Positions 1 through 64,000 of a DNA stretch of 64,000 bases are shown here, piece by piece (positions within the stretch are counted from its first letter, which is position 1; each line of letters starts with the position of its first letter). A program made the position numbers and the translations under genes. The notes below the pieces were generated by a model. The model searched no databases. It was not told where the DNA came from and saw only the letters and a program-made list of their open reading frames with translations. The stretch is from contig JAUNSV010000007.1 of assembly GCA_030539055.1 (NCBI GenBank), positions 1 to 64,000 on the forward strand, read 5' to 3'. Source of the stretch: Eubacteriales bacterium (GTDB lineage Bacteria; Bacillota; Clostridia; Lachnospirales; Lachnospiraceae).

Positions 1-70
1 TGAATCAATATGCAATAAACAATTTTTTTTTTTTTAAAGCAATTATAAGTATATTCCACATATTGATTCA
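1..70. repeat. Inverted repeat with T13 tract at window edge
   Basis: Bases 1-12 are the exact reverse complement of bases 59-70. A run of 13 T lies between them at 23-35. The mutS reading frame stops inside this fold-back. Short perfect inverted repeats ending in a homopolymer at a sequence end are often assembly or amplification artefacts. A real hairpin cannot be excluded from the sequence alone. Confidence 0.6.
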
Positions 71-777
71 AGAGATATTTGTTCTATTTTAGAATCATAA
101 TTATTTATATTATTAATTAAAATATTTAATGAATTATTATCTTTATGCTCATTTATATTAAAATATGAATTGTCTAATGTTGTAAATAATATATTTTTTT
201 CTTTTTTTATTTTTTCTATTGGAAAATCAGACAATAATAAAATTTGATTGTTTAATATTTCTTTTATATTATATTTCTCTATAATATTATATATTGAATT
301 AATATCTTCTACTTTTGTTGTTAAAAAATCACCAGTTGAAAAATCAATTAAAGATATTCCATAACCAGTAGTATCATAATAAATAGATGCAATATAATTA
401 TTTTCATTATTATTTATATTATCATTTGATATAATAGTCCCTGGAGATACTATTTTTACTACTTCTCTTTTTACTATTCCCTTTACATTCTTAGGGTCTT
501 CCATTTGTTCAGCAATAGCTACTTTATGTCCGTTTTGTACTAATTTAGATAAATATACATCTATTGCATGATATGGTACTCCACACATAGGTGCTTTTTC
601 TTCTATACCACAGTCCTTTGAAGTTAAAACTAAATTTAATTCCTTAGAAACAATAATAGCATCATCAAAAAACATTTCATAAAAATCTCCCAAACGAAAA
701 AGAAGAATACAATCATTGAAATTTTTTTTTGTATCTATATATTGTTGCATCATTGGAGATATTTTATTCAATGCCAT
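43..777 (-). pseudogene. mutS: DNA mismatch repair protein MutS, N-terminal fragment
   Basis: MutS scans duplex DNA for mismatches and recruits MutL. The N-terminal mismatch-recognition domain is clear: the GDFYEMF motif at residues 30-36 carries the Phe (32) that stacks on the mismatch and the conserved Glu (34). The start of the connector domain follows. The frame then ends at residue 244, whereas family members are roughly 850-900 residues; the core, ATPase and clamp domains are missing. The stop lies in an inverted repeat with a 13-base homopolymer at the window edge, so the break may be a sequence artefact rather than a true pseudogene. The gene overlaps the 3' end of miaB by 14 nt, and miaB-mutS is a common clostridial pairing. 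Confidence 0.8.
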
Positions 778-2215
778 TTACTAATTCTCCTATATAATAA
801 AACCCTTTAGATTCATTAAATTTTACATTTACTAATTCACCAATATGATTTGAATTATTATTAAAATGAACAAGAAAATTATTAGATAATCTAGCTGTAC
901 AATTATTTGTTGAATTATTTATACTTTCAATCAATACTTCTTCTATGGAACCTATCTTTTTTATAATATTATAGTTTGCACTTTCTTCCACTGTATCTAG
1001 TAATTTATCAAATCTTTTTTTAACAATATCATTTGGTATTTGATTATCCATTTCATAAGCTTTTGTGCCTTTTCTTTTACTATATTCAAATGTAAAAACT
1101 TGTGAAAATTTCACTTCATTTATTAAATCAATAGTATCTAAAAAATCTTCTTCAGTTTCTCCTGGGAATCCAACTATTATATCTGTGGTTAAACTTATAT
1201 CGGAAATACTCTCTTTAATTTTTTTAGATAATTCAATATAATATTCTCTTGAATAATTTCTATTCATAAGTTTTAATATTTTATTTGAACCAGATTGAAC
1301 TGGTAAATGAATATGTCTTGCTATATTTTTGTTGTTTTTAATTACTTCAATTAATTCATCACTAAAATCCTTTGGGTGTGATGTCATAAATCTAATTCTT
1401 TTTAAGCCATTTATTTTAGATACTTCTTTTAAAAGCTCTGGAAATGATAATTCATTTATATTTTCTATTCTAAAATCATTTCCATAAGAATTTACATTTT
1501 GTCCTAGTAGCATAACTTCAATAACACCATCTTTAACAACTGATTTAATTTCATTAATAATATCTTTTGATGATCTTGATTTTTCTCTACCACGAACAAA
1601 AGGCACTATACAATATGAACAAAAATTATTGCACCCAAAAGATATATTGATTCCACATTTAAATGAATATTTTCTTTTTTTTGGTATATCTTCTTTTATG
1701 ATTTTATTATCATTATATACTTCAAAAATTTTCTTTTTATTTACAAAAGAATCATATAAGTACTCTTCAAATTTATATAAATTGTGTGTTCCAAATACTA
1801 ATTTAACAAAAGGAAATTTGTTTTTAATCTTATCTATTTCACCCTCTTCTTGCATCATACATCCACAAATTGCTATTATTTTATTTTTATTATTATAATA
1901 TGAATTTTTTAATTGACCAATATGACCATATAATTTTTGATTTGCATTCTCTCTTATTGTGCATGTATTATAAATTACAAAATCAGCTTTTTGTTCATCA
2001 TCTATTTCTTCAAAACCAGATGAAATTAAAATCCCTAAAATTTTTTCTGAATCTTTTGCATTCATTTGACAGCCAAAAGTAACTACTTTGCAAGTAGGTT
2101 TGATTTTATTTTTTGATATATAATCAATTAATTCTTTTTGAAAATTCACATCCACAATATTCTTGCCTATATAAATTGTATTTTTTTGATAATTGTATAG
2201 ATAATAAATTGCCAT
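764..2215 (-). CDS. miaB: tRNA-2-methylthio-N6-dimethylallyladenosine synthase MiaB
   Basis: This radical-SAM methylthiotransferase converts i6A37 to ms2i6A37 in tRNAs reading UNN codons. In order it shows a UPF0004 N-terminal domain (TFGCQMN, with further Cys in NTCTIRENA and GCMMQ), a radical-SAM CxxxCxxC motif in FGCNNFCSYC, the FVRGRE signature and a C-terminal TRAM-type segment. Length 483 is slightly long. The assigned ATG lies inside queH, giving a 92-nt overlap. Shine-Dalgarno support is weak, and an in-frame GTG about 20 codons later is an alternative start. Some clostridial MiaB proteins do carry an N-terminal extension before the TFGCQ motif. Function is sure; the exact start is not. 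Confidence 0.93.
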   Translation of the reverse strand: MAIYYLYNYQKNTIYIGKNIVDVNFQKELIDYISKNKIKPTCKVVTFGCQMNAKDSEKILGILISSGFEEIDDEQKADFVIYNTCTIRENANQKLYGHIGQLKNSYYNNKNKIIAICGCMMQEEGEIDKIKNKFPFVKLVFGTHNLYKFEEYLYDSFVNKKKIFEVYNDNKIIKEDIPKKRKYSFKCGINISFGCNNFCSYCIVPFVRGREKSRSSKDIINEIKSVVKDGVIEVMLLGQNVNSYGNDFRIENINELSFPELLKEVSKINGLKRIRFMTSHPKDFSDELIEVIKNNKNIARHIHLPVQSGSNKILKLMNRNYSREYYIELSKKIKESISDISLTTDIIVGFPGETEEDFLDTIDLINEVKFSQVFTFEYSKRKGTKAYEMDNQIPNDIVKKRFDKLLDTVEESANYNIIKKIGSIEEVLIESINNSTNNCTARLSNNFLVHFNNNSNHIGELVNVKFNESKGFYYIGELVNGIE

Positions 2216-2753
2216 TATCTTTTTTAAAATCAGATAATAGTGCTTTAATATTTGTATTTAGTAATAATTCTATAATTATATTATTAATATATAATGCATC
2301 TTTATGAGTTGATGTTGTAAGTGTTGTAGTAAACCATATATCATTATAATAATTTAAATCATTATTTATTCTTTTTATAGCATATTCAATACTTTTTTTT
2401 AATCTATATTTTATACATGTTTTACATCTTTCACCAAATTCAATATCTTGTTCTAAGCCTTTAATACATTCTAAAAATTCATTATGATTATATGATAATT
2501 CTATTATTTCACTTGGAGATTTTAAAATATTTTTTAATTTTAAAATTTCATTTTCTCTTTTAATGAATTCGTTGTAAGAATCTATATTAGAGTTAGAATA
2601 TATTCCAATAATAATAAAGTAGTCTTTTAAATAATTAATAACATAAGATGAACAAGGTGCACAGCACATATGTAAAAATAGTAATGGTTTATTATTTGTA
2701 TCAATCGTATTTAATATTTTTTTAAGTTCTTTATTGTATTGTATCCTATTCAT
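2124..2753 (-). CDS. queH: Epoxyqueuosine reductase QueH
   Basis: QueH performs the last step of queuosine synthesis, reducing epoxyqueuosine in tRNA, and replaces the cobalamin-dependent QueG. The hallmarks are present: HMCCAPCS near residue 28, the RCKTC pair, FTTTLTTS, SDFKKDNG, and the C-terminal YRQEYCGC motif whose cysteines belong to the metal/disulfide site. Length 209 is typical. Because the terminal CGC motif is essential, the real end reaches 2124 and therefore overlaps the annotated miaB start. It starts 1 nt after the rpoD stop, in a leftward run with other tRNA-modification genes. Confidence 0.93.
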   Translation of the reverse strand: MNRIQYNKELKKILNTIDTNNKPLLFLHMCCAPCSSYVINYLKDYFIIIGIYSNSNIDSYNEFIKRENEILKLKNILKSPSEIIELSYNHNEFLECIKGLEQDIEFGERCKTCIKYRLKKSIEYAIKRINNDLNYYNDIWFTTTLTTSTHKDALYINNIIIELLLNTNIKALLSDFKKDNGNLLSIQLSKKYNLYRQEYCGCEFSKRIN

Positions 2754-2754
2754 A

Positions 2755-3897
2755 TTATAAAAAATCTTTTATTTTTTTTGATCTAATAGGGTTTTTTAAT
2801 TTTTTTAATGCTTTAGCCTCAATTTGTCTTATTCTTTCTCTTGTTACTTCAAACTCTTTTCCTACTTCTTCCAATGTTTTTTGATGACCGTCTTCTAAAC
2901 CATATCTCAATTTAATTACTTCTCTTTCTCTTGGTTTTAAATCTTTTAGCATTTCATCTATATGCTCTCTTAAATCAACTGCTTCTATATTCGCTTCAGG
3001 TGAAATTACATTTTTATCGGCAACAAAATCTCCAATACTAGAATCTTGTTCATCTCCAACTGGAGTCTCTAAAGATTGAGGGTCTCTGGCTATTAACTTT
3101 ATTTCTTGAACTTTTTCTTCTGATAATTTTAATTCTTCAGCGAGTTCTCTAATTGTAGGCTCATACCCTTTTTCAAGGGTTAATTTCTTTTGTGCTTTAT
3201 TCATTTTATTGATTGTTTCAACCATATGTACAGGCACTCTAATAGTTCTAGCTTGATCTGCTAAAGCTCTAGTAACAGATTGTCTAATCCACCAAGTGGC
3301 ATAAGTAGATAATTTGAAACCTTTTTTTGGATCAAATTTTTCTACCCCTTTAATAAGTCCTAAATTACCCTCTTGAACCAAATCTAAAATAGACATACCT
3401 CTACCTATATATCTTTTTGCAATAGAAACTACTAATCTTAAATTTGATTTTATCAACATCTCAGTTGCTTTTTCATCACCTTTTACTTTTAGTTCAGCTA
3501 ATTGATATTCTCTTTCTGGAGTCAATAAGTCATATTGCCCTATTTCTTTCAAATACATCCTTACTGGATCCTCGGTAGATACGCCCTCATATATATCAAT
3601 ATTTTCTAAATCTAAATCTGCTTCTAATTCTTTTGCTTCTTCCTCATCAAAATCTTCTGCTAAATCCATATCCATTTCAATTGCCGAATCAATATTTTTT
3701 AGCATTTTTTCATTAAATTCTTGCTCAATCGAAATTTTCTTTAATTCCAATTCACTTTTAACAAGTTCTCTCTCATCAAAATTTAGGTCATCATTCATAA
3801 AAATAGCATCAATTTGAGATTGTTCTAGCTGGTTTTTTTTCTTTTTTGCAATATCAATCAACTTTTTGATTTTTTCTTTTAACAATTTTTCTTCCAT
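2755..3897 (-). CDS. rpoD: Primary RNA polymerase sigma factor RpoD (SigA)
   Basis: This is the housekeeping sigma-70 factor, 380 residues. A charged region 1.1-like N-terminus is followed by region 1.2 ([15 protein letters not shown]), region 2 with [10 protein letters not shown] and [19 protein letters not shown] (core binding and -10 melting), region 3, and region 4.2 helix-turn-helix ([20 protein letters not shown]) for the -35 element. A strong AAGGAGG lies about 7 nt before the ATG. It is not preceded by dnaG as in many clostridia; its upstream neighbour is a small membrane protein. The -35/-10 hexamers seen elsewhere in this window (TTGACA/TATAAT type) fit this factor. Confidence 0.97.
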
Positions 3898-3908
3898 TCA
3901 AGGCCTCC

Positions 3909-4211
3909 TTATGACCAAATAATGATTCTAGAAACAACAAACATAAAAAACAAAAATATAGAAAAAATTAATTTTAATAATCGTGCAAATTGCATTTTTT
4001 TTGTTACTCTAGTTCTTGTATATAAAATTTCAAATAAGAAAATTAGTAAATATAACATTCCAGAAAAAAGAAAAATAAAAGGAATTAATACCATATTTTC
4101 ATTTGGATTAAATAAAGCAAGTATTGCCATTACAACAATAAATATTCCAATGCAAATATGAATATAATCCATATACTTATCTCTTTTTTTATTATTATTT
4201 ACTTTTATCAT
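3909..4211 (-). CDS. Small three-helix membrane protein, function unknown
   Basis: A 100-residue protein with a short basic N-terminus and three predicted membrane helices (about residues 17-36, 41-63 and 78-98), joined by a basic loop with RTRVTKK. I do not recognise it securely; small membrane proteins of this shape occur next to rpoD in some Clostridia. The first ATG is preferred because GAGGAG sits 8 nt upstream; a second ATG at codon 14 also has a purine-rich upstream stretch. It overlaps the methyltransferase upstream by 17 nt and ends 12 nt before rpoD, so it is very likely co-transcribed with both. No catalytic motif is visible. Confidence 0.7.
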   Translation of the reverse strand: MIKVNNNKKRDKYMDYIHICIGIFIVVMAILALFNPNENMVLIPFIFLFSGMLYLLIFLFEILYTRTRVTKKMQFARLLKLIFSIFLFFMFVVSRIIIWS

Positions 4212-4980
4212 TCTTTCTTCTCCTCTTCATTTCAAAAAGAATAATTGCTGTAGCAATAGAAGCATTTAATGATTCTATGTTTCCACACATGTCTATTTTT
4301 ATTTTTTTGTTACATAATTCCATTATTTTTTTGTCTATTCCATTTGCTTCTGATCCAATAACTATAGCATTATTATTTGAATAATTAATTTCATCATAAT
4401 ACTCTTTAGCATTTAAATCTGTAGCATAAATATCATATTTTATTTTTTTTAATTTCAATATACAATTTATCAAATTATCTGTTTCAAAAATTTTTACCCT
4501 AAATATTGAGCTCATAGAGCTTCTAATTACCTTAGGAGAAAGATAATCTACAGATTCTTTATCTATAATTATACAAGAAATGCCTGATGCTTCACTAGTT
4601 CTTATTATAGATCCCATATTACCTGGGTCTTTAATTGAGTTCAAAATTAAAATGTTTTTAAACTCACTAGTAAATATATTATTGTAATTCATAATTGGTT
4701 TTCTTGCAATAGCAATAATTCCTTGTGGATTTTTTGTGTCCGATATATAGTTAGTAATATTATTTTTTATTATAAATACATTTTCTTTTCCTATTTTTGG
4801 TATTTTATTTTTATAATTTTCATCTATATAAATTTCTTTTATTAAATCAATTGGAGTATCATTAATAAGTCTTTCTCCCTCTAAAAATATAAGGTTTTTC
4901 TCCTTTCTATAAGAAGATAAATCTCTTATCATTTTTATTTCTTTTATTTTTATATTATTTTTTGAAGATATAATTAACAT
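4195..4980 (-). CDS. SpoU/TrmH-family RNA 2'-O-methyltransferase
   Basis: An S-adenosylmethionine-dependent methyltransferase of the SPOUT superfamily acting on ribose 2'-O of rRNA or tRNA. The N-terminal substrate-binding domain (about residues 1-90) carries the EGERL motif. The catalytic domain shows motif 1 (DPGNMGSIIRTSEASG), motif 2 (IGSEANGI) and motif 3 (CGNIESLNASIATAI), which form the knotted SAM site. At 261 residues it fits the RlmB/TrmH-like group. The target nucleotide cannot be told from sequence. It overlaps nadE by 7 nt upstream and the small membrane gene by 17 nt downstream. Confidence 0.9.
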   Translation of the reverse strand: MLIISSKNNIKIKEIKMIRDLSSYRKEKNLIFLEGERLINDTPIDLIKEIYIDENYKNKIPKIGKENVFIIKNNITNYISDTKNPQGIIAIARKPIMNYNNIFTSEFKNILILNSIKDPGNMGSIIRTSEASGISCIIIDKESVDYLSPKVIRSSMSSIFRVKIFETDNLINCILKLKKIKYDIYATDLNAKEYYDEINYSNNNAIVIGSEANGIDKKIMELCNKKIKIDMCGNIESLNASIATAIILFEMKRRRKNDKSK

Positions 4981-6953
4981 ATTTTTTCAATATCATTCAA
5001 AAATTCTTCTATTGAAATATCAGATGGAATAAAATAATTTGTATGTGTATCTAAATTTGGTAGTCCTATTGATGGACCATCTGCTCCTGTGTTCCTTTTG
5101 TAAGCATTATTAATAAATCTTTTAAAAAATATTTTTAATGTATTTAATATGATGTTTTTATCAAATTTATATGGCTCAACTTCATCTTGTTGTAAGAATG
5201 TATATAAAGCAAGTTCATATATTTTTTTTGGTGAATAATTATTTTTTAAATAATAATATAAAAAGAAGTCATGTAAAACATAGGGTCCTATTATTTCTTC
5301 TGTTTTTTGTGATATACACCCAGTTTTATCTAAAGGCAATAATTCTGGGCTTATAGGCGTATTCAAAATATCTGATAATACATTAGCTAATTCTTTTGTC
5401 TCTTCTTTTTTTGAATAATCGTTTATAAATGAAGAAAACATATATCGAATTAATGTTTTTGGAATAGATGCATTAGGATTATACGACGACATATTGTCTC
5501 CATTATAAGTACAAAAACCGAGAGCACTTTCAGATAAATCTCCTGTACCAATTACTAATCCATTATAATCATTAGCTATATCGAACAAAATTTGTGTTCT
5601 TTCTCTTGCTTGTGCATTTTCAAATGTTACATTGATATTATTAATATCATGATTAATATCTTCAAAATGTTTAATAATTGATTCAGAAATATTTATTTCT
5701 TTATATTCCAAATTAAATATCTTTGAGAGAATTTTTGCATTATTGTTAGTTTTATTACTAGTATTAGAAGATGGCATATTTATAATATGAATTCCCGATT
5801 TATTGATTCCTAATATATCAAAAGCACGAATTGTAGCTAATAAAGCAAGTGTTGAATCTAAACCACCACTTAAACCTAAAATTGCGTGTTCACATCTTAA
5901 AAAATTCATTCTTTTTGATAATCCAATTGCTTGTATGTTTAGTATTTTATATGCAAATTCTTTTTCTATATCTTCATTTTTAGGTAAAAAAGGTAAAGGA
6001 TTAATATATCTATTTAATTTTTCATTATACTCTTCTATACCTAAAGATTCAAATTCAAACTCTATCTCGTGTAATTCTTTATTATATTTTTCATACTCAA
6101 AATAATAATTATTCAATTTTTCATGTGCTATTTTTTCATAATCTATATCTGAAATCAAAATTTGATTATTTAATAAATTTTGTTTTTTTATTATTTCACC
6201 TAATTCAATTATTACAGAATTTGCAAAATACACATTTTTTGATGTAGATTCTCCAATATTCGCACCAGAAGAAATATATGCTAAAGAATACTTTTTACTT
6301 TTTAATAATATTTCATCAAACTCATTATTATTATAATATACTCTTTCTTCGCTAATTGATGGATTAAGAACAAAATTAGCATAATGAAAAATTGGTGATT
6401 TTGTTATTTCTAATTTATTATCATTTCCTACTTCAACAAAAAATTTAATATTTTCATCATTTTTACATTTAAAATAAATATTGTTTGAAAAAAAGAATTT
6501 ATGTACTTTTTGATTCACATCATCATAAATTTCAATATAATCATCGATATCTCTTCCACAAGAAAAAATTCGATCATGCCCTAAATCTTTATCAAATAAT
6601 AAAGCATTTTTGGGAATAAATCCTAGAATTTCTCCTTTTAAAATAATAGCAGCAATATCATATAATTTATTTTTATATAAAAAAGGCATTGAAATACATA
6701 ATACTATATCATAATCAATAGAAAAATGTACAATATTAAATAAAGCATCAAGACTCGCATTTATTATTGTATCCTGTTTGAACATTGCTTCAGCTGTACA
6801 TCCTGTGATAGATAACTCTGGAAATACTAATATTTTTATTTTTGATTCATTTGCTTTTTTTATTGAATCAAAAATATTAATTACATTTTTTTTAATATCA
6901 CATACATTTATTGTAGGTGATACTACTCCTACTCTTAAAAAACCACTTAACAT
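4974..6953 (-). CDS. nadE: NAD+ synthetase NadE with degenerate glutaminase domain
   Basis: The protein makes NAD+ from deamido-NAD+ and ATP. Residues 1-270 form a nitrilase-type domain that would normally supply ammonia from glutamine. The C-terminal part is the synthetase, with the SGGLDS ATP-pyrophosphatase loop near residue 363 and the GTGDLSE motif. Of the nitrilase triad, Glu46 (FPELS) and Lys115 (PKN) are present. The segment that normally reads VEICED reads VEVGND, putting Gly at position 176 where the nucleophilic Cys belongs (codon GGA at 6426-6428). Glutamine use is therefore doubtful and the enzyme may depend on free ammonia. It starts with AAGGAGT before the ATG and is divergent from tcdA. 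Confidence 0.92.
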   Translation of the reverse strand: MLSGFLRVGVVSPTINVCDIKKNVINIFDSIKKANESKIKILVFPELSITGCTAEAMFKQDTIINASLDALFNIVHFSIDYDIVLCISMPFLYKNKLYDIAAIILKGEILGFIPKNALLFDKDLGHDRIFSCGRDIDDYIEIYDDVNQKVHKFFFSNNIYFKCKNDENIKFFVEVGNDNKLEITKSPIFHYANFVLNPSISEERVYYNNNEFDEILLKSKKYSLAYISSGANIGESTSKNVYFANSVIIELGEIIKKQNLLNNQILISDIDYEKIAHEKLNNYYFEYEKYNKELHEIEFEFESLGIEEYNEKLNRYINPLPFLPKNEDIEKEFAYKILNIQAIGLSKRMNFLRCEHAILGLSGGLDSTLALLATIRAFDILGINKSGIHIINMPSSNTSNKTNNNAKILSKIFNLEYKEINISESIIKHFEDINHDINNINVTFENAQARERTQILFDIANDYNGLVIGTGDLSESALGFCTYNGDNMSSYNPNASIPKTLIRYMFSSFINDYSKKEETKELANVLSDILNTPISPELLPLDKTGCISQKTEEIIGPYVLHDFFLYYYLKNNYSPKKIYELALYTFLQQDEVEPYKFDKNIILNTLKIFFKRFINNAYKRNTGADGPSIGLPNLDTHTNYFIPSDISIEEFLNDIEKIC

Positions 6954-6975
6954 ATTACTCCTTTTTTGTTATAAT
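6947..6975 (+). promoter_or_regulatory. Promoter of tcdA, leaderless type
   Basis: TTAACA at 6947-6952 and TATAAT at 6970-6975 are separated by 17 nt, matching the sigma-A consensus closely. The expected transcript start about 7 nt after the -10 box falls at 6982-6983, on the ATG at 6983. No Shine-Dalgarno precedes that ATG. The same -10 site read backward (TATAAC) could serve nadE. Confidence 0.7.
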
Positions 6976-6982
6976 GACTAAA

Positions 6983-7729
6983 ATGCAAAATGAAAATTAT
7001 TATGATAATATTTTTCAAAGAGAAAAATTATTGCTTGGTAATAAAATATTTAATAATATTACTACAAAATCAATTGTGCTTTGTGGTATAGGTGGTGTAG
7101 GCTCATATGCACTTGAAGGACTTTGCAGAATGGGTATAAATAAATTTGTATTAATAGATGATGATAAATATGAATTATCAAACATAAATAGACAACTTTA
7201 TGCTACTAATAATACAATAGGAAAATATAAAATCAATGTTGCAAAAAATCGTATACTCGATATTAACCCAACAGCAAGTATTATTACATTTTGTGAAAAA
7301 ATTCAAAATATTGATTTGCAAAAAATTTTATTTCAAAATAATATAAATTATGATAATATATATTTAATTGATGCTATAGATGATGTAAACGGAAAATCGT
7401 TTTTGATTTCATTTTGTTTAAATAATAACATAAAAATTGTATCATCTATGGGAACAGGAAATAAAATATATGCTTCTAAAATGAAAATATCTACTTTGGA
7501 TAAAACTTCTACTTGCCCTTTATCAAAAAAATTACGAAAGATTTTAAGTAAAAAATATAGTATAGAATTATTATCAAAAGTAAATGTAATATACTCTGAT
7601 GAAGTTCCAAAAAAGATATGTAATAATCCCCAAAAATTAATTTCTTCTATATCATATGTACCTGCAATTGCTGGTATGCTAATATGTGAATATATAATAA
7701 ATAATATTATAAGTGAGGTGGAAAAATGA
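6983..7729 (+). CDS. tcdA: tRNA threonylcarbamoyladenosine dehydratase TcdA
   Basis: An E1-like enzyme that uses ATP to cyclise t6A37 of tRNA into ct6A. It shows the nucleotide-binding GIGGVGS loop, the DDD acidic motif followed by NINRQLYA, a DAIDDVNGK segment, and the (T)CPLSKKLRK stretch close to the family's conserved basic motif. The open frame extends upstream to 6917, but that region carries the nadE start and the promoter. The ATG at 6983 gives an N-terminus (MQNENYYDNIFQREKLLLG) that aligns with the family, and it coincides with the predicted transcript start. The next ATG upstream (6974) lies inside the -10 box. The gene is coupled to the following transporter gene by an ATGA overlap. 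Confidence 0.9.
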   Translation: MQNENYYDNIFQREKLLLGNKIFNNITTKSIVLCGIGGVGSYALEGLCRMGINKFVLIDDDKYELSNINRQLYATNNTIGKYKINVAKNRILDINPTASIITFCEKIQNIDLQKILFQNNINYDNIYLIDAIDDVNGKSFLISFCLNNNIKIVSSMGTGNKIYASKMKISTLDKTSTCPLSKKLRKILSKKYSIELLSKVNVIYSDEVPKKICNNPQKLISSISYVPAIAGMLICEYIINNIISEVEK

Positions 7730-8280
7730 AACAAGAAAAAACTTTTAATGTAAAAGACATTGCTTCTATTGGAATTATGGCAGCATTAATCCTTATCTCT
7801 TCTAAAATTGAAATTGTAATTGGTCCATCAAGAATTCATATGGGTAATATTTTATGTTTATTCTCTGCATTTTATTTGAAGCCATTAAATGCAGGTTTAT
7901 CTAGTGGTTTAGGTTCTATGTTCTTTGATTTATTGTTTCATCCAGGTAGTTTTGCTTTTGATTTTATAATCACATTTATTAATAAATTCGTTTTATCTTT
8001 TGTTGCATCAATTATTTATAATACTAAAACAATTAGCTCTACTTTTTATATTTTTCAATATGTTTTCTCTGGATTATGTGGTCAAATAGCTTATATTATA
8101 TTATATATGCTTAAAACTTTTATTCAACAAAGATTCCTTTTATCGCTTCCTATGTCAACAGTTTTACCTATAATGCTTACAAAATTGGGGGCTTCTTCAA
8201 TAAATGCAATTCTTGCTATTATTATATCAACAATTTTATTTTCAATAATTGGAAAATTTATAAAATCAAAAAGCAGATAA
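7726..8280 (+). CDS. ECF transporter S component, substrate unknown
   Basis: A 184-residue integral membrane protein with about six hydrophobic segments. It has the look of the ECF vitamin/cofactor transporter S components: FNVKDIASIGIMAALI at the start, then a conserved RIHMGN motif and GLGSMFFDLLFHPG. S components bind the substrate and team up with a shared EcfT/EcfA1/EcfA2 energising module, which is not in this window. The start overlaps the tcdA stop (ATGA), with GAGGTGG as ribosome site. The 3' end overlaps valS by 15 nt in convergent orientation, with no clear terminator between. The ligand cannot be inferred. Confidence 0.78.
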   Translation: MKQEKTFNVKDIASIGIMAALILISSKIEIVIGPSRIHMGNILCLFSAFYLKPLNAGLSSGLGSMFFDLLFHPGSFAFDFIITFINKFVLSFVASIIYNTKTISSTFYIFQYVFSGLCGQIAYIILYMLKTFIQQRFLLSLPMSTVLPIMLTKLGASSINAILAIIISTILFSIIGKFIKSKSR

Positions 8281-10905
8281 TCTTTCTTCAAGCTCAATTA
8301 ATAATGAATTATATTTTTTTAATTTCTCTTTTTCATCATTTATTTTATCTTGAGGTGCTTTTTTTATAAAATTTTCATTATTTAGCATATTTTGTGAGCG
8401 TAGTATTTCATTTTTCATTTTTTGTATATTAATTTCAATTTTTTTCTTCTCTTCATTCATATCTACCAATTCTGATAAAGGAATAAAGAGATTTGCTTTA
8501 TTTATAACAATATTTACCATATTTTTAGTATTTAAATCTTCTTTAATGAAAATAATATTTTCTGTTTGAGTAAGATTCTTTATATAAATATCACATTCTT
8601 TAATTAACTTAGTAATTTTTTTATCTTTTGTTTTAATATATAATGTTGATTTCTTTTTATTTGGTACATTTAATTCAGCTCTTCTTGTTCTTATTTGTTT
8701 TACAATTTCTTTAATATATTCAAATTCTTTTTCTTCATTATTAAAAGAAAATTTCTTATCATACTCGGGGAAATTCTGCATTAATAATATTTTTTCCTTA
8801 TTAAAGGTACCAAATATTTCTTCTGTAATAAAAGGGCAAAAAGGATGTAATAGTTTAAGTGAATTTGTAAGAATGCACTTCAATATAACTAAGCAAGATA
8901 TTTTTTCTTTATCATTTTGTAACCTTGGTTTTGCAATCTCGATATACCAATCACAAAATTCTTCCCAAATAAATTTTTGTATTTTATCAAGAGCAATACC
9001 TAAATCATATGAATCAATATTTCTATGTACTTCTTTAATAAGAGTGTTTAATTTTGACAATATCCATTTATCTTCTAATTTTAATTTTATTTTAATATTT
9101 TTATTGTATTGTATATCATTCATTTGAATAAATCGTGAAGCATTCCATACTTTATTTAAAAAATTGCGTCCGTTTTCTACTCTATCAATATAAAAACGCA
9201 TATCATTACCTGGAGCATTACCACTCAAAAGTGCAATACGAAGAGCATCTGCTCCATATTTATTAATAATATCTAGAGGGTCAATACCATTTCCAAGTGA
9301 TTTTGACATCTTACGACCTTTGTCATCTCTTATAATTCCATGAATTAATACATTGTAGAAAGGTAATTTTTTAGTGTTCTCTAATGAAGAAAATACCATT
9401 CTCACAACCCAAAAGAATATAATATCATATGCTGTTACCAAGACATTCGTTGGAAAAAAATAACTCATTTCTTTTGTTTTCTCTGGCCAACCTAAAGTAG
9501 AAAAAGGCCAAAGAGCAGATGAAAACCATGTATCTAATGTATCTTCATCTTGCAAAACATTATGTGATTTACAATGTGGGCAAATCAAATCCTTATTGTT
9601 TGATTTGTCTATTAGATCCTCTATATTTGGTGTAACAGTTATTTTCCCACAATCTTGGCAATAAAATGCAGGTATTCTATGTCCCCACCAAATTTGTCTA
9701 GATATACACCAATCTTTAATATTCTCTAGCCAATGCAAATATATTAATCCATAATTATTTGGTATAAATTTTAATTTGTTCTCTTTATAAGCTTTTATTG
9801 CTGGTTCTTTTAATTTGTCCATTTTAACAAACCATTGGTCTTTTATCATAGGTTCAATGGTAGTACTACAACGATCATGTATACCTACATTATGATCATG
9901 TTTTTCTATTCTAATTAATAAATTTTTTTCTTGTAAATCTTTTACAATTTCTTTTCTACACTCATATCGATCCATACCATGATATTTACTTTGTGGCAAA
10001 TTAATTTTAGCATCATCATCTAATATACATATTTCTTCAAGATTATGTCTTTTTCCTACTTCAAAATCGTTAGGGTCATGAGATGGAGTAATTTTTACTA
10101 CTCCAGTACCAAAATCAATATTAGCATGCTCATCACCAATAATAGGCACTCTTCTATTAACAATAGGAACATATACCATTTGTCCGATATAAGAATTATA
10201 TCTTTCATCTTTAGGATTTACACATATCGCACTATCACCCAATATGGTCTCTGGTCTTGTTGTAGCTACATTTAAATATTCATCTTTTCCATCTAAATAA
10301 TATTTAATATAATAAAAATTCCCTTCCTTTTCTTCATGAATTACTTCTGCATCAGAAATTGTAGTATGACACTTTGGACACCAATTAATTATTTTTTTAC
10401 CTTTATAAATAATACCTTTATTATATAAATCACAAAATACTTTTAAAACTGCTTTTGAACATCCACTATCCATAGTAAATCTTAATCTGTCCCAATCGCA
10501 TGATGCTCCAAGCTTATATTGTTGCTTAATGATATTTGATTCAAATTCTTCTTTCCATTTCCAAGCTTCTACTAAAAAGCCCTCTCTACCTAATTCATGC
10601 TTATCTATTCCTCTCTCCTTTAATCTATCTACTACTTTTACTTCAGTTGATATAGCTGCATGATCTGTGCCAGGTTGCCACAAAGTTTCGAATCCACACA
10701 TTTTTTTATATCTAATAATTGTGTCTTGAATAGAAGCATCTAAAGCATGCCCCATATGAAGTTTACCTGTAATATTTGGTGGTGGCATAATTATAGTGAA
10801 TGGTTTTTTATGATTATTTACTTTAGCATGAAAAACATGATTATCTAACCATTTTTTGTAAATCTTATCTTCTATTAGTTTTGAATCATATTTTGTATCA
10901 AGCAT
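8266..10905 (-). CDS. valS: Valyl-tRNA synthetase
   Basis: Class I aminoacyl-tRNA synthetase charging tRNA-Val, 879 residues. The HIGH-type motif is HMGH at residues 50-53 and the KMSKS motif lies near residue 530. A CP1 editing domain follows the first half of the Rossmann fold. Zinc-binding cysteines appear as WCPKCH and as the CQDC/CPHC pair. The C-terminus is the expected coiled coil (about residues 805-877). AGGAGG lies before the ATG. Unlike many clostridial valS genes it has no T-box leader: a TPR gene ends 9 nt upstream, so it is probably expressed from the DUF5717 operon. Confidence 0.97.
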   Translation of the reverse strand: MLDTKYDSKLIEDKIYKKWLDNHVFHAKVNNHKKPFTIIMPPPNITGKLHMGHALDASIQDTIIRYKKMCGFETLWQPGTDHAAISTEVKVVDRLKERGIDKHELGREGFLVEAWKWKEEFESNIIKQQYKLGASCDWDRLRFTMDSGCSKAVLKVFCDLYNKGIIYKGKKIINWCPKCHTTISDAEVIHEEKEGNFYYIKYYLDGKDEYLNVATTRPETILGDSAICVNPKDERYNSYIGQMVYVPIVNRRVPIIGDEHANIDFGTGVVKITPSHDPNDFEVGKRHNLEEICILDDDAKINLPQSKYHGMDRYECRKEIVKDLQEKNLLIRIEKHDHNVGIHDRCSTTIEPMIKDQWFVKMDKLKEPAIKAYKENKLKFIPNNYGLIYLHWLENIKDWCISRQIWWGHRIPAFYCQDCGKITVTPNIEDLIDKSNNKDLICPHCKSHNVLQDEDTLDTWFSSALWPFSTLGWPEKTKEMSYFFPTNVLVTAYDIIFFWVVRMVFSSLENTKKLPFYNVLIHGIIRDDKGRKMSKSLGNGIDPLDIINKYGADALRIALLSGNAPGNDMRFYIDRVENGRNFLNKVWNASRFIQMNDIQYNKNIKIKLKLEDKWILSKLNTLIKEVHRNIDSYDLGIALDKIQKFIWEEFCDWYIEIAKPRLQNDKEKISCLVILKCILTNSLKLLHPFCPFITEEIFGTFNKEKILLMQNFPEYDKKFSFNNEEKEFEYIKEIVKQIRTRRAELNVPNKKKSTLYIKTKDKKITKLIKECDIYIKNLTQTENIIFIKEDLNTKNMVNIVINKANLFIPLSELVDMNEEKKKIEINIQKMKNEILRSQNMLNNENFIKKAPQDKINDEKEKLKKYNSLLIELEERLSAF

Positions 10906-10914
10906 AAATTCCTC

Positions 10915-11733
10915 CTAAATTAATTCTCTATATGTTTCTTTCCATCTTTTAATAATAGATTCTACATTAGATTGAATAAAAATGTCATCCATTAAAAACA
11001 TTTCATCTAAACTTTTTATATTTTTTTCATCTTTTACACTTATATTAGTTTGAATATACTCTATATCCCAATCAGTAATTGTAAGATCATCAACTCTACT
11101 TGAATATTTATTGAATATTTCTTTTGAATTATTTAACCTACATACAAAATACAAGTTTTTTAATAAATCTATTTTTGCTTTTGATATACCCACAATATCG
11201 TCTGATTCAATTTTATCTAAAATATTTATGCCTTTTTGAGCAATTTGTATTGCTTTATCATAGTCTTGTGATTTAGCGTAACAAAAACAAATTTTTTTAT
11301 ATTTAGAAACAACCGAATCTTCCAATTGCTCATACAATTTGATTGTTTTTTCAAATTTATTTAATTTAAATAATAAATCACCTGCTAATTCAATTTGTGC
11401 ATTTATTTCCATAGAAGAAATAGTATTTAAATTTTTTTTGAATTTTAATAATTCTTCAGTCGAATATAAAAAGGAATAATCTAATATACTCATAAGTAAA
11501 TTATTCATACTATCATTTTTTTCTTTCATAATTTTAAGTCTATTAGAAAGTTTTTTTAATCCTAATTCATTATATAAAAAAAACAATAGTTTAGGGCATA
11601 TAAAATCTGATGATATTAAGACAGTATAATTATATATATAAAAACACAATTCTTCAATTGTCCAAATATTAATATCAATTTCTTTGATTCTATAGGGTTT
11701 TTGTGCCCGTTTTTCGCAAATAATTATAGACAT
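10915..11733 (-). CDS. TPR-like protein of the DUF5716/DUF5717 module
   Basis: A 272-residue soluble protein I cannot name. The N-terminus (IICEKRAQKPYRI...) is followed by a helical segment IWTIEELCFYIYNY. The central half (about residues 95-215) has helical pairs resembling tetratricopeptide repeats, e.g. ELAGDLLFKLNKFEKTIKLYEQL and CYAKSQDYDKAIQIAQKG. TPRs usually mediate protein-protein contacts, so it may be a scaffold for its two neighbours. It starts directly at the DUF5716 stop and ends 9 nt before valS, which argues for one operon. No signal peptide or membrane segment is seen. Confidence 0.7.
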   Translation of the reverse strand: MSIIICEKRAQKPYRIKEIDINIWTIEELCFYIYNYTVLISSDFICPKLLFFLYNELGLKKLSNRLKIMKEKNDSMNNLLMSILDYSFLYSTEELLKFKKNLNTISSMEINAQIELAGDLLFKLNKFEKTIKLYEQLEDSVVSKYKKICFCYAKSQDYDKAIQIAQKGINILDKIESDDIVGISKAKIDLLKNLYFVCRLNNSKEIFNKYSSRVDDLTITDWDIEYIQTNISVKDEKNIKSLDEMFLMDDIFIQSNVESIIKRWKETYRELI

Positions 11734-11734
11734 A

Positions 11735-12928
11735 TTATATTTCTATTTCGTATGAAATATTTTTTCCTCTTTGTTTATAAAAATCTCCAAATCCTTTATC
11801 CATTATTTCAAAATCTACTTTTGATGGTTCAGAAAATGTAAATTTAAATCGCAATTTCATTGATTTATTTGGACGCATTAAATCTGTAATTAATGGAAAT
11901 TTTAGTATTCTTGGGTTCTTTTGATTGATTGAAGAGGTATAAATTGTAATATCATCTTCATTGTCTGGTAAAACAAAAACCCTTTCCACTTTTTTGAACC
12001 ATTCATCCCCTGCAATAGCTATAGGATAATCAATATCAACTCCATCTCTTTTTGCTTTAAAATAAATAGTTGTCATAAGCCTTGCATCATTAAATAATTT
12101 ATATCTTCTTATTATTTTTTCATCATTTGCTTTATCATGTGCTTTATAAGAGGCTCCTATAGCAAAAATATATAATTCATCTTTAATTTTATGCTTTAAA
12201 CAGATATAGTTCATAAAATTTTTAAAGTAATCTTTATACTCAAATCCTTTTCCACACAAAAAAATATTATTATACTCTTTTTCGCTTAATTGTTTTTGTG
12301 CATAATTTAATAATATTTTATCGGCTATTTTTTTTCCTGCCTCCTCTTCCAATATGTCTAGTGAAAAAACATTCTCAATAGTATGATTTTTTATTATTAA
12401 TATATCTTGATTGATGTGTTTCATAAATTGTGCTTCATAAAATTTTATTCTTTTATCTTCTAATTCCATAAAAGCAAAAGAATTTTGTGCTTTTTGATAT
12501 AATAAATAATAAGAAATTGCTTCTGAAAATGTAGATATATATATTCTTTTATAAAATGAATTTAATTGTAAAAAAATTCTGTTAATCATATTTAATGTTG
12601 TAGTGGAATTATCGAAAGAAACAATACACAAATTATCTATATCATTGAATTGTTTTAATACTATAGAAAAAAATATTGTAAGCAAATCTTCAGCACTATA
12701 GGATTTATCATCTAATGTAGCATTTGTTTGCTTCATAGCTAAAGTGAATATTTTATCAACGCCAATAGCTATTCCAGATAAACGATTTTTATATGCTTCT
12801 TCTGAAATATAAAATGTGTCTTCATTATATTTTTTTGCAAGAAATAGAGGAAAAATATTAATTTTATCCTCTGAAAAGCTTTTTATTGCTACATAATCTT
12901 CATTTATTGACATTCCATAATTAGCCAT
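11735..12928 (-). CDS. DUF5716-family protein, possibly degenerate Hsp70/actin-like fold
   Basis: A 397-residue soluble protein recognised as the DUF5716 family that accompanies DUF5717 in Lachnospiraceae-like genomes; no function is established. Its layout hints at a worn-down Hsp70/actin fold. The N-terminus YGMSINEDYVAIKSF sits where phosphate loop 1 would be. IFLCGKGFEYKDYFKNF followed by IFAIGASYKAHDKA resembles the Hsp70 adenosine motif and its following GAA helix. The last ~60 residues look like a beta sandwich (KLRFKFTFSEPSKVDFEI). Canonical ATPase glycines are mostly missing, so nucleotide hydrolysis is doubtful. This structural reading is inference. It starts 10 nt after DUF5717. 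Confidence 0.72.
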   Translation of the reverse strand: MANYGMSINEDYVAIKSFSEDKINIFPLFLAKKYNEDTFYISEEAYKNRLSGIAIGVDKIFTLAMKQTNATLDDKSYSAEDLLTIFFSIVLKQFNDIDNLCIVSFDNSTTTLNMINRIFLQLNSFYKRIYISTFSEAISYYLLYQKAQNSFAFMELEDKRIKFYEAQFMKHINQDILIIKNHTIENVFSLDILEEEAGKKIADKILLNYAQKQLSEKEYNNIFLCGKGFEYKDYFKNFMNYICLKHKIKDELYIFAIGASYKAHDKANDEKIIRRYKLFNDARLMTTIYFKAKRDGVDIDYPIAIAGDEWFKKVERVFVLPDNEDDITIYTSSINQKNPRILKFPLITDLMRPNKSMKLRFKFTFSEPSKVDFEIMDKGFGDFYKQRGKNISYEIEI

Positions 12929-12937
12929 ATTTTCTCT

Positions 12938-15721
12938 TTATATATTAAATAAATTTGAAATCATTCCCTCTCGTATTATCATATCTTTTACAAGATATTT
13001 TAATTTTTGATATTCTTTTTTTTCTAAAAGATCTATAGAATCATTAATATACTTATAAGTGCTTTTAATATTATTAGGTGAAACATATGCATCATTTCTT
13101 ACGGGATCAAAAATAAAAGTTCCTTCTTTTAACACTCCATCATCTACTTTGTTAATATTATATATTTTATATGTTATTTTTTCATTTTTAAAAATAGAAA
13201 TAGGTCTTGAATAAATATTCTTGTAAATATGATACAATTCTATCTCTATTTCACTCTCTTCATTTATACTTATATAGGCTTTAGGTATTTCTCCAGGAAG
13301 TGCATGATATTCTATATATTCTGCATTAACTAGTTCTTCTTTCATATCTACAAATTTGTATAAGTCTTTCAAAAAAGCAAAAATTGTTCTATCATTCAAC
13401 ATTTTTTCTGTTAGTATTATTAAAGCTCTTCTTTCATCAATATCTATAGAATCTTTTGTGGATAAATATTTAGATAAAGAAAAAATAAAAATTTTTGGAA
13501 TTTGATAAATGTTTTTCAAATTATTAAATACAATTTGTTCTAATATAATAATGCATTCATTTGGTAAAATTCTTTCATACAAAAAATAACCTATACATTT
13601 TTTTGTTAAATACGCTCTTGTAAGTATATCATTTTCTTGTGGATATTTATTAAAAATATTATAAACAATATCTAAATTATTGATTTCATCTATAAGTAAG
13701 TATTTTGTTAATAAATTTTTTGAAATAATACTAGATTCTATAAATAAATCATTTGCAATTTGAAATAAATAATACATATTTTTTGTATCTTTATCATATG
13801 TGTTGATTAAAAATTCTACTATTCTCTTATCTATTACTCCTTTTACAACTAAAAAAAATGACATTTCTAATAAATACTCTTTATATTTTTCTTCAATTAT
13901 ACTATTTGAATCTTCATTTTCATTTTTTTCTATATTTATATGATTAGTAATATTTATGTTGAAATTATTATTATTGATTTCTTCTATTAAAAATAATGAT
14001 ACTTGTTTTAAATCTGCAATGTCAAAATATAAATAATTATATTCATTAATAAATAAAAAAGCATCATATAATTTATTCATTTTAATCAATATCTTTAACA
14101 TAAGATTAAGTTGTTTTTTATTTAAAATTTTATAGTCTATGGAAGAAATATATTGATTAATATGAAGGTCTAATTCTTCCTCTTTTGATACATTATTTAA
14201 TATAAAATCCAAAATAAGATTTTTTATTTTTTCACTTGATATTAAAGACAAAGATAATTCTTTTAATGCTTCAATTGAAAAAAGAAATGAAGATTTATCT
14301 TTTATGCCATCAGAAAGTATAGTTCTCAATTTAGCAAATTTTAACACATCTTCCATTGGCGCAATATTGAAACACACTTCTTCTAAGTCTTGTCTATCTA
14401 ACATTGGTTTTATTCTATTATTTCTATTTACATATCTATTTCCATTTTGATCTTCAAAAAGCATTTCAAAACTATCAAAAAATATTGTAGTATAAGCTAC
14501 TCCATTATATACAGGAAAAATACTTTCACCATTAATTTCTCTATACCTAATAATAATATTTTTTATATCTGATCCTAGTACTTCTACTTTGAAATAACGA
14601 AGCATATAAATAAGTAGTCTAGCTATATTTTCATCAATCATTTCTTTTGTTAATATTTTATCATATAAAATTGCTATTTCATCATCTATTCTGTTTTTTA
14701 ATAATAAGTCTAAAACTAATTCTTTCATTTTGCTTTCATACATTTTGAAAATATCACTAGTTTTTGCAAAATTTTTAGCAATATTAATAAAAAGAGCAAA
14801 TTTTATATCATAAGGAATATCCTTTTGATTTGCAAAATATAAATATACTTCTTTTACAAATGTTTGATTATACTTAGGCGTAGCAGATAATACATAATAA
14901 TCAAATAATTTAATAATATTCGAATGATTTTGAATTGACTTTTCATAAAATTTAAAAGAAAGCTCATTTTTTATCCCTGCTCTAATAAAAAGCATAGATA
15001 CTTGTTCTATTAATTCATAATCTTCTAGTTTTTCTAAATACAAATCTCCATATTTTTTATCTATATCTATAGAAAATTCTTTTTCTTCTTTTATCAAAAT
15101 ATCATCTTTGTATACATTTGATGCATTAATTATTGAAACATCTATCCCCAAAATAATAAAAAATTCTTTAATTGCAAATTGTTTATTTTCGCATTTTTGT
15201 AAAGCACTATAATATGTTTGTAATATGTCATCATTCATAAAAGGAGCTTTAATGAACTCTTTTGAATTAAATAAAAATAAAGCCTTGCTTGGATCTTTTA
15301 AAAAGAAATTAAAAAAATTTTCTTTTGTAAAAAAAAAATCAATTATTTTTAAATCATCAGAAAAATCTATATTAAAATAAAAAGGTATATCAATCTCTGT
15401 TCCATCACCTAAAATCGTTATTTTGCCCTCTATAATATCTTTAGAATGAAGTCCATTTGTATCTACAATATAAAAAATCTCAATATTTTGTGAATAAAAT
15501 GTGTTTTGAAGCATTTTTACTCTATGAGTAGAAGAATAAATTATTCCTTTACACATTTTATCATCTATTGATGTAATAACAAAAGAACCCTTATATGTTT
15601 TATTGAAATTAAGAGTTTCTTTTATACTTTTTATATTTGATGAAAAACTTTCACCCTCTTTAAGAGCATCACCATTTGCAAGTAAATTTATCTTTTCTAG
15701 CATATCGTAGTATTTTAGCAT
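12938..15721 (-). CDS. DUF5717-family large protein
   Basis: A 927-residue protein of the DUF5717 family, typical of Lachnospiraceae-like Clostridia and uncharacterised. Residues about 1-135 look like a beta-rich domain (SFVITSIDDKMCKGIIYSSTHRV). The long middle is helical, alpha-solenoid-like. A beta-rich tail near the C-terminus contains an SINEESEIEIELYHIY strand pattern. No signal peptide or membrane segment is evident. Two ATG codons (15721 and 15703) are possible starts and neither has a good Shine-Dalgarno site. It leads a run DUF5717-DUF5716-TPR-valS and is divergent from DUF4364. Confidence 0.75.
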   Translation of the reverse strand: MLKYYDMLEKINLLANGDALKEGESFSSNIKSIKETLNFNKTYKGSFVITSIDDKMCKGIIYSSTHRVKMLQNTFYSQNIEIFYIVDTNGLHSKDIIEGKITILGDGTEIDIPFYFNIDFSDDLKIIDFFFTKENFFNFFLKDPSKALFLFNSKEFIKAPFMNDDILQTYYSALQKCENKQFAIKEFFIILGIDVSIINASNVYKDDILIKEEKEFSIDIDKKYGDLYLEKLEDYELIEQVSMLFIRAGIKNELSFKFYEKSIQNHSNIIKLFDYYVLSATPKYNQTFVKEVYLYFANQKDIPYDIKFALFINIAKNFAKTSDIFKMYESKMKELVLDLLLKNRIDDEIAILYDKILTKEMIDENIARLLIYMLRYFKVEVLGSDIKNIIIRYREINGESIFPVYNGVAYTTIFFDSFEMLFEDQNGNRYVNRNNRIKPMLDRQDLEEVCFNIAPMEDVLKFAKLRTILSDGIKDKSSFLFSIEALKELSLSLISSEKIKNLILDFILNNVSKEEELDLHINQYISSIDYKILNKKQLNLMLKILIKMNKLYDAFLFINEYNYLYFDIADLKQVSLFLIEEINNNNFNINITNHINIEKNENEDSNSIIEEKYKEYLLEMSFFLVVKGVIDKRIVEFLINTYDKDTKNMYYLFQIANDLFIESSIISKNLLTKYLLIDEINNLDIVYNIFNKYPQENDILTRAYLTKKCIGYFLYERILPNECIIILEQIVFNNLKNIYQIPKIFIFSLSKYLSTKDSIDIDERRALIILTEKMLNDRTIFAFLKDLYKFVDMKEELVNAEYIEYHALPGEIPKAYISINEESEIEIELYHIYKNIYSRPISIFKNEKITYKIYNINKVDDGVLKEGTFIFDPVRNDAYVSPNNIKSTYKYINDSIDLLEKKEYQKLKYLVKDMIIREGMISNLFNI

Positions 15722-15747
15722 ATATCAACAGAAAAAAAAAGTAGTAA

Positions 15748-15775
15748 TTGAAAATTTTTAATTTTATGATATAGT
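15748..15775 (+). promoter_or_regulatory. Promoter of the DUF4364 gene, leaderless type
   Basis: TTGAAA at 15748-15753 and TATAGT at 15770-15775, 16 nt apart. The expected start of transcription, about 7 nt after the -10 box, coincides with the ATG at 15782. No ribosome binding site lies between. Confidence 0.6.
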
Positions 15776-15781
15776 ATTATT

Positions 15782-16300
15782 ATGGTAAATGATGTAAAAA
15801 GCTTGTACAAATTAATGATATTATATATGTTACGAAAAGTTCAATTTAGACTTTCCAATAGCCAAATTGTAACATTTTTTCAAGAGAAAAATTATACAGA
15901 TTATTTTTCATTGCAAGAAGTACTATCCGAATTAATAGACACCGAACTAATTATTATTTATAAAACAAAAACTAAGTCTATGTATTCTATATCTCCATCT
16001 GGTATAGATTGTATAAAATATTTTGAAAAAGACATAAATAAAGAAATTACTTTAGATATAAACAATTATTTAAATGAAAATCGAATAAAATTAAAAGAAG
16101 AATCCAATTGTATAGCAGATTTTAAAGAAAGTGAAAACTATTCTTACACAGCTCATTGCGAAATAATTGAGGGGAAAGAAAGCTTGATTTCTATTGATAT
16201 CAATATGCCTGATGCTGAATCTGCTCGTCTAATTTGTGAGAATTGGAAAGATAATTCTCAAGATATTTATAATTATTTAATAAAGAAATTATTAGAATAA
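15782..16300 (+). CDS. DUF4364-family winged-helix protein
   Basis: A 172-residue protein matching the DUF4364 family of Clostridia. The first ~95 residues form a winged-helix-like domain (LYKLMILYMLRKV, LSNSQIVTFF, SLQEVLSELIDTELI), as in PadR/MarR-like regulators. The C-terminal half is a beta-rich domain ending in an amphipathic helix. It is probably a DNA-binding regulator, but its targets are unknown. It is divergent from the DUF5717 operon across only 60 bp, so it may act on that operon; this is inference from position. The promoter places the transcript start on the ATG. Confidence 0.8.
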   Translation: MVNDVKSLYKLMILYMLRKVQFRLSNSQIVTFFQEKNYTDYFSLQEVLSELIDTELIIIYKTKTKSMYSISPSGIDCIKYFEKDINKEITLDINNYLNENRIKLKEESNCIADFKESENYSYTAHCEIIEGKESLISIDINMPDAESARLICENWKDNSQDIYNYLIKKLLE

Positions 16301-16365
16301 TTTTGAGTAATATAATTTAGCGTAAATTGTGCAATAAATGTGGATAAATTTGTAGAAAAATAATA

Positions 16366-16394
16366 TTGATAATTTTTTTATAATATGATATACT
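16366..16394 (+). promoter_or_regulatory. Promoter of the 123-residue orphan gene
   Basis: TTGATA at 16366-16371 and TATACT at 16389-16394 with 17-nt spacing. The predicted transcript start is near 16401, leaving a normal short leader with GGAGG at 16410-16414. Confidence 0.6.
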
Positions 16395-16419
16395 AATTTA
16401 CAATCACTTGGAGGTTCTT

Positions 16420-16791
16420 ATGGGTTTTGTATGGATGCAAGGCAATGCCTTTACTCAAATAGCTACAATTTACAATGCAAATATTACTTTGAATACACCT
16501 TGTATTCCTATATTTAATGGTGCAAGATGGTGCTTAATTGGTCTAGATAGACCAGAAAAAAAAGTTGCTATTCGCCTTGTATCTAATGAAGAATTAAGTA
16601 AAAATACTTATCCTCAAGAAATTTTAAATAAGGTTTCTATTGGAAAATCTTATGTAAGAATTTCTAACAAAGCTATAGTAAAAGAAATATCAAAAATTGT
16701 AGATAAAAAATGTGAGGGTGAAAAGTTCCTAATAGAATATGATGAGAATAATCAACAAATTATTATTAATTTATCACAAAATGTAACCTAA
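16420..16791 (+). CDS. Conserved-looking 123-residue protein, function unknown
   Basis: I do not recognise this protein. It reads MGFVWMQGNAF... with alternating hydrophobic strands in the first 60 residues (ITLNTPCIPIF, WCLIGLD), then mixed alpha/beta (KAIVKEISKIVDKKC) and a terminal strand. It has no signal peptide or membrane helix and two or three scattered cysteines. The ATG at 16420 is chosen over an upstream TTG because GGAGG sits 5 nt before it. It is transcribed alone: its own promoter lies upstream and a hairpin terminator downstream. Neighbours (DUF4364, polyamine-type lipoprotein) give no functional hint. Confidence 0.75.
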   Translation: MGFVWMQGNAFTQIATIYNANITLNTPCIPIFNGARWCLIGLDRPEKKVAIRLVSNEELSKNTYPQEILNKVSIGKSYVRISNKAIVKEISKIVDKKCEGEKFLIEYDENNQQIIINLSQNVT

Positions 16792-16825
16792 ATTTTTAAG
16801 AATTTTTTATAATTAATATCATTTT

Positions 16826-16887
16826 AAAGAGCATAATTATTATCTTTATAGAATTTAGTAATAGATATAAGTGCTCTTTTTTATTTT
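16826..16887 (+). terminator. Rho-independent terminator with long loop
   Basis: AAAGAGCA at 16826-16833 pairs with TGCTCTTT at 16872-16879, and a T-rich run follows to 16887. The loop of nearly 40 nt is unusually long and may itself fold. It ends the 16420-16791 gene and overlaps the final codons of the convergent lipoprotein gene. Confidence 0.6.
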
Positions 16888-17948
16888 GATTTAATATTTT
16901 TATAAATATTATTATATTCTTCTTCCATATCGCCAAGGTCTTTATATATTTCTAATTTATTATCATATAAATTCGGAAAAATATTTTTATCTTCTTTCTC
17001 TTTATCATCTATACTATTATAAACTTTTGTATTTGGCACTCCATAATGCATATATTCATAATTTATTTTTGCAATATCTGGTCTTGTCATAAAATCTATC
17101 CATTTAATGGCATTTCTTTTATTATTTGCATTTTTTGGAATACACCAACAATCAAAAGTTAAATTTGCTCCCTCTAAAGGCAAAATATATTCATACTCGA
17201 AACCATTTTTTTTACCCTCTTCTTTTATATAACTAACTTCTCCAGAGTACATAGAAGAAATAGCTGCTTCTCCAAGCACCATTTTATCTCTTGCTGCATC
17301 TATTAAGTAAGCATATATTAGTGGTTTTTGATTAATCAAATCTTCTTCTGCTTTTTTTAATTCGTTAATATTAATTGTATTCATTGAAAACTCATTTTTC
17401 TTTAAACCTACCATAATAAGATCTCTTACAGCATCTTGTAAAATAATTTCATTTTTATATTTTTCTAAAAATAAGTCCGACCATTTTGTTGGATAAGATA
17501 AACCTTTTTCTGAAAGTATTTTTTTATTATAAATTATACCTATTGTAGAATAAACATATGGTATTGCATAAGAGTTGTTATTATCAAATGATTGCATTAA
17601 TTCAAGGCATTTTTTATCTAAATATTTATAATTTTGTAATTTTGTAATATCAAATGAATATAATTTTTCTTCTTTTATCAATTTTTCTATCATATAATCT
17701 GATGGGCAAAGTACATCATATATTTCATTATTTGATTTTAATTTTGCATACATTTCTTCATTTGTATCAAACATATCATATATAACTTTAATATTATACT
17801 CTTTTTCAAATAATTCTATAGTTTTTTCATCTATGTATAGACCCCAATTATATACATATAGTTTTTCTTGTGGTATTGTTTTATTACATGCACTAAGAAA
17901 AATTATTATATTAATAATAAAAAAATAAATAATTTTCTTATATTTCAT
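16881..17948 (-). CDS. PotD/PotF-like polyamine-binding lipoprotein
   Basis: A periplasmic-type substrate-binding lipoprotein of the spermidine/putrescine ABC transporter family, 355 residues. A hydrophobic signal with lipobox LSAC puts the lipidated Cys at residue 21. The mature part starts with LYVYNWGLYID, typical of PotD/PotF, and continues with DVLCPSDYM, PYVYSTIGIIYNK and GLSYPTKWSDLF. No potA, potB or potC gene is adjacent, so the permease must be elsewhere if it works in transport. The ATG overlaps the lepA stop by one base (TAATG), with AGAGGA upstream. Ligand identity is inferred from family only. Confidence 0.86.
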   Translation of the reverse strand: MKYKKIIYFFIINIIIFLSACNKTIPQEKLYVYNWGLYIDEKTIELFEKEYNIKVIYDMFDTNEEMYAKLKSNNEIYDVLCPSDYMIEKLIKEEKLYSFDITKLQNYKYLDKKCLELMQSFDNNNSYAIPYVYSTIGIIYNKKILSEKGLSYPTKWSDLFLEKYKNEIILQDAVRDLIMVGLKKNEFSMNTININELKKAEEDLINQKPLIYAYLIDAARDKMVLGEAAISSMYSGEVSYIKEEGKKNGFEYEYILPLEGANLTFDCWCIPKNANNKRNAIKWIDFMTRPDIAKINYEYMHYGVPNTKVYNSIDDKEKEDKNIFPNLYDNKLEIYKDLGDMEEEYNNIYKNIKSK

Positions 17949-19762
17949 TACTCATCCTCTAATTTTAAGACTGACATAAATGCTTCTTGTGGTATTTCAA
18001 CACTTCCAAATTGACGCATTCGTTTCTTACCCTCTTTTTGTTTTTCTAGTAATTTCTTTTTTCTTGTAATATCACCACCATAGCATTTAGCTAATACATC
18101 TTTTCTTAGTGCTTTGATAGTTTCTCTTGCAATTATTTTCCCTCCTATAGCGGCTTGGACTGGTATTTCGAATAATTGCCTTGGGATTTCATCTTTTAAT
18201 TTTTCACACATTCTTCTTCCTCTCTTTGTAGCTGTATCATTGTGTACAATAAAAGATAAAGCATCAATATTCTCATGATTTACTAAAATATCAAGTTTTA
18301 CTAAATTTGATTTTCTATAACATTTTAAATCATAATCTAGTGAAGCGTACCCTCTACTTCTTGATTTTAATGCATCAAAAAAATCATATATTATTTCATT
18401 TAAAGGTAGTTCGTATTTTAATATTGCTCTCTTTTCTTCAATATAATCCATTCCAAGGTATATCCCTCTTCTTTCTTGGCAAAGAGTCATAATGGAACCA
18501 ATATAATCTGAATTAACCATTATCTCTGCATTCATAATTGGTTCTTCCATATAATCAACAAAAGACAAATCAGGTAGATTAGAGGGGTTAGTTAAATTGA
18601 TTTTCTCATTATTCTTCAATATAATATGATATTCTACAGAGGGTGCAGTAGTAACTAAATCTAAATTATATTCTCTCTCCAATCTTTCTTGTATTACATC
18701 TAAATGAAGTAGTCCTAAAAAACCACATCTAAATCCAAAACCAAGAGCCGCAGAAGTTTCTGCTTCAAAAAAAAGTGAAGCATCATTTAATTGTAATTTT
18801 TCTAAAGAATCTCTTAAATCAGCATACTTTGCACCATCTGCTGGATATAAACCACAATAAACCATAGGAAGCACTTTTTTATAGCCTTTTAGGGCTTCTT
18901 TAGCAGGATTATTTGCATCAATTATTGTGTCTCCTACTCTAGTATCTTTAATATTTTTTATAGAAGCTGTAATATATCCTACTTCTCCTGCATTTAATTC
19001 ATTTGATGGAACAAATGAGCCTGCACCAAAGTAACCTACTTCAACAACATCAAAAGTAGCTTGAGAGGCAAATAATTTGATTTTTGTGCCTCTTTTCACA
19101 CTGCCTTCTTTTATTCTTACAAATACTATAACTCCTTTATATTGATCATATATAGAATCAAATATTAATGCTTTCAATGGTGCTGTTTCATCTCCTATAG
19201 GTGATGGTATTTTTTTTACTATAGCTTCTAATACATCTTTAATATTTGTTCCCATTTTTGCAGAAATTCTAGGAGCATTATGAGCTTCAATGCATAGGAC
19301 TTCTTCAATCTCTTTTACTATTTTTTCTGGGTCAGCTGAAGGCAGATCTATTTTGTTTATTATTGGTACTATTTCCAAATTATCTTCAAATGCCAAATAC
19401 ACATTAGCTAAAGTTTGTGCTTCTATTCCTTGTGATGCATCAACTATTAATAAGGCACCCTCACAAGCTGCTAAAGACCTACTTACTTCATATGTAAAAT
19501 CAACATGCCCTGGTGTATCTATTAGATTAAATATATATTGTATTCCATCATTAGCATCATATAATACTCTCACAGTTTGAGATTTGATAGTTATTCCTCT
19601 TTCTCTTTCTATGTCCATATTATCTAATATTTGATCTTGCATATCTCTTTTTTCTACAGTCTTAGTTAATTCTAATATTCTATCTGCTAAAGTAGATTTA
19701 CCATGATCTATATGTGCAATAATACAAAAATTTCTGATTATATTTTTATTATATTTTGTCAT
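17948..19762 (-). CDS. lepA: Elongation factor 4 (LepA)
   Basis: A ribosome-bound translational GTPase that promotes back-translocation and 30S maturation. It carries the G1 loop [17 protein letters not shown] (switch I), DTPGH (G3) and NKIDLP (G4). EF-G-like domains follow, and the LepA-specific C-terminal domain ends in a basic stretch ([18 protein letters not shown]). The ATG at 19762 is preferred over one four codons upstream because GGAG lies 6 nt before it. That gives 604 residues, normal for the family. The polyamine-type lipoprotein gene follows, overlapping by one base. Confidence 0.96.
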
Positions 19763-19812
19763 ATTTTGCTCCATTTACTAAATAATATCAAATATTTTAT
19801 AATAATTCAATA

Positions 19813-19834
19813 TAAAAAGCAGGTATCGCCTGCC
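19813..19834 (-). terminator. Terminator after tRNA-Gly
   Basis: On the minus strand GCAGG and CCTGC form a 5-bp GC-rich stem (19819-19833) around CGATA, followed by TTTTTAT. It lies directly downstream of tRNA-Gly. Confidence 0.75.
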
Positions 19835-19840
19835 TTTAAT

Positions 19841-19911
19841 AGCAGATAACGAGAATCGAACTCGCATCCTAAGCTTGGGAAGCTTATATTCTACCATTGA
19901 ACTATATCTGC
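19841..19911 (-). tRNA. tRNA-Gly (anticodon CCC)
   Basis: The minus strand folds into a cloverleaf. The acceptor stem is GCAGATA/TATCTGC, the D-arm contains AGTTCAATGGTAGAAT, and the anticodon arm TAAGC-TTCCCAA-GCTTA reads CCC. The T-arm is GCGAG-TTCGATT-CTCGT. No CCA is encoded. A terminator follows, and a TATAAT box (19921-19926 reversed) lies just upstream, so it is probably a single-gene transcript. Confidence 0.95.
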
Positions 19912-20048
19912 ATTTTTATTATTATATCATATTTTTAAATAAAAATAAATAATATATTATATTTATGAAAGTATAAATTCACCATTTATGAAGATGTATT
20001 ATTTTCATTATTAAAAAAATATACATATATAAATTATAAAATATCTTA

Positions 20049-20077
20049 ATGACTTTAAAATATATTTATGTTAAAAT
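20049..20077 (+). promoter_or_regulatory. Probable promoter of mgtE
   Basis: ATGACT at 20049-20054 and TAAAAT at 20072-20077, 17 nt apart. The predicted transcript start (about 20084) is 1-4 nt before the GTG/ATG start codons. The -35 match is modest. Confidence 0.45.
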
Positions 20078-20087
20078 ATTACGAGTG

Positions 20088-21494
20088 ATGGACAATAAAA
20101 ATGAACAATTGAATCAAGTGATAGATAAACCAGATTATTCTAAAGAATTAATTGGCATAATTCGTAGCAATTCTTCTCCAAAAATCATTAAGGAAGAATT
20201 ATTTGATTATCATGAAAATGATATAGCAACATCTCTTGATTATATGTCTGTTAATGAAAGAAAAAGAGTATATAGGATTTTAGATGTAGATGAATTATCA
20301 GATATTTTTGAATATGTAGATGAAGATAAAATAATAGAATATTTACGAGAAATGGATTTAAATAAGAGATCTCAATTAGTTTCTACTATAAATGCAGACA
20401 AAATTGCTGAAATATTAAAATCTGTTTCTTTAGAAGATAAAGAAAAAATACTTGCTCTTCTTGATACAGAAAGTATGGAAGATGTTCAACTTATAACATC
20501 TTTTGATGACACTCAAATCGGTAGTAAAATGACTACAAATTATATTTCAATTAGTAGCAATCTTTCAATAAAAGATGCTATGAAAGAATTAATTAGTCAA
20601 GCTGCAGATAATGATAATATTTCTACTCTATATGTTGTAGATGAAAAAGGAATTTTTTATGGAGCTATTAATTTAAAAGATCTTATTATAGCAAGACAAG
20701 ATTCTATTTTAGAAGATATTATTGTTACTTCTTTTCCTTTTGTTTATGCTAAAGAAGAGATTGATGATTGTATTGAATGGATAAAAGACTATTCTGAAGA
20801 TTCTATCCCTGCATTAGATGAAAATAATAGAATTTTAGGTGTTATTACTTCTATTGATGTAGCTCAAGTAGTAAATGAAGAAATGGGCGAAGACTATGCA
20901 AAATTTGCAGGACTTCTTGCCGAAGAAGATTTGAATGAACCATTAATCCAAAGTGTAAAAAAAAGAATCCCTTGGCTAATGGTACTTCTTGGATTAGGAT
21001 TAATAGTATCATCGGTCGTAGGGATTTTTGAAAAGGTTGTATCAAGTCTTACAATAGTAATTTGCTTTCAATCTTTAATATTGGATATGTCTGGAAATGT
21101 TGGAACTCAATCTCTTGCTGTAACAATAAGAGTGCTTGTAAATGAAGATTTGACTATTAAAGAAAAAATGACTTTAGTATTAAAAGAATGTAAGGTAGGG
21201 TTAATAAATGGCTTAATATTAGGTATACTTTCTACAATACTAACTGGATTATATATTCATTTTATTAAATATGAATCTTGGGATTTTTCTTATAGTGTTT
21301 CTTTATGTATTGGTGCATCCTTAATGTTGGCAATGCTTATATCAAGCTTTATTGGAACAATAGTACCTATTATATTTAAAAAGCTCAATATTGATCCTGC
21401 AGTGGCATCAGGTCCATTAATTACTACTTTAAATGATTTAGTTGCAGTCGTAAGCTTCTATGGCTTAGTATGGCTATTTCTTATTAGAATATAG
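20088..21494 (+). CDS. mgtE: MgtE-type magnesium transporter
   Basis: A Mg2+ channel/transporter gated by cytosolic magnesium. An N-terminal helical superhelix (about residues 15-125, with YLREMDLNKRSQL) is followed by two CBS domains (about 125-255: TNYISISSNLSIKDAM and FVYAKEEIDD). The C-terminal part holds five membrane helices with conserved stretches GNVGTQSLAVTIR and PAVASGPLITTLND, characteristic of the pore. The frame is open from 20049, but that region is promoter. The ATG at 20088 or the GTG just before it is the likely start, without a Shine-Dalgarno site. It is followed by tRNA-Thr on the same strand. Confidence 0.93.
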   Translation: MDNKNEQLNQVIDKPDYSKELIGIIRSNSSPKIIKEELFDYHENDIATSLDYMSVNERKRVYRILDVDELSDIFEYVDEDKIIEYLREMDLNKRSQLVSTINADKIAEILKSVSLEDKEKILALLDTESMEDVQLITSFDDTQIGSKMTTNYISISSNLSIKDAMKELISQAADNDNISTLYVVDEKGIFYGAINLKDLIIARQDSILEDIIVTSFPFVYAKEEIDDCIEWIKDYSEDSIPALDENNRILGVITSIDVAQVVNEEMGEDYAKFAGLLAEEDLNEPLIQSVKKRIPWLMVLLGLGLIVSSVVGIFEKVVSSLTIVICFQSLILDMSGNVGTQSLAVTIRVLVNEDLTIKEKMTLVLKECKVGLINGLILGILSTILTGLYIHFIKYESWDFSYSVSLCIGASLMLAMLISSFIGTIVPIIFKKLNIDPAVASGPLITTLNDLVAVVSFYGLVWLFLIRI

Positions 21495-21507
21495 CTATTT
21501 ACATATA

Positions 21508-21536
21508 TTGACTTTTTATTTTATTATTGATAAAAT
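21508..21536 (+). promoter_or_regulatory. Promoter of tRNA-Thr
   Basis: TTGACT at 21508-21513 and TAAAAT at 21531-21536 with 17-nt spacing; the transcript would start near 21543, 6 nt before the tRNA. Confidence 0.7.
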
Positions 21537-21548
21537 ACTCAAATATTT

Positions 21549-21621
<73 letters not shown>

Positions 21622-21981
21622 CTATAAAAAATATTCATCTTTCTTTTCTAAAATTTCCTGTGCTGCTTTACAAGCTGGGCAATCACAATATTTAATACCT
21701 TTTTCTTTTAATTCATTAGCATGTGCATTATAAAATTTTGCTTTTTCTTCGCCAAAAACTTTTATTGCTGCATCAGAACTAGTAAAAGCTACTAAAGCAT
21801 CTACAGGTAAAATATCATTTTCAAGTTCATTCAACAACTCTTTTAAATATTTCTCTTCTTCATTAGTATTTTTGTTATTTAAATATAAATTTAATTTCTC
21901 TTTAGCTTCTTTGCAAAGAGAATTTGCATTAAGCAAATCATTAATTTTGTTATCTAAATATTCTCTTATTTCACTTTTCAT
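21622..21981 (-). CDS. Small protein with CxCPAC motif, function unknown
   Basis: A 119-residue, mostly helical, charged protein whose C-terminal third carries YCDCPACKAA (about residues 98-107), a likely metal-binding or redox cysteine cluster. I recognise the shape from clostridial genomes, but not a function. It follows lemA by 14 nt and appears to be the last gene of the TPM-lemA run. Its stop codon directly touches the 3' end of tRNA-Thr on the other strand, leaving no room for a separate terminator. Confidence 0.7.
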   Translation of the reverse strand: MKSEIREYLDNKINDLLNANSLCKEAKEKLNLYLNNKNTNEEEKYLKELLNELENDILPVDALVAFTSSDAAIKVFGEEKAKFYNAHANELKEKGIKYCDCPACKAAQEILEKKDEYFL

Positions 21982-21995
21982 ATCTAATCTCCTTT

Positions 21996-22565
21996 TTAAT
22001 TAAAATTTACTTTTGGAACAGTAGTTGCTTCTTCATTTGCTTCAAAATATTTTTCACTTTCATATCCTAACATATTTGAAAAGAATACTTGTGGAAATAT
22101 TTTTATGTAAGTATTATATTCTTGAACAGATTCATTATAATAAGTACGAGCAGTAGCTATCCTATTTTCTGTCCCAGCAAGCTCATCTTGTAAACCAATA
22201 AAATTTTGGCTAGCTTTTAAATCTGGATAAGCCTCTACTACGATATTGATTGATTTTGTTAATTCATTATTTGCATTTGCCATCTCTGTTACATCACCAC
22301 TTTGAATAGCATTTGTTAAGCCAGAACGAGCTAATACAATATTTTCAAGAGTTGAGCCCTCATAATTTGTGTATCCTTTAATTGTATCAACTAAATTTGG
22401 AATTAAATCTGCTCTTCTTTGTAACATATTTTGTATTTCAGATTTCTTTTGATATACATCTTCATGCCTTTTTACTAATGAATTATTAATATTCACAAAA
22501 TAAATAATGATTATTGCTACTATTGCTAAAATAATTAATACTACTTTTAAAGATTTACTTTTCAT
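21996..22565 (-). CDS. lemA: LemA family protein
   Basis: A 189-residue membrane-anchored protein with one N-terminal helix (about residues 6-26) and a long helical domain outside. Family signatures are LVKRHEDVYQKKSEIQNMLQRRADLIPNLVDTIKGY and the YNESVQEYNTYIKIFPQ segment. The role of LemA is not settled; it commonly sits next to a TPM-domain protein, as here (TPM gene 24 nt upstream). Confidence 0.9.
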   Translation of the reverse strand: MKSKSLKVVLIILAIVAIIIIYFVNINNSLVKRHEDVYQKKSEIQNMLQRRADLIPNLVDTIKGYTNYEGSTLENIVLARSGLTNAIQSGDVTEMANANNELTKSINIVVEAYPDLKASQNFIGLQDELAGTENRIATARTYYNESVQEYNTYIKIFPQVFFSNMLGYESEKYFEANEEATTVPKVNFN

Positions 22566-22589
22566 TTTTTCTTTTCTCCATTTTATTTT

Positions 22590-23348
22590 TTATCTGCTTG
22601 CTCCGCCACCGCTAGACATTCCTCCCCCAAAACTATGTGATGATCCCATACCTCCATGAAAACTACCCCCAAATCCAGATCCCCATATAAACGGCGACAT
22701 ATTATCAAAGAAAGAGCTTCCACCTTTTTTAGAACCTTTATTACGAGATAATATTATGATTATTATCAAGAGTACCAAAAATATTACTATTTCTTTTGTA
22801 GAAAACATATCATTTTCATTATTATCTATTAATTCAACATCACCATCTACCAAAAGCTTATAAATAGCATTTACAGTTTGGGTTGTAGCATTATCATAAT
22901 CATTTTGAGCTCTATATGGTACAAAATAAGTGTCTAGAATTCTTCCTGCTTTAGCATCATTTATTTCTCCCTCTAACCCTCTTCCTATTTCCATACGCAC
23001 ATGTGGAGAATCTATTGTAATATATAAAAGTATTCCTCTATCTTTTTTTCCTATACCAATTGAATTAAATATTTTAGTAGCATCTTGCTCAAAAGAATTT
23101 CCTCTTTCATTATTTGTTACAACAACTAATTCAAATCCATTATCATAATCACGAATAGAATTAATTAATTCGTTAATTTCATTTTCACTATTTGAATTTA
23201 AAATATTGGCATAATCATATACTACAACATCATTATTCAATTGAGTATTAGATATTATATTTTGTATACTCTCTGAAAATGCAATATTAGAATAAATAAT
23301 AATAAATATGATGATAATATAATATTTAATTTTATTATTTTTTAACAT
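22590..23348 (-). CDS. TPM-domain membrane protein (YgcG-like)
   Basis: A 252-residue protein with an N-terminal signal/anchor (residues 8-26) and a TPM domain (about 38-165: VYDYANILN, ELVVVTNNERG, DRGILLYITID, RMEIGRGLEG). A second membrane helix lies near 185-202. The glycine/serine-rich tail ends GGGASR, as in the family. It is probably a membrane-anchored extracytoplasmic protein working with LemA; the exact role is unknown. A strong promoter lies just upstream, and the transcript would begin only about 6 nt before the ATG, with no Shine-Dalgarno site. Confidence 0.88.
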   Translation of the reverse strand: MLKNNKIKYYIIIIFIIIYSNIAFSESIQNIISNTQLNNDVVVYDYANILNSNSENEINELINSIRDYDNGFELVVVTNNERGNSFEQDATKIFNSIGIGKKDRGILLYITIDSPHVRMEIGRGLEGEINDAKAGRILDTYFVPYRAQNDYDNATTQTVNAIYKLLVDGDVELIDNNENDMFSTKEIVIFLVLLIIIIILSRNKGSKKGGSSFFDNMSPFIWGSGFGGSFHGGMGSSHSFGGGMSSGGGASR

Positions 23349-23360
23349 ACTTTTATAATA

Positions 23361-23389
23361 ATTATATCATAACAAAAATAATAATACAA
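23361..23389 (-). promoter_or_regulatory. Promoter of the TPM-lemA operon
   Basis: On the minus strand TTGTAT (23384-23389) and TATAAT (23361-23366) are 17 nt apart. The transcript should start near 23354, giving an almost leaderless mRNA for the ATG at 23346-23348. Confidence 0.65.
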
Positions 23390-23400
23390 TATAACGCAAA

Positions 23401-24474
23401 TTATTTTTCCCAAGGTAAGTATTCTTTACCAAAATGTCCATAGCTTGATGTTAAATTGTAATCAACATTCAATAAATTCAAATAATTAATGATACCATAT
23501 GGTGTTAAATCATACTTTTTTCTGATTTTCTTTTCAATATTTTGTAAATCTTCTTTTTCACTATTGAAACAATTGATCCAAATAGACAATGGTTCTGGCA
23601 TACCTATAGCATATGCAAGCTGTATAGAGCATTTATTTGCTATGCCCTCTTTTACAATATCCTTTGATATTTTTCTTGCCATATATGCTGCTGAACGGTC
23701 TACTTTTGATGGATCCTTTCCAGAAAAAGCTCCTCCACCATGTGGCACAGCTGAACCATAGGTATCTGCAATAATTTTTCTTCCTGTTAAGCCAGAATCA
23801 CCAAAAGAGGAACCAATAATAAATCTTCCTGTTGGATTCACCAAAATATTAAAGTCCACATTTAAATTATATTCAAGTGCTACTTCTTTCATTACATTAG
23901 TGCAAATATTTTTTATTTCTTCTAATTCCACTTTTTCATCGTGTTGAGTTGAGATTAAGAATGTATCTATTTTATTATTTTTATAATCAAAAGTAACTTG
24001 AGCTTTTGCATCTGGTTTTAATATTGAAAAATGATTTTTTAAATTGTACTCTCTTAATTTCAATAAAGCTTTAGTAGCTAATATATAAGGAAAAGGTAAG
24101 TATTCTTTTGTTTCATCGGTTGCATAACCAAACATCATTCCTTGGTCTCCAGCACCTTGAAGTTCTTTTATACTTCTATCTACACCATTAGCAATATCTT
24201 GCGATTGTTTTGACCATTCCTCAATTATTTCATATTTTTCAATATTATTTAAACCAATTTCCAATAAAGCTTCTTTAACTAAATTATGAAAATTAGGAGT
24301 GTAATTTGATGAATATTCACCAAATAAAAAAATTTTATAATTTTTTATTGCGGTCTCTGATGCAACTCTTGCATCCTTATCGTGTTTTAAAAAGTCTGTA
24401 ACGATTCTGTCTGAAATTTGATCACAAATTTTATCTGGGTGACCATTTGATACTTGTTCTGCTGAGAATAACAT
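23401..24474 (-). CDS. metK: S-adenosylmethionine synthetase MetK
   Basis: It makes S-adenosylmethionine from methionine and ATP. It contains GHPDKICDQISD (ATP/metal site), GAGDQGMMFGYA, DSGLTGRKIIADTYG and the P-loop-like GGGAFSGKDPSKVDRSAAY. At 357 residues it is shorter than the usual 380-400, and its N-terminus (LFSAEQVSNGHPDK) is trimmed, so it is a somewhat divergent member. GGAG lies before the ATG. It has its own promoter and a SAM-I riboswitch with terminator upstream, giving feedback control by the product. Confidence 0.95.
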   Translation of the reverse strand: MLFSAEQVSNGHPDKICDQISDRIVTDFLKHDKDARVASETAIKNYKIFLFGEYSSNYTPNFHNLVKEALLEIGLNNIEKYEIIEEWSKQSQDIANGVDRSIKELQGAGDQGMMFGYATDETKEYLPFPYILATKALLKLREYNLKNHFSILKPDAKAQVTFDYKNNKIDTFLISTQHDEKVELEEIKNICTNVMKEVALEYNLNVDFNILVNPTGRFIIGSSFGDSGLTGRKIIADTYGSAVPHGGGAFSGKDPSKVDRSAAYMARKISKDIVKEGIANKCSIQLAYAIGMPEPLSIWINCFNSEKEDLQNIEKKIRKKYDLTPYGIINYLNLLNVDYNLTSSYGHFGKEYLPWEK

Positions 24475-24496
24475 TATTTTTCTCCTTTAAATTTTA

Positions 24497-24526
24497 ATAA
24501 AAAATGCCTTAGAGATCTAAGACATT
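24497..24526 (-). terminator. Riboswitch expression-platform terminator of metK
   Basis: On the minus strand AATGTCTTAG and CTAAGGCATT pair in a 10-bp stem (24503-24526) with an ATCT loop, followed by a T run. The GAGGATCT at the 3' side of the aptamer P1 can instead pair with AGATCTC of this hairpin, giving the antiterminator. Confidence 0.85.
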
Positions 24527-24543
24527 TAAATGTTATTCTCAGA

Positions 24544-24629
24544 TCCTCATCCGTCTGGGTGGACCACCGTCAATATTAACGGTTGGTGTAGGATAACAGG
24601 GCCAGTCCCTAACCTACTCTTTATAAGGA
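24544..24629 (-). promoter_or_regulatory. SAM-I (S-box) riboswitch aptamer
   Basis: The minus strand carries the S-box core AGGGACTGGCCC, followed by a P3 stem (ACCGT...ACGGT) and a P1 helix closed by TCCTTAT (24623-24629) with ATGAGGA (24544-24550). The aptamer lies between a consensus promoter and a terminator in front of metK. When SAM is bound, P1 forms and the terminator should fold, shutting metK off. Confidence 0.93.
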
Positions 24630-24639
24630 ATTTTTAATT

Positions 24640-24668
24640 ATTATAACAAATATGAATATTTAAGTCAA
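24640..24668 (-). promoter_or_regulatory. Promoter of metK
   Basis: TTGACT (24663-24668) and TATAAT (24640-24645) on the minus strand, 17 nt apart, directly in front of the riboswitch. Confidence 0.8.
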
Positions 24669-24766
24669 TATATAGATTATAAATTCACCTATACTCGACT
24701 AAATTCTAAAATAAACAATATATTTTAATGTTAATATACATTTCTTTTTTTTTAAATAACAACTAA

Positions 24767-25387
24767 TTAATTATTTTTATTTAAATTTCGATCAACAATA
24801 TATTTTTTATATTCCTCTTTTGTATTTATGTTTTGTAATACAAATTGATTTATTCCTAGTTTTTCATATGGTACCATTTTGATATCCATTTTATCTATTA
24901 TATTAATAATTTTTAAATCTCCACTTGTAATCATTTCTTCTATTATTGGTAACATTTTTTTTGAATATATAGAAGCTGTTGGTTCTATTCTTCCTAAATA
25001 ATCTATTACAAAAATACCATTTGTATCTTTAGTGATGAATGAAATAAGTGTACTTATATACTGTTCATTTATATAAGGAATATCGCATGCACATACAAAC
25101 ATATATTCATTTTTAATTTTTTTTAATCCACTATATATGGCACCTATTACACCTATATTATTATATTCATCTAATACTATATTATATTTGCAATTTTTTG
25201 GAGTATTTTCAATTTTATCTAATGATAAATATATATCTCCACAATGAGATAAAGTTTTAGTTATTTTTTCATAAAAAGTACTACCAAAAAAATCAAGGTA
25301 AGCTTTAGGTTCTCCCATGCGTTTTGATTTTCCACCCATCAAAAGAAGCATGTCTACATTATTATTTGTTTTTATAATGTTATCCAT
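24767..25387 (-). CDS. mobA: Molybdenum cofactor guanylyltransferase MobA
   Basis: It attaches GMP to Mo- or W-pterin, giving the bis-MGD cofactor of formate dehydrogenases. The 206-residue protein has the nucleotidyltransferase start LLLMGGKSKRMGEPKA, the metal-binding ACDIPYI motif and the terminal NINTKEEYKKY segment. It follows the antiporter module by 6 nt, so it appears to be the last gene of that operon. This placement ties the antiporter genes to formate dehydrogenase biogenesis. The 127 bp between this gene and the metK promoter hold nothing else recognisable. Confidence 0.9.
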   Translation of the reverse strand: MDNIIKTNNNVDMLLLMGGKSKRMGEPKAYLDFFGSTFYEKITKTLSHCGDIYLSLDKIENTPKNCKYNIVLDEYNNIGVIGAIYSGLKKIKNEYMFVCACDIPYINEQYISTLISFITKDTNGIFVIDYLGRIEPTASIYSKKMLPIIEEMITSGDLKIINIIDKMDIKMVPYEKLGINQFVLQNINTKEEYKKYIVDRNLNKNN

Positions 25388-25393
25388 TATTTA

Positions 25394-27451
25394 TTATTTT
25401 GCCATAAGAAATATTAAATATATCATTATCGCAAGTAGACCAATACCAAAAAGTAATAAAGAAAATGAAAATGATGAAGTTATGACACTTGATACAGGAG
25501 CATCTTTTTTTATTGGCAGCGTATCTCCATTTTTAAAATCTGTATCATTTTTTATTGGTATTTTGATTGTTTTCATTAGTGTTTTACTTAATAACCATAT
25601 TATAAAGTCTACACTCTCTGCTATTATTTTTAATATAAAGCCAAAGAAATAAATCACTTTCCATGTTAAAAAATCAATGCTTTCTGCTAATATCTTAAAA
25701 ATAAATCCAAAAATATTAGGTAGGAAAACTTGAATTACTGGTCTATATATTAAAGTTTCTATATCTAAGCTTTTTGGCCATATATTAACATATACTTTTT
25801 CACCTTTTTCATTTTTTCTTATTAAAACATTTCTAATAAATAATAAATATACTAAGGCACCAATAAGCAGTGAAATTAATGCTCCTTTTATATTAGTAAA
25901 TGAAAAATATGCTATCTCATGTGCTGGGTGACTGCCTCTCATAAAACTTTCTGCCATAGTACCAATTTTATCCATAAATATATGTGGGAAGAATCCTAAA
26001 ATTGGAAGAATAGAAGCAGATACAGTTATTACAAAAGCACTTATTTTATTCATATATGGTGTTTTTGCGTGATGAAAGGCGTTTATGTCATTATTTTTTT
26101 CTATAAAAATACATACATACAATTTAGTCATATATGCTACAGTAAGCCCACCTGATATTAAGAATATCCACTCAGATATTTTATACATCAAAAATGGTAA
26201 GCCTTCTTCTTCTAATATTTCAATATATTCAACTATACTCTCATGAAGAAGAGTCTTGCTAATATATCCATTCCATAGTGGCATACCAATAATTCCAAGT
26301 ACTCCCATTAAAAAAATGAAATTTAATAATTTTTTTCCTCTCCCAAATCCCCTAATTTTATTTAAATCAAGTTCATGCAAATTAATATATACAACACCTG
26401 CAGCCATAAATAAAGCAAGCTTAATTAGTGAATGATTAAGCATATGTAGCACTGTACCCCATACAGCTAAGCCATTATGATGACCAAGCAAGCCTTGCAT
26501 TGCAATACCTATCATAATGAATCCTATTTGCGACATTGAAGAGCAAGCTAAAGTTCGTTTCAAGTCAATAGAGAAAACTGCAAGTAATGCTCCTAAAAAC
26601 ATTGTTATTATAGCAAGAGAAAAAATAATTTTTGACCAAGTTTCATTATGATACATAATATTAGCATTTACTACCAACATACCAAATACGCCAGCCTTAG
26701 TAAGTATGCCTGACAAAAGTGCTGATGCTGGTGCTGGTGCTACAGGATGTGCTTTAGGCAACCAAATATGAAGTGGAAACATACCTGCTTTTGCACCAAA
26801 GCCAAATAATATAAGAATTGATGGTAATAATAATATACTTTTATTATTCAATTTTGAAATAGCTTTATATAATAATTCAAAATCTAATGTTCCAGTAATA
26901 TTGTATAATAAGAATAATCCCATTAACATTACCATACCGCCAATAATAGCAACAGCAATATATACATCTCCCGCTTTCATTGCTTTCTCTTCTTCGGTAT
27001 GTACCACCATAATATATGAGGTGAATGACATTATCTCAAAAAATATAAATGTAGTAAATAAATCATTAGATAAAAAAACTCCCTCTGTTGCAGCAAATGT
27101 GATAAGTGTAAATAAGTAATATCTATTTCGATTGTGATAATGCTCCATATATTCTTTAGAAAATATAGTTGTCATCATCCACATTAATCCACAAATAACT
27201 ATATAAATAGCTCTAAAGCCATCTAGTTTAAATGTTAGTCCTCTGTTGCATATAAAAGGCATGAAACATTCCATTGTAATGCCATTTAAACCTTGTATCA
27301 AAAGAAAAAGTAATAGTATAAATTCAATGATACATACTCCCCAATCAAAATAATCTCTTATATTTTTATTTTTCCGACCGATTAAATATCCTATAAAAGC
27401 ACCACATATAGGTAGTATTGATACAATAAATAAAATAATATTTCCAGTCAT
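25394..27451 (-). CDS. NuoL/MrpA-like proton-conducting membrane subunit with extra C-terminal helices
   Basis: A large antiporter-like subunit of the complex I/Mrp/group 4 hydrogenase family. About fourteen membrane helices include the conserved Glu (FFEIMSF) and the FGFGAKAGMFPLHIWLPKAHPVAPAP core with its Lys. Length 685 exceeds the roughly 490 of plain MrpD. The extension holds two copies of a 22-residue amphipathic unit (FGFIFKILAESIDF and FGFILKIIAESVDF, about residues 578-620) and a final membrane helix. This may be a counterpart of the lateral helix of NuoL. It is the last of four such subunits in the operon, followed by mobA. It pumps or exchanges protons/cations; the partner is unknown. 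Confidence 0.85.
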   Translation of the reverse strand: MTGNIILFIVSILPICGAFIGYLIGRKNKNIRDYFDWGVCIIEFILLLFLLIQGLNGITMECFMPFICNRGLTFKLDGFRAIYIVICGLMWMMTTIFSKEYMEHYHNRNRYYLFTLITFAATEGVFLSNDLFTTFIFFEIMSFTSYIMVVHTEEEKAMKAGDVYIAVAIIGGMVMLMGLFLLYNITGTLDFELLYKAISKLNNKSILLLPSILILFGFGAKAGMFPLHIWLPKAHPVAPAPASALLSGILTKAGVFGMLVVNANIMYHNETWSKIIFSLAIITMFLGALLAVFSIDLKRTLACSSMSQIGFIMIGIAMQGLLGHHNGLAVWGTVLHMLNHSLIKLALFMAAGVVYINLHELDLNKIRGFGRGKKLLNFIFLMGVLGIIGMPLWNGYISKTLLHESIVEYIEILEEEGLPFLMYKISEWIFLISGGLTVAYMTKLYVCIFIEKNNDINAFHHAKTPYMNKISAFVITVSASILPILGFFPHIFMDKIGTMAESFMRGSHPAHEIAYFSFTNIKGALISLLIGALVYLLFIRNVLIRKNEKGEKVYVNIWPKSLDIETLIYRPVIQVFLPNIFGFIFKILAESIDFLTWKVIYFFGFILKIIAESVDFIIWLLSKTLMKTIKIPIKNDTDFKNGDTLPIKKDAPVSSVITSSFSFSLLLFGIGLLAIMIYLIFLMAK

Positions 27452-27470
27452 TTTTGCTCCTTATATCAAA

Positions 27471-28955
27471 TTAAAATAAATTTCCTGCTACTCCATTTAA
27501 AAAATTCATAATAGGCTGTGAATAAATTCCCGTGATAAACATTATTATACATAAAATAATAAAAGGTATTTTCATATAATTAGATGGATCTTCAACTTCA
27601 TTTATTGTTTCATAATTAAAATCTTTTCCAGGGAAATAGGCTTTAATAACTACATCAAATAAGTATTTTGCTGTTAGATAAGCAGAAATAAGTAATACTA
27701 TTATTCCAACAAAAGCAATAAAAGAATTTTCTCTTACAGCAGCTATAGCAATATTATATTTTGATACAAATCCACAAAGAAGAGGTACTCCTGTAAGTGC
27801 CATTGAAGCAATAGAAAATGTTGCAAATGTTACAGGCATTTTGCGTGCAAATCCTTTAAAATCTGGTATGTATTCTTTATTGCTCTTATGCATTATAGCT
27901 CCTGCACAAAAGAATAATGTTATTTTCATAAATCCATGAAACAACATATGTGACATAGCAGCAAAAAAACCATATGAAGACATAAGTGTTATAGCAAACA
28001 CAATATATGATAAATTTGAAATAGTACTATAAGCGAGTCTTCTTTTTATTTGTTGTTCCTTTAATGCCATAGATGAACCATATAATATTGTCCAAATTGC
28101 AAAAGCCATAGCAATATATTGGACATAAGTCCCTTTAAAAATTGATATTCCAAAACCAAAATACACTACTCTCATAAGAGCGAAAACCCCAGCTTTAACT
28201 ACAGCAACTGCATGTAAAAGTGCTGTTACTGGAGTGGGTGCAACACCTGCACTAGGTAACCATCCGTGCAATGGAAAAATAGCTGCTTTTACACCAAATC
28301 CAAAAAAACATAAAAAGAATGCAATAACTAAATGAGGTTGTATATTGGTAACATTATTTAAAAAACCACCAAGTTTAAATTCAAGACTAGTCCCAGTCTC
28401 TCCTACCAAAATCATCATTCCAGCAAAGGCACAAGCTGCACCAGCAATAGAGTAAATCATATATTTTATACCTGCATGAACAGCTCGTTTATTCATATCA
28501 TGCATAACAAGTGGAATCGTAATAAGAGTCAATAGTTCATAAAAGAAGTACATAGTTATTAAATTTGCACTCATTGCTATACCACAAGTAATACCAAATG
28601 TAATAGTATATAAACAAAAAAATCTATTCTTATTTTCACTATGCTCCATATACTCAAAAGCATAAAATGATGCGAGTGGCCACAGGAAACCCACAAGACC
28701 CATAAATACTTTTGACAATCCATCTATATGCAATGATATATGAAAATTACCAGGTAATCGAAATAAAGTAATACTATTCTCTGGTGTATTAAATAATAAA
28801 AAGAAGATTAATAAAGCATTAATAATTACAACAGATGCTACATATATTTCTCTTTTTTTATCATGATGAGTATTATTATCAAAAGATAAAATTGGAATCA
28901 ATCCTCCAAAAAATATTGGTATTAATATTGGTAGAATAATTAGAAAATTATACAT
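27471..28955 (-). CDS. MrpD-like antiporter subunit (third large subunit)
   Basis: A 494-residue polytopic membrane protein of the proton-conducting transporter family (NuoL/M/N, MrpA/D). Key features are FYELLTLITIPLVMHD (conserved Glu in helix 5), FGFGVKAAIFPLHGWLPSAGVAPTPVTALLHAVAVVKAGVF (Lys in helix 7), and KRRLAYSTISNLSYI near helix 10. It lies between two homologous large subunits with 15-20 nt gaps. Paralogue rank in the complex is given only by gene order. Confidence 0.85.
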   Translation of the reverse strand: MYNFLIILPILIPIFFGGLIPILSFDNNTHHDKKREIYVASVVIINALLIFFLLFNTPENSITLFRLPGNFHISLHIDGLSKVFMGLVGFLWPLASFYAFEYMEHSENKNRFFCLYTITFGITCGIAMSANLITMYFFYELLTLITIPLVMHDMNKRAVHAGIKYMIYSIAGAACAFAGMMILVGETGTSLEFKLGGFLNNVTNIQPHLVIAFFLCFFGFGVKAAIFPLHGWLPSAGVAPTPVTALLHAVAVVKAGVFALMRVVYFGFGISIFKGTYVQYIAMAFAIWTILYGSSMALKEQQIKRRLAYSTISNLSYIVFAITLMSSYGFFAAMSHMLFHGFMKITLFFCAGAIMHKSNKEYIPDFKGFARKMPVTFATFSIASMALTGVPLLCGFVSKYNIAIAAVRENSFIAFVGIIVLLISAYLTAKYLFDVVIKAYFPGKDFNYETINEVEDPSNYMKIPFIILCIIMFITGIYSQPIMNFLNGVAGNLF

Positions 28956-28971
28956 TTATTTTTATCCTTTA

Positions 28972-30453
28972 TTATAATATTGTCCCAACGATACTATTTA
29001 TGATATTAAGTAATCCGTGTGGATATAATCCAAAAAGAACAATTAATATAGTCAATATAATCATTGGAATAGTCATTAATTTTGGCTCTTTTATTTTTTC
29101 TAAAGAATTATAATCAAAATCATTCCCTGGAAAGAAAGCATTTATTGTAATAGTAAATAAGTAACCTGCTGTGAGTAATGCAGAAATAATCAATACTATT
29201 GGACCAAGTATAGCATAAGGTTGAATATTTAAGCTAAGAGAGCCAACACATAAATACCATTTAGAAATAAAACCAGAAAGAGGTGGTATACCAATAAGCG
29301 ATAATGAAGCTATTGTGAAGCACCACATAACTATAGGCATTCTTTTTCCCATTGCTTTAAAGTCTTTTACATTAGTTTTATGTGTAAGATATATTATGGC
29401 TCCAGCTGTTAAAAATAAAACGTCTTTGATCAATGAGTGAAAATACATATGGAGCATTGCTCCTGTAAAAGCAATTTTATTTAATAATGCTAGGCCAAAA
29501 AGAATATAAGAAACTTGAGAAACAGAAGAATAAGCAAGTCGTTTTTTGAATATTGTCTCATTATATGCGAGCATTGAACCCATAAATACAGTTATAAGTG
29601 CAAGAATAATCCATGCGTATTGAACCCAAGTTCCCCTAATAAAATCTACACCAAACAAATAATATACTGTTCTAATAATACAAAGAACACCTGCTTTAGT
29701 AATAACTCCAGATAATACAGCAGATGCTGGTGCTGGTGCTACGGGATGAGCTGTAGGAAGCCAAGCGTGCAGTGGAAACATACCTGCTTTTGCACCAAAT
29801 CCTATAATAGATAAAAATGATACTACTAATAATGTTGTATGAGCATTTTGTGTTAATGAAATATTATTTAATACTCCGCCTGGTAAAAATTCAAGTATAG
29901 GAGAATAATAAGATATGAAAAATAAATTTAATAATCCAAGTGAGGCTCCAAAAATAGAATAATATAAATACTTCTTAGCTGCTTGAATTGCTTCTTTTGT
30001 ACCAGAGTGAAGGACTAATGGCATTGATAAAAATGTCATGAATTCAAAGCATAAGTATAAAGTAACAAAGTTGCCTGCAAATCCAAGACCTAGTATAGCT
30101 CCTAAAGTGAGTAAATAAAATATATAAAATCTGTTTCTATTCTCTTCGTGTTTTATATATTCAAAAGAAAATACTCCAACCATAAGCCACATAAAACTAC
30201 AAAGCATAGTAAACCATTTAGACATTAAATCTTTTTTAAATAAAATTGGTAATTTTTCGCTCAACCTTAATACTGTAACACTGACATCACCATATAAACA
30301 ATTTAATATTACAATAAATAAAGTTAAAACTAACGAAATAAAAATACAAATATTTCTTTTTTTGTCATCCTTAAATATTGGTACTACTCCTATTATTAAT
30401 GCTCCAATCATAGGAATTAGTATTGCACCAAACATTAATACTTCTTGAATCAT
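28972..30453 (-). CDS. MrpD-like antiporter subunit (second large subunit)
   Basis: A 493-residue polytopic membrane protein of the same family: CFEFMTFLSMPLVLH with the conserved Glu, FGAKAGMFPLHAWLPTAHPVAPAPASAVLSG with the Lys, and KKRLAYSSVSQVSYI. AAAGGAG precedes the ATG. Together with its neighbours it would form the stack of ion-translocating modules in the membrane. Confidence 0.86.
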   Translation of the reverse strand: MIQEVLMFGAILIPMIGALIIGVVPIFKDDKKRNICIFISLVLTLFIVILNCLYGDVSVTVLRLSEKLPILFKKDLMSKWFTMLCSFMWLMVGVFSFEYIKHEENRNRFYIFYLLTLGAILGLGFAGNFVTLYLCFEFMTFLSMPLVLHSGTKEAIQAAKKYLYYSIFGASLGLLNLFFISYYSPILEFLPGGVLNNISLTQNAHTTLLVVSFLSIIGFGAKAGMFPLHAWLPTAHPVAPAPASAVLSGVITKAGVLCIIRTVYYLFGVDFIRGTWVQYAWIILALITVFMGSMLAYNETIFKKRLAYSSVSQVSYILFGLALLNKIAFTGAMLHMYFHSLIKDVLFLTAGAIIYLTHKTNVKDFKAMGKRMPIVMWCFTIASLSLIGIPPLSGFISKWYLCVGSLSLNIQPYAILGPIVLIISALLTAGYLFTITINAFFPGNDFDYNSLEKIKEPKLMTIPMIILTILIVLFGLYPHGLLNIINSIVGTIL

Positions 30454-30472
30454 AAATTTTTTTCTCCTTTTT

Positions 30473-31981
30473 TTATCCGAATGTAGATAGTCCCATACTT
30501 ATAATGCTCTCATATGTATCTGAAAATATTCCTATAGAAAAATTTAATAATATAAAAATTACTAATACAATTGCATATGAAAAATGATAATGTGCTTTCA
30601 CATCTTTAAATGAATCATCATGTCTTACATGATACAAATTAAAAATTGCTGGCAAATAATACATTGCATTTAAAACTGTACTTATAATAATAGCTATTAA
30701 AGCCATAATCATTTTTATATTTCCATACTCTATAGCAGCCATACACAAATTGAACTTTGTTGAAAAACCAGCAAGTAATGGTATTCCAACCATTGATAAA
30801 CCTCCTATGGTAAAAGCTACCCCAGTCAATTTATCCCTATAACCTGCTCCAGACAAGTCTTTTGCTTGTTTTGAACCACCAGATACATCCATTAGCCCAC
30901 CTGAGCAAACAAAAAGCATAGGCTTAGTAAAAGCATGTGCCAAGATTTGCAAAGAAGCAGCAATTATTCCAAGATTTGTGCCAAGCCCAATTCCTAAATA
31001 TACATAACCAATTTGAGCTACAGAAGAATAAGCAAGCATCTTCTTTATATCTTGTTGCGATATTGCTTTTATTGATCCTATTATCATAGCTAGTATACCA
31101 AATACAAAAAGTATATTTGTAACTTGATCTACTTCTATTACATCTAGCCCTATAACTCTATAAAAAATCTTTATTAATAAAATTATGTATCCTTTTAATA
31201 CAAGCCCAGAAAGGATTGCTGATGATGAAGCTGTTGCATTGCCATGTGCATCTGGTAACCAAGTATGAAAAGGAAAAAGTGCAGATTTAATTGATAATCC
31301 TATGCTAAATAATCCAATTATAACAGTCAATGGAAACATATATTGATTGCTTTCAACTAATAAGTTTACTGCTTGTCCAAGCTGTGGCATAAGTAAGTGT
31401 CCTGTCAAATCGTATAACATAGTAATTCCAAGTAAGAATAATCCAGAACCAAGAAGCGACATAACCATATATCTTGTAGTTGCAACTATAGTTTTACCAC
31501 CTCTGTATTTAAGCATTACTATAGCACAAGAAGTAATTGTATTAATTTCTACAAACACATATCCAGTAAAAATATCATTGGTATATATTAGTGCAAAAAG
31601 AGAAGATAAAAGTAAACTAATCATACAAAAATATAAATTTGTTTTTTTCTCTTCTGTATCTTCAAAAATATGAGACATTCCACCTATCAATGACAATAAC
31701 ATAATTCCAGAAAAGCAAGTAGCCATTAAGCTTTCAAATGGGCCTATTCTAAGTTCATTGCCCCAAGGTGCGGGAAAATGACCCATCATAAAAGCGTAAG
31801 AAGTTTTTGTACTCAAAGTGAAAAGTAAAGTAATAAGTGACATAACAAAGGTTGCAAAAATAACTATGCATTGAAAATACATTGCTTTTTTTGGTTTTAA
31901 AATAGAACAAATTACACCACTTGATAAAGTCATAATAATTGTAAAAAAAGGAAAATTTTGACAAAAAGCAAGATGCTCCAT
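30473..31981 (-). CDS. mrpD: MrpD/MnhD antiporter subunit (first large subunit)
   Basis: By position directly behind mrpC this is the canonical MrpD/MbhH equivalent. The conserved membrane motifs are FVEINTITSCAIVMLKY (Glu) and GLSIKSALFPFHTWLPDAHGNATASSSAILSG (Lys), with KKMLAYSSVAQIGY. The start at 31981 is chosen over one 11 codons earlier because AAGGAGG lies just before it and it starts 1 nt after the mrpC stop; this gives 502 residues. Confidence 0.88.
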   Translation of the reverse strand: MEHLAFCQNFPFFTIIMTLSSGVICSILKPKKAMYFQCIVIFATFVMSLITLLFTLSTKTSYAFMMGHFPAPWGNELRIGPFESLMATCFSGIMLLSLIGGMSHIFEDTEEKKTNLYFCMISLLLSSLFALIYTNDIFTGYVFVEINTITSCAIVMLKYRGGKTIVATTRYMVMSLLGSGLFLLGITMLYDLTGHLLMPQLGQAVNLLVESNQYMFPLTVIIGLFSIGLSIKSALFPFHTWLPDAHGNATASSSAILSGLVLKGYIILLIKIFYRVIGLDVIEVDQVTNILFVFGILAMIIGSIKAISQQDIKKMLAYSSVAQIGYVYLGIGLGTNLGIIAASLQILAHAFTKPMLFVCSGGLMDVSGGSKQAKDLSGAGYRDKLTGVAFTIGGLSMVGIPLLAGFSTKFNLCMAAIEYGNIKMIMALIAIIISTVLNAMYYLPAIFNLYHVRHDDSFKDVKAHYHFSYAIVLVIFILLNFSIGIFSDTYESIISMGLSTFG

Positions 31982-31982
31982 A

Positions 31983-32369
31983 TTATTCTTCCTCCTTACT
32001 AGCAATTCGAACAATCTTATCTATATCTAGAGTATGATATTTTTTATATAATCTAATAGTCAAAGCAAGCATAAAAGCTGTTACAGAAACACTAACTACA
32101 ATTCCAGTTAAAACTAAACCAGCAGGTATTGGATTAATATATCTTTCAAAACTTGTATCATATGATCCATTTTCAAAAATAAGAATTGGTGCTACACGCC
32201 CTTGAATGTATCCTTTTGCTGCTAAAAATAAATATATTGCTGTATCCATAAAGTTAAAACCAATTATTTTTTTTATTAAGTTTCTATGGAGAAGTAAGGT
32301 TGTGAAACCTATTCCAAAAATAATTACTGCTGTGGTTTCATAAAAATTAGAAAATAGATTATTAAACAT
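31983..32369 (-). CDS. mrpC: MrpC/MnhC antiporter subunit (NuoK-like)
   Basis: A small NuoK-like subunit with three membrane helices. LLHRNLIKKIIGFNFMDTAIYLFLAAKGY and NPIPAGLVLTGIVVSVSVTAFMLALTIRLYKKY match MrpC, including the PxPxALVLTxIVVxxA-type stretch. The ATG at 32369 has AAGGAG upstream and directly follows the preceding stop. An upstream ATG that would overlap the mrpB-like gene is less likely. Length from this start is 128 residues. Confidence 0.9.
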   Translation of the reverse strand: MFNNLFSNFYETTAVIIFGIGFTTLLLHRNLIKKIIGFNFMDTAIYLFLAAKGYIQGRVAPILIFENGSYDTSFERYINPIPAGLVLTGIVVSVSVTAFMLALTIRLYKKYHTLDIDKIVRIASKEEE

Positions 32370-32370
32370 T

Positions 32371-33327
32371 TTACATATCTCCTTTTCTAAACAAACTATA
32401 AAAAGCATACATTGTACTACATACTACTAATCCTACACATATATTTAATGGAAGAATAAGCCCTGAGCTTATTATGTTACCAGCTATACCCTTTGGTATA
32501 ATTGATTCAATATGATTTGCTCCTGTATAAAACGAATATGTTTTTAATAAGGCATATGCAATCAACCCAAAAAGTGAAATCCATTTAAATGTATTGAAAT
32601 TAAAAAATTTTTCTATTTTTTCGTATCCAAAAGCAGTAAGATATAAAATTAAACCTGCTCCCATTATTGCACCACCAGAAAATCCACCACCAGCAGAGAG
32701 ATGTCCATTTAATACTATATATATACCTAAAATCATTATTATAGGAAAAAGAATACTAGTAGCAAATTTTAATACTTGATTATCATAATCATAATACTTT
32801 TCATCATCACTTAAGTCTTGCAATTCTTTTAAATAATATTTTTTATTTTGATCTTTCTCTAATTTCAAAAGAATTATAACAGCAATTACTGCACAAAAAA
32901 GCACATGCGATTCACCCAAGGTATCAAATGCTCTATAGTCTAGTATTAAACCACCTACTAGGTTTACAGCACCTGTCTCTTTTAATCCCTCCGTTATATA
33001 TCTTCTTGATACTTCATTATTAGCAGGATTTGATGGGTTTCCAAATTGTGGCAAAAATGATACAGTTAATAAAAGAAGTGTAATCATAATTAAACATGTT
33101 AAAATAGAAATAGCCATATATACTCTTCTATAATACATAATGCCAAATGTATTGAACCAATTTGTCATTCTTTGAAAAGCATTTTTTTCTTTTTTTGATT
33201 CCTCTAAAAAATATTTAGTAGATTCATCTATTGTAACATTTGATTTAATATTAACATTTTCATTATCTATTTTTAGCTTTTCATCGCCGTCAACCCATCT
33301 TTTTATTGCTTGAAAAAATTTATTCAT
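32371..33327 (-). CDS. MbhE-MrpB fusion antiporter subunit
   Basis: A 318-residue protein joining two pieces that are often separate. After a charged cytoplasmic N-terminus (about 65 residues) comes an MbhE-like part (the last portion of MrpA; LGGLILDYRAFDTLGE-type segment near residue 125, seen here as VGGLILDYRAFDTLGES). It is followed by MrpB proper (GIYIVLNGHLSAGGGFSGGAIMGAG, then four helices). It overlaps the DUF4040 gene upstream by 8 nt. The split of MrpA in this way is the Mbh-type arrangement rather than the Bacillus Mrp arrangement. Confidence 0.87.
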   Translation of the reverse strand: MNKFFQAIKRWVDGDEKLKIDNENVNIKSNVTIDESTKYFLEESKKEKNAFQRMTNWFNTFGIMYYRRVYMAISILTCLIMITLLLLTVSFLPQFGNPSNPANNEVSRRYITEGLKETGAVNLVGGLILDYRAFDTLGESHVLFCAVIAVIILLKLEKDQNKKYYLKELQDLSDDEKYYDYDNQVLKFATSILFPIIMILGIYIVLNGHLSAGGGFSGGAIMGAGLILYLTAFGYEKIEKFFNFNTFKWISLFGLIAYALLKTYSFYTGANHIESIIPKGIAGNIISSGLILPLNICVGLVVCSTMYAFYSLFRKGDM

Positions 33328-33595
33328 TTTTTGCCTCCTCTATCTCATCTTCTGTATCTTCATCAATTGCATCAATTTTTTTTAATGTAGCAAAAAATAA
33401 AAGAGATGTTACACCAGCACCAACAGCTGCCTCTGTGATAGCAAGATCTGGAGATTCAATATTGAACCAAATTACAGACATTACTAATGAGTAAGACATA
33501 TATATGACAATAGAAGTAAGAAAACCTTTTGTTAAACATACAACTAGAGCACATCCAATAAGAGAAAAAAGGAGTAAGGCAATAAAAATATTCAT
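33320..33595 (-). CDS. DUF4040/MbhD-type subunit (MrpA C-terminal piece)
   Basis: A 91-residue protein with three membrane helices and an acidic tail. The TKGFLTSIVIYMSYSLVMSVIWFNIESPDLAITEAAVGAGVTSLLF stretch is the DUF4040 domain that forms part of MrpA in Bacillus and is the free-standing MbhD in membrane-bound hydrogenases. It is translationally coupled to the mrpG-like gene upstream (4-nt overlap). Confidence 0.9.
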   Translation of the reverse strand: MNIFIALLLFSLIGCALVVCLTKGFLTSIVIYMSYSLVMSVIWFNIESPDLAITEAAVGAGVTSLLFFATLKKIDAIDEDTEDEIEEAKNE

Positions 33596-33930
33596 GATTC
33601 TTCCCCCTTGATTTCTTTATTTTTTAATTCTTTATTTTTTTCTCTTGTTTTTAATTCCATATTTACTATCATATAACTTGTTACTGGAGAAGAAATCCAC
33701 AAGAGTACTATTATTATAATTAATTTTAGGCTTGCAACATTAAATCCCTCAAAAATAATTAAACCAATTAGTATAAGAGAAATACCTAAAGTGTCTGATA
33801 AAGCAGCAGCTTGCATACGCTCCAAAACAAATTTAAATCTAAAATTTCCTACATTAGAAGCTATTACTACATACAAACCCATTATAATAACTATTGAAGC
33901 AATAATAATTCTTATAATATCCAATATCAT
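33592..33930 (-). CDS. mrpG: MrpG/MnhG antiporter subunit
   Basis: A 112-residue three-helix subunit: GLYVVIASNVGNFRFKFVLERMQAAALSDTLGISLILIGLIIFEG is the MrpG signature, with the RMQAA-D-LG motif. It overlaps mrpF upstream and the DUF4040 gene downstream by 4 nt each (ATGA-type coupling). Confidence 0.92.
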   Translation of the reverse strand: MILDIIRIIIASIVIIMGLYVVIASNVGNFRFKFVLERMQAAALSDTLGISLILIGLIIFEGFNVASLKLIIIIVLLWISSPVTSYMIVNMELKTREKNKELKNKEIKGEES

Positions 33931-34244
33931 TTTTTTTCTCCCTTTCTTGCATTCATTGAACCATGTTGAGCAAAATCTACAATATATATTTTACATAATA
34001 CTATAACTGCTAAAAATGATAGCATTACATATATTAAATCTACATCAAAAAGACCATACTCTTGCAAATATGAAGCTAGAACAGCAATCATAATAATAAC
34101 TCGAGTACCTATCATATTTACGCCAACTATTCTATCGGATATTCTTGGTCCAATAACTGTTCTAACAAATGATAATATTGTACTTATAGCAAGCACAATT
34201 AGAGTTAAAATCAAAATAATATTTTTTATTTGAACAAAGCTCAT
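33927..34244 (-). CDS. mrpF: MrpF/MnhF antiporter subunit
   Basis: A 105-residue three-helix subunit with FVRTVIGPRISDRIVGVNMIGTRVI, the MrpF signature containing the membrane-buried Asp. It overlaps mrpE and mrpG by 4 nt on each side. Confidence 0.92.
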   Translation of the reverse strand: MSFVQIKNIILILTLIVLAISTILSFVRTVIGPRISDRIVGVNMIGTRVIIMIAVLASYLQEYGLFDVDLIYVMLSFLAVIVLCKIYIVDFAQHGSMNARKGEKK

Positions 34245-34720
34245 TCCACAATCTCCTTTCTTCCTTCATCCATTTCTCTTAATACTTTAACAAAAGGTGA
34301 GTTATCAATATTTTCAGACATTGATACATCAAGACAATGAACTGTATAATGATTCCCCTTAAGCTCTCCTACTATAGTCCCTGGTGTAAGAGTAATCATA
34401 TTTGCTAAAAGAATATTACAAATTGGATTATTAAAATCAACTGAAAAATCAACTATTACTGGACTCATTTCTCTTTGTGGATTATATATCCAAGACATAG
34501 TATGAATATTCGCTTTGAATATTTCTATAAGCAAAACAAAAATTACTTTACATAATTTTGGAATCAATTTAATAAAAAGTATATCCTTTTTGAAACTAAA
34601 ATCCATAAATTTGCACATAAAAGCATATACTAAAGAAGCAATTACAATTCCAAATATTACAATTTCAGTTGTTACTTTTCCATTAAATATTATCCAAATA
34701 AAAAAGAATATTACTAACAT
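34241..34720 (-). CDS. mrpE: MrpE/MnhE antiporter subunit
   Basis: A 159-residue subunit with N-terminal membrane helices and a cytoplasmic domain. ANMITLTPGTIVGE and HYTVHCLDVS are typical of MrpE. It is the first gene of the antiporter block and starts 9 nt after fdhD, with AAGGAG upstream, so the block appears to be co-transcribed with fdhD, selB and selA. Confidence 0.92.
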   Translation of the reverse strand: MLVIFFFIWIIFNGKVTTEIVIFGIVIASLVYAFMCKFMDFSFKKDILFIKLIPKLCKVIFVLLIEIFKANIHTMSWIYNPQREMSPVIVDFSVDFNNPICNILLANMITLTPGTIVGELKGNHYTVHCLDVSMSENIDNSPFVKVLREMDEGRKEIVE

Positions 34721-34729
34721 TTTTTCTCC

Positions 34730-35362
34730 TTAAAAAATTACTCTGTTACTATTTGTATATACATTGAATTTATTTCCTCTTGCAAAACCTATTAGTGTAA
34801 TCCCAGCGTCTTTTGCGAGTTCTATCCCCATTGTTGTAGGTGCAGCTACAGAAATAAAAATTTTAATTTTCATTCGTTTAATTTTATCAATAATTTCAAA
34901 TGGTTCTCTTCCACTAAATACTATTATTTTATCTTGAAGAGAAATATTATTAATAAGTGCAAAACCAGCAATTCTATCTATAACATTATGTCTTCCTATA
35001 TCATTCTTTCTACAAAGAATTTCATTATTTGTACATAAAAATGCATTATGTACTCCCCCAGTTTTAATAAATAAATCAGATGTACTTTCTAATTCTTTAA
35101 CAAATTCAATAACTTTTTCTTTAGTGATTTTTAATTTATTGTTTGTTTCCTTGTACTTTTTTTCTTTAATGAATCCCCTATTGTATGCAGCACCTAATGC
35201 TAATTCTTCTATGTCCCAAGGAGAAGAAGTTAAAGTAAACTCTGGGAAAAAATTACTTTTTACATTTGTCTTTATTTCTTCGACAATATAATCGTTTAAT
35301 TTTTTCTTTTCTCCATTATTGAATCGAATTATTGATTTTTTTTTATAAAATGTATTTTTCAT
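34730..35362 (-). CDS. fdhD: Formate dehydrogenase accessory sulfurtransferase FdhD, short form
   Basis: FdhD passes sulfur to the Mo/W of bis-MGD before its insertion into formate dehydrogenase. The protein shows SPWDIEELALGAAYNRGFI, TGGVHNAF, DIGRHNVIDRIAG, FSGREPFEIIDK and GITLIGFARGNKFNVY, all family landmarks. At 210 residues it is shorter than usual, and the CxxC sulfur-relay motif reported for E. coli FdhD is absent; only two cysteines (FLCTNNEILC) are present. Either another cysteine works or the chemistry differs. It follows the selenocysteine tRNA by 38 nt and starts the run into mrpE. Confidence 0.88.
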   Translation of the reverse strand: MKNTFYKKKSIIRFNNGEKKKLNDYIVEEIKTNVKSNFFPEFTLTSSPWDIEELALGAAYNRGFIKEKKYKETNNKLKITKEKVIEFVKELESTSDLFIKTGGVHNAFLCTNNEILCRKNDIGRHNVIDRIAGFALINNISLQDKIIVFSGREPFEIIDKIKRMKIKIFISVAAPTTMGIELAKDAGITLIGFARGNKFNVYTNSNRVIF

Positions 35363-35400
35363 ATATATTATAATTTTATCAAAAGATAAAATTTTATTTG

Positions 35401-35496
35401 TGGCGGGAGCATGTAAGAATCGAACTTACCTAAACGGGGTTAGCCGCTATTACCGGTTTTGAGGACCAGAGGGCACACCAGAACCCATCTACTCCC
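35401..35496 (-). tRNA. selC: Selenocysteine tRNA (selC, anticodon TCA)
   Basis: A 96-nt minus-strand tRNA with encoded CCA, a long acceptor starting GGGAGTAG, an extended D-arm (GGG...CCC), anticodon stem CTGGT/ACCGG around loop CCTCAAA (TCA anticodon), a long variable arm and T-arm GTAAG-TTCGATT-CTTAC. Size and anticodon identify tRNA-Sec, which reads the in-frame UGA of fdhF. It starts 3 nt after the selB stop, inside a selA-selB-selC-fdhD run. Position 33 is C rather than the near-universal U. Confidence 0.95.
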
Positions 35497-35499
35497 AAA

Positions 35500-37401
35500 T
35501 TATTGCTTTTTTTTAATCAAGTATCTTTTATCACCATCTTTTCTTGTTATACCTTTTCTATCAAAATATTCTAGTAATGCTAAAGCAACTTTTCTTGAAG
35601 AAGATATTGAATCTCTATATTCAGATAATAGTATATCTTTATTTTCTCCTATTTCAAAAATTTTATCCATTTCAATATTTACATATTTTGAATGCATAAA
35701 ATATCTCTCATCTAATCTTATTATTGTTTTAGATAAAATCATTGAAGTAAAAACTTCTTTGAAATTTTTATACTCTTTAAAAGTATCTGTTAATTCTACA
35801 AATGATGGAACATTTACATTTGCATCTAAAAAGTATTGTTCTATCTTTTGATGCAATACTTCATCGCTTTCTTTTCTGTATGGTTTAAAATCATATAAAG
35901 ATATTATATTTTCATTTACTTTTACATTCTTTTTTTGTTTACATATATTAATTATATCTTCTGCTTCTTTTTTATAATTCTCAGTGCATAATTTTGTTTT
36001 GACTTCCTCTAAATTCATACCTTGAAGCATAGAATTATCATTATGAAAGTTAGATAATAATTTTATCAAATTTTTTCTTTTTAATTCAAAAAACTCTGTA
36101 GATAATGCTTTTTTATCAGAGATCATTATTACTTTTTTTTGATCTATTAAAATATTTAAGTCATTTTTTGATTTGGATTTATCTAAAAATTCTCTATTGA
36201 TTATAGTTTGATAATCTAAATACATATTAGAAAATTCTTTTATTAATAAATACAAAATATCTATATTACTGCCTTTATCTTTAATTTGTAGGTCTTCTTT
36301 TGCATTATTTTTATTATGTCTTTTTTTTATTGCAAAAGGATCTATGACTCTTCCACCAGCTATTGTTTTATTTTCAATATTTCTTATTATAAAATGATCA
36401 AATTTTTTTAGTGCAATTTCTTCTACTAATCTTAATTGTGCATAAGTATTTTCGCCTTTTTTTAATTCATCTTTACCAAAAATTACAATTTTTGCTTTAT
36501 ATTCACCACTACCAATATATAAATTAATTTTTTGATTGTTTTTTATGTGTGCATAATCTGTATCAAGTAATTCTATATATATATCTATTATCATAGATGG
36601 ATAAATTGAATCTTCAAGTGCAATAACATCGCCTCTTTTAAAATCTTCTTTATCTAAATTAGAAATGTTTAATGCTACTCTTTCATGGCATATTGCTTCA
36701 CTTACATTGTTATTATGAACTTGTATGCCTCTTATTTTTATATTTCTTTTTTCTGGATAAAGCATAGCTTTTTTTTCTATATCTACTTTACCCTCTAACA
36801 AAGTGCCTGTTACTATAGTACCAAATCCTTTCATAGAAAAAATTCTGTCTATTGGCATTCTAAAAGCTTTATTAATATCATTATTATTTAATTTGACTAA
36901 GTCATTATCTATTTCATTTTTTAATTCTTCTATTCCATCATTAGTATACGATGAAACAGCAATCATTTTTTTATCATAAAAAAAAGTATTTTTTAAGTCT
37001 TCTTTAATTATTTCTTTTTGCATATTTATTAATTCATCATCAAGCAAATCTTTTTTTGTGAGTGCTACTATACCCTCTTTTATATCAAGTAGTGTTAAAA
37101 TATCTATATGTTCTCTTGTTTGGGGCATAACGCCCTCATCAAGTGCTATTACTAATATAGCATAATCTATTCCACTAGCTCCACATAACATATTACGAAT
37201 GAATTTTTCATGACCAGGAACATCTATAATTGATATAGTGCCAGATTTTTTTAAATCTACATAAGAAAAACCAATATCAATTGTGATCCCTCTTTTCTTC
37301 TCTTCCTTTAATCTATCACAATCTATACCAGTCATACTTTTTATTAATGCAGTTTTGCCATGATCCACATGCCCTGCTGTACCAATAATAATATTTCTCA
37401 T
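35500..37401 (-). CDS. selB: Selenocysteine-specific elongation factor SelB
   Basis: The GTPase that delivers Sec-tRNA to UGA codons marked by a SECIS hairpin. G1 AGHVDHGKT (residues 9-17), RGITIDIGF (switch I), DVPGHEKF (G3) and TKKD (G4) lead an EF-Tu-like body. The C-terminal ~270 residues are winged-helix domains that bind SECIS. Length 633 is normal. It begins 11 nt after selA and ends 3 nt before tRNA-Sec. Confidence 0.96.
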   Translation of the reverse strand: MRNIIIGTAGHVDHGKTALIKSMTGIDCDRLKEEKKRGITIDIGFSYVDLKKSGTISIIDVPGHEKFIRNMLCGASGIDYAILVIALDEGVMPQTREHIDILTLLDIKEGIVALTKKDLLDDELINMQKEIIKEDLKNTFFYDKKMIAVSSYTNDGIEELKNEIDNDLVKLNNNDINKAFRMPIDRIFSMKGFGTIVTGTLLEGKVDIEKKAMLYPEKRNIKIRGIQVHNNNVSEAICHERVALNISNLDKEDFKRGDVIALEDSIYPSMIIDIYIELLDTDYAHIKNNQKINLYIGSGEYKAKIVIFGKDELKKGENTYAQLRLVEEIALKKFDHFIIRNIENKTIAGGRVIDPFAIKKRHNKNNAKEDLQIKDKGSNIDILYLLIKEFSNMYLDYQTIINREFLDKSKSKNDLNILIDQKKVIMISDKKALSTEFFELKRKNLIKLLSNFHNDNSMLQGMNLEEVKTKLCTENYKKEAEDIINICKQKKNVKVNENIISLYDFKPYRKESDEVLHQKIEQYFLDANVNVPSFVELTDTFKEYKNFKEVFTSMILSKTIIRLDERYFMHSKYVNIEMDKIFEIGENKDILLSEYRDSISSSRKVALALLEYFDRKGITRKDGDKRYLIKKKQ

Positions 37402-37412
37402 TTGTTCCTTTG

Positions 37413-38801
37413 TTACTTGTTTAATTTAATAATCTCTTCCTTTATGATATTATAATCTTCTTTTTCTATTGTTCTAAAGTCTAAGAGGAAATTATTATTT
37501 TTTATTCTACCAATAATTGGATTGTTTGATAACCTAAATTTTTTTTCTATATCATTTACACTTAATTTATTTTTTTTAATAGATAAACAAACTGTTTTTA
37601 ATTTTACTCCAGGTAAGCTTCCACCACCAACCTCAGATTCATCATCTATTAAATCTAATTCTATATCACTTATATTTTTACACATTTTAAGAAAATAATT
37701 TACTTCTTTTTTTATTTCTTCATAAGTTTTATTTATCATCTTTAAAGTAGGTATTTTTTTGTAATAATCTTCATCATCTCGATATACTCTTAAAGTTGCC
37801 TCAAGTGCCATAAGAGTCATTTTGTCTACTCTAAATGCTCTCATAAGTGGGTTCTTTTTTATTTGATCTATGTATTTTTTCTTTCCCATTATTATGCCAG
37901 CCTGTGATGCACCTAAGAGTTTATCACCACTAAAACATAAAATGTCTACTCCAGATTTAATTGCTTCATATATATTTATTTCATCATATATACCTATTTT
38001 TGACAAATCATAAAATAGTCCACTTCCTAGGTCAAAAATCAATGGTATATTATGCTTATTTGCTATTTTTTTTAATTCAATTATACTTGGTGATTCATTG
38101 AAGCCTATAATTTTAAAATTGCTTGTATGTACTTTTAATATAGCTTTTGTTTCTTCATCAATATTATTTTCATAATCACTAAGGTGAGTTTTATTTGTTG
38201 TTCCAACTTCTTTTAATATTGTATTACTTTCTCTCATTATATCGGGGATTCTAAATGATCCTCCTATTTCTACTAATTCACCTCTAGATACTAAAACATT
38301 TTTATTTTTTGTAAGTGTAGATAAAATCAAAAAAACTGCAGCTGCATTATTATTAACAACTATTGCTTCTTCTATATCAAACATCTCCTTAAGAATAGAA
38401 TTAATATGAATATATCTTTCACCTCTTTCGCCTTTCAATAAATCGTATTCCAAGTTAGAGTAATTTTTAGATATTTCATATACTTTTTTTGCTGCTTCCT
38501 CCGGTAAATTTGCTCTTCCAAAATTTGTATGGAGTACAATACCTGTAGCATTAATTACTTTTTTTAAAGAGAAAGATGAATATTTTTCTATATTATTTTT
38601 TATCATAATATTTATTTCTTCTTCAGATGGCACATTATTTATTTTTTCTTCAATAATGTTTTTTCTAATTTCATCTAAAACATTTCTAATACAAGTTAGA
38701 ACTGTTTTTTTTGAAAACTCATCTAATAGTTTTACACAAAAAAAACTGTTTTGTACAGTGTCTACTTTTGGTATTTTTTTTAATAATAGTTTTTTTTCCA
38801 T
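37413..38801 (-). CDS. selA: L-seryl-tRNA(Sec) selenium transferase SelA
   Basis: A PLP enzyme converting Ser-tRNA(Sec) to Sec-tRNA(Sec) with selenophosphate; 462 residues. NATGIVLHTNFGRANLPEEA, VNNNAAAVFLIL, SRGELVEIGGSFRIPDIM and the PLP-lysine segment CFSGDKLLGASQAGII identify it. The gene's start codon immediately follows a 17-bp hairpin and a T-rich stretch, with no visible Shine-Dalgarno site, so its expression may depend on read-through from the hydrogenase operon or on a start near the ATG. selD was not found in the window. Confidence 0.95.
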   Translation of the reverse strand: MEKKLLLKKIPKVDTVQNSFFCVKLLDEFSKKTVLTCIRNVLDEIRKNIIEEKINNVPSEEEINIMIKNNIEKYSSFSLKKVINATGIVLHTNFGRANLPEEAAKKVYEISKNYSNLEYDLLKGERGERYIHINSILKEMFDIEEAIVVNNNAAAVFLILSTLTKNKNVLVSRGELVEIGGSFRIPDIMRESNTILKEVGTTNKTHLSDYENNIDEETKAILKVHTSNFKIIGFNESPSIIELKKIANKHNIPLIFDLGSGLFYDLSKIGIYDEINIYEAIKSGVDILCFSGDKLLGASQAGIIMGKKKYIDQIKKNPLMRAFRVDKMTLMALEATLRVYRDDEDYYKKIPTLKMINKTYEEIKKEVNYFLKMCKNISDIELDLIDDESEVGGGSLPGVKLKTVCLSIKKNKLSVNDIEKKFRLSNNPIIGRIKNNNFLLDFRTIEKEDYNIIKEEIIKLNK

Positions 38802-38809
38802 AAAAATAA

Positions 38810-38849
38810 TTTAAGAGTAAGCTTATTTTTGAATAAGCCTACTCTTAAA
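38810..38849 (-). terminator. Strong hairpin between hydA and selA
   Basis: On the minus strand a 17-bp stem (one G-T pair) runs from 38849-38833 and 38826-38810 around a six-base loop, followed by TTATTTTT. It fits an intrinsic terminator for the fdhF-hydA operon, but it sits only 8 nt before the selA start codon, so it may act as an attenuator for selA. Confidence 0.75.
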
Positions 38850-38863
38850 TTTTGTATCAAATT

Positions 38864-40252
38864 TTATTTCTTCTTAGTTTTTCCATTGTAATAAGTTGTA
38901 TGCAATAAGTGATGTGATTTTTCTCCATTTGGTTCACCAAAATAATCTTTGTAAATTTTCTTTATACTTGGATTATCATGAGATTTTCTTAATGGCAAGT
39001 TTTCATCATGCTTATATGTAGAATTTCTTCTATGATCTATAGCTTCAAATGTATCTGTATCCTCTAGAAGTTTAGGTTGTCCTCCTCCACTTACACATCC
39101 AGATGGGCAAGTCATTACTTCTATGAAATGATAATCATTCAATTTACCAGCTTTTAAATCTTCCATAACTTCTTTAACATTCTTTAAGCCAGTTACAACA
39201 CCAACTTTGAGTGTCAAATCACCTACTTGTATAAGAGATGTTTTGATACCAGAATAGTTACGAACAGATAAGATGTTTACATCTGGAATAGCTTTCTTTG
39301 TTATAAGTTCATATCCTGTTCTAAGAGCAGCTTCCATAACTCCGCCACCTACACCAAATATTACTCCAGCACCAGTATAATCACCTAATGGAGAATCATA
39401 CTCTTCATCTTTTAAATTAGCAAAATCTATACCTTTATATTTTATTAGATAAGCTAATTCTCTTGTAGTTAAAACAACATCAACATCTTTGAATCCACTT
39501 GATTTCATTTCTTCTCTATTACACTCATACTCTTTACAAGTACAAGGCATTACAGAAACACTAAATACATTCTCTGGTTTTATTTTGCTCTCTTGTGCTC
39601 CATATGTTTTAAATATAGGTCCAAGCATTTGTTGTGGTGATTTGCAAGAAGAAAGGTGATCTGTCATCTCTGGGTAGTTTAATTCCATAAATCTAACCCA
39701 TGCTGGACAGCATGAAGTAAACATTGGTAAAACTCCACCCTTAGTAACTCTTGTTATTAATTCTGTACCCTCTTCCATAATTGTTAAGTCAGCAGAAAAG
39801 TCTGTATCATACACTTTATCAAAACCAACTTTTCTTAATGCTGCTGCCATTTTTTTATCTGCTAATGATCCAAGTGGGAATCCAAATTCTTCGGCAATAG
39901 CCATACGAACAGCTGGAGCAGATTGAACCATAGTGAATTTTGATTTGTCTTCTAATGCTTCTATTACTTCATTAATGTGAGTAACATTATATGCAGCAAA
40001 TAATGGTTCTTTTACTGTTTCTGGTAAATTTCTTTCTTTTCTTACTTTTTCATAAGCATCATTGCCATGAGATACTATTGATACATAAGATTTGCATTTT
40101 TGTACGCATTGACCACACATTACACATTTATCTGTATTAATTTCTTGTGCTTCTCTTGGATTTCCTTCAATTGCATCTACTGGGCATACTTTTGTACACT
40201 CTTGACATCCTGTACATATATTTTTGTCTATTGTAACATAAGTCATACTCAT
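38864..40252 (-). CDS. hydA2: [FeFe] hydrogenase, HydA2-like catalytic subunit of HDCR
   Basis: Catalyses reversible H2 oxidation at an H-cluster. Two N-terminal 4Fe-4S sites (CTGCQECTKVC and CVMCGQCVQKC) lead into the H-cluster motifs: L1 TSCCPAW, L2 MPCTCKEYE and L3 EVMTCPSGCVSGGGQP. At 462 residues without longer ferredoxin extensions it matches HydA2 of the Acetobacterium woodii hydrogen-dependent CO2 reductase. It overlaps the upstream ferredoxin gene by 4 nt, with AAAGGAGG 7 nt before the ATG. Maturases HydE, HydF and HydG are not in the window. Confidence 0.93.
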   Translation of the reverse strand: MSMTYVTIDKNICTGCQECTKVCPVDAIEGNPREAQEINTDKCVMCGQCVQKCKSYVSIVSHGNDAYEKVRKERNLPETVKEPLFAAYNVTHINEVIEALEDKSKFTMVQSAPAVRMAIAEEFGFPLGSLADKKMAAALRKVGFDKVYDTDFSADLTIMEEGTELITRVTKGGVLPMFTSCCPAWVRFMELNYPEMTDHLSSCKSPQQMLGPIFKTYGAQESKIKPENVFSVSVMPCTCKEYECNREEMKSSGFKDVDVVLTTRELAYLIKYKGIDFANLKDEEYDSPLGDYTGAGVIFGVGGGVMEAALRTGYELITKKAIPDVNILSVRNYSGIKTSLIQVGDLTLKVGVVTGLKNVKEVMEDLKAGKLNDYHFIEVMTCPSGCVSGGGQPKLLEDTDTFEAIDHRRNSTYKHDENLPLRKSHDNPSIKKIYKDYFGEPNGEKSHHLLHTTYYNGKTKKK

Positions 40253-40830
40253 TTCAATTCCTCCTTTCCAAATGATTTAGTTAAAGAAAGGCTGTAAGCA
40301 GATTTAATATTTTTTTCTTTTCTTTCTTTTTCTGGTTCTACTAATCTTAGTGCTTCATTTGGGCATACTCTTACACAAGCAGGTCCGCCATCAATACCTT
40401 GACATAAATCACATTTTGATGCACTTAATTGAGTATCTGTGCATCCAACTTGTGCAACTACTTTACCGTTTTTGCAAAGTGGTAAAAGTGATATTGCTCC
40501 AAATGGACAAGCCATCATACAATCTTTGCATCCAATACATTTTTCAACATCGACAATTACTTTATGGTCAATTCTGCAAATAGCATCTTTTTGACAAGCA
40601 TTTAAGCAAGGTGCATCTTCGCAATGTTTACATTGTATAGGAACACAAAAACCGTCTCCTTTCGTAACATAAAGCTTTGGTGTTACTGGAATAGTAACTG
40701 TACCGACTGTTTTTCCTACACCATTAGTTTTCTTGTTGTGCTCTGCAAAACAAGCAACTTCGCAAGCCTTACAACCAGTACACTTTGATGTATCGCCGAC
40801 TACATACTTCCCTAGTCTTAATTCCTCCAT
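40249..40830 (-). CDS. HycB/HydN-type ferredoxin, HDCR electron-transfer subunit
   Basis: A 193-residue polyferredoxin with four cysteine clusters: CTGCKACEVAC, CKHCEDAPCLNAC, CIGCKDCMMAC and CDLCQGIDGGPACVRVC, a HycB/HydN layout carrying four 4Fe-4S centres. It would pass electrons between the formate dehydrogenase side and the hydrogenase (HycB3 position). A basic C-terminal tail of about 25 residues follows the last cluster. It is coupled to hydA by ATGA overlap and lies 27 nt after the other ferredoxin gene. Confidence 0.9.
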   Translation of the reverse strand: MEELRLGKYVVGDTSKCTGCKACEVACFAEHNKKTNGVGKTVGTVTIPVTPKLYVTKGDGFCVPIQCKHCEDAPCLNACQKDAICRIDHKVIVDVEKCIGCKDCMMACPFGAISLLPLCKNGKVVAQVGCTDTQLSASKCDLCQGIDGGPACVRVCPNEALRLVEPEKERKEKNIKSAYSLSLTKSFGKEELK

Positions 40831-40857
40831 ACGCTATCTCCTTTATTTTATTTTTTA

Positions 40858-41409
40858 TTACTTACAAACTTTTTCAGCCTTTAAAGAAGCTTCGTTCAAT
40901 TCTTTTGCTGTATTTTGTCTATTTTTCTCAACATTATTTATCAAGTCTTCTTCACTTACAACTTTTAATGCTTCGGTTGGACAAACAGCTACACAGGCAG
41001 GACCATCAGGGTTTTCTCTACATAAGTCGCATTTATTTGCTACGATTTTCTTTTCGCCTTTTGCTTGATACTCACATTTTACTTCTGTCATATCTATAGC
41101 ACCAAATGGACATGCATTCATACAATTTTTACAACCTATACAATTTGTTGTATTAATTGTAACTACATTATCTATTATACTTATACAATCATTTGGACAT
41201 ACTGCTTTACAAGCTGGATCCTCACAATGTTTGCATTGTACAGGAACAGATATTGTTGCAGTTTTTACCATATGAAGTCTTGGATTAAATGAATAACTAT
41301 CTGGATCTATTTCAAAAATATGTGAGCCTTCGTGTGATACTACACATGCTATCATACATGTTCTACATCCCATACATAAATCTGGGTTTCCTTTTACAAA
41401 ATGATTCAT
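40858..41409 (-). CDS. HycB/HydN-type ferredoxin next to FdhF
   Basis: A second four-cluster ferredoxin (CMGCRTCMIAC, CKHCEDPACKAVC, CIGCKNCMNAC, CDLCRENPDGPACVAVC), the HycB2-like partner docking on FdhF. The ATG at 41409 is chosen over one nine codons upstream: AAAGGAGG lies before it, it starts 1 nt after the fdhF stop, and the N-terminus MNHFVKGNPDLCMGC aligns with HydN. Length is then 183 residues. Confidence 0.92.
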   Translation of the reverse strand: MNHFVKGNPDLCMGCRTCMIACVVSHEGSHIFEIDPDSYSFNPRLHMVKTATISVPVQCKHCEDPACKAVCPNDCISIIDNVVTINTTNCIGCKNCMNACPFGAIDMTEVKCEYQAKGEKKIVANKCDLCRENPDGPACVAVCPTEALKVVSEEDLINNVEKNRQNTAKELNEASLKAEKVCK

Positions 41410-41410
41410 A

Positions 41411-43603
41411 TTATTTGGCCTCCTTTGCTTCAACATCTATTCCCATACGAGAACGAATGTTTCTATATTCTGTTTTTACATAGTTTTCGGCCCAATCTTG
41501 GTCATTAAGTTTTTTGATATTGACTGCACAATATTTATACTCTGGTGTATTTGAAATAGGATCTAAATTAGCAATAGTAAGTTCATTACATGCTCCAATC
41601 CACCATTGATATGTCATAGCAGTAGCACCCTCTTGCATTCTTTCTGTTGGTAAACATCTTGTCATACACCAACCACGCTTACTAAGTACTTTTACTATTT
41701 CACCCTCTTTTATGCCAAGTTTTTCACAATCTTTTTTATTCATTTGTATCCAACCTGGTTCATCTTCAAGGCTTCTTAATAATCTGCAATTTCCTGTCAT
41801 TGTTCTGCATGAGTAGTGACCTACCTCACGAACTGTATTCAATGAATATGGGAATTCTTCAGATTCTAATTCTTTTGGTGTTCTCCACTCTGTAGCAAAG
41901 AATTTTCCTTTGCCATCTTTAGCTGAGAATTTACCAACATGTAGAGTAGATGTACCTTTATCGTCCATATCTTCAGACTTACATGGCCATTGTACTCCAC
42001 CATACTCTTCCATCTTTTTATATGTAGCACCTATGAAGTTTGGACAAAGCTTTCTCATTTCATCCCAAATTTCTTCAGTGTTCTTGTAATGCATTTTGTA
42101 TCCCATTTTTGTAGATACTTCAGATATAATATCCCAGTCGAGTCTAACTCCCTTAGGAGGCTCAATAACTTTTCTTACTCTTTGGAATCCTCTATCACAG
42201 CATGAATATACACCATCATGTTCACACCAAGTAGTAGCAGGAAGAAATACATCTGCAAATTCTGCTGTTTTATTCATAAATATATCTTGAACTATAACTA
42301 AGTCAAGCTTTCTTAGTGATTCTCTAACTTCTTCTAGATCTGGATCTGTTTGAGCTGGATCTTCTCCAAATATCCAATATGCATGAAGTTGTTTCTTAGG
42401 ATCTTTTTCATTTAATACTTTCTCTGGTACATGAGTTAATGGTGTACCGTTTTCATTTGAAAGTTTTACTCCCCATGCTTTCTCAAATTTCTCTTGAACA
42501 GCTGGATCTGTAACAGCTTGGTATCCTGGATAATTGTTTGGAAGAGCACCCATATCACAAGCACCTTGCACATTGTTTTGTCCTCTAACTGGTCCAACAC
42601 CTGATGCCCACTTACCTATATTACCAGTCATCATAGCTAAGTTAGCTAAGCCTTTAACAACATCAACTGCTTGTCCAAATTGGCAAACACCCATTCCATA
42701 TAGAATTGCAGCTGGTTTAGTTGTTGCATACATTCTAGCTGCTTCTCTAATTTTTTCTGCAGGAATTTGAACTGTCTTTTCAACTGCTTCTGGAGTGTAT
42801 CTATCTTGATCAATAACTTTTACAAAATCTTCCCAACCAGTTGTTCTTTCATTAATAAATGCCTCATCATATAATTTCTCACGATAAATTACATTAGATA
42901 ATGCATAAACAAGAAGTAAATTAGTTCCGCCTTTTAATTGAAGATGTATATCGGCAATACGAGCGGCTTCAACTACTCTAGGATCTGCACAAATTATTTT
43001 TGCACCTTTTTGTTTTGCTCTAATGATTCTTCTTTGTACTATAGGATGAGAATCAGCTCCATTGTAACCATAATTCAAAATACATTTTGCGTCCTCTATT
43101 TCATGAACACCATTTGTCATTGCTCCTGAACCAAATGAATACTGTAGACCCGCTACAGAAGGAGCATGTCATATTCGAGCGCAATGGTCAATATTGTTTG
43201 TACCAATGCAAGCCCTCATAAATTTTTGCATTACATATACGGCTTCATTTCCAGGTGAACGAGCAGAAGCTGTACCCATAATTGAATTAGCACCATATTT
43301 TGCTTTAATCTTAGTTAAGTTATCAACTACAAATTGAATAGCTTCATCCCAAGAACATGGTTCTAATTTTCCTCCCTTTCCACCTCTTCTAATCATAGGT
43401 GAAGTAACCCTTTTTGAAAGAATTTGAGGATCATTTGTAAAATCCCAACCATAGTGACCCTTTAAACAAAGAGTACCTTGATTTGTTCTTCCCATAGCAG
43501 GCACTGCTTTTACTATTTTGTTGGTGTCTGTATCAACTGTAAAATCGATTTGACAACCAGCTCCACAATAAACGCAAGTGTTTCTTACTGTCTTAACTGC
43601 CAT
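41411..43603 (-). CDS. fdhF: Selenocysteine formate dehydrogenase FdhF (FDH-H type)
   Basis: A Mo/W-bis-MGD enzyme interconverting CO2 and formate. The gene is one reading frame interrupted by UGA at 43169-43171, where alignment with E. coli FdhF (CARVU-HGPSVAGL) demands selenocysteine: here CARI-U-HAPSVAGL, residue 145. A 4Fe-4S site near the N-terminus uses Cys10, Cys13, Cys17 and Cys46. Typical later motifs are RGQNNVQGACDMGALPNNYPGY and STVREVGHYSCR. Total about 730 residues, normal for FDH-H. A SECIS hairpin follows the UGA. AAGGAGG stands before the ATG. It leads an HDCR operon with two ferredoxins and HydA2. Confidence 0.96.
43142..43171 (-). promoter_or_regulatory. SECIS element with UGA(Sec) of fdhF
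   Basis: Ten nt after the UGA (43169-43171) the mRNA forms CUGUAG-CGGGU-CUACAG (43158-43142). The loop GGU and the following CU match the GGUCU of the E. coli fdhF SECIS apical loop bound by SelB. Distance and size also match the bacterial type. Confidence 0.88.
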
Positions 43604-43637
43604 TGTTTATTTCCTCCTTAATTTTTTTATCTAATAA

Positions 43638-43734
43638 GTTTCCTTTTCAAAAAGGAAGGCACAGTCGTTTTCTTCTATACCCTTACGGATTACAGCCATA
43701 GGCTTTTATACCCTTAGGCAATAAACTCGGAAAC
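43638..43734 (-). promoter_or_regulatory. Structured leader upstream of fdhF, riboswitch candidate
   Basis: The 143-nt gap before fdhF carries a potential closing helix GTTTCC (43734-43729) with GGAAAC (43643-43638). The last part of that helix competes with a local hairpin TTCCTTT/AAAGGAA (43657-43640). Inside are GCC-TAT-GGC and two near-identical copies of TAAGGGTATARAAG (43716-43703 and 43685-43672). Mutually exclusive stems plus internal repeated motifs suggest a regulatory RNA. A Mo/W-cofactor-sensing class would fit the gene, but I could not match its consensus. Confidence 0.45.
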
Positions 43735-43746
43735 AAAATAGCAATG

Positions 43747-45165
43747 TTATTCTTTATCTTCAATAACTTTCATACCAAAATTTTCAAATACTGGAATAAG
43801 TAAAAATGCTACTATTCCACTTGTAAATCCACCATTATAGAAATTTAAGAAATTGTACATAAGTGGTGTTGTCATAACAAGAAGTGCATGCATAAATCCT
43901 GCAATAATACCACCTTTAACTCCGTATTTACCAGATACTGGTGCAAGCCCAGATGCGAAGCAAAGACCTACTAAATATCCTTGAGTTGTAAGAGACCACT
44001 TTAGTGAACCAACGGCCCCACATTTAAATGCTATAATAGGAACAAATGATGCTACAGCATATCCTATCATTATTGGAAGCAATGTTCGTGGTTGAGCTCC
44101 GTTAGCAACAAATGCAAACATACAGAATATTGCACCCATTGTTGCACCATTAAAATTAGCTCTTGTAAATCCAAACACACCACTTTCATCAAATTTGATA
44201 CCGCGTATTAATAAATAATAGCACAAAATAAATAATCCATATACTCCAAAATTTATTAAAGTGGTACCCATTCCATATTTTGCTGTGAAATCGGTTTTAT
44301 ATCCAGTAGACATAAATAAATCTTTATATTTACTCCAAGCTTGTTTGTCTAATTTCATACCCCAAATTATACAAATTAAAAATACTACAACACAGAACAA
44401 TGATAAAAATAATTTAAAATTTGTACCTAAGTGTGTATTTGTAGTATTTGGAACTCCTGTAGCTGTATATAAAAGTGAGAACATAAGCATAGCCATAAAA
44501 CCTGCTGCTGGGCCTGCATTATATAGATCGTATCCCTTATGAAAATTAGGTGCATGACCACATATTCCAGGCATCATAAATGCTACAACAATACCTAATG
44601 CTAAAGCTCCAACAAGCCCTAGAACAGTGAAATGAGGAACATAATTTGCATTTATTACACCATCTAAAATTGATTTGTTAATATCACCAGAAAGTGGATA
44701 TCTAAATAATAATTCAGATACAAAAGGTGCTAATGCAGAAGAGAAAAATGCAAAATTTAAACATTTTCCAAACTCAATCTTTTTTACTTTAGAATATATG
44801 TATCCACCAAGAAAAAAAGGTAAGCAATTTAGTGCTGTCATACCAAATGGAGCAAACCCTACATTTAACCAATATGCTGCAACAGAAACTCCATTTGCAT
44901 TTGTTTTAGTTAAATACATCAAAACTACTACTTCTAACCCTACTATTCCACAATTTAAGAATGTAGCAGCCAAACCACCTAATTCAAAATAATCCATAGT
45001 GAATTGTGATGGGTAAGTCCAAATTCTAATAAGTCCAGGTATCATATTGCCAAGGTCTTTGTAAATAAAACCAGCAATAACACCTCCGATAATAAAAGCA
45101 CAAGAAAAAAATAATAGCACCTTTTTTATTATGCTACTATTATCCTGTTGTAAACCGTTATCCAT
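43747..45165 (-). CDS. DUF1576 multipass membrane protein
   Basis: A 472-residue protein with about twelve hydrophobic segments, which I recognise as the DUF1576 family; the function is not established. Two halves each have GLA- and GG-rich helices (e.g. GGLAATFLNCGIVGLE and YLVGLCFASGLAPVSGKYGVKGGIIAG), suggesting an internal duplication like that of transporters. AGGAGG precedes the ATG. It is the first gene before fdhF and divergent from a LysR regulator, so a role in moving formate or another substrate of this pathway is possible, but this is only inferred from position. Confidence 0.78.
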   Translation of the reverse strand: MDNGLQQDNSSIIKKVLLFFSCAFIIGGVIAGFIYKDLGNMIPGLIRIWTYPSQFTMDYFELGGLAATFLNCGIVGLEVVVLMYLTKTNANGVSVAAYWLNVGFAPFGMTALNCLPFFLGGYIYSKVKKIEFGKCLNFAFFSSALAPFVSELLFRYPLSGDINKSILDGVINANYVPHFTVLGLVGALALGIVVAFMMPGICGHAPNFHKGYDLYNAGPAAGFMAMLMFSLLYTATGVPNTTNTHLGTNFKLFLSLFCVVVFLICIIWGMKLDKQAWSKYKDLFMSTGYKTDFTAKYGMGTTLINFGVYGLFILCYYLLIRGIKFDESGVFGFTRANFNGATMGAIFCMFAFVANGAQPRTLLPIMIGYAVASFVPIIAFKCGAVGSLKWSLTTQGYLVGLCFASGLAPVSGKYGVKGGIIAGFMHALLVMTTPLMYNFLNFYNGGFTSGIVAFLLIPVFENFGMKVIEDKE

Positions 45166-45573
45166 AAATCCTCCTCATAATTATTATGGTGTTCTTTAAA
45201 ACAACATCATTATTTTTATATTTTATTTAAAATATACTATTTTTTTAAAAATTTATATATATTTTTATGTTTTATTAACAAAAAAATTTTGATATACTCA
45301 ATTGATTGCACTACACATTACATTTTATTATACTATTTTATTAAAAAAAGTAAATAGATATTGAACAAAAGTATATTGATTTTTTTTATGCACTTATTAA
45401 TTTTTTTTTATACTTATAAATAAATTGTTCATAACTTAGTATTTTTATTGTAAATAATTATTTTTATTGTTTAATATAAGGTACTACTTTATAATTAAAT
45501 TTCCATAAATTCTTTTTCCTTGACTTATATTTATTTTAATTTATAATAAGAATAAAGATATGGAGGAATAGAT
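45166..45573. promoter_or_regulatory. Divergent AT-rich regulatory region between DUF1576 and lysR
   Basis: A 408-bp gene-free stretch, extremely AT-rich with several A and T tracts. On the right it holds the lysR promoter. On the left only a Shine-Dalgarno site for DUF1576 is clear; no confident minus-strand promoter could be picked. LysR-type operators (T-N11-A) cannot be distinguished in such AT-rich sequence. No ORF or tRNA is seen. Confidence 0.5.
45520..45547 (+). promoter_or_regulatory. Promoter of lysR
   Basis: TTGACT at 45520-45525 and TATAAT at 45542-45547, 16 nt apart. Transcript start is expected near 45554, before GGAGGA at 45562-45567. Confidence 0.7.
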
Positions 45574-46488
45574 ATGAATATAAATCAAATTGAATCTTTT
45601 ATAAGAATAGCACAATATGGAAGTTTTTCTGCTGCAGCTAAAATATTATATATTTCTCAACCCACCATATCTCAACAAATAAAAGCATTAGAGGCAGAAG
45701 TTGGAGCAGAATTATTAATACGCTCTGGAAAAAATATTGTTCTTTCAGATGCTGGCAAATGCTATTTTGATTATGCAAAAAAAGTAATCGATAACAATAA
45801 TTTAGGTTTAAGTGCATTGCAAGAGTTTACACACTCTTACAAAGGAGTGTTAAATATTGCTTCTTCTACTGTTCCTGCCCAATACACTCTTCCACAAGTA
45901 ATAGCTGATATGCACACTTCTTATCCTGGTATAAAATACAATATTTCGCAAATGGATTCAGATAAAGTAATAGATACAATAAATGAAGGTATTATAGAAA
46001 TTGGAGTTACATCTTCAATATATAATAATACTAATCTTCAATTTATTCCTTTTTCAGGCGATCATTTTGTGCTTATTGCTCCACGAAATTCTTTCTTTTT
46101 GCAATTCAAAAATAAAAAAATACCTAATGAAATTTTATTTAAACAAAATTATGTTTGGAGACATGAAGGATCAATTGCAAGAAAAACTGGGCTTACATTT
46201 TTAAAAAGCATTGGTTTCAATTTAGATACTATGAATATTGTAGCAGAAGTTCAAACAACAGAGTCAATAATACATGCTGTTTCTTGTGGCTTAGGTCTAT
46301 CTGTACTTAGTAAAGTAGTAGTAGATAATTATGCAAACAAAGATAAGATTTTAGTATTTGATTATGATTCCCAATTGCTCGATAGAACATTTTTTGCTAT
46401 ATTTATAAAACAAAGAATTCTCACTCCAATATCAAAAGCATTTATAGATTTTATAAGTAACAATGATAAAAAATACTTACATAAATAG
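45574..46488 (+). CDS. LysR-family transcriptional regulator
   Basis: A 304-residue LysR-type regulator. The N-terminal winged helix-turn-helix (MNINQIESFIRIAQYGSFSAAAKILYISQPTISQQIKALE) is followed by a linker helix and a periplasmic-binding-fold effector domain (about residues 90-300). GGAGGA lies before the ATG. It is divergent from the DUF1576-fdhF-hydA genes and is the natural candidate to control them in response to a small effector, perhaps formate or a Mo/W signal. The effector cannot be read from sequence. Confidence 0.92.
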   Translation: MNINQIESFIRIAQYGSFSAAAKILYISQPTISQQIKALEAEVGAELLIRSGKNIVLSDAGKCYFDYAKKVIDNNNLGLSALQEFTHSYKGVLNIASSTVPAQYTLPQVIADMHTSYPGIKYNISQMDSDKVIDTINEGIIEIGVTSSIYNNTNLQFIPFSGDHFVLIAPRNSFFLQFKNKKIPNEILFKQNYVWRHEGSIARKTGLTFLKSIGFNLDTMNIVAEVQTTESIIHAVSCGLGLSVLSKVVVDNYANKDKILVFDYDSQLLDRTFFAIFIKQRILTPISKAFIDFISNNDKKYLHK

Positions 46489-46495
46489 AAATATT

Positions 46496-47200
46496 TTATG
46501 TATTACTGTCATATATGTCTTTCAAATACTTTTTTGTTCTACTATAAGAAATCTTATTCTCATCTAGCTTATATGTTTCCAACCATTTAGGTGAAATTTG
46601 TAATCTTCCAGAGTTTGGATTAAATTCTTCAGACCAATTTCTATGGTCTTGCATATGCCCCTCACTAAAATCCACTTCCTCTAATGCATAACACTCTGTT
46701 TTATTTATTGCAATTTTCCTTTCACCATCAGTTGGAGAATCATTAAAGCTATAGTGTGTTTTAAGTATTAGATATGCTTTTTCTTGATCAGGATCTTCTA
46801 CAACATAATCATTATATAAAATGTTTATAGCAGCAACTGCATAGTTATGAGATGTATTTTTTTGAACTTTAATATTTATTAAAAATAAAATATTTTTATA
46901 TTTTGCATAACAATCATAACTTGAATTTAAGGTTGAATTATCATTAGCCAGCTTCGTAATAACTACTTCATTTGGTTCATTTTTGAATTTAGAAGTATAT
47001 ATACTTAATTTTGAAGTAACATATTCTTCCAAAAGAAAACCAATAGCAGTAGAAGTTTCTATACAATTATTTTTATTTGATAATAGATTATAATGCTCTA
47101 ATTCTAATAACAATTCATCACCTGAAACTTGAAATATTGTGTCTAAATATTGCTTGATTTTCTTTTTTACTTCACAGATTGTTTCATAATATTTATTCAT
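46496..47200 (-). CDS. Probable type II restriction endonuclease
   Basis: A 234-residue protein starting at the ATG that overlaps the methyltransferase stop by 8 nt; an upstream TTG start is also open but less likely. I do not recognise the family, but position and size point to the cognate nuclease. A candidate PD-(D/E)xK-like core is YDCYAKYKNILFLINIKVQ (about residues 92-110), with Asp followed by a strand ending in Ile-x-Lys. The recognition site is unknown. It is the last gene of the tkt-methyltransferase run and convergent with lysR. Confidence 0.65.
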   Translation of the reverse strand: MNKYYETICEVKKKIKQYLDTIFQVSGDELLLELEHYNLLSNKNNCIETSTAIGFLLEEYVTSKLSIYTSKFKNEPNEVVITKLANDNSTLNSSYDCYAKYKNILFLINIKVQKNTSHNYAVAAINILYNDYVVEDPDQEKAYLILKTHYSFNDSPTDGERKIAINKTECYALEEVDFSEGHMQDHRNWSEEFNPNSGRLQISPKWLETYKLDENKISYSRTKKYLKDIYDSNT

Positions 47201-48515
47201 TATTGTTTTCTCTTTTTTCAAATGATTTTAAAATGGCAAGCCCTATTGCTTTTCCTAATAAACATGGAACTGCATTTCCTATTTGTACTAATTGCCATTT
47301 TTTTGAACCTTTAAATATAAAATCTTCTGGGAACGATTGCAAAGTTGCGAGTTCTCTTGGCGTCATCACACGATTAAGAATTGGGTGAACATTTACACCA
47401 CCATGATTTTCTTTTACAGTGCAAGATGGCTTATTCCAATCAACTTTTTTCCATGCATCACTATAGTTACCATATAAACTTTTTCCAATGGGAATTTCTT
47501 TTAATCTTTTTTGCATTTCTTTACTTGTTTTTGAAAAAATATGATTGATATCTTTATTCTCTGGCATATTTAAATACTTTTTTAAAACATCACCTACTGT
47601 AACATAATTATCATCATTATAAATTGGGGAAGGATGAAAGTTTTTAATTCCTAATCTATTGCCAATAAAAATAACTCTTCTTCGCTGTTGTGCAACACCA
47701 TAATCAGCACTATTTAATACTGTAACATTAATTTGATATCCTATCTTAATATAATCCGATATTATTTTCTCTTCGATTTTACCACCCATCATTGAGCGTA
47801 AACCCTCTACATTCTCCATTAGCACATAATCAGGTTTAACTCGCTTTACAATTTCTAACATATCAAGATATAAAGAATTTCGTGGGTCAGCAATTATTCT
47901 ATTTCCTGCAATACTAAATCCTTGACAAGGGAATCCACCAGCAATCAGATGAATGTGCTTTCCTTTTACAGAATCAATTAATTCTTTTTTAATTTTTGAA
48001 TCTCTAATGTCTCTATCATTAACATTCTCATCAAATCCTTTTATTTTAGAAAAATTATATTTATAAGTTTCTACTGCTTGTGGCATTATTTCAACAGAAC
48101 CTACTGGTCTCATTCCAGCCATTGTTAATCCACAAGATAGTCCTCCAGCACCTGTAAATAAATCTATAAAATTAAAATCTTTTAATTGCTTATTGTTTTC
48201 CCAAGCATCTATGCTTTTCATTTCTTTTTGTATATTTACAAAGTTTACTACATCGTTTTTTTCATCTATTATCTTTTTACATGAAATTTTTTCTGTTTCA
48301 CTTGTAAATTCTTGATAATCTTTATCAAGTTCATTTTTCCAATTTTCAAAACTTTTTTGATCTATCAAGTATTTATTATTATTTTTTACACTTTTTAACT
48401 TGCCACTTGCTACTTCTCTACGCACAAATTTGACTGATTTATTAATATTCTTTGCTATTTCATCAATTGAATATATTTCTGCTTTGTTATTTGCTTTTTT
48501 AATACAGTTAATCAT
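47193..48515 (-). CDS. C5-cytosine DNA methyltransferase with N-terminal HTH
   Basis: A 440-residue DNA (cytosine-5) methyltransferase. Motif I is FIDLFTGAGGLSCG, motif IV GGFPCQGFS with the catalytic Cys, motif VI MENVEGL, motif VIII QQRRRVIFIG and motif X IGNAVP. The target-recognition region between VIII and IX includes TVKENHGG. The first ~100 residues add an excisionase/MerR-like helix-turn-helix (YSIDEIAKNINKSVKFVRREVASGKL). Such N-terminal domains let M.SsoII-type enzymes repress their own genes, so autoregulation is plausible. It starts 15 nt after transketolase with GGAG in the gap. Confidence 0.93.
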   Translation of the reverse strand: MINCIKKANNKAEIYSIDEIAKNINKSVKFVRREVASGKLKSVKNNNKYLIDQKSFENWKNELDKDYQEFTSETEKISCKKIIDEKNDVVNFVNIQKEMKSIDAWENNKQLKDFNFIDLFTGAGGLSCGLTMAGMRPVGSVEIMPQAVETYKYNFSKIKGFDENVNDRDIRDSKIKKELIDSVKGKHIHLIAGGFPCQGFSIAGNRIIADPRNSLYLDMLEIVKRVKPDYVLMENVEGLRSMMGGKIEEKIISDYIKIGYQINVTVLNSADYGVAQQRRRVIFIGNRLGIKNFHPSPIYNDDNYVTVGDVLKKYLNMPENKDINHIFSKTSKEMQKRLKEIPIGKSLYGNYSDAWKKVDWNKPSCTVKENHGGVNVHPILNRVMTPRELATLQSFPEDFIFKGSKKWQLVQIGNAVPCLLGKAIGLAILKSFEKRENNNE

Positions 48516-48530
48516 TTTTACTCCATTAAA

Positions 48531-49454
48531 TTATAATAATCCAATTGCTACATCTACAATATTTTTTTCTGTTAATCCATAATGTTCAAATAAATCATTA
48601 GGTGTTCCTGATTGACCGAATTTATCATTAATACCTACCATAGCAAATTTACAATTTGATTTTCCAGCTAATACTTCAGCTATTGCAGATCCTAACCCAC
48701 CTATTATACTATGCTCTTCTATACTTACTATTGCTTTACATTTTGAAGCTGATTCTAAAATTATGTCTTTATCTATTGGTTTAATTGTATGCATATTTAT
48801 TACTTTTACACTTATTCCTTTAGTATTCAAATAAGCTGCTGCTTTTAATGCAATAGGAATCATAAGCCCGCAAGAAATAAAACAAATATCCTCTCCCTCT
48901 TTTAATACATTAGCTTTTCCAACAACAAAAGGAGTATCATCATTTGTTACATCCTCACAAACTGGTCTTGCTACTCGAATGTATACTGGCCCTACAATTT
49001 TACTTGCTTCATATACTGCTTTTTCTGTTTCTTTTGGATCACAAGGAACTAATACAGTCATATTGGGAAGCACTCTCATTAAAGCTATATCTTCTATTGA
49101 TTGATGTGAGCCACCATCTTCTCCTACGCTTAATCCTGAATGCGAAAAACCAAATTTTACATTTGCATTTGCATAACATACGCTATTTCTAATTTGTTCA
49201 TATGCTCTTCCAGCTCCAAACAGTGCAAATGTAGAACAAAAAGGAATATATCCTGCATATGAAAAACCTGTAGCCGCACATATCATATTTGTTTCTGCAA
49301 TGCCCATATCAAAAAATCTATCGGGATGTGCTTTTTTAAAAATTGATGTTTGAGTTGCATTTGCTAAGTCTGCATCAAATACTACTATTTTTTTATTTTC
49401 ATCTCCTAGTTTTACTAATGCTTCTCCATAAGCTACTCGTAGTGATTTACTCAT
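48531..49454 (-). CDS. Transketolase, C-terminal subunit
   Basis: The pyrimidine-binding and C-terminal half of a split transketolase, 307 residues. FDADLANATQTS, FFDMGIAETNMICAATGFSYAGYIPF, SVGEDGGSHQSIEDIALMR and the late EEHSIIGGLGSAIAE are typical. With the N-terminal subunit it makes a thiamine-diphosphate enzyme of the pentose phosphate pathway. The coding regions share one base (TAATG type). Confidence 0.94.
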   Translation of the reverse strand: MSKSLRVAYGEALVKLGDENKKIVVFDADLANATQTSIFKKAHPDRFFDMGIAETNMICAATGFSYAGYIPFCSTFALFGAGRAYEQIRNSVCYANANVKFGFSHSGLSVGEDGGSHQSIEDIALMRVLPNMTVLVPCDPKETEKAVYEASKIVGPVYIRVARPVCEDVTNDDTPFVVGKANVLKEGEDICFISCGLMIPIALKAAAYLNTKGISVKVINMHTIKPIDKDIILESASKCKAIVSIEEHSIIGGLGSAIAEVLAGKSNCKFAMVGINDKFGQSGTPNDLFEHYGLTEKNIVDVAIGLL

Positions 49455-50248
49455 TACATAACCTCCTTATGTGCATCCAAGTATTGCTCTTCATTCATTG
49501 CTTTTCCATGCCAGATAGCATTGTTTTCCATAAAAGAAACTCCCTTTCCTTTTATAGTTTTACAATTAATAAACTTTGGTTTATCTACTGTTTTCTTTTT
49601 TAATGCACTAACAATTTCTTCAACATTATGCCCATCTACTTCAAAACATTCAAATCCAAAAGAATCAAACTTTTTTGTAATATTTCCTATAGACATTACT
49701 TCATCATTTGAACCGTCTATTTGCAATCCATTATGATCAAGTATAAATATTAAATTATCCAATTTATAATGACTTGCAGCCATAGCTGCCTCCCAAATCA
49801 TACCCTCATCACATTCGCCATCACCAATTAATGCATAAATATTATATGTACTTTTTTCATATTTTCCTGCCATAGCCATACCTACAGCTATAGAAGCTCC
49901 TTGACCAAGTGAACCAGTATTCACATCTACTCCTGGAGTTTTTTTACAATCTGGGTGTCCTTGCAATATGCTTCCAAATTTCCTAAGTGATTTTAATTCA
50001 TTTTTATCAAAATAACCTTTGTCTGCAAGTATCGCATATAGTGCTGGGCAAGCGTGCCCTTTGCTCAATACAAAACGGTCTCTATTTGGATCTTTTGGAT
50101 TAGTAGGATTTATATTCATAACATAGTAATACAATGCTATTAATATTTCTACACAAGAGAGAGAACCTCCTGGATGACCAGATTTAGCACTATATAAACT
50201 TTCAATAATATCTCTTCTTATTTCTTTTGCTTTTTGTATATTATTCAT
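49454..50248 (-). CDS. Transketolase, N-terminal subunit
   Basis: The thiamine-diphosphate-binding half of split transketolase. SAKSGHPGGSLSCVEIL, FVLSKGHACPALYAIL, GSLGQGASIAVGMA and the GDGECDEGMIWEA motif (Mg-ThDP) are present. The ATG at 50248 (264 residues) has AGAGGA 6 nt upstream and fits the family start; ATGs 5 and 13 codons earlier are less likely. It is driven by a consensus promoter (TTGACA) and heads a run that continues into the restriction-modification genes. Confidence 0.93.
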   Translation of the reverse strand: MNNIQKAKEIRRDIIESLYSAKSGHPGGSLSCVEILIALYYYVMNINPTNPKDPNRDRFVLSKGHACPALYAILADKGYFDKNELKSLRKFGSILQGHPDCKKTPGVDVNTGSLGQGASIAVGMAMAGKYEKSTYNIYALIGDGECDEGMIWEAAMAASHYKLDNLIFILDHNGLQIDGSNDEVMSIGNITKKFDSFGFECFEVDGHNVEEIVSALKKKTVDKPKFINCKTIKGKGVSFMENNAIWHGKAMNEEQYLDAHKEVM

Positions 50249-50277
50249 ATTTTCCTCTTTCATATTGATTTGTTTTA

Positions 50278-50306
50278 ATATTAACAAATATATATTTCTT
50301 TGTCAA
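50278..50306 (-). promoter_or_regulatory. Promoter of the transketolase operon
   Basis: On the minus strand TTGACA (50301-50306) and TAATAT (50278-50283), 17 nt apart. The -35 box directly abuts that of the divergent rluD promoter. Confidence 0.75.
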
Positions 50307-50335
50307 TTGAATAAGAATTAAAAATATGATATAAT
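50307..50335 (+). promoter_or_regulatory. Promoter of the RluD-type gene, near-leaderless
   Basis: TTGAAT at 50307-50312 and TATAAT at 50330-50335, 17 nt apart. The transcript should start near 50342, only about 3 nt before the ATG at 50345. No Shine-Dalgarno site. Confidence 0.7.
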
Positions 50336-50344
50336 AATATAAAT

Positions 50345-51286
50345 ATGAAAAAACCAGCTATTCGAAGAATTAAATATATTATTCCTACAACATTTCAAGG
50401 AAGAACTATTTTAGATTTTTTAAAATCTATTGGTTATTCTAGAAATGTTATTTCTCATCTAAAAGAAACAGTCAATTTAGATGTATATAAAGTACTAAAA
50501 GGCAATGAAGAATTTACATTGGATATTGTAGAATTAAACAATTCAGATAATATAATACCAATTCAAATGCCTATAGATATAATTTATGAGGATGATGATA
50601 TGGTTGTTGTTAATAAAACATCCAATATGCCTACTCATCCATCACATAACAATTTAGAAAATACTCTTGGAAATGCACTTCAATATTATTATCAAGATAG
50701 AAATTTTGTTTATAGACCAATAAATCGCTTAGATAAGGATACGACAGGAATAGTAATTGTAGCAAAAAATATTCTTTCTGCAAACTATCTTTCTAATATG
50801 CTTATTAATTTTCAATTATCAAAAACTTATATAGGTATAGCTAAGGGCAATATTTACAATATTATAAATAAACCAGAAATATTGGGAACACATATTCCAG
50901 TTCACGATTTATCTAGAATTTTAAATGTTTCTTTTGAAGTTAATTTGCCTATTAAAAGAGAAAACTTAGAATCAGTTAGGAGAATCGTTTCTCCCCAAGG
51001 AAGTGAAAAAGCAATAACAAAAGTTATTGCTTTAAAATATAATAGTGAAAAAGATTTATCCTTATGTAAATTTAAATTGTTTACTGGTCGTACTCATCAA
51101 ATAAGAGTTCATATGTGTCATCTAGGCTACCCACTGATTGGTGATTTTTTGTATAATCCAGATTATACATTTATTAATCGACAAGCTCTTCATTGCAATG
51201 AAATATATTTTATACATCCAATTATAGGAAAAATGATTCGTATAATTGCAAAGATGCCAAAGGATATGAAAGATATAAATATTTAA
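50345..51286 (+). CDS. RluA/RluD-family pseudouridine synthase
   Basis: Isomerises uridine in rRNA or tRNA. A short S4-like N-terminus (TILDFLKSIGYSRNVISHLK) precedes the catalytic domain with PINRLDKDTTGIVIVAK (catalytic Asp in RLDKDTTG), SKTYIGIAKG and LFTGRTHQIRVHM. Length 313. An insertion of about 40 residues between the last two motifs (HIPVHDLSRIL...VRRI) is seen. The target base cannot be told. Its stop codon touches the nagA stop codon head-to-head. Confidence 0.92.
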   Translation: MKKPAIRRIKYIIPTTFQGRTILDFLKSIGYSRNVISHLKETVNLDVYKVLKGNEEFTLDIVELNNSDNIIPIQMPIDIIYEDDDMVVVNKTSNMPTHPSHNNLENTLGNALQYYYQDRNFVYRPINRLDKDTTGIVIVAKNILSANYLSNMLINFQLSKTYIGIAKGNIYNIINKPEILGTHIPVHDLSRILNVSFEVNLPIKRENLESVRRIVSPQGSEKAITKVIALKYNSEKDLSLCKFKLFTGRTHQIRVHMCHLGYPLIGDFLYNPDYTFINRQALHCNEIYFIHPIIGKMIRIIAKMPKDMKDINI

Positions 51287-52426
51287 TTATTGTCTATTAA
51301 AAATAATCTTACCTCTTAAGATTATTTTTTGTATATTCATTTTTTCATCTACCAAAATAAAATTAGCAACTTTTCCTATTTCTATTGACCCATACTTATC
51401 ATATACACCAATCTCTTTTGCTGGATTTTTTGTAGCCATAGCTATTGCTATTTCTTTTTTTATTTTGGCTTCTTTTATAGCATATTTCATACAATCATAT
51501 AAATTAGTAATTGATCCTGCTAATGTATTATTTAATAAATAACAAGCATTATTTTTTACAATTACTTTTTGATTTGTAAAATCAAATTCGCCATAATTTA
51601 ACCCTGTTTGTCTTAATGAATCACTAATTATTATTACATTATCTTCTCCGAAAATTTGTAATGCTAATCTAATCATTGGAGAAGAAACATGCACTCCATC
51701 TGTTATTATTTCAACTTTTATATTTTTTTTATCAAAAGCTGCCGATATTATTCCAGGTTTTCTGTGATGAAGAGAGGGCATAGCATTATATAAATGAGTA
51801 ATATGTGATGCTCCATAATTAAATGCTTCAATTGCTTTATCATAATCACAATTAGTATGTGCTAAAGAAACTACTATCTCTTTACTTACTTTTTTTATAA
51901 AATCTTCCGATGGAGAAATTTCTGGTGCTATATCTACGATTTTTATAATATTTCCAGATATATCTTGCAATTCTTTATAAAAATCATAATTTATATCAAT
52001 TAAGTATTTTTCATTTTGTGCTCCTTTTTGTTCTTTTGACAAAAAAGGTCCCTCCATATTTATTCCTAAAAAATCTGCTTCATTTTCTTCTCTTTTTTTA
52101 TTATAAAATAAATTTGCATTTTGCATTATTTTTTTTAATTCGTAAAAAGCTAGGCTCATGCTTGCAATACAAATTCCTGTTACTCCATGAAGAGCTTCAT
52201 ATTTTGATATTTCAGATAATGATTCATTTGTTGCATCACAAAAATCATATCCATTAGCTCCATGAAAATGAATATCAATTAGACCAGGAATAGCATATAA
52301 TCCTGTAGCATCTATTTGTGAATCTTTGAGCGAATCTTCTCCTACAAATAAATCTTCTTTTATATAAATATTATCTATATAAAAATTATTATCTTCTTTA
52401 AATACAAAAGCATTTTTGAATATCAT
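51287..52426 (-). CDS. nagA: N-acetylglucosamine-6-phosphate deacetylase NagA
   Basis: Removes the acetyl group from GlcNAc-6-P, an amidohydrolase with a TIM barrel. DIHFHGANGYDF, NMEGPFLSKEQKGAQN (metal Glu), SLAHTNCDYDKA, ASHITHLYNAMPSLHHRKPG and ISDSLRQTG (catalytic Asp) are clear. Length 379. It is the last gene of the PTS operon and receives the product of MurQ, feeding glucosamine-6-P to central metabolism; nagB is not in the window. Its final 14 codons contain a symmetrical hairpin. Its ATG overlaps the IIA stop by one base. Confidence 0.95.
   Translation of the reverse strand: MIFKNAFVFKEDNNFYIDNIYIKEDLFVGEDSLKDSQIDATGLYAIPGLIDIHFHGANGYDFCDATNESLSEISKYEALHGVTGICIASMSLAFYELKKIMQNANLFYNKKREENEADFLGINMEGPFLSKEQKGAQNEKYLIDINYDFYKELQDISGNIIKIVDIAPEISPSEDFIKKVSKEIVVSLAHTNCDYDKAIEAFNYGASHITHLYNAMPSLHHRKPGIISAAFDKKNIKVEIITDGVHVSSPMIRLALQIFGEDNVIIISDSLRQTGLNYGEFDFTNQKVIVKNNACYLLNNTLAGSITNLYDCMKYAIKEAKIKKEIAIAMATKNPAKEIGVYDKYGSIEIGKVANFILVDEKMNIQKIILRGKIIFNRQ
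51299..51330 (+). terminator. Symmetrical terminator inside the nagA 3' end
   Basis: A 13-bp stem (51299-51311 with 51317-51329, loop CCTCT) ends in a T run to 51330 on the plus strand, 13 nt after the rluD stop. Being nearly palindromic, it also reads as a terminator on the minus strand, but there it lies before the nagA stop codon. Confidence 0.8.
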
Positions 52427-52809
52427 TATCTTTCTAACTTCTTTACACTTTCTTTTGTATCATTTAATAATTTATCTACTAACTCTTTTGCACTCTTTTC
52501 TAAATTAAAACCTATTTCAGAAATAGCAGCTAAATTTGCTCCTGCAATCACTTCCATATTACTTTTCTCAAATGCAATTTTTACAGATTCATTGAAAGGA
52601 GAACCTCCCCTTAAATCACAAATAAATAAAATATCATTATCTTTTATTTCTTCTACTGCCTTATCTAGCTTCTCTCTTAAACTTGTAGATGAATCATCCT
52701 TGTAAAAATCTACAAAGTAAAAACCCTCAACAGAACCTGTAATTATTTCCAAAAAGTCTTTTACACTTGAAGCATATCTTCCATGCCCAACTACTATAAT
52801 TTTTGTCAT
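52426..52809 (-). CDS. PTS mannose-family IIA component
   Basis: A cytosolic phosphocarrier of the mannose/fructose/sorbose PTS family, 127 residues. The phosphorylated His is His9 in VVGHGRYASS. CDLRGGSPFN and the terminal helical part are typical of ManX-like IIA domains. It is encoded apart from IIB-IIC-IID, with murQ in between, but in the same leftward run. Confidence 0.9.
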   Translation of the reverse strand: MTKIIVVGHGRYASSVKDFLEIITGSVEGFYFVDFYKDDSSTSLREKLDKAVEEIKDNDILFICDLRGGSPFNESVKIAFEKSNMEVIAGANLAAISEIGFNLEKSAKELVDKLLNDTKESVKKLER

Positions 52810-52835
52810 ATAATTATATCCTTTTATTTAAATTT

Positions 52836-53729
52836 TTATAAACACTTTCTAACAAATCCTTTGTTTTGTTTTAATAATTCTAACGAATCATTTTTATTTT
52901 TATTTGTTAATATCATTACAATTGCGCATTTTATGGAACCATTTGCAAAAGATAAATTTTTTAAAGCTGTTTCTTCACTACAATTTGTAGCATTCATTAT
53001 TATTCTTTTTGATCTATCTACTAATTTTTGATTAGTAGCTTGCATATCCACCATAAAATTTTTGTATACTTTTCCTATCATTATCATAGATGTAGTAGAT
53101 ATCATATTTAATATCATTTTTTGTGCTGTTCCTGCTTTTAACCTAGTAGAGCCAGTGAGTATTTCTTCTCCTGCACATACTTCAATTGCTACATCTGAAA
53201 ATTTTGACATTTGTGAATTTTTATTGCAAGATATACTTATTGCTTTTGCATTTATTTTTTTTGCATATTTTAATGCGCCAATACAATATGGAGTTCTACC
53301 AGATGCAGCTATAGAGCATACTACATCTTTTTCACTAAAATGATTATTTATCAAATCATTTATTGCTAATTCTTCTTTGTCCTCTGCTCCCTCAACTGCT
53401 TTAATAAAAGCACTCTCCCCACCAGCAATTATTGCTTTAAAATCATCATTAGAGGAAAAAGTCGGAAGTAATTCAACAGCATCCATAATAGCTATTCGAC
53501 CAGATGTACCTGCTCCTACATAAAATACTTTCCCGCCAGTTTGTAATGAAAGTACTATCAAATTAATTGCTTTTTCAATTTGTGGAATAACTTCTTTTAT
53601 TGTATGAATTATTTTTTCATCCTCTTCATTCATCAAATGTAATATTTCACTTACACTCATAGAATCAAGATTTGAAGATTTAGGATTTGGTGATTCTGTA
53701 ATTAGTTTTCCTAAATTTTCATTATTCAT
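52836..53729 (-). CDS. murQ: N-acetylmuramic acid 6-phosphate etherase MurQ
   Basis: Cleaves D-lactate from MurNAc-6-P to give GlcNAc-6-P. The SIS-domain protein has VFYVGAGTSGRIAIMDA, SIAASGRTPYCIGAL, AGEEILTGSTRLKAGTAQK and KNFMVDMQATNQKL, all MurQ landmarks, including the catalytic Glu of VEG AEDK near residue 115. The ATG at 53729 is chosen because it overlaps the IID stop by one base (TAATG); an upstream start would run into IID. Length 297. Confidence 0.95.
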   Translation of the reverse strand: MNNENLGKLITESPNPKSSNLDSMSVSEILHLMNEEDEKIIHTIKEVIPQIEKAINLIVLSLQTGGKVFYVGAGTSGRIAIMDAVELLPTFSSNDDFKAIIAGGESAFIKAVEGAEDKEELAINDLINNHFSEKDVVCSIAASGRTPYCIGALKYAKKINAKAISISCNKNSQMSKFSDVAIEVCAGEEILTGSTRLKAGTAQKMILNMISTTSMIMIGKVYKNFMVDMQATNQKLVDRSKRIIMNATNCSEETALKNLSFANGSIKCAIVMILTNKNKNDSLELLKQNKGFVRKCL

Positions 53730-54595
53730 TATGCATATACTCCTGTTTGATACCCAACCCAAGTAAGTACTATAGCAATTATAAATATAATAAGCATTAA
53801 TTTAATAGGAGAAAATTTCTTTTTTGAGTATAAATAATAAACTCCTAAAGTAAGAAGAAGTGGTAACAATTTTGGGAAAATATTGTTTAGCATATTATCT
53901 GCATTAAATAATACAACATTTGGAATTGTAGTATTAGTTGTAGCATCAAATACATCTTTTACCACTTGAATAGGTAAAGAGAAAGAAACAAATGAGGCTG
54001 TAAGAGCACCTGTAACTAATAAACCAAGAATTGTCATGCTTTGAGTTAATCTATCAAGCTTGCCATTTGCCATAAGTGATTGCATCCCATCGAGCCCCGA
54101 TTTATAACCAAGTTTAAATAAATATTTACTTAAACAAAATGTTCCAATAGGATATACTATCATATATACTATAGCACCAAGCCAAGACATTTGAGAATTA
54201 GATTGTGAAATAGATAAGCATATAGTAAGTAATATAGGGATAATAGTAGCAACCCACAAAGAATCTCCAATAGCTGATGTAGGTCCAATAAGTGCTACTT
54301 TTACAGAGTTTATGACTTCAATAGTACATTTTCCATTTGCTTTAGCTTCTTCCAAAGCACATACTATACCATTACATATTGATCCTACTTGAGATTCTGT
54401 ATTGAAAAGTGTAATATGTCTTTTCAATGCTTCCTTTCTATCCTCTTTATCTTCATATAATTCTTTTATTACAGGAGCCATTGATTGTCCAAAAGCCATT
54501 CCCAACATAGACTCTGCTTGTTGTGAGCATCCATTAAAAAAGAACCAATTAAGAAAAGATTTATTTAAAGTTTTATTAGATAATTTCTTTTCCAT
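53729..54595 (-). CDS. PTS mannose-family IID component
   Basis: Membrane subunit IID, 288 residues. NWFFFNGCSQQAESMLGMAFGQSMAPVIKELY near the start and GPTSAIGDSLWVATIIPILL in the middle are family signatures, followed by membrane helices. It overlaps the IIC stop by one base. With IIC it forms the sugar channel. Confidence 0.92.
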   Translation of the reverse strand: MEKKLSNKTLNKSFLNWFFFNGCSQQAESMLGMAFGQSMAPVIKELYEDKEDRKEALKRHITLFNTESQVGSICNGIVCALEEAKANGKCTIEVINSVKVALIGPTSAIGDSLWVATIIPILLTICLSISQSNSQMSWLGAIVYMIVYPIGTFCLSKYLFKLGYKSGLDGMQSLMANGKLDRLTQSMTILGLLVTGALTASFVSFSLPIQVVKDVFDATTNTTIPNVVLFNADNMLNNIFPKLLPLLLTLGVYYLYSKKKFSPIKLMLIIFIIAIVLTWVGYQTGVYA

Positions 54596-55377
54596 TATTT
54601 TACCTCCTTAGAATCCATGAAGAAATATAATACTGCAATTATTACTCCAACTACTGCTGTAGCCATAGTAGACAAACCAAAGTATGTTATTAATATAAAA
54701 CCAAAAAGGAATATTACTATTTGATATTGTTTCTTCCAAAGGAAAGATAAAATAATTCCCATTCCGAGTGCTGCCATCATACCGCCAAATATTCCAAGTG
54801 TTGTAGTTATCCAAGAAGGAATAAGTGATACAAAATCTGCTTGTTTAGATGCTGCATTCATAGATGTAAGAACAACAATTGCTGGTACTACTCTGCATGT
54901 AAAACCAATAATTTGACCAAGAACTACATTTGGAATATACATTTTATCTACTTCACCATCTTCTGCATATTTTTGTGCAACTCTGTTTAATGGTAAATTT
55001 AAAGCATAAGATACATTCCACATCAATTGACCTACTAAGCCACCTATACCAGCAAAAACCACAGCTAATCCAATAAGCTCTGTAGGTTCTAAATTTTGAC
55101 CAAAAAATAATGCTCCTGCTGTACCAATATAAGTTGCATATGAAAGATCCCATGCAACAGCGCCTCCAGGAGTTACATTCCCCATATACATAATTTGTAA
55201 TGGAATACCAACTATCATTGCACTTTGTACATCACCAAGTATTAAGCCTACAATAAAAGATGCAACTAAGGGTCTACCTAAGTTGTACCAACCAATTGTA
55301 TTGCCTACAATAGAACCTATTGAGCCTAAATAAATAAAAATTGCAATTAGACTAATTTGTACCAAATTTAATTCCAT
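54595..55377 (-). CDS. PTS mannose-family IIC component
   Basis: The polytopic IIC permease, 260 residues. GRPLVASFIVGLILGDVQSAMIVGIPLQIMYMGNVTPGGAVAWD is characteristic. Substrate is not defined by sequence; the operon (MurQ, NagA, PIG-L) points to an N-acetylated amino sugar. It starts 18 nt after IIB with GGAGG upstream. Confidence 0.92.
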   Translation of the reverse strand: MELNLVQISLIAIFIYLGSIGSIVGNTIGWYNLGRPLVASFIVGLILGDVQSAMIVGIPLQIMYMGNVTPGGAVAWDLSYATYIGTAGALFFGQNLEPTELIGLAVVFAGIGGLVGQLMWNVSYALNLPLNRVAQKYAEDGEVDKMYIPNVVLGQIIGFTCRVVPAIVVLTSMNAASKQADFVSLIPSWITTTLGIFGGMMAALGMGIILSFLWKKQYQIVIFLFGFILITYFGLSTMATAVVGVIIAVLYFFMDSKEVK

Positions 55378-55395
55378 ACTTACCCTCCTAAAAAT

Positions 55396-55884
55396 TTATA
55401 TTTTTTTAATGCCTTCTTCCCATTTTTTTCCTTCTTTATTCGGCAATTGTTGAAAAATAACTTTGAATCCATCTTTTACTAGAATATTTACATCTTCTAT
55501 ATCTTTATCGCTCAAATAAAAAATACCTGTAGCTTCTTTAATTTGATGATTTGTATCATCTCTTTTTGACATATTCCCAAGAAAAATTTCAAAAGTATTA
55601 TTAATGACATTTTTTATTTCTATCAATTTTTCTATTGACTTCACTATAATTAATCTATTATTATTTGATTCTTCTTTAATTTTTTCTTTTGCTTCATCAA
55701 TAGTTAAAATATTAGCATTGTACTCTTTTGGTACTCCCATAGTTAATATGTTCTTTAGCATAGAATCACTTGCAGAAATATCATCAATAGCTATTATTTC
55801 ATTTATAGATAATGTAGGGCACCAAGCCACAATTGTTTGACCATGTATTAATCTGTCATCTACTCTAATATATGTTTTTGCCAT
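55396..55884 (-). CDS. PTS mannose-family IIB component
   Basis: Phosphocarrier IIB, 162 residues. RVDDRLIHGQ holds the phosphorylated His14; the body (SDSMLKNILTMGVP, GNMSKRDD) fits ManX/SorB-type IIB. It stands 16 nt after the PIG-L gene. Confidence 0.92.
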   Translation of the reverse strand: MAKTYIRVDDRLIHGQTIVAWCPTLSINEIIAIDDISASDSMLKNILTMGVPKEYNANILTIDEAKEKIKEESNNNRLIIVKSIEKLIEIKNVINNTFEIFLGNMSKRDDTNHQIKEATGIFYLSDKDIEDVNILVKDGFKVIFQQLPNKEGKKWEEGIKKI

Positions 55885-55900
55885 ATTTTATCTCCTAATT

Positions 55901-56578
55901 TTAAATTTCATTTTCTATAAGACTAGCATACATGTAGCAAACAGTAGGTGCTTTAGACCCACTTTCTATTTCTCTAATTTGTAAATTTGTTTTATAATAA
56001 TTTTGATATGGAAAGTCATTTATTTCGCCTTTGAATACTTGATAAGAATTCAATGCATCAAACCATTTTTTTGTTTCTTCTTCACTCATTGTATAATATG
56101 CTTGTGGAATGAAACCCACCAAATCTTCAAAAGTTTCACCATACAATAATTTTATGTTTGATCCCTCTCTTCTCATCTCTTTTATTGCTTTTGTAACTGC
56201 ATCGTGCGTATTTATATGTCTAGGGTGCATAGACCCTCTCCAATGCGTAATAACTAAATCTACTTCTTCATCCATAAAATATCTTTTTAATCTTAGTGAA
56301 AACTCATCTAAGGTTGGCATATTTGATGATACATAACCAAGCCACAAAAAATCTGCACCTAAGATTTTTGAAGCTTGTTCGTTTTGTTTTAATAATTCTT
56401 CCAAATAATTTTTCTTCTCTTCTTCACTTGCTTTTGGATCTTCGAGTCTACCTTGTGTTACATGAAGAAGAGAACATTTTGCTCCTATAGAAGCATATTT
56501 AATAATTAATGGTCCACCAAGAAGTTCTGCATCTAGTGAATGTGCACCTATTGATACCACTCTTTTTATTTTGTTCAT
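55901..56578 (-). CDS. PIG-L/LmbE-family deacetylase
   Basis: A zinc-dependent N-deacetylase-type protein, 225 residues. The usual AHPDDE metal motif appears as AHSLDAE (His13, Asp16), with the further zinc ligand in HPRHINTHDAV. The fold is recognisable (TQGRLEDP, LGYVSSNMP). Relatives remove acetyl groups from GlcNAc-containing molecules. Between the GNAT gene and the PTS genes it may deacetylate the imported sugar or a derivative, in parallel to NagA. The altered metal motif makes activity uncertain. Confidence 0.82.
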   Translation of the reverse strand: MNKIKRVVSIGAHSLDAELLGGPLIIKYASIGAKCSLLHVTQGRLEDPKASEEEKKNYLEELLKQNEQASKILGADFLWLGYVSSNMPTLDEFSLRLKRYFMDEEVDLVITHWRGSMHPRHINTHDAVTKAIKEMRREGSNIKLLYGETFEDLVGFIPQAYYTMSEEETKKWFDALNSYQVFKGEINDFPYQNYYKTNLQIREIESGSKAPTVCYMYASLIENEI

Positions 56579-56600
56579 AACTCTTCCTTTTTATTAATTA

Positions 56601-57536
56601 TTATATATCTTTTTTAAATTCGACGCAAGTTCTTATTACTTCTAAATCATGCCTTAAATAATATCTTTTTCCAGGTTCATCTGTAGTTACAAAAAACATT
56701 CTATATATTCCTTTTTTAGACATTTCATACATTCCTAAATCAAGTAGTATTGAACCTAATCCCATATTTCTGTCCTTACTTGATACTCCTATTGGACCAA
56801 ATCGCATAGGATTTTCATCAATTTGTCTTAATGAAAAACCACATATTTTTCCATCCTTATTCAATACTAATAAGCAAACATCTTCTATTCTTTCATTTTG
56901 CATTGCTATTAAAGCATTTCTCTTCCACCCACCACCAAATTCTTCTTTTAAAAAATCCAATAATTCAAGAGCATACTTATACTCAAAATTAATAAATTTA
57001 TATCCTAATTCTTCGGCACTTTTTTTCTTTTCTAAAGTATCTTTTGGTATTTGATATCCATGCAAAGTTTTACCCATAGAAAAATGTTCGCCTATTGATT
57101 TATAATTCCTTTTTGTAAAAAAATTAATAGCTTCTGTATAATTATCTTTATCTATTCCCCAAAAAAAATAATTTGGCGAGTATGCACAAAGAGTAATACT
57201 TTTTATAGATAATTTAATTAATTCTTTTTCTAAACAATTTAATAATGAAGACCCTATTCCTTTGTTCCTATATCTTTCATCTACAAATAAAACATTTATC
57301 CACCCTCTATCTGGCTCTAAGCCTCGTTCTAAGTATGGAAATTTTCTTTTTGTAGCATATCCAAAAGCTACTATTTTTTCATCCTCTTCTACTACAAATG
57401 ATAATTTATTATCAAAATTATCATCAAAAATTGCTTGTCTTCTAAATTTTTTTATATCAATATTATCTTTAATTAATGTTCTATTCCATAAATCAATTAC
57501 TTGTGTTTCATCTTTCATTTCAAAATTTCTAATCAT
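56601..57536 (-). CDS. Tandem GNAT acetyltransferase
   Basis: A 311-residue protein with two GNAT folds. The first (about 1-150) shows VDERYRNKGIGSSLLNCLE as its acetyl-CoA loop; the second (about 190-311) shows SSKDRNMGLGSILLDLG. The substrate is unknown. It heads the amino-sugar operon and is followed by a deacetylase, which suggests N-acetylation/deacetylation of amino sugars or related compounds. AAAGG lies 8 nt before the ATG. Confidence 0.85.
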   Translation of the reverse strand: MIRNFEMKDETQVIDLWNRTLIKDNIDIKKFRRQAIFDDNFDNKLSFVVEEDEKIVAFGYATKRKFPYLERGLEPDRGWINVLFVDERYRNKGIGSSLLNCLEKELIKLSIKSITLCAYSPNYFFWGIDKDNYTEAINFFTKRNYKSIGEHFSMGKTLHGYQIPKDTLEKKKSAEELGYKFINFEYKYALELLDFLKEEFGGGWKRNALIAMQNERIEDVCLLVLNKDGKICGFSLRQIDENPMRFGPIGVSSKDRNMGLGSILLDLGMYEMSKKGIYRMFFVTTDEPGKRYYLRHDLEVIRTCVEFKKDI

Positions 57537-57560
57537 TTTTTAGCCTTTCATAAAAACATT

Positions 57561-57582
57561 AAGCAGCCTTTTTTAGACTGCT
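57561..57582 (-). terminator. Hairpin between the Cys-repeat gene and the GNAT operon
   Basis: AAGCAGTC/GGCTGCTT on the minus strand form an 8-bp stem with a seven-base loop. On the plus strand the stem is followed directly by six T; on the minus strand a looser T run follows. It probably ends the glycerol/peroxide gene run. The 90 bp upstream hold a possible promoter ATTACA-17-TATAAT for the GNAT operon. Confidence 0.65.
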
Positions 57583-57672
57583 TTTTTAATCATAATATTT
57601 TATAAAGTACCAAATATAAATTATATAATAAGCAATACTATTTGTAATTGCATTAATATTGAATAAAGTTTA

Positions 57673-57864
57673 TTATTGGCAATTCATATTTGTAATACCA
57701 CAAGATTTATCTTCATCATCTTTATTGCAATTCATATCTGTTATGCTACAATCTTTTTCTTCATCTCCTAAACAATTCATATCTTGTAATTTACAAGAGT
57801 CTTCATCCTTGTTTGATAAATCATTTTGTTTGTCTTTAAAATTATAATTTTTATTATCTACCAT
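57673..57864 (-). CDS. 63-residue cysteine-repeat miniprotein
   Basis: A tiny acidic, hydrophilic protein whose C-terminal two thirds consist of three repeats of the form SC-x-(I/L)-x-(D/N)-MNC: CKLQDMNC, CSITDMNC, CGITNMNC, separated by D/E/K-rich linkers (DEEKD, KDDEDK). Each repeat has two cysteines six residues apart. I know no family for it. GGAGGT lies 7 nt before the ATG, and it follows the thioredoxin-like gene by 48 nt, so it is a real gene in a peroxide-defence context. Metal binding or a disulfide/redox role is guesswork. Confidence 0.72.
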   Translation of the reverse strand: MVDNKNYNFKDKQNDLSNKDEDSCKLQDMNCLGDEEKDCSITDMNCNKDDEDKSCGITNMNCQ

Positions 57865-57912
57865 TTTTTTACCTCCAAAATGTTTTCTTTCATAATTTAT
57901 TTTTTAATATTA

Positions 57913-58515
57913 TTACACTTCTTCTAAATATCTAACTAAAACATCATTCTCTTTAGCACCTTTAATTATTATATCTCCGTTTACTAATACAAGGGGAACT
58001 CTTTCTATTTTATATTGCTCTATTAACTTTGGGTAAAGATTCGCATCAATCATTTGAGCACTAATGTTTTTATTCCACAAAGCAAATTGTTGCATAGTTG
58101 AAACGCATTGAGCACAGTGATGACAAGATAAAGATACACAAATTTGTATGTTTAATATCTTATTGATTTTTATAATTCTTTCTTTAAGTTTTTTATCGAA
58201 ATCTAATTCTTTATAACCTATATGATATAAGCATGCTACAAAAGAATTGATTTCTTTACCACCTGGAACTCCAGAAAATGAACATCTTGTTGAAATATCA
58301 TCTACAAAAACTTCTGTATAAGGTAAAAAGGAATTATTATTATTTATTTCATATTCAAACGAAATATTTTCATTCATTTCTTTAATTTCTTCCATTAATG
58401 ATATTAACTCTTTACCTATGTCATTTTCTTCGATTATAGATTTTATTTTTATTTTTTTATTTATATCTTTTAATACATTTGATACTTTTGTTTTTGTATC
58501 TTCATCTAAGAACAT
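57913..58515 (-). CDS. AhpF N-terminal-domain-like disulfide carrier
   Basis: A 200-residue protein with two thioredoxin-like folds, like the N-terminal domain of AhpF but without its flavin part. The first fold ends FSGVPGGKEINSFVACLYHIG; the second carries the redox motif CHHC (SLSCHHCAQC) and the cis-Pro loop IERVPLVLVNG. It should shuttle electrons to the AhpC peroxiredoxin encoded just upstream. The flavoprotein reductase that feeds it must be separate. The ATG at 58515 is taken because GGGGGA lies before it. Confidence 0.87.
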   Translation of the reverse strand: MFLDEDTKTKVSNVLKDINKKIKIKSIIEENDIGKELISLMEEIKEMNENISFEYEINNNNSFLPYTEVFVDDISTRCSFSGVPGGKEINSFVACLYHIGYKELDFDKKLKERIIKINKILNIQICVSLSCHHCAQCVSTMQQFALWNKNISAQMIDANLYPKLIEQYKIERVPLVLVNGDIIIKGAKENDVLVRYLEEV

Positions 58516-58529
58516 ATATTCCCCCAATG

Positions 58530-59096
58530 TTATAATATGCCTACTAAATCAATACTTGGTTTTATAGTATTTTCACCAGGGTGCCAATGAGCTGGGCATA
58601 CTTGATCACCATTTTCATATACAAATTTTGCTGCTCTTAGTTTTCTTAATAATTCTTCTGCATTTCTTCCTATTCCATTTGAATTAATTTCATAAAGCAT
58701 TATTTTCCCCTCGGGATTAAAAACAAAAGTAGCTCTTAATGCTTGACCTAATTCCTTTATTAATACTTCAAAAAATATAGCTATTTCTCCAGTTGGATCA
58801 GCAAGCATAGGGTATTTTATTTGCTTTATTGTATCACTTGCATCAGCCCAAGCCTTATGAACAAAATGCGTATCACATGAAATTGAATATATTTCACAAT
58901 TTTCTTTTTTAAAATCTTCATAATGATCTTGCATATCTTTTAATTCTGTAGGACATACAAATGTAAAATCTGCTGGATAAAAGAAAAAAATTCCCCATTT
59001 ACCAAGAACATCTTTTTTAGTAATAATTTTAAATTCATTATTTTGATAAGCATTTAACTTAAAATCCAATATTTCTTTTCCTATAAATTTATTCAA
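58530..59096 (-). CDS. ahpC: Alkyl hydroperoxide peroxidase AhpC
   Basis: Typical 2-Cys peroxiredoxin reducing H2O2 and organic peroxides. The peroxidatic Cys is in FYPADFTFVCPTE, the conserved Arg in LRATFVF, and the resolving Cys in GDQVCPAHW. The start is probably the TTG at 59096: AGGAG is placed 8 nt upstream, and the resulting 188 residues equal the usual AhpC length. A farther upstream TTG would add residues unlike the family. It lies 14 nt before the disulfide-carrier gene. Confidence 0.93.
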   Translation of the reverse strand: MNKFIGKEILDFKLNAYQNNEFKIITKKDVLGKWGIFFFYPADFTFVCPTELKDMQDHYEDFKKENCEIYSISCDTHFVHKAWADASDTIKQIKYPMLADPTGEIAIFFEVLIKELGQALRATFVFNPEGKIMLYEINSNGIGRNAEELLRKLRAAKFVYENGDQVCPAHWHPGENTIKPSIDLVGIL

Positions 59097-59150
59097 ATTA
59101 TTTTCTCCTATTATGATAATCAATAATTATATATGATGTGAGTACCTTTT

Positions 59151-59519
59151 TCAACTGCATTTTTTTATTTCTCTAGTAGCTACTACATTAACACCTGTAT
59201 TTGCTACATTATTTAAAATTACTGTTCCTACCTTTATCGGTGCATTCACTTTAATATTTTTTAACTCTTTAATAACATCAATTATTTTAGATTTTGGAAT
59301 ATCATTTGCAGTTTTTACAGACAAGGTTATTTTATCGCCACCATTTACATAAACAGAGCTTGTAACAATTCTTGTTGGGTTTGTTACTTCTTTTCTCGCA
59401 TAAATTTCACCCTTTTCACAAGTATAACCATCAATTTCTAGAGTATTGTTATTTGATATAATTACATTAATTTGGCAACCCATAGGGCAACCTATACATG
59501 TTAATTCTTTCTTTTCCAT
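59151..59519 (-). CDS. DUF1667 protein of the glycerol operon
   Basis: A 122-residue protein with an N-terminal cysteine motif CIGCPMGC and a later Cys in GYTCEKGEIYARKE, probably an Fe-S or metal site, followed by a domain ending VVATREI. DUF1667 proteins accompany GlpA-like and FAD oxidoreductases in clostridial glycerol operons; they are thought to serve electron transfer. It starts 1 nt after the FAD oxidoreductase gene. Confidence 0.85.
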   Translation of the reverse strand: MEKKELTCIGCPMGCQINVIISNNNTLEIDGYTCEKGEIYARKEVTNPTRIVTSSVYVNGGDKITLSVKTANDIPKSKIIDVIKELKNIKVNAPIKVGTVILNNVANTGVNVVATREIKKCS

Positions 59520-59520
59520 T

Positions 59521-60780
59521 TTATTTTTCCTCTATCTTAATAACAATATTTTTAATATCTTGATTAATTAAATCTTTTTTCTTAAGGAATACTTGTTCCA
59601 TCTCTCCGGGTGCAAGTATTTTTTTGTTATTTTCAAATACTTTTTTGTCATCATAATATATTGTTATTTTTTTATTCTTATATATATTATCTACTCTAAA
59701 TCTTACTACTTGGATATCACTCATTTTTTTTGCATCAATCTTTTGAGGAATTGTATATCTTACACCATCTTTTGCTATAATATTTATATAATTTTTTTCT
59801 TCCTCACTTGTATTTGTAATGTAATCATATGCTTTTTCGCCAGCTACTTTTGCTTCTTCCGACACAAAATCAACTAAATCATGCACATGCAATACATTGC
59901 CACAAGCAAATACTCCTTTTTCACTTGTTTCTAATGATTCATTTACTATTGGTCCACTTGTAACTTTTGATAATTCAACTCCCATTTCTTTAGATAATTC
60001 ATTCTCTGGAATTAGTCCTACAGATAAAAGCAAGGTATCACAAGTATACTCTTCTTCTGTCCCTTTAATTGGTTTCATTTTATCATCTACTTCTGCTATA
60101 ACAACTGACTCTACTCTATCTTTTCCTTTAATCTCAACTACAGTATGCGATAACTTTAATGGAATATTAAAATCATCTAAGCACTGAACTATATTCCTTT
60201 TTAATCCACCAGAATAAGGCATAATTTCAGCAACCACTTTTACTTTTGCTCCCTCTAATGTCATACGGCGTGCCATTATCAAACCAATATCTCCTGAGCC
60301 TAAAATTACTACTTCTTTTCCTGGCATTAAACCCTCAATATTAACCAGTTTTTGTGCTGTTCCAGCAGAATAAATTCCAGCTGGGCGATAACCAGCAATA
60401 TTTAATGCTCCTCTAGGTCTCTCTCTACAACCCATTGCGAGTATTATTGCTTTTGCTTTGTATTGTTGAAGCCCAGATTCTTTATTTATTGTTGTTATGA
60501 TTTTTTCTTTTGAGATATCAAGAACCGTAGTATGCAATTTATATTGAATTTTTCTTTCATCAATTAAATCAATATATTTTTTTGCATACTCTGGTCCTGT
60601 TAATTCTTCTTTGAATGTATGTAAACCAAAACCATTGTGTATGCATTGGTTTAATATTCCTCCAAGTTCCTTATCTCTTTCTAATATTAAAATATCTCTT
60701 GCACCTTTATCGTATGCACCTATAGCTGCACTTAGTCCAGCAGGACCACCACCAATAATAACTATATCTACATTTTTCAT
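59521..60780 (-). CDS. NAD(P)/FAD-dependent oxidoreductase of the glycerol operon
   Basis: A 419-residue flavoprotein. FAD-binding GGGPAGLSAAIGAYDKG at the N-terminus, LERDKELGGILNQCIHNGFGL, a second dinucleotide site VILGSGDIGLIMARRM, and GVFACGNVLHVHDLVD near the end. It likely oxidises or reduces the partner GlpA-like dehydrogenase, passing electrons to NAD(P) or a carrier. A role as reductase for the nearby AhpF-N-like protein is possible but unproven. It abuts the genes on both sides. Confidence 0.88.
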   Translation of the reverse strand: MKNVDIVIIGGGPAGLSAAIGAYDKGARDILILERDKELGGILNQCIHNGFGLHTFKEELTGPEYAKKYIDLIDERKIQYKLHTTVLDISKEKIITTINKESGLQQYKAKAIILAMGCRERPRGALNIAGYRPAGIYSAGTAQKLVNIEGLMPGKEVVILGSGDIGLIMARRMTLEGAKVKVVAEIMPYSGGLKRNIVQCLDDFNIPLKLSHTVVEIKGKDRVESVVIAEVDDKMKPIKGTEEEYTCDTLLLSVGLIPENELSKEMGVELSKVTSGPIVNESLETSEKGVFACGNVLHVHDLVDFVSEEAKVAGEKAYDYITNTSEEEKNYINIIAKDGVRYTIPQKIDAKKMSDIQVVRFRVDNIYKNKKITIYYDDKKVFENNKKILAPGEMEQVFLKKKDLINQDIKNIVIKIEEK

Positions 60781-62235
60781 TTATAAATTCTCCTTTATAT
60801 TCCCACAACATATTGGAGATGATTTATTATCTTTTGTAATTTCTTTTTTACTTTTATTTAATTCTCTAGACAATATTTCCATAGTATAAGGAGTACAAAA
60901 TCCTGCTTGGCATCTTCCCATACCTGCAGTAGTTCTTCTCTTTATGCCATCAAGAGTTGTGGCTCCCAAAGGTCTATGTATTGAATCAACAATTTCGCCC
61001 TCTGTAATCTTTTGACATCTACATACAATATTGCCATACAAAGGATTTTCTTTAATTAATTTATTAGCAACATCAAGAGGTAGTTTATTTATTTGTACTA
61101 TTCCTTTTCTTTTGTTTACAAAATTTTTCTTTTTATTCATGTTTAAAATATTATTACAAATATTTGCTACCATTTCTCCTATAGCAGGGGAAGAAGAAAG
61201 ACCTGGAGATTCAATTGCAGCACAGTCTACAAATCCTTTTACTTCACTAGATTCTTCTATAATAAACTCATGATTACTTTCATGCGCTCTTAGTCCTGCA
61301 AATGATGTAATAACTTTTTTTATAGGTACATTTTTTAATGTTACCATACATTTTGTCATTACTTCTTCTAGACCCTCTATAGTAGTATTCTTTCCATCTT
61401 TATCATTTATATCTGTAGCTGTTGGTCCAACAATAATATTGCCATGCACTGTAGGCGATACTAACACACCTTTACCCATTTTTGATGGAAGTGCGAAAAT
61501 AGTCTTATGAACATAATCACCTACCTCTCTATCAAGTAAAACATACTCTCCTTTTCTTGGTGTGATTTTCATTTTTTTACTACTAACCATATTATGAATT
61601 TCATCAGCAAAAAGACCTGCTGCATTAACAACTACTTTTGATTCATATTTTTTTTCAATATTATCATTGATGGCTTTTACTATTACAACAAACTTATCTT
61701 CTTCTTTATTAATATTAATCACTTCTTCATTAAATATAAATTCTACCCCATTTTCACAAGCATTTTCTGCGAAAGCATATGTTAATGAAAATGGGCAAAT
61801 GATACCAGAACTTGGTGCATAAAGTGCGCATATTGCATTATCTGAAATATTTGGTTCCATTTTTACTAATTCATCTCTCTCAACAATACGAAGCCCTTTT
61901 ACTCCATTTTTTATGCCTCTATCATAGAGATTTTTTAATGATGGTCTGTCTTCTTCACTTACGCACACTACTAATGCACCATTTTCAATATAATGAATAT
62001 CTAGATCTGAAACCAACTGTTTTATTAATTCATTTCCGCGTACATTTAGTTTTGCCATAAGAGTGCCCTCCGCAGCATCAAAACCTGCATGTATAATAGC
62101 AGAATTAGCTTTGGAAGTTCCACAGCATACATCACTCTCTTTTTCTATTAGTAAAAACTTTCCCTCATATTTTGATATTTCTCTTGCAATTGCACAGCCA
62201 GAAACACCACCACCAATGATAATTATATCATACAT
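60781..62235 (-). CDS. GlpA-like FAD glycerol-3-phosphate dehydrogenase with BFD domain
   Basis: A 484-residue FAD-dependent oxidase/dehydrogenase. DAO-type N-terminus IIGGGVSGCAIAREISKYEG, substrate-side TPRKGEYVLLD and FAGLRAHESNHEFIIEE, and a C-terminal BFD-like [2Fe-2S] domain with CRCQKITEGEI and GMGRCQAGFC. This layout is that of clostridial glycerol-3-phosphate dehydrogenases giving dihydroxyacetone phosphate. Context (glpK, glpF) supports it; other 2-hydroxyacid substrates are possible in this family. Confidence 0.87.
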   Translation of the reverse strand: MYDIIIIGGGVSGCAIAREISKYEGKFLLIEKESDVCCGTSKANSAIIHAGFDAAEGTLMAKLNVRGNELIKQLVSDLDIHYIENGALVVCVSEEDRPSLKNLYDRGIKNGVKGLRIVERDELVKMEPNISDNAICALYAPSSGIICPFSLTYAFAENACENGVEFIFNEEVININKEEDKFVVIVKAINDNIEKKYESKVVVNAAGLFADEIHNMVSSKKMKITPRKGEYVLLDREVGDYVHKTIFALPSKMGKGVLVSPTVHGNIIVGPTATDINDKDGKNTTIEGLEEVMTKCMVTLKNVPIKKVITSFAGLRAHESNHEFIIEESSEVKGFVDCAAIESPGLSSSPAIGEMVANICNNILNMNKKKNFVNKRKGIVQINKLPLDVANKLIKENPLYGNIVCRCQKITEGEIVDSIHRPLGATTLDGIKRRTTAGMGRCQAGFCTPYTMEILSRELNKSKKEITKDNKSSPICCGNIKENL

Positions 62236-62311
62236 AAGTAATCTCTCCTCTTAAAGAGTAATTTAAAAAATAACATTTACTTTTTTATTATTATAATTTA
62301 AGAAAAAATAC

Positions 62312-63028
62312 TCAAGGTAAAATTCCCATTCCTTGCAAAGAATTAGCTAAAACTATAGCTATTAAACCACCAATGATTGGTCCAAAAAGAGTTACTGGAG
62401 CATATGACCAATTTGAAGATCCTTTGCCTTTAATTGGTAAAATAGTATGTGCTAAACGAGGTCCTAAATCACGGGCTGGATTAAGTGCATAACCAGTCAA
62501 TCCACCGAGTGACATACCTATAGACATAATGATTGCAAATACTTGTAAATTACTAATATCTGTTGTACCTTTTGGTAAACCACAAATTGCAAAAACAAGA
62601 ACAAATGTAGCTACTGCTTCTTGAATAATATTTAGAGGCATATTAGGAACAGATGGTCCACAAGAGAATACTCCCAATTTTGTTGCTTCTGATTCTGTAG
62701 CATCAAATTGATCTTTAAAAATAATATATACAATACAAGCTCCAACAAATGCACCTAAAAATTGTGATGCAATATAACCAGGTACTAAAGCCCAAGAAAA
62801 TCTTCCACCTGCTGCAAGAGCTATTGTTAATGCAGGATTAAATGAAGCACCAGAAGCAGCTCCAAATATAAAAGCAGGAATCATAACAGCTAAGCCCCAA
62901 GCTATAGTAATTTGAATAGAGCCAGCACCTTTCATTCCAGATTTATTCAATGTTACATTTGCTACAACACCATCGCCTAAAAGAATAAGCATCATAGTTC
63001 CTAAAAATTCTGCTATAAAAGCGTTCAT
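62312..63028 (-). CDS. glpF: Glycerol facilitator GlpF
   Basis: A six-helix aquaporin-family channel, 238 residues. The two half-helix motifs are SFNPALT (residue 64 region) and ALNPARDLGPR (about residue 183); the Asp after the second NPAR is the mark of glycerol channels. AAGGAG lies before the ATG. It is encoded between glpK and the dehydrogenase. Confidence 0.95.
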   Translation of the reverse strand: MNAFIAEFLGTMMLILLGDGVVANVTLNKSGMKGAGSIQITIAWGLAVMIPAFIFGAASGASFNPALTIALAAGGRFSWALVPGYIASQFLGAFVGACIVYIIFKDQFDATESEATKLGVFSCGPSVPNMPLNIIQEAVATFVLVFAICGLPKGTTDISNLQVFAIIMSIGMSLGGLTGYALNPARDLGPRLAHTILPIKGKGSSNWSYAPVTLFGPIIGGLIAIVLANSLQGMGILP

Positions 63029-63061
63029 ATCTTATCTCCTTTTTTATTTTTATTATTTTTT

Positions 63062-64000
<939 letters not shown>

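Follow-up and report, generated by a model that had tools for sequence, protein, structure and literature searches.

A complete Mrp-type antiporter operon beside hydrogen-dependent CO2 reductase and selenocysteine genes in a Lachnospiraceae genome

In a genome of the Lachnospiraceae, the gene set of a hydrogen-dependent CO2 reductase (HDCR), selenocysteine and molybdenum maturation genes and all genes of an Mrp-type antiporter form one run on one strand, and a similar pairing is found in a second genus. We favour, with confidence somewhat above even, the reading that a separate Na+/H+ exchanger was recruited to this formate/H2/CO2 island for proton and sodium handling and does not act as an electron-driven pump.

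The window analyzed here is the whole stretch of 64,000 nt at positions 1-64,000 of contig JAUNSV010000007.1 (GCA_030539055.1), and the region of interest covers positions 24,767-45,165. Its host is a small-genome bacterium of Lachnospiraceae type. On the minus strand, the HDCR set is followed by selA, selB, tRNA-Sec, fdhD, the ten Mrp-type genes and mobA, and a Moco riboswitch lies ahead of the run (Table 1). Every gene named in the initial annotation was found on this strand at the position given there, and the gaps of 9 nt between fdhD and mrpE and 6 nt between ant4 and mobA were likewise correct.

Table 1. Features of the cluster and its divergent neighbor, in order of descending position on the minus strand
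Feature	Coordinates	Strand	Basis or remark
LysR-type regulator, selenium-metabolism-associated family	45574..46488	+	divergent from cluster; NCBIfam NF040786, 287 bits (cut-off 250)
DUF1576 membrane protein	43747..45165	-	predicted fold like Amt/Rh and urea transporters
Moco riboswitch, between DUF1576 and fdhF	43624..43744	-	RF01055, 64.4 bits, E 3.3e-13
fdhF, HDCR-type selenocysteine formate dehydrogenase	41411..43603	-	TIGR01591, 839 bits (cut-off 666)
hycB3, HycB/HydN-type 4Fe-4S protein	40858..41436	-	HydN-type matches below cut-off
hycB4, second HycB/HydN-type 4Fe-4S protein	40249..40830	-	profile search and comparison with HDCR sets
hydA2, [FeFe] hydrogenase subunit of HDCR	38864..40252	-	TIGR02512, 438.6 bits (cut-off 406)
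hairpin, 20 bp and five U, between hydA2 and selA	38808..38851	-	-22.6 kcal/mol, z -9.5
selA	37413..38801	-	TIGR00474, 577 bits
selB	35500..37401	-	TIGR00475, 370 bits
tRNA-Sec, 3 nt after selB	35401..35496	-	ARAGORN; Rfam RF01852, 58.5 bits
fdhD, short form, 210 aa	34730..35362	-	PF02634, 175 bits (profile 99-236 only); TIGR00129, 149 bits
mrpE	34241..34720	-	TIGR00942, E 9e-19, below its cut-off
mrpF	33927..34244	-	PF04066
mrpG	33592..33930	-	PF03334
mbhD-like subunit	33320..33595	-	PF13244
MbhE-MrpB fusion	32371..33327	-	PF20501 and PF04039
mrpC, start codon uncertain	31983..32408	-	PF00420
antiporter subunit 1	30473..31978	-	PF00361; E144/K231/K262/K408
antiporter subunit 2	28972..30453	-	PF00361; E137/K222/K253/K398
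antiporter subunit 3	27471..28955	-	PF00361; E140/K223/K254/K399
antiporter subunit 4 (ant4), long C-terminal extension	25394..27451	-	PF00361; E139/K221/K252/K399
mobA	24767..25387	-	PF12804, 91.9 bits

The assignment of fdhF-hycB-hycB-hydA2 to HDCR, already made in the initial annotation, is borne out by gene content, profile matches and the structural relatives of HydA2. All four genes stand together in one cluster, and fdhF carries an in-frame TGA at 43171-43169 in the context NIDHCARI(U)HAPS. The best solved relative of HydA2 is the HydA2 subunit of HDCR (7qv7_D, 624 bits; next 407), while FdhF matches FDH-H (1aa6) with 899 bits and the FdhF of HDCR (7qv7_S) with 608 bits. In a tree of 13 HDCR sets, two of them partial, FdhF, both HycB proteins and HydA2 group with other such sets and with the cluster of genome G790, which we take to be Acetobacterium woodii-like from its gene content. 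G790 holds the same gene types, and the hycB3 product shares 58% identity with its best counterpart there; the numbers of hycB3 and hycB4 are our assignment by gene order. At the class level, hyc/hyd genes accompany the HDCR-type fdhF in three of four loci (G790, G991 and G905; G1007 lacks them), and no Mrp block was found within about 14-20 kb of any of the four.

The products of selA, selB, tRNA-Sec, fdhD and mobA would supply the selenocysteine and the molybdenum cofactor of HDCR. The hairpin between hydA2 and selA is probably a terminator or attenuator, and the run from HDCR to mobA may therefore comprise two transcription units. A terminator-like hairpin lies 3' of hydA2 in both lineages in which HDCR and the block are linked, that of the window and that of genome G283 described below. 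In five sister genomes, no Moco riboswitch was found ahead of the mobA-mrp operon.

The ten-gene block contains all seven Mrp subunit types, A to G, the C-terminal part of MrpA being represented by separate MbhD and MbhE sequences. The MbhE-MrpB fusion gave profile matches to 6u8y_E, the C-terminal region of 7d3u_A, 6cfw_E/F and 6z16_B. In antiporter subunits, a conserved glutamate in TM5 and conserved lysines in TM7, TM8 and TM12 serve in ion handling, and these residues are intact in all four subunits of the block. The ATG of antiporter subunit 1 at 31978 is preceded by the ribosome site AAGGAGG. For ant4, the best solved relatives are, in order, 6cfw_H, MrpD, MrpA, MBS, MrpD and HycC (7z0s_C). 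Judged by subunits and residues, the block is a complete Mrp-type antiporter with four antiporter subunits and predicted exchange activity. It shares its genes, at similar lengths, with the stand-alone Mrp operon of Lachnospiraceae (ten genes, split MrpA, MbhE-MrpB fusion, four antiporter subunits) and differs in being flanked by fdhD and mobA, with the selenocysteine and HDCR genes ahead.

The initial annotation had noted that the antiporter genes come without a [NiFe] hydrogenase or quinone module. Profile scans agree, as no group 4 [NiFe] hydrogenase, NuoD-type protein or quinone module was detected among the cluster proteins scanned. The connector NuoH/MbhM (PF00146) had no match in the window's own genome at E <= 0.1; above the cut-off it was found in 0 of 10 genomes, with two weak matches below the cut-off (G003 and G006), the control of this search being positive in 11 of 14 named genomes. 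All four PF00361 genes of the genome lie inside the block. Since the genome contains neither this connector nor a further PF00361 gene, and the block no redox module, a redox pump of the complex-I/Mbh type is not supported.

A formate/H2-linked complex conserving energy on Mrp subunits, the novel possibility raised by the initial annotation, could still be conceived with HDCR docked directly on the block, formate/H2 turnover pumping Na+ or H+ without a NuoH-type connector. This would amount to a formate hydrogenlyase of a new design, based on an [FeFe] hydrogenase, and it would have arisen in Lachnospiraceae on at least two occasions. The four antiporter subunits with complete ion residues, the likeness of ant4 to MbhH and to HycC of formate hydrogenlyase and the position of HDCR immediately ahead of the block in G283 would suit such a machine. 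However, we consider it very improbable, given the missing connector, the hairpin that separates the two modules in both lineages, and the observation that no subunit of the linked blocks is longer than in free-standing ones. Moreover, the same block is common as a free-standing operon; of 86 family genomes sampled with it, 74 have no formate dehydrogenase (FDH) match. Under standard conditions, there is also hardly any energy to be gained from the reaction (formate to H2, +1.3 kJ/mol; PMC9097184). The second option of the initial annotation, an antiporter that balances ions, fits these data better.

Within the genus of the window, the block is present in 8 of 13 genomes, and FDH was detected in seven of these eight and in none of the five genomes lacking the block (E <= 1e-80), a co-occurrence above chance when relatedness is ignored (Fisher p 0.005). 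In all five testable sister genomes (G004, G005, G007, G009 and G010; the contigs of G003 and G006 begin inside the block and were left out) mobA immediately precedes mrpE, and DUF1576 directly follows ant4 in 7/7 sisters. G004 reads selB-tRNA-Sec-mobA-mrpE where the window reads selB-tRNA-Sec-fdhD-mrpE. The order fdhD-mrpE...mobA, whose conservation next to HDCR genes the initial annotation had proposed to check, is rearranged in the sisters: mobA stands ahead of the block in the sisters and after it in the window, and the HDCR operons of the sister species lie on other, short contigs than the block. On the Mrp tree, the block of the window is sister to that of the Oscillospiraceae MAG L162 (0.999) and the blocks of its genus mates are sister to that of the Erysipelotrichaceae MAG L190 (1.0), neither of which has Mo/Sec/formate neighbors that could be seen. 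These placements indicate that the block does not follow one simple line of descent in the genus.

The ten genes of the block all occur in 63 of 80 named block loci, 62 of them in identical order, and in 13 of the remaining 17 the available stretch ends inside the block. In 79 of the 80, Mo/Sec/formate genes are absent from the available flanks (median 8.4 kb before and 3.0 kb after the block; at least 3 kb on both sides in only 27). Across Lachnospiraceae, block and FDH coincide in 12 of 398 sampled genomes with 9.7 expected (p 0.24), which is no excess, and the neighbors of the block vary in other genera. Blocks without Mo/Sec genes nearby, which the initial annotation had named as evidence against a common programme, are found outside the genus, as far as the flanks reach.

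These data could mean that a common free-standing Mrp operon came by chance into a Mo/Sec cluster and stayed there because distances between operons are short and rearrangement is slow, without any functional tie to formate metabolism. The unlinked loci, the missing family-wide excess, the bare neighborhoods of the L162 and L190 blocks and the hairpins after hydA2 all agree with such hitchhiking. We nevertheless regard it as rather unlikely, because the association in the genus has outlasted the relocation of mobA, because presence and absence of the block track FDH there, and because a second pairing exists. In G283, a genome of another genus, selB-selA-fdhD-mobA-moeA-mobB-fdhF-hycB3-hycB4-hydA2-mrpE...ant4 lie on one strand with all ten block genes, the block starting directly after HDCR; a PF01226 formate/nitrite transporter gene follows 64 nt past ant4 on the opposite strand. 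G283 is separate from the window on the Mrp tree and also on the HDCR tree, in which it clusters with two genomes without such a pairing, G192 and G258. Judging from both trees, the HDCR-Mrp pairing therefore originated independently at least twice. By crude estimates, the chance that one or more of the nine other-genus genomes with both would have them adjacent on the same strand is about 0.004, and that of mere presence within 20 kb is 0.11 in the same genomes. The second pairing hints that HDCR and antiporter work together, without any sign that the two are joined in a single machine. For this lineage, the view that the antiporter is part of the Mo/Sec/formate programme is thus supported by the position of mobA in the sisters, the co-occurrence with FDH and G283.

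If the antiporter is an exchanger recruited complete and self-standing into the island, the soluble HDCR would interconvert H2 plus CO2 and formate, and Mrp would most likely swap Na+ for H+, thereby offsetting the proton imbalance of this reaction and of formate/CO2 movement. It would link that imbalance to the Na+ or H+ gradient presumably maintained by an Rnf complex (rnfC is present in the genome), acting via bulk ions and receiving no electrons. DUF1576, a possible small-solute channel according to its predicted fold, could let formate, CO2 or some other small solute pass. At the block end in G283, the formate/nitrite transporter gene takes its place. DUF1576 is not formate-specific: it matched in 37 of 117 relatives, at most 17 of which have FDH.

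Antiporter-like subunits are also known from CO2 supply, the DAB and NDH-1 CO2 pumps being the model, and the block might similarly feed CO2 to HDCR, perhaps through DUF1576. The Amt/Rh-like model of DUF1576 and its location in the genus, next to either fdhF or the block, speak for such a role. We give it hardly any credence, however, as scans of the cluster proteins revealed no DabA or CupA-like partner, the block comprises a full Mrp set, and DUF1576 also occurs in two genomes with no match to block or FDH (G002 and G012).

The gene set fdhF-hycB-hycB-hydA2 with maturation genes is shared with the HDCR of Thermoanaerobacter kivui and Acetobacterium woodii and with CbFdh/Hyd of Clostridium beijerinckii. 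For soluble complexes of this type, membrane association remains to be investigated, according to the C. beijerinckii paper (PMC12905484). Compared with the E. coli formate hydrogenlyase (Hyc), FdhF of the window is nearest to FDH-H and ant4 matches HycC, whereas the genome lacks a HycD-type PF00146 protein and has a complete Mrp set instead. Two further systems have FDH genes next to membrane genes: the FDH-Ehr complexes proposed for Riflemargulisbacteria and Saganbacteria, some clusters of which include Mrp antiporter-like subunits, and Fdh-Ech of Moorella thermoacetica (PMC6349859; PMC13040438). Both are built on subunits that belong to [NiFe] hydrogenases or are related to hydrogenases, and the cluster of the window has none of these. 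In Fdh2-Mfh2-Mnh2 of Thermococcus onnurineus, FDH, hydrogenase and Mrp-type modules share one cluster (PMC8965080); it includes a membrane hydrogenase module, while the [FeFe] HDCR of the window is predicted to be soluble and a connector subunit is absent. Its Mnh2 module, where the oxidation of formate powers the translocation of H+ and then of Na+ (PMC8965080), is a known precedent for the exchanger role proposed here. Two lineages that separately paired HDCR with a complete Mrp are a concrete candidate for tying formate/H2 turnover to ion gradients in Lachnospiraceae anaerobes, and an accessory Na+/H+ exchanger, if true, would parallel the archaeal Fdh-Mfh-Mnh with quite different enzymes.

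The gene run proposed in the initial annotation was borne out: DUF1576, fdhF (Sec), two HycB-type genes, hydA2, selA, selB, tRNA-Sec, fdhD, ten antiporter genes and mobA extend from 45165 to 24767, every gene on the minus strand, and from fdhF to mobA the largest intergenic gaps are 62 nt (hydA2-selA) and 38 nt. Two elements missing from that list, a Moco riboswitch and a hairpin, were added (see table). Since a promoter cannot fit downstream of the hairpin, expression from selA onward would need read-through or a promoter within hydA2, and owing to the hairpin the maturation and antiporter genes are probably expressed at a lower level than those of the hydrogen-dependent CO2 reductase (HDCR). 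The FdhD of the window has only 210 aa and its family profile matches the second half only; a CxxC pair was found neither in it nor in 8 other FdhD-like proteins compared. Outside the cluster, a C5 cytosine DNA methylase gene and a following 241-aa ORF without Pfam match are perhaps a restriction-modification pair.

Coordinates of features in the window and in compared loci (L-numbers)
Feature	Location	Strand	Remark
Moco riboswitch	window 43744-43624	-	RF01055; between DUF1576 and fdhF
20-bp hairpin with five-U tail	fills hydA2-selA gap	-	
SAM riboswitch with terminator hairpin	window 24544-24629		upstream of metK, just past mobA
fdhD	window 34730-35362	-	
C5 methylase and ORF	window 46496-48515		
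3-dehydroquinase-like gene	L125:1830-2636		PF01487
3-dehydroquinase-like gene	L126:1503-2288		by eye
3-dehydroquinase-like gene	L128:1653-2411		by eye
3-dehydroquinase-like gene	L129:3067-3852		by eye
Second formate dehydrogenase type	L129:5506-12443		
Second formate dehydrogenase type	L127:3238-10156		
Formate/nitrite transporter gene of G192	L223:1984-2739	same as selA	PF01226; directly past selA

Among solved structures, HydA2 is nearest to the HDCR HydA2 of 7qv7 (624 bits; next 407), and the best match of FdhF is FDH-H (899 bits), followed by HDCR FdhF (608 bits). The ten membrane genes encode E, F, G, MbhD, an MbhE-MrpB fusion, C and four antiporter subunits and, judged by sequence, make up a complete Mrp antiporter; all four antiporter subunits retain the TM5 glutamate and the TM7, TM8 and TM12 lysines. 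The solved-structure search, which covered subunits 1 and 4, returned an MBS subunit as nearest to the former and MbhH as nearest to the latter; subunit 4 further matches MrpD, MrpA and HycC. Redox-coupled relatives use a PF00146 connector; neither this nor any PF00361 gene outside the block was found in the window's genome assembly (1.51 Mb, 83 contigs, 99.3% complete), in which rnfC is present. To the extent that the assembly is complete, this excludes a canonical redox arm.

The MbhE-MrpB protein was matched in 34 of 117 genomes of a relatives sample that includes the window's own (19 at E <= 1e-70) and in 86 of 398 genomes of a family sample. The 80 named block loci come mostly from MAGs and in most cases bear titles of Lachnospiraceae or other Clostridia. 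All ten genes are present in 63 of them, in 62 with the identical order; 13 of the other 17 are cut by the stretch end, and L147, L190, L202 and L216 miss an inner or the last gene. Relatives of mobA, fdhF, fdhD, hydA2, selA, DUF1576 and MOSC were not found in the examined flanks of 79 of the 80, flanks that are uneven in length (median 8.4 kb at the mrpE side and 3.0 kb past antiporter 4; 27 of the 80 loci have at least 3 kb on both sides, and 72 have it on one side or both). Hence, for Lachnospiraceae the block is an ordinary antiporter that stands on its own. L212 (Lachnospiraceae bacterium RGIG6119, sheep omasum), which alone differs, and C38 of G007 from the window's genus are one and the same contig. 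Weak modC- and selB-type matches in 10 loci were rejected because they belong to ABC transporters of other kinds and to a protein resembling EF-G. In L053 (G094) and L054 (G107) the Mrp block is larger, and three of its five antiporter genes are of the antiporter-1 type.

Block and formate dehydrogenase (FDH) occur together in 12 of the 398 family genomes (9.7 expected, p 0.24). HDCR-type fdhF (>60% identity) is rare (6/398); four of its six carriers hold the block (p 0.02), or two of four with the window's genus excluded (p 0.20). No Mrp genes were found within about 14-20 kb of four class-level HDCR-type fdhF loci, three of which have adjoining hyc and hyd genes. These loci and the family-wide figures speak against a general coupling.

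Within the window's genus, antiporter 4 was found in 8 of 13 genomes. FDH (E <= 1e-80) is present in seven of these eight, the exception being G006 (83% complete), and in none of the five without the block (G001, G002, G008, G011 and G012; 75-95% complete), a co-occurrence with a Fisher p of 0.005, uncorrected for kinship. In sister genomes, mobA lies immediately upstream of mrpE in all five whose contig extends that far and DUF1576 immediately downstream of antiporter 4 in 7/7; the block of G010 misses antiporter 3. The order selB-tRNA-Sec-mobA-mrpE of G004 resembles the window's selB-tRNA-Sec-fdhD-mrpE. Past DUF1576, G010 carries a molybdopterin-binding protein relative, a binding-protein-dependent transporter set, by position of molybdate type, and a MOSC-like protein, and G005 a Moco riboswitch, a large FdhA and two long [FeFe] hydrogenase genes. 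As the HDCR operons of G003, G004, G007 and G009 lie on separate short contigs, the HDCR-block junction is visible within the genus only in the window. Four sister species have a type I 3-dehydroquinase-like gene inside the HDCR operon, flanked by hydA2 and moeA, which is an odd site for an aromatic-pathway gene. A second FDH type comprises a large FdhA in two frames around a TGA together with two long [FeFe] hydrogenase genes; it is located immediately past the HDCR operon in G007 and on a different contig in G009.

The pairing recurs in G283, the sole sampled genome of another genus of the family, where selB-selA-fdhD-mobA-moeA-mobB-fdhF-hycB3-hycB4-hydA2-mrpE-...-ant4 share one strand, none of the ten block genes is missing and, as in the window, a terminator-like hairpin lies downstream of hydA2. 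Past antiporter 4, a gene for a formate/nitrite transporter (PF01226, 210 bits) on the opposite strand is followed by tRNA-Sec, moaC, moaA and a molybdate-type transporter set; the HDCR cluster of G192 also holds a PF01226 gene. In a tree of 97 blocks, G283 falls within a group of 19 whose other members are unlinked (0.997), and the window within a group of 11 comprising its genus and two MAGs (0.981). In this latter group L162 is the sister of the window's block (0.999), and L190 that of the genus mates' blocks (1.0). Mo-, Sec- or formate-type neighbours were not found in the flanks of L162 and L190; thus, either such neighbours were lost or never gained there, or the blocks of the window and of its sisters are separate acquisitions. 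A tree of 13 HDCR sets (G007 entered without fdhF, class-level G1007 with fdhF only) places G283 together with G192 and G258 (1.0) and unites the window with its own genus (0.987). No block was matched in G192 in the family sample, and that of G258 lies on a contig other than its HDCR's. Since G283 stands apart from the window on both trees and G192 and G258 are unpaired, the phylogenies indicate that the pairing arose at least twice. By a crude estimate over nine other-genus genomes holding both block and FDH, the chance of one same-strand adjacency is 0.004, and that of mere placement within 20 kb would be 0.11, which is suggestive but no proof. That the block merely hitchhikes in the formate island, which the family-wide figures would allow, we consider rather unlikely.

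HDCR would turn over protons in either direction (CO2 + H2 to formate + H+, or formate + H+ to H2 + CO2). The excerpt of PMC9097184 gives +1.3 kJ/mol for formate to H2, on which basis little energy would be left for direct pumping; a physical HDCR-Mrp pump, the energy-conserving complex contemplated initially, is highly improbable. Anion uptake with internal proton consumption could itself build a gradient, which an Mrp exchanger could convert to a Na+ gradient, or the exchanger could guard cytoplasmic pH. DUF1576, whose predicted fold is Amt/Rh- and urea-transporter-like, may serve the island as a solute channel, as the formate/nitrite transporter may in G283. Since DUF1576 was matched in 37 of 117 relatives, including G002 and G012, in which neither block nor FDH was found, it is not formate-specific.

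HDCR and Mrp are each known, and we found no description of their recurrent gene pairing in the literature searched. In T. onnurineus, according to the excerpt of PMC8965080, formate oxidation drives H+ and then Na+ translocation, and the cluster contains an Mnh2 antiporter. Given the proton turnover, the small energy yield and this parallel, we lean towards the ion-balance side of the initial annotation, in which the formate island would have recruited the Mrp block as an accessory exchanger, and prefer it to both hitchhiking and the pump.
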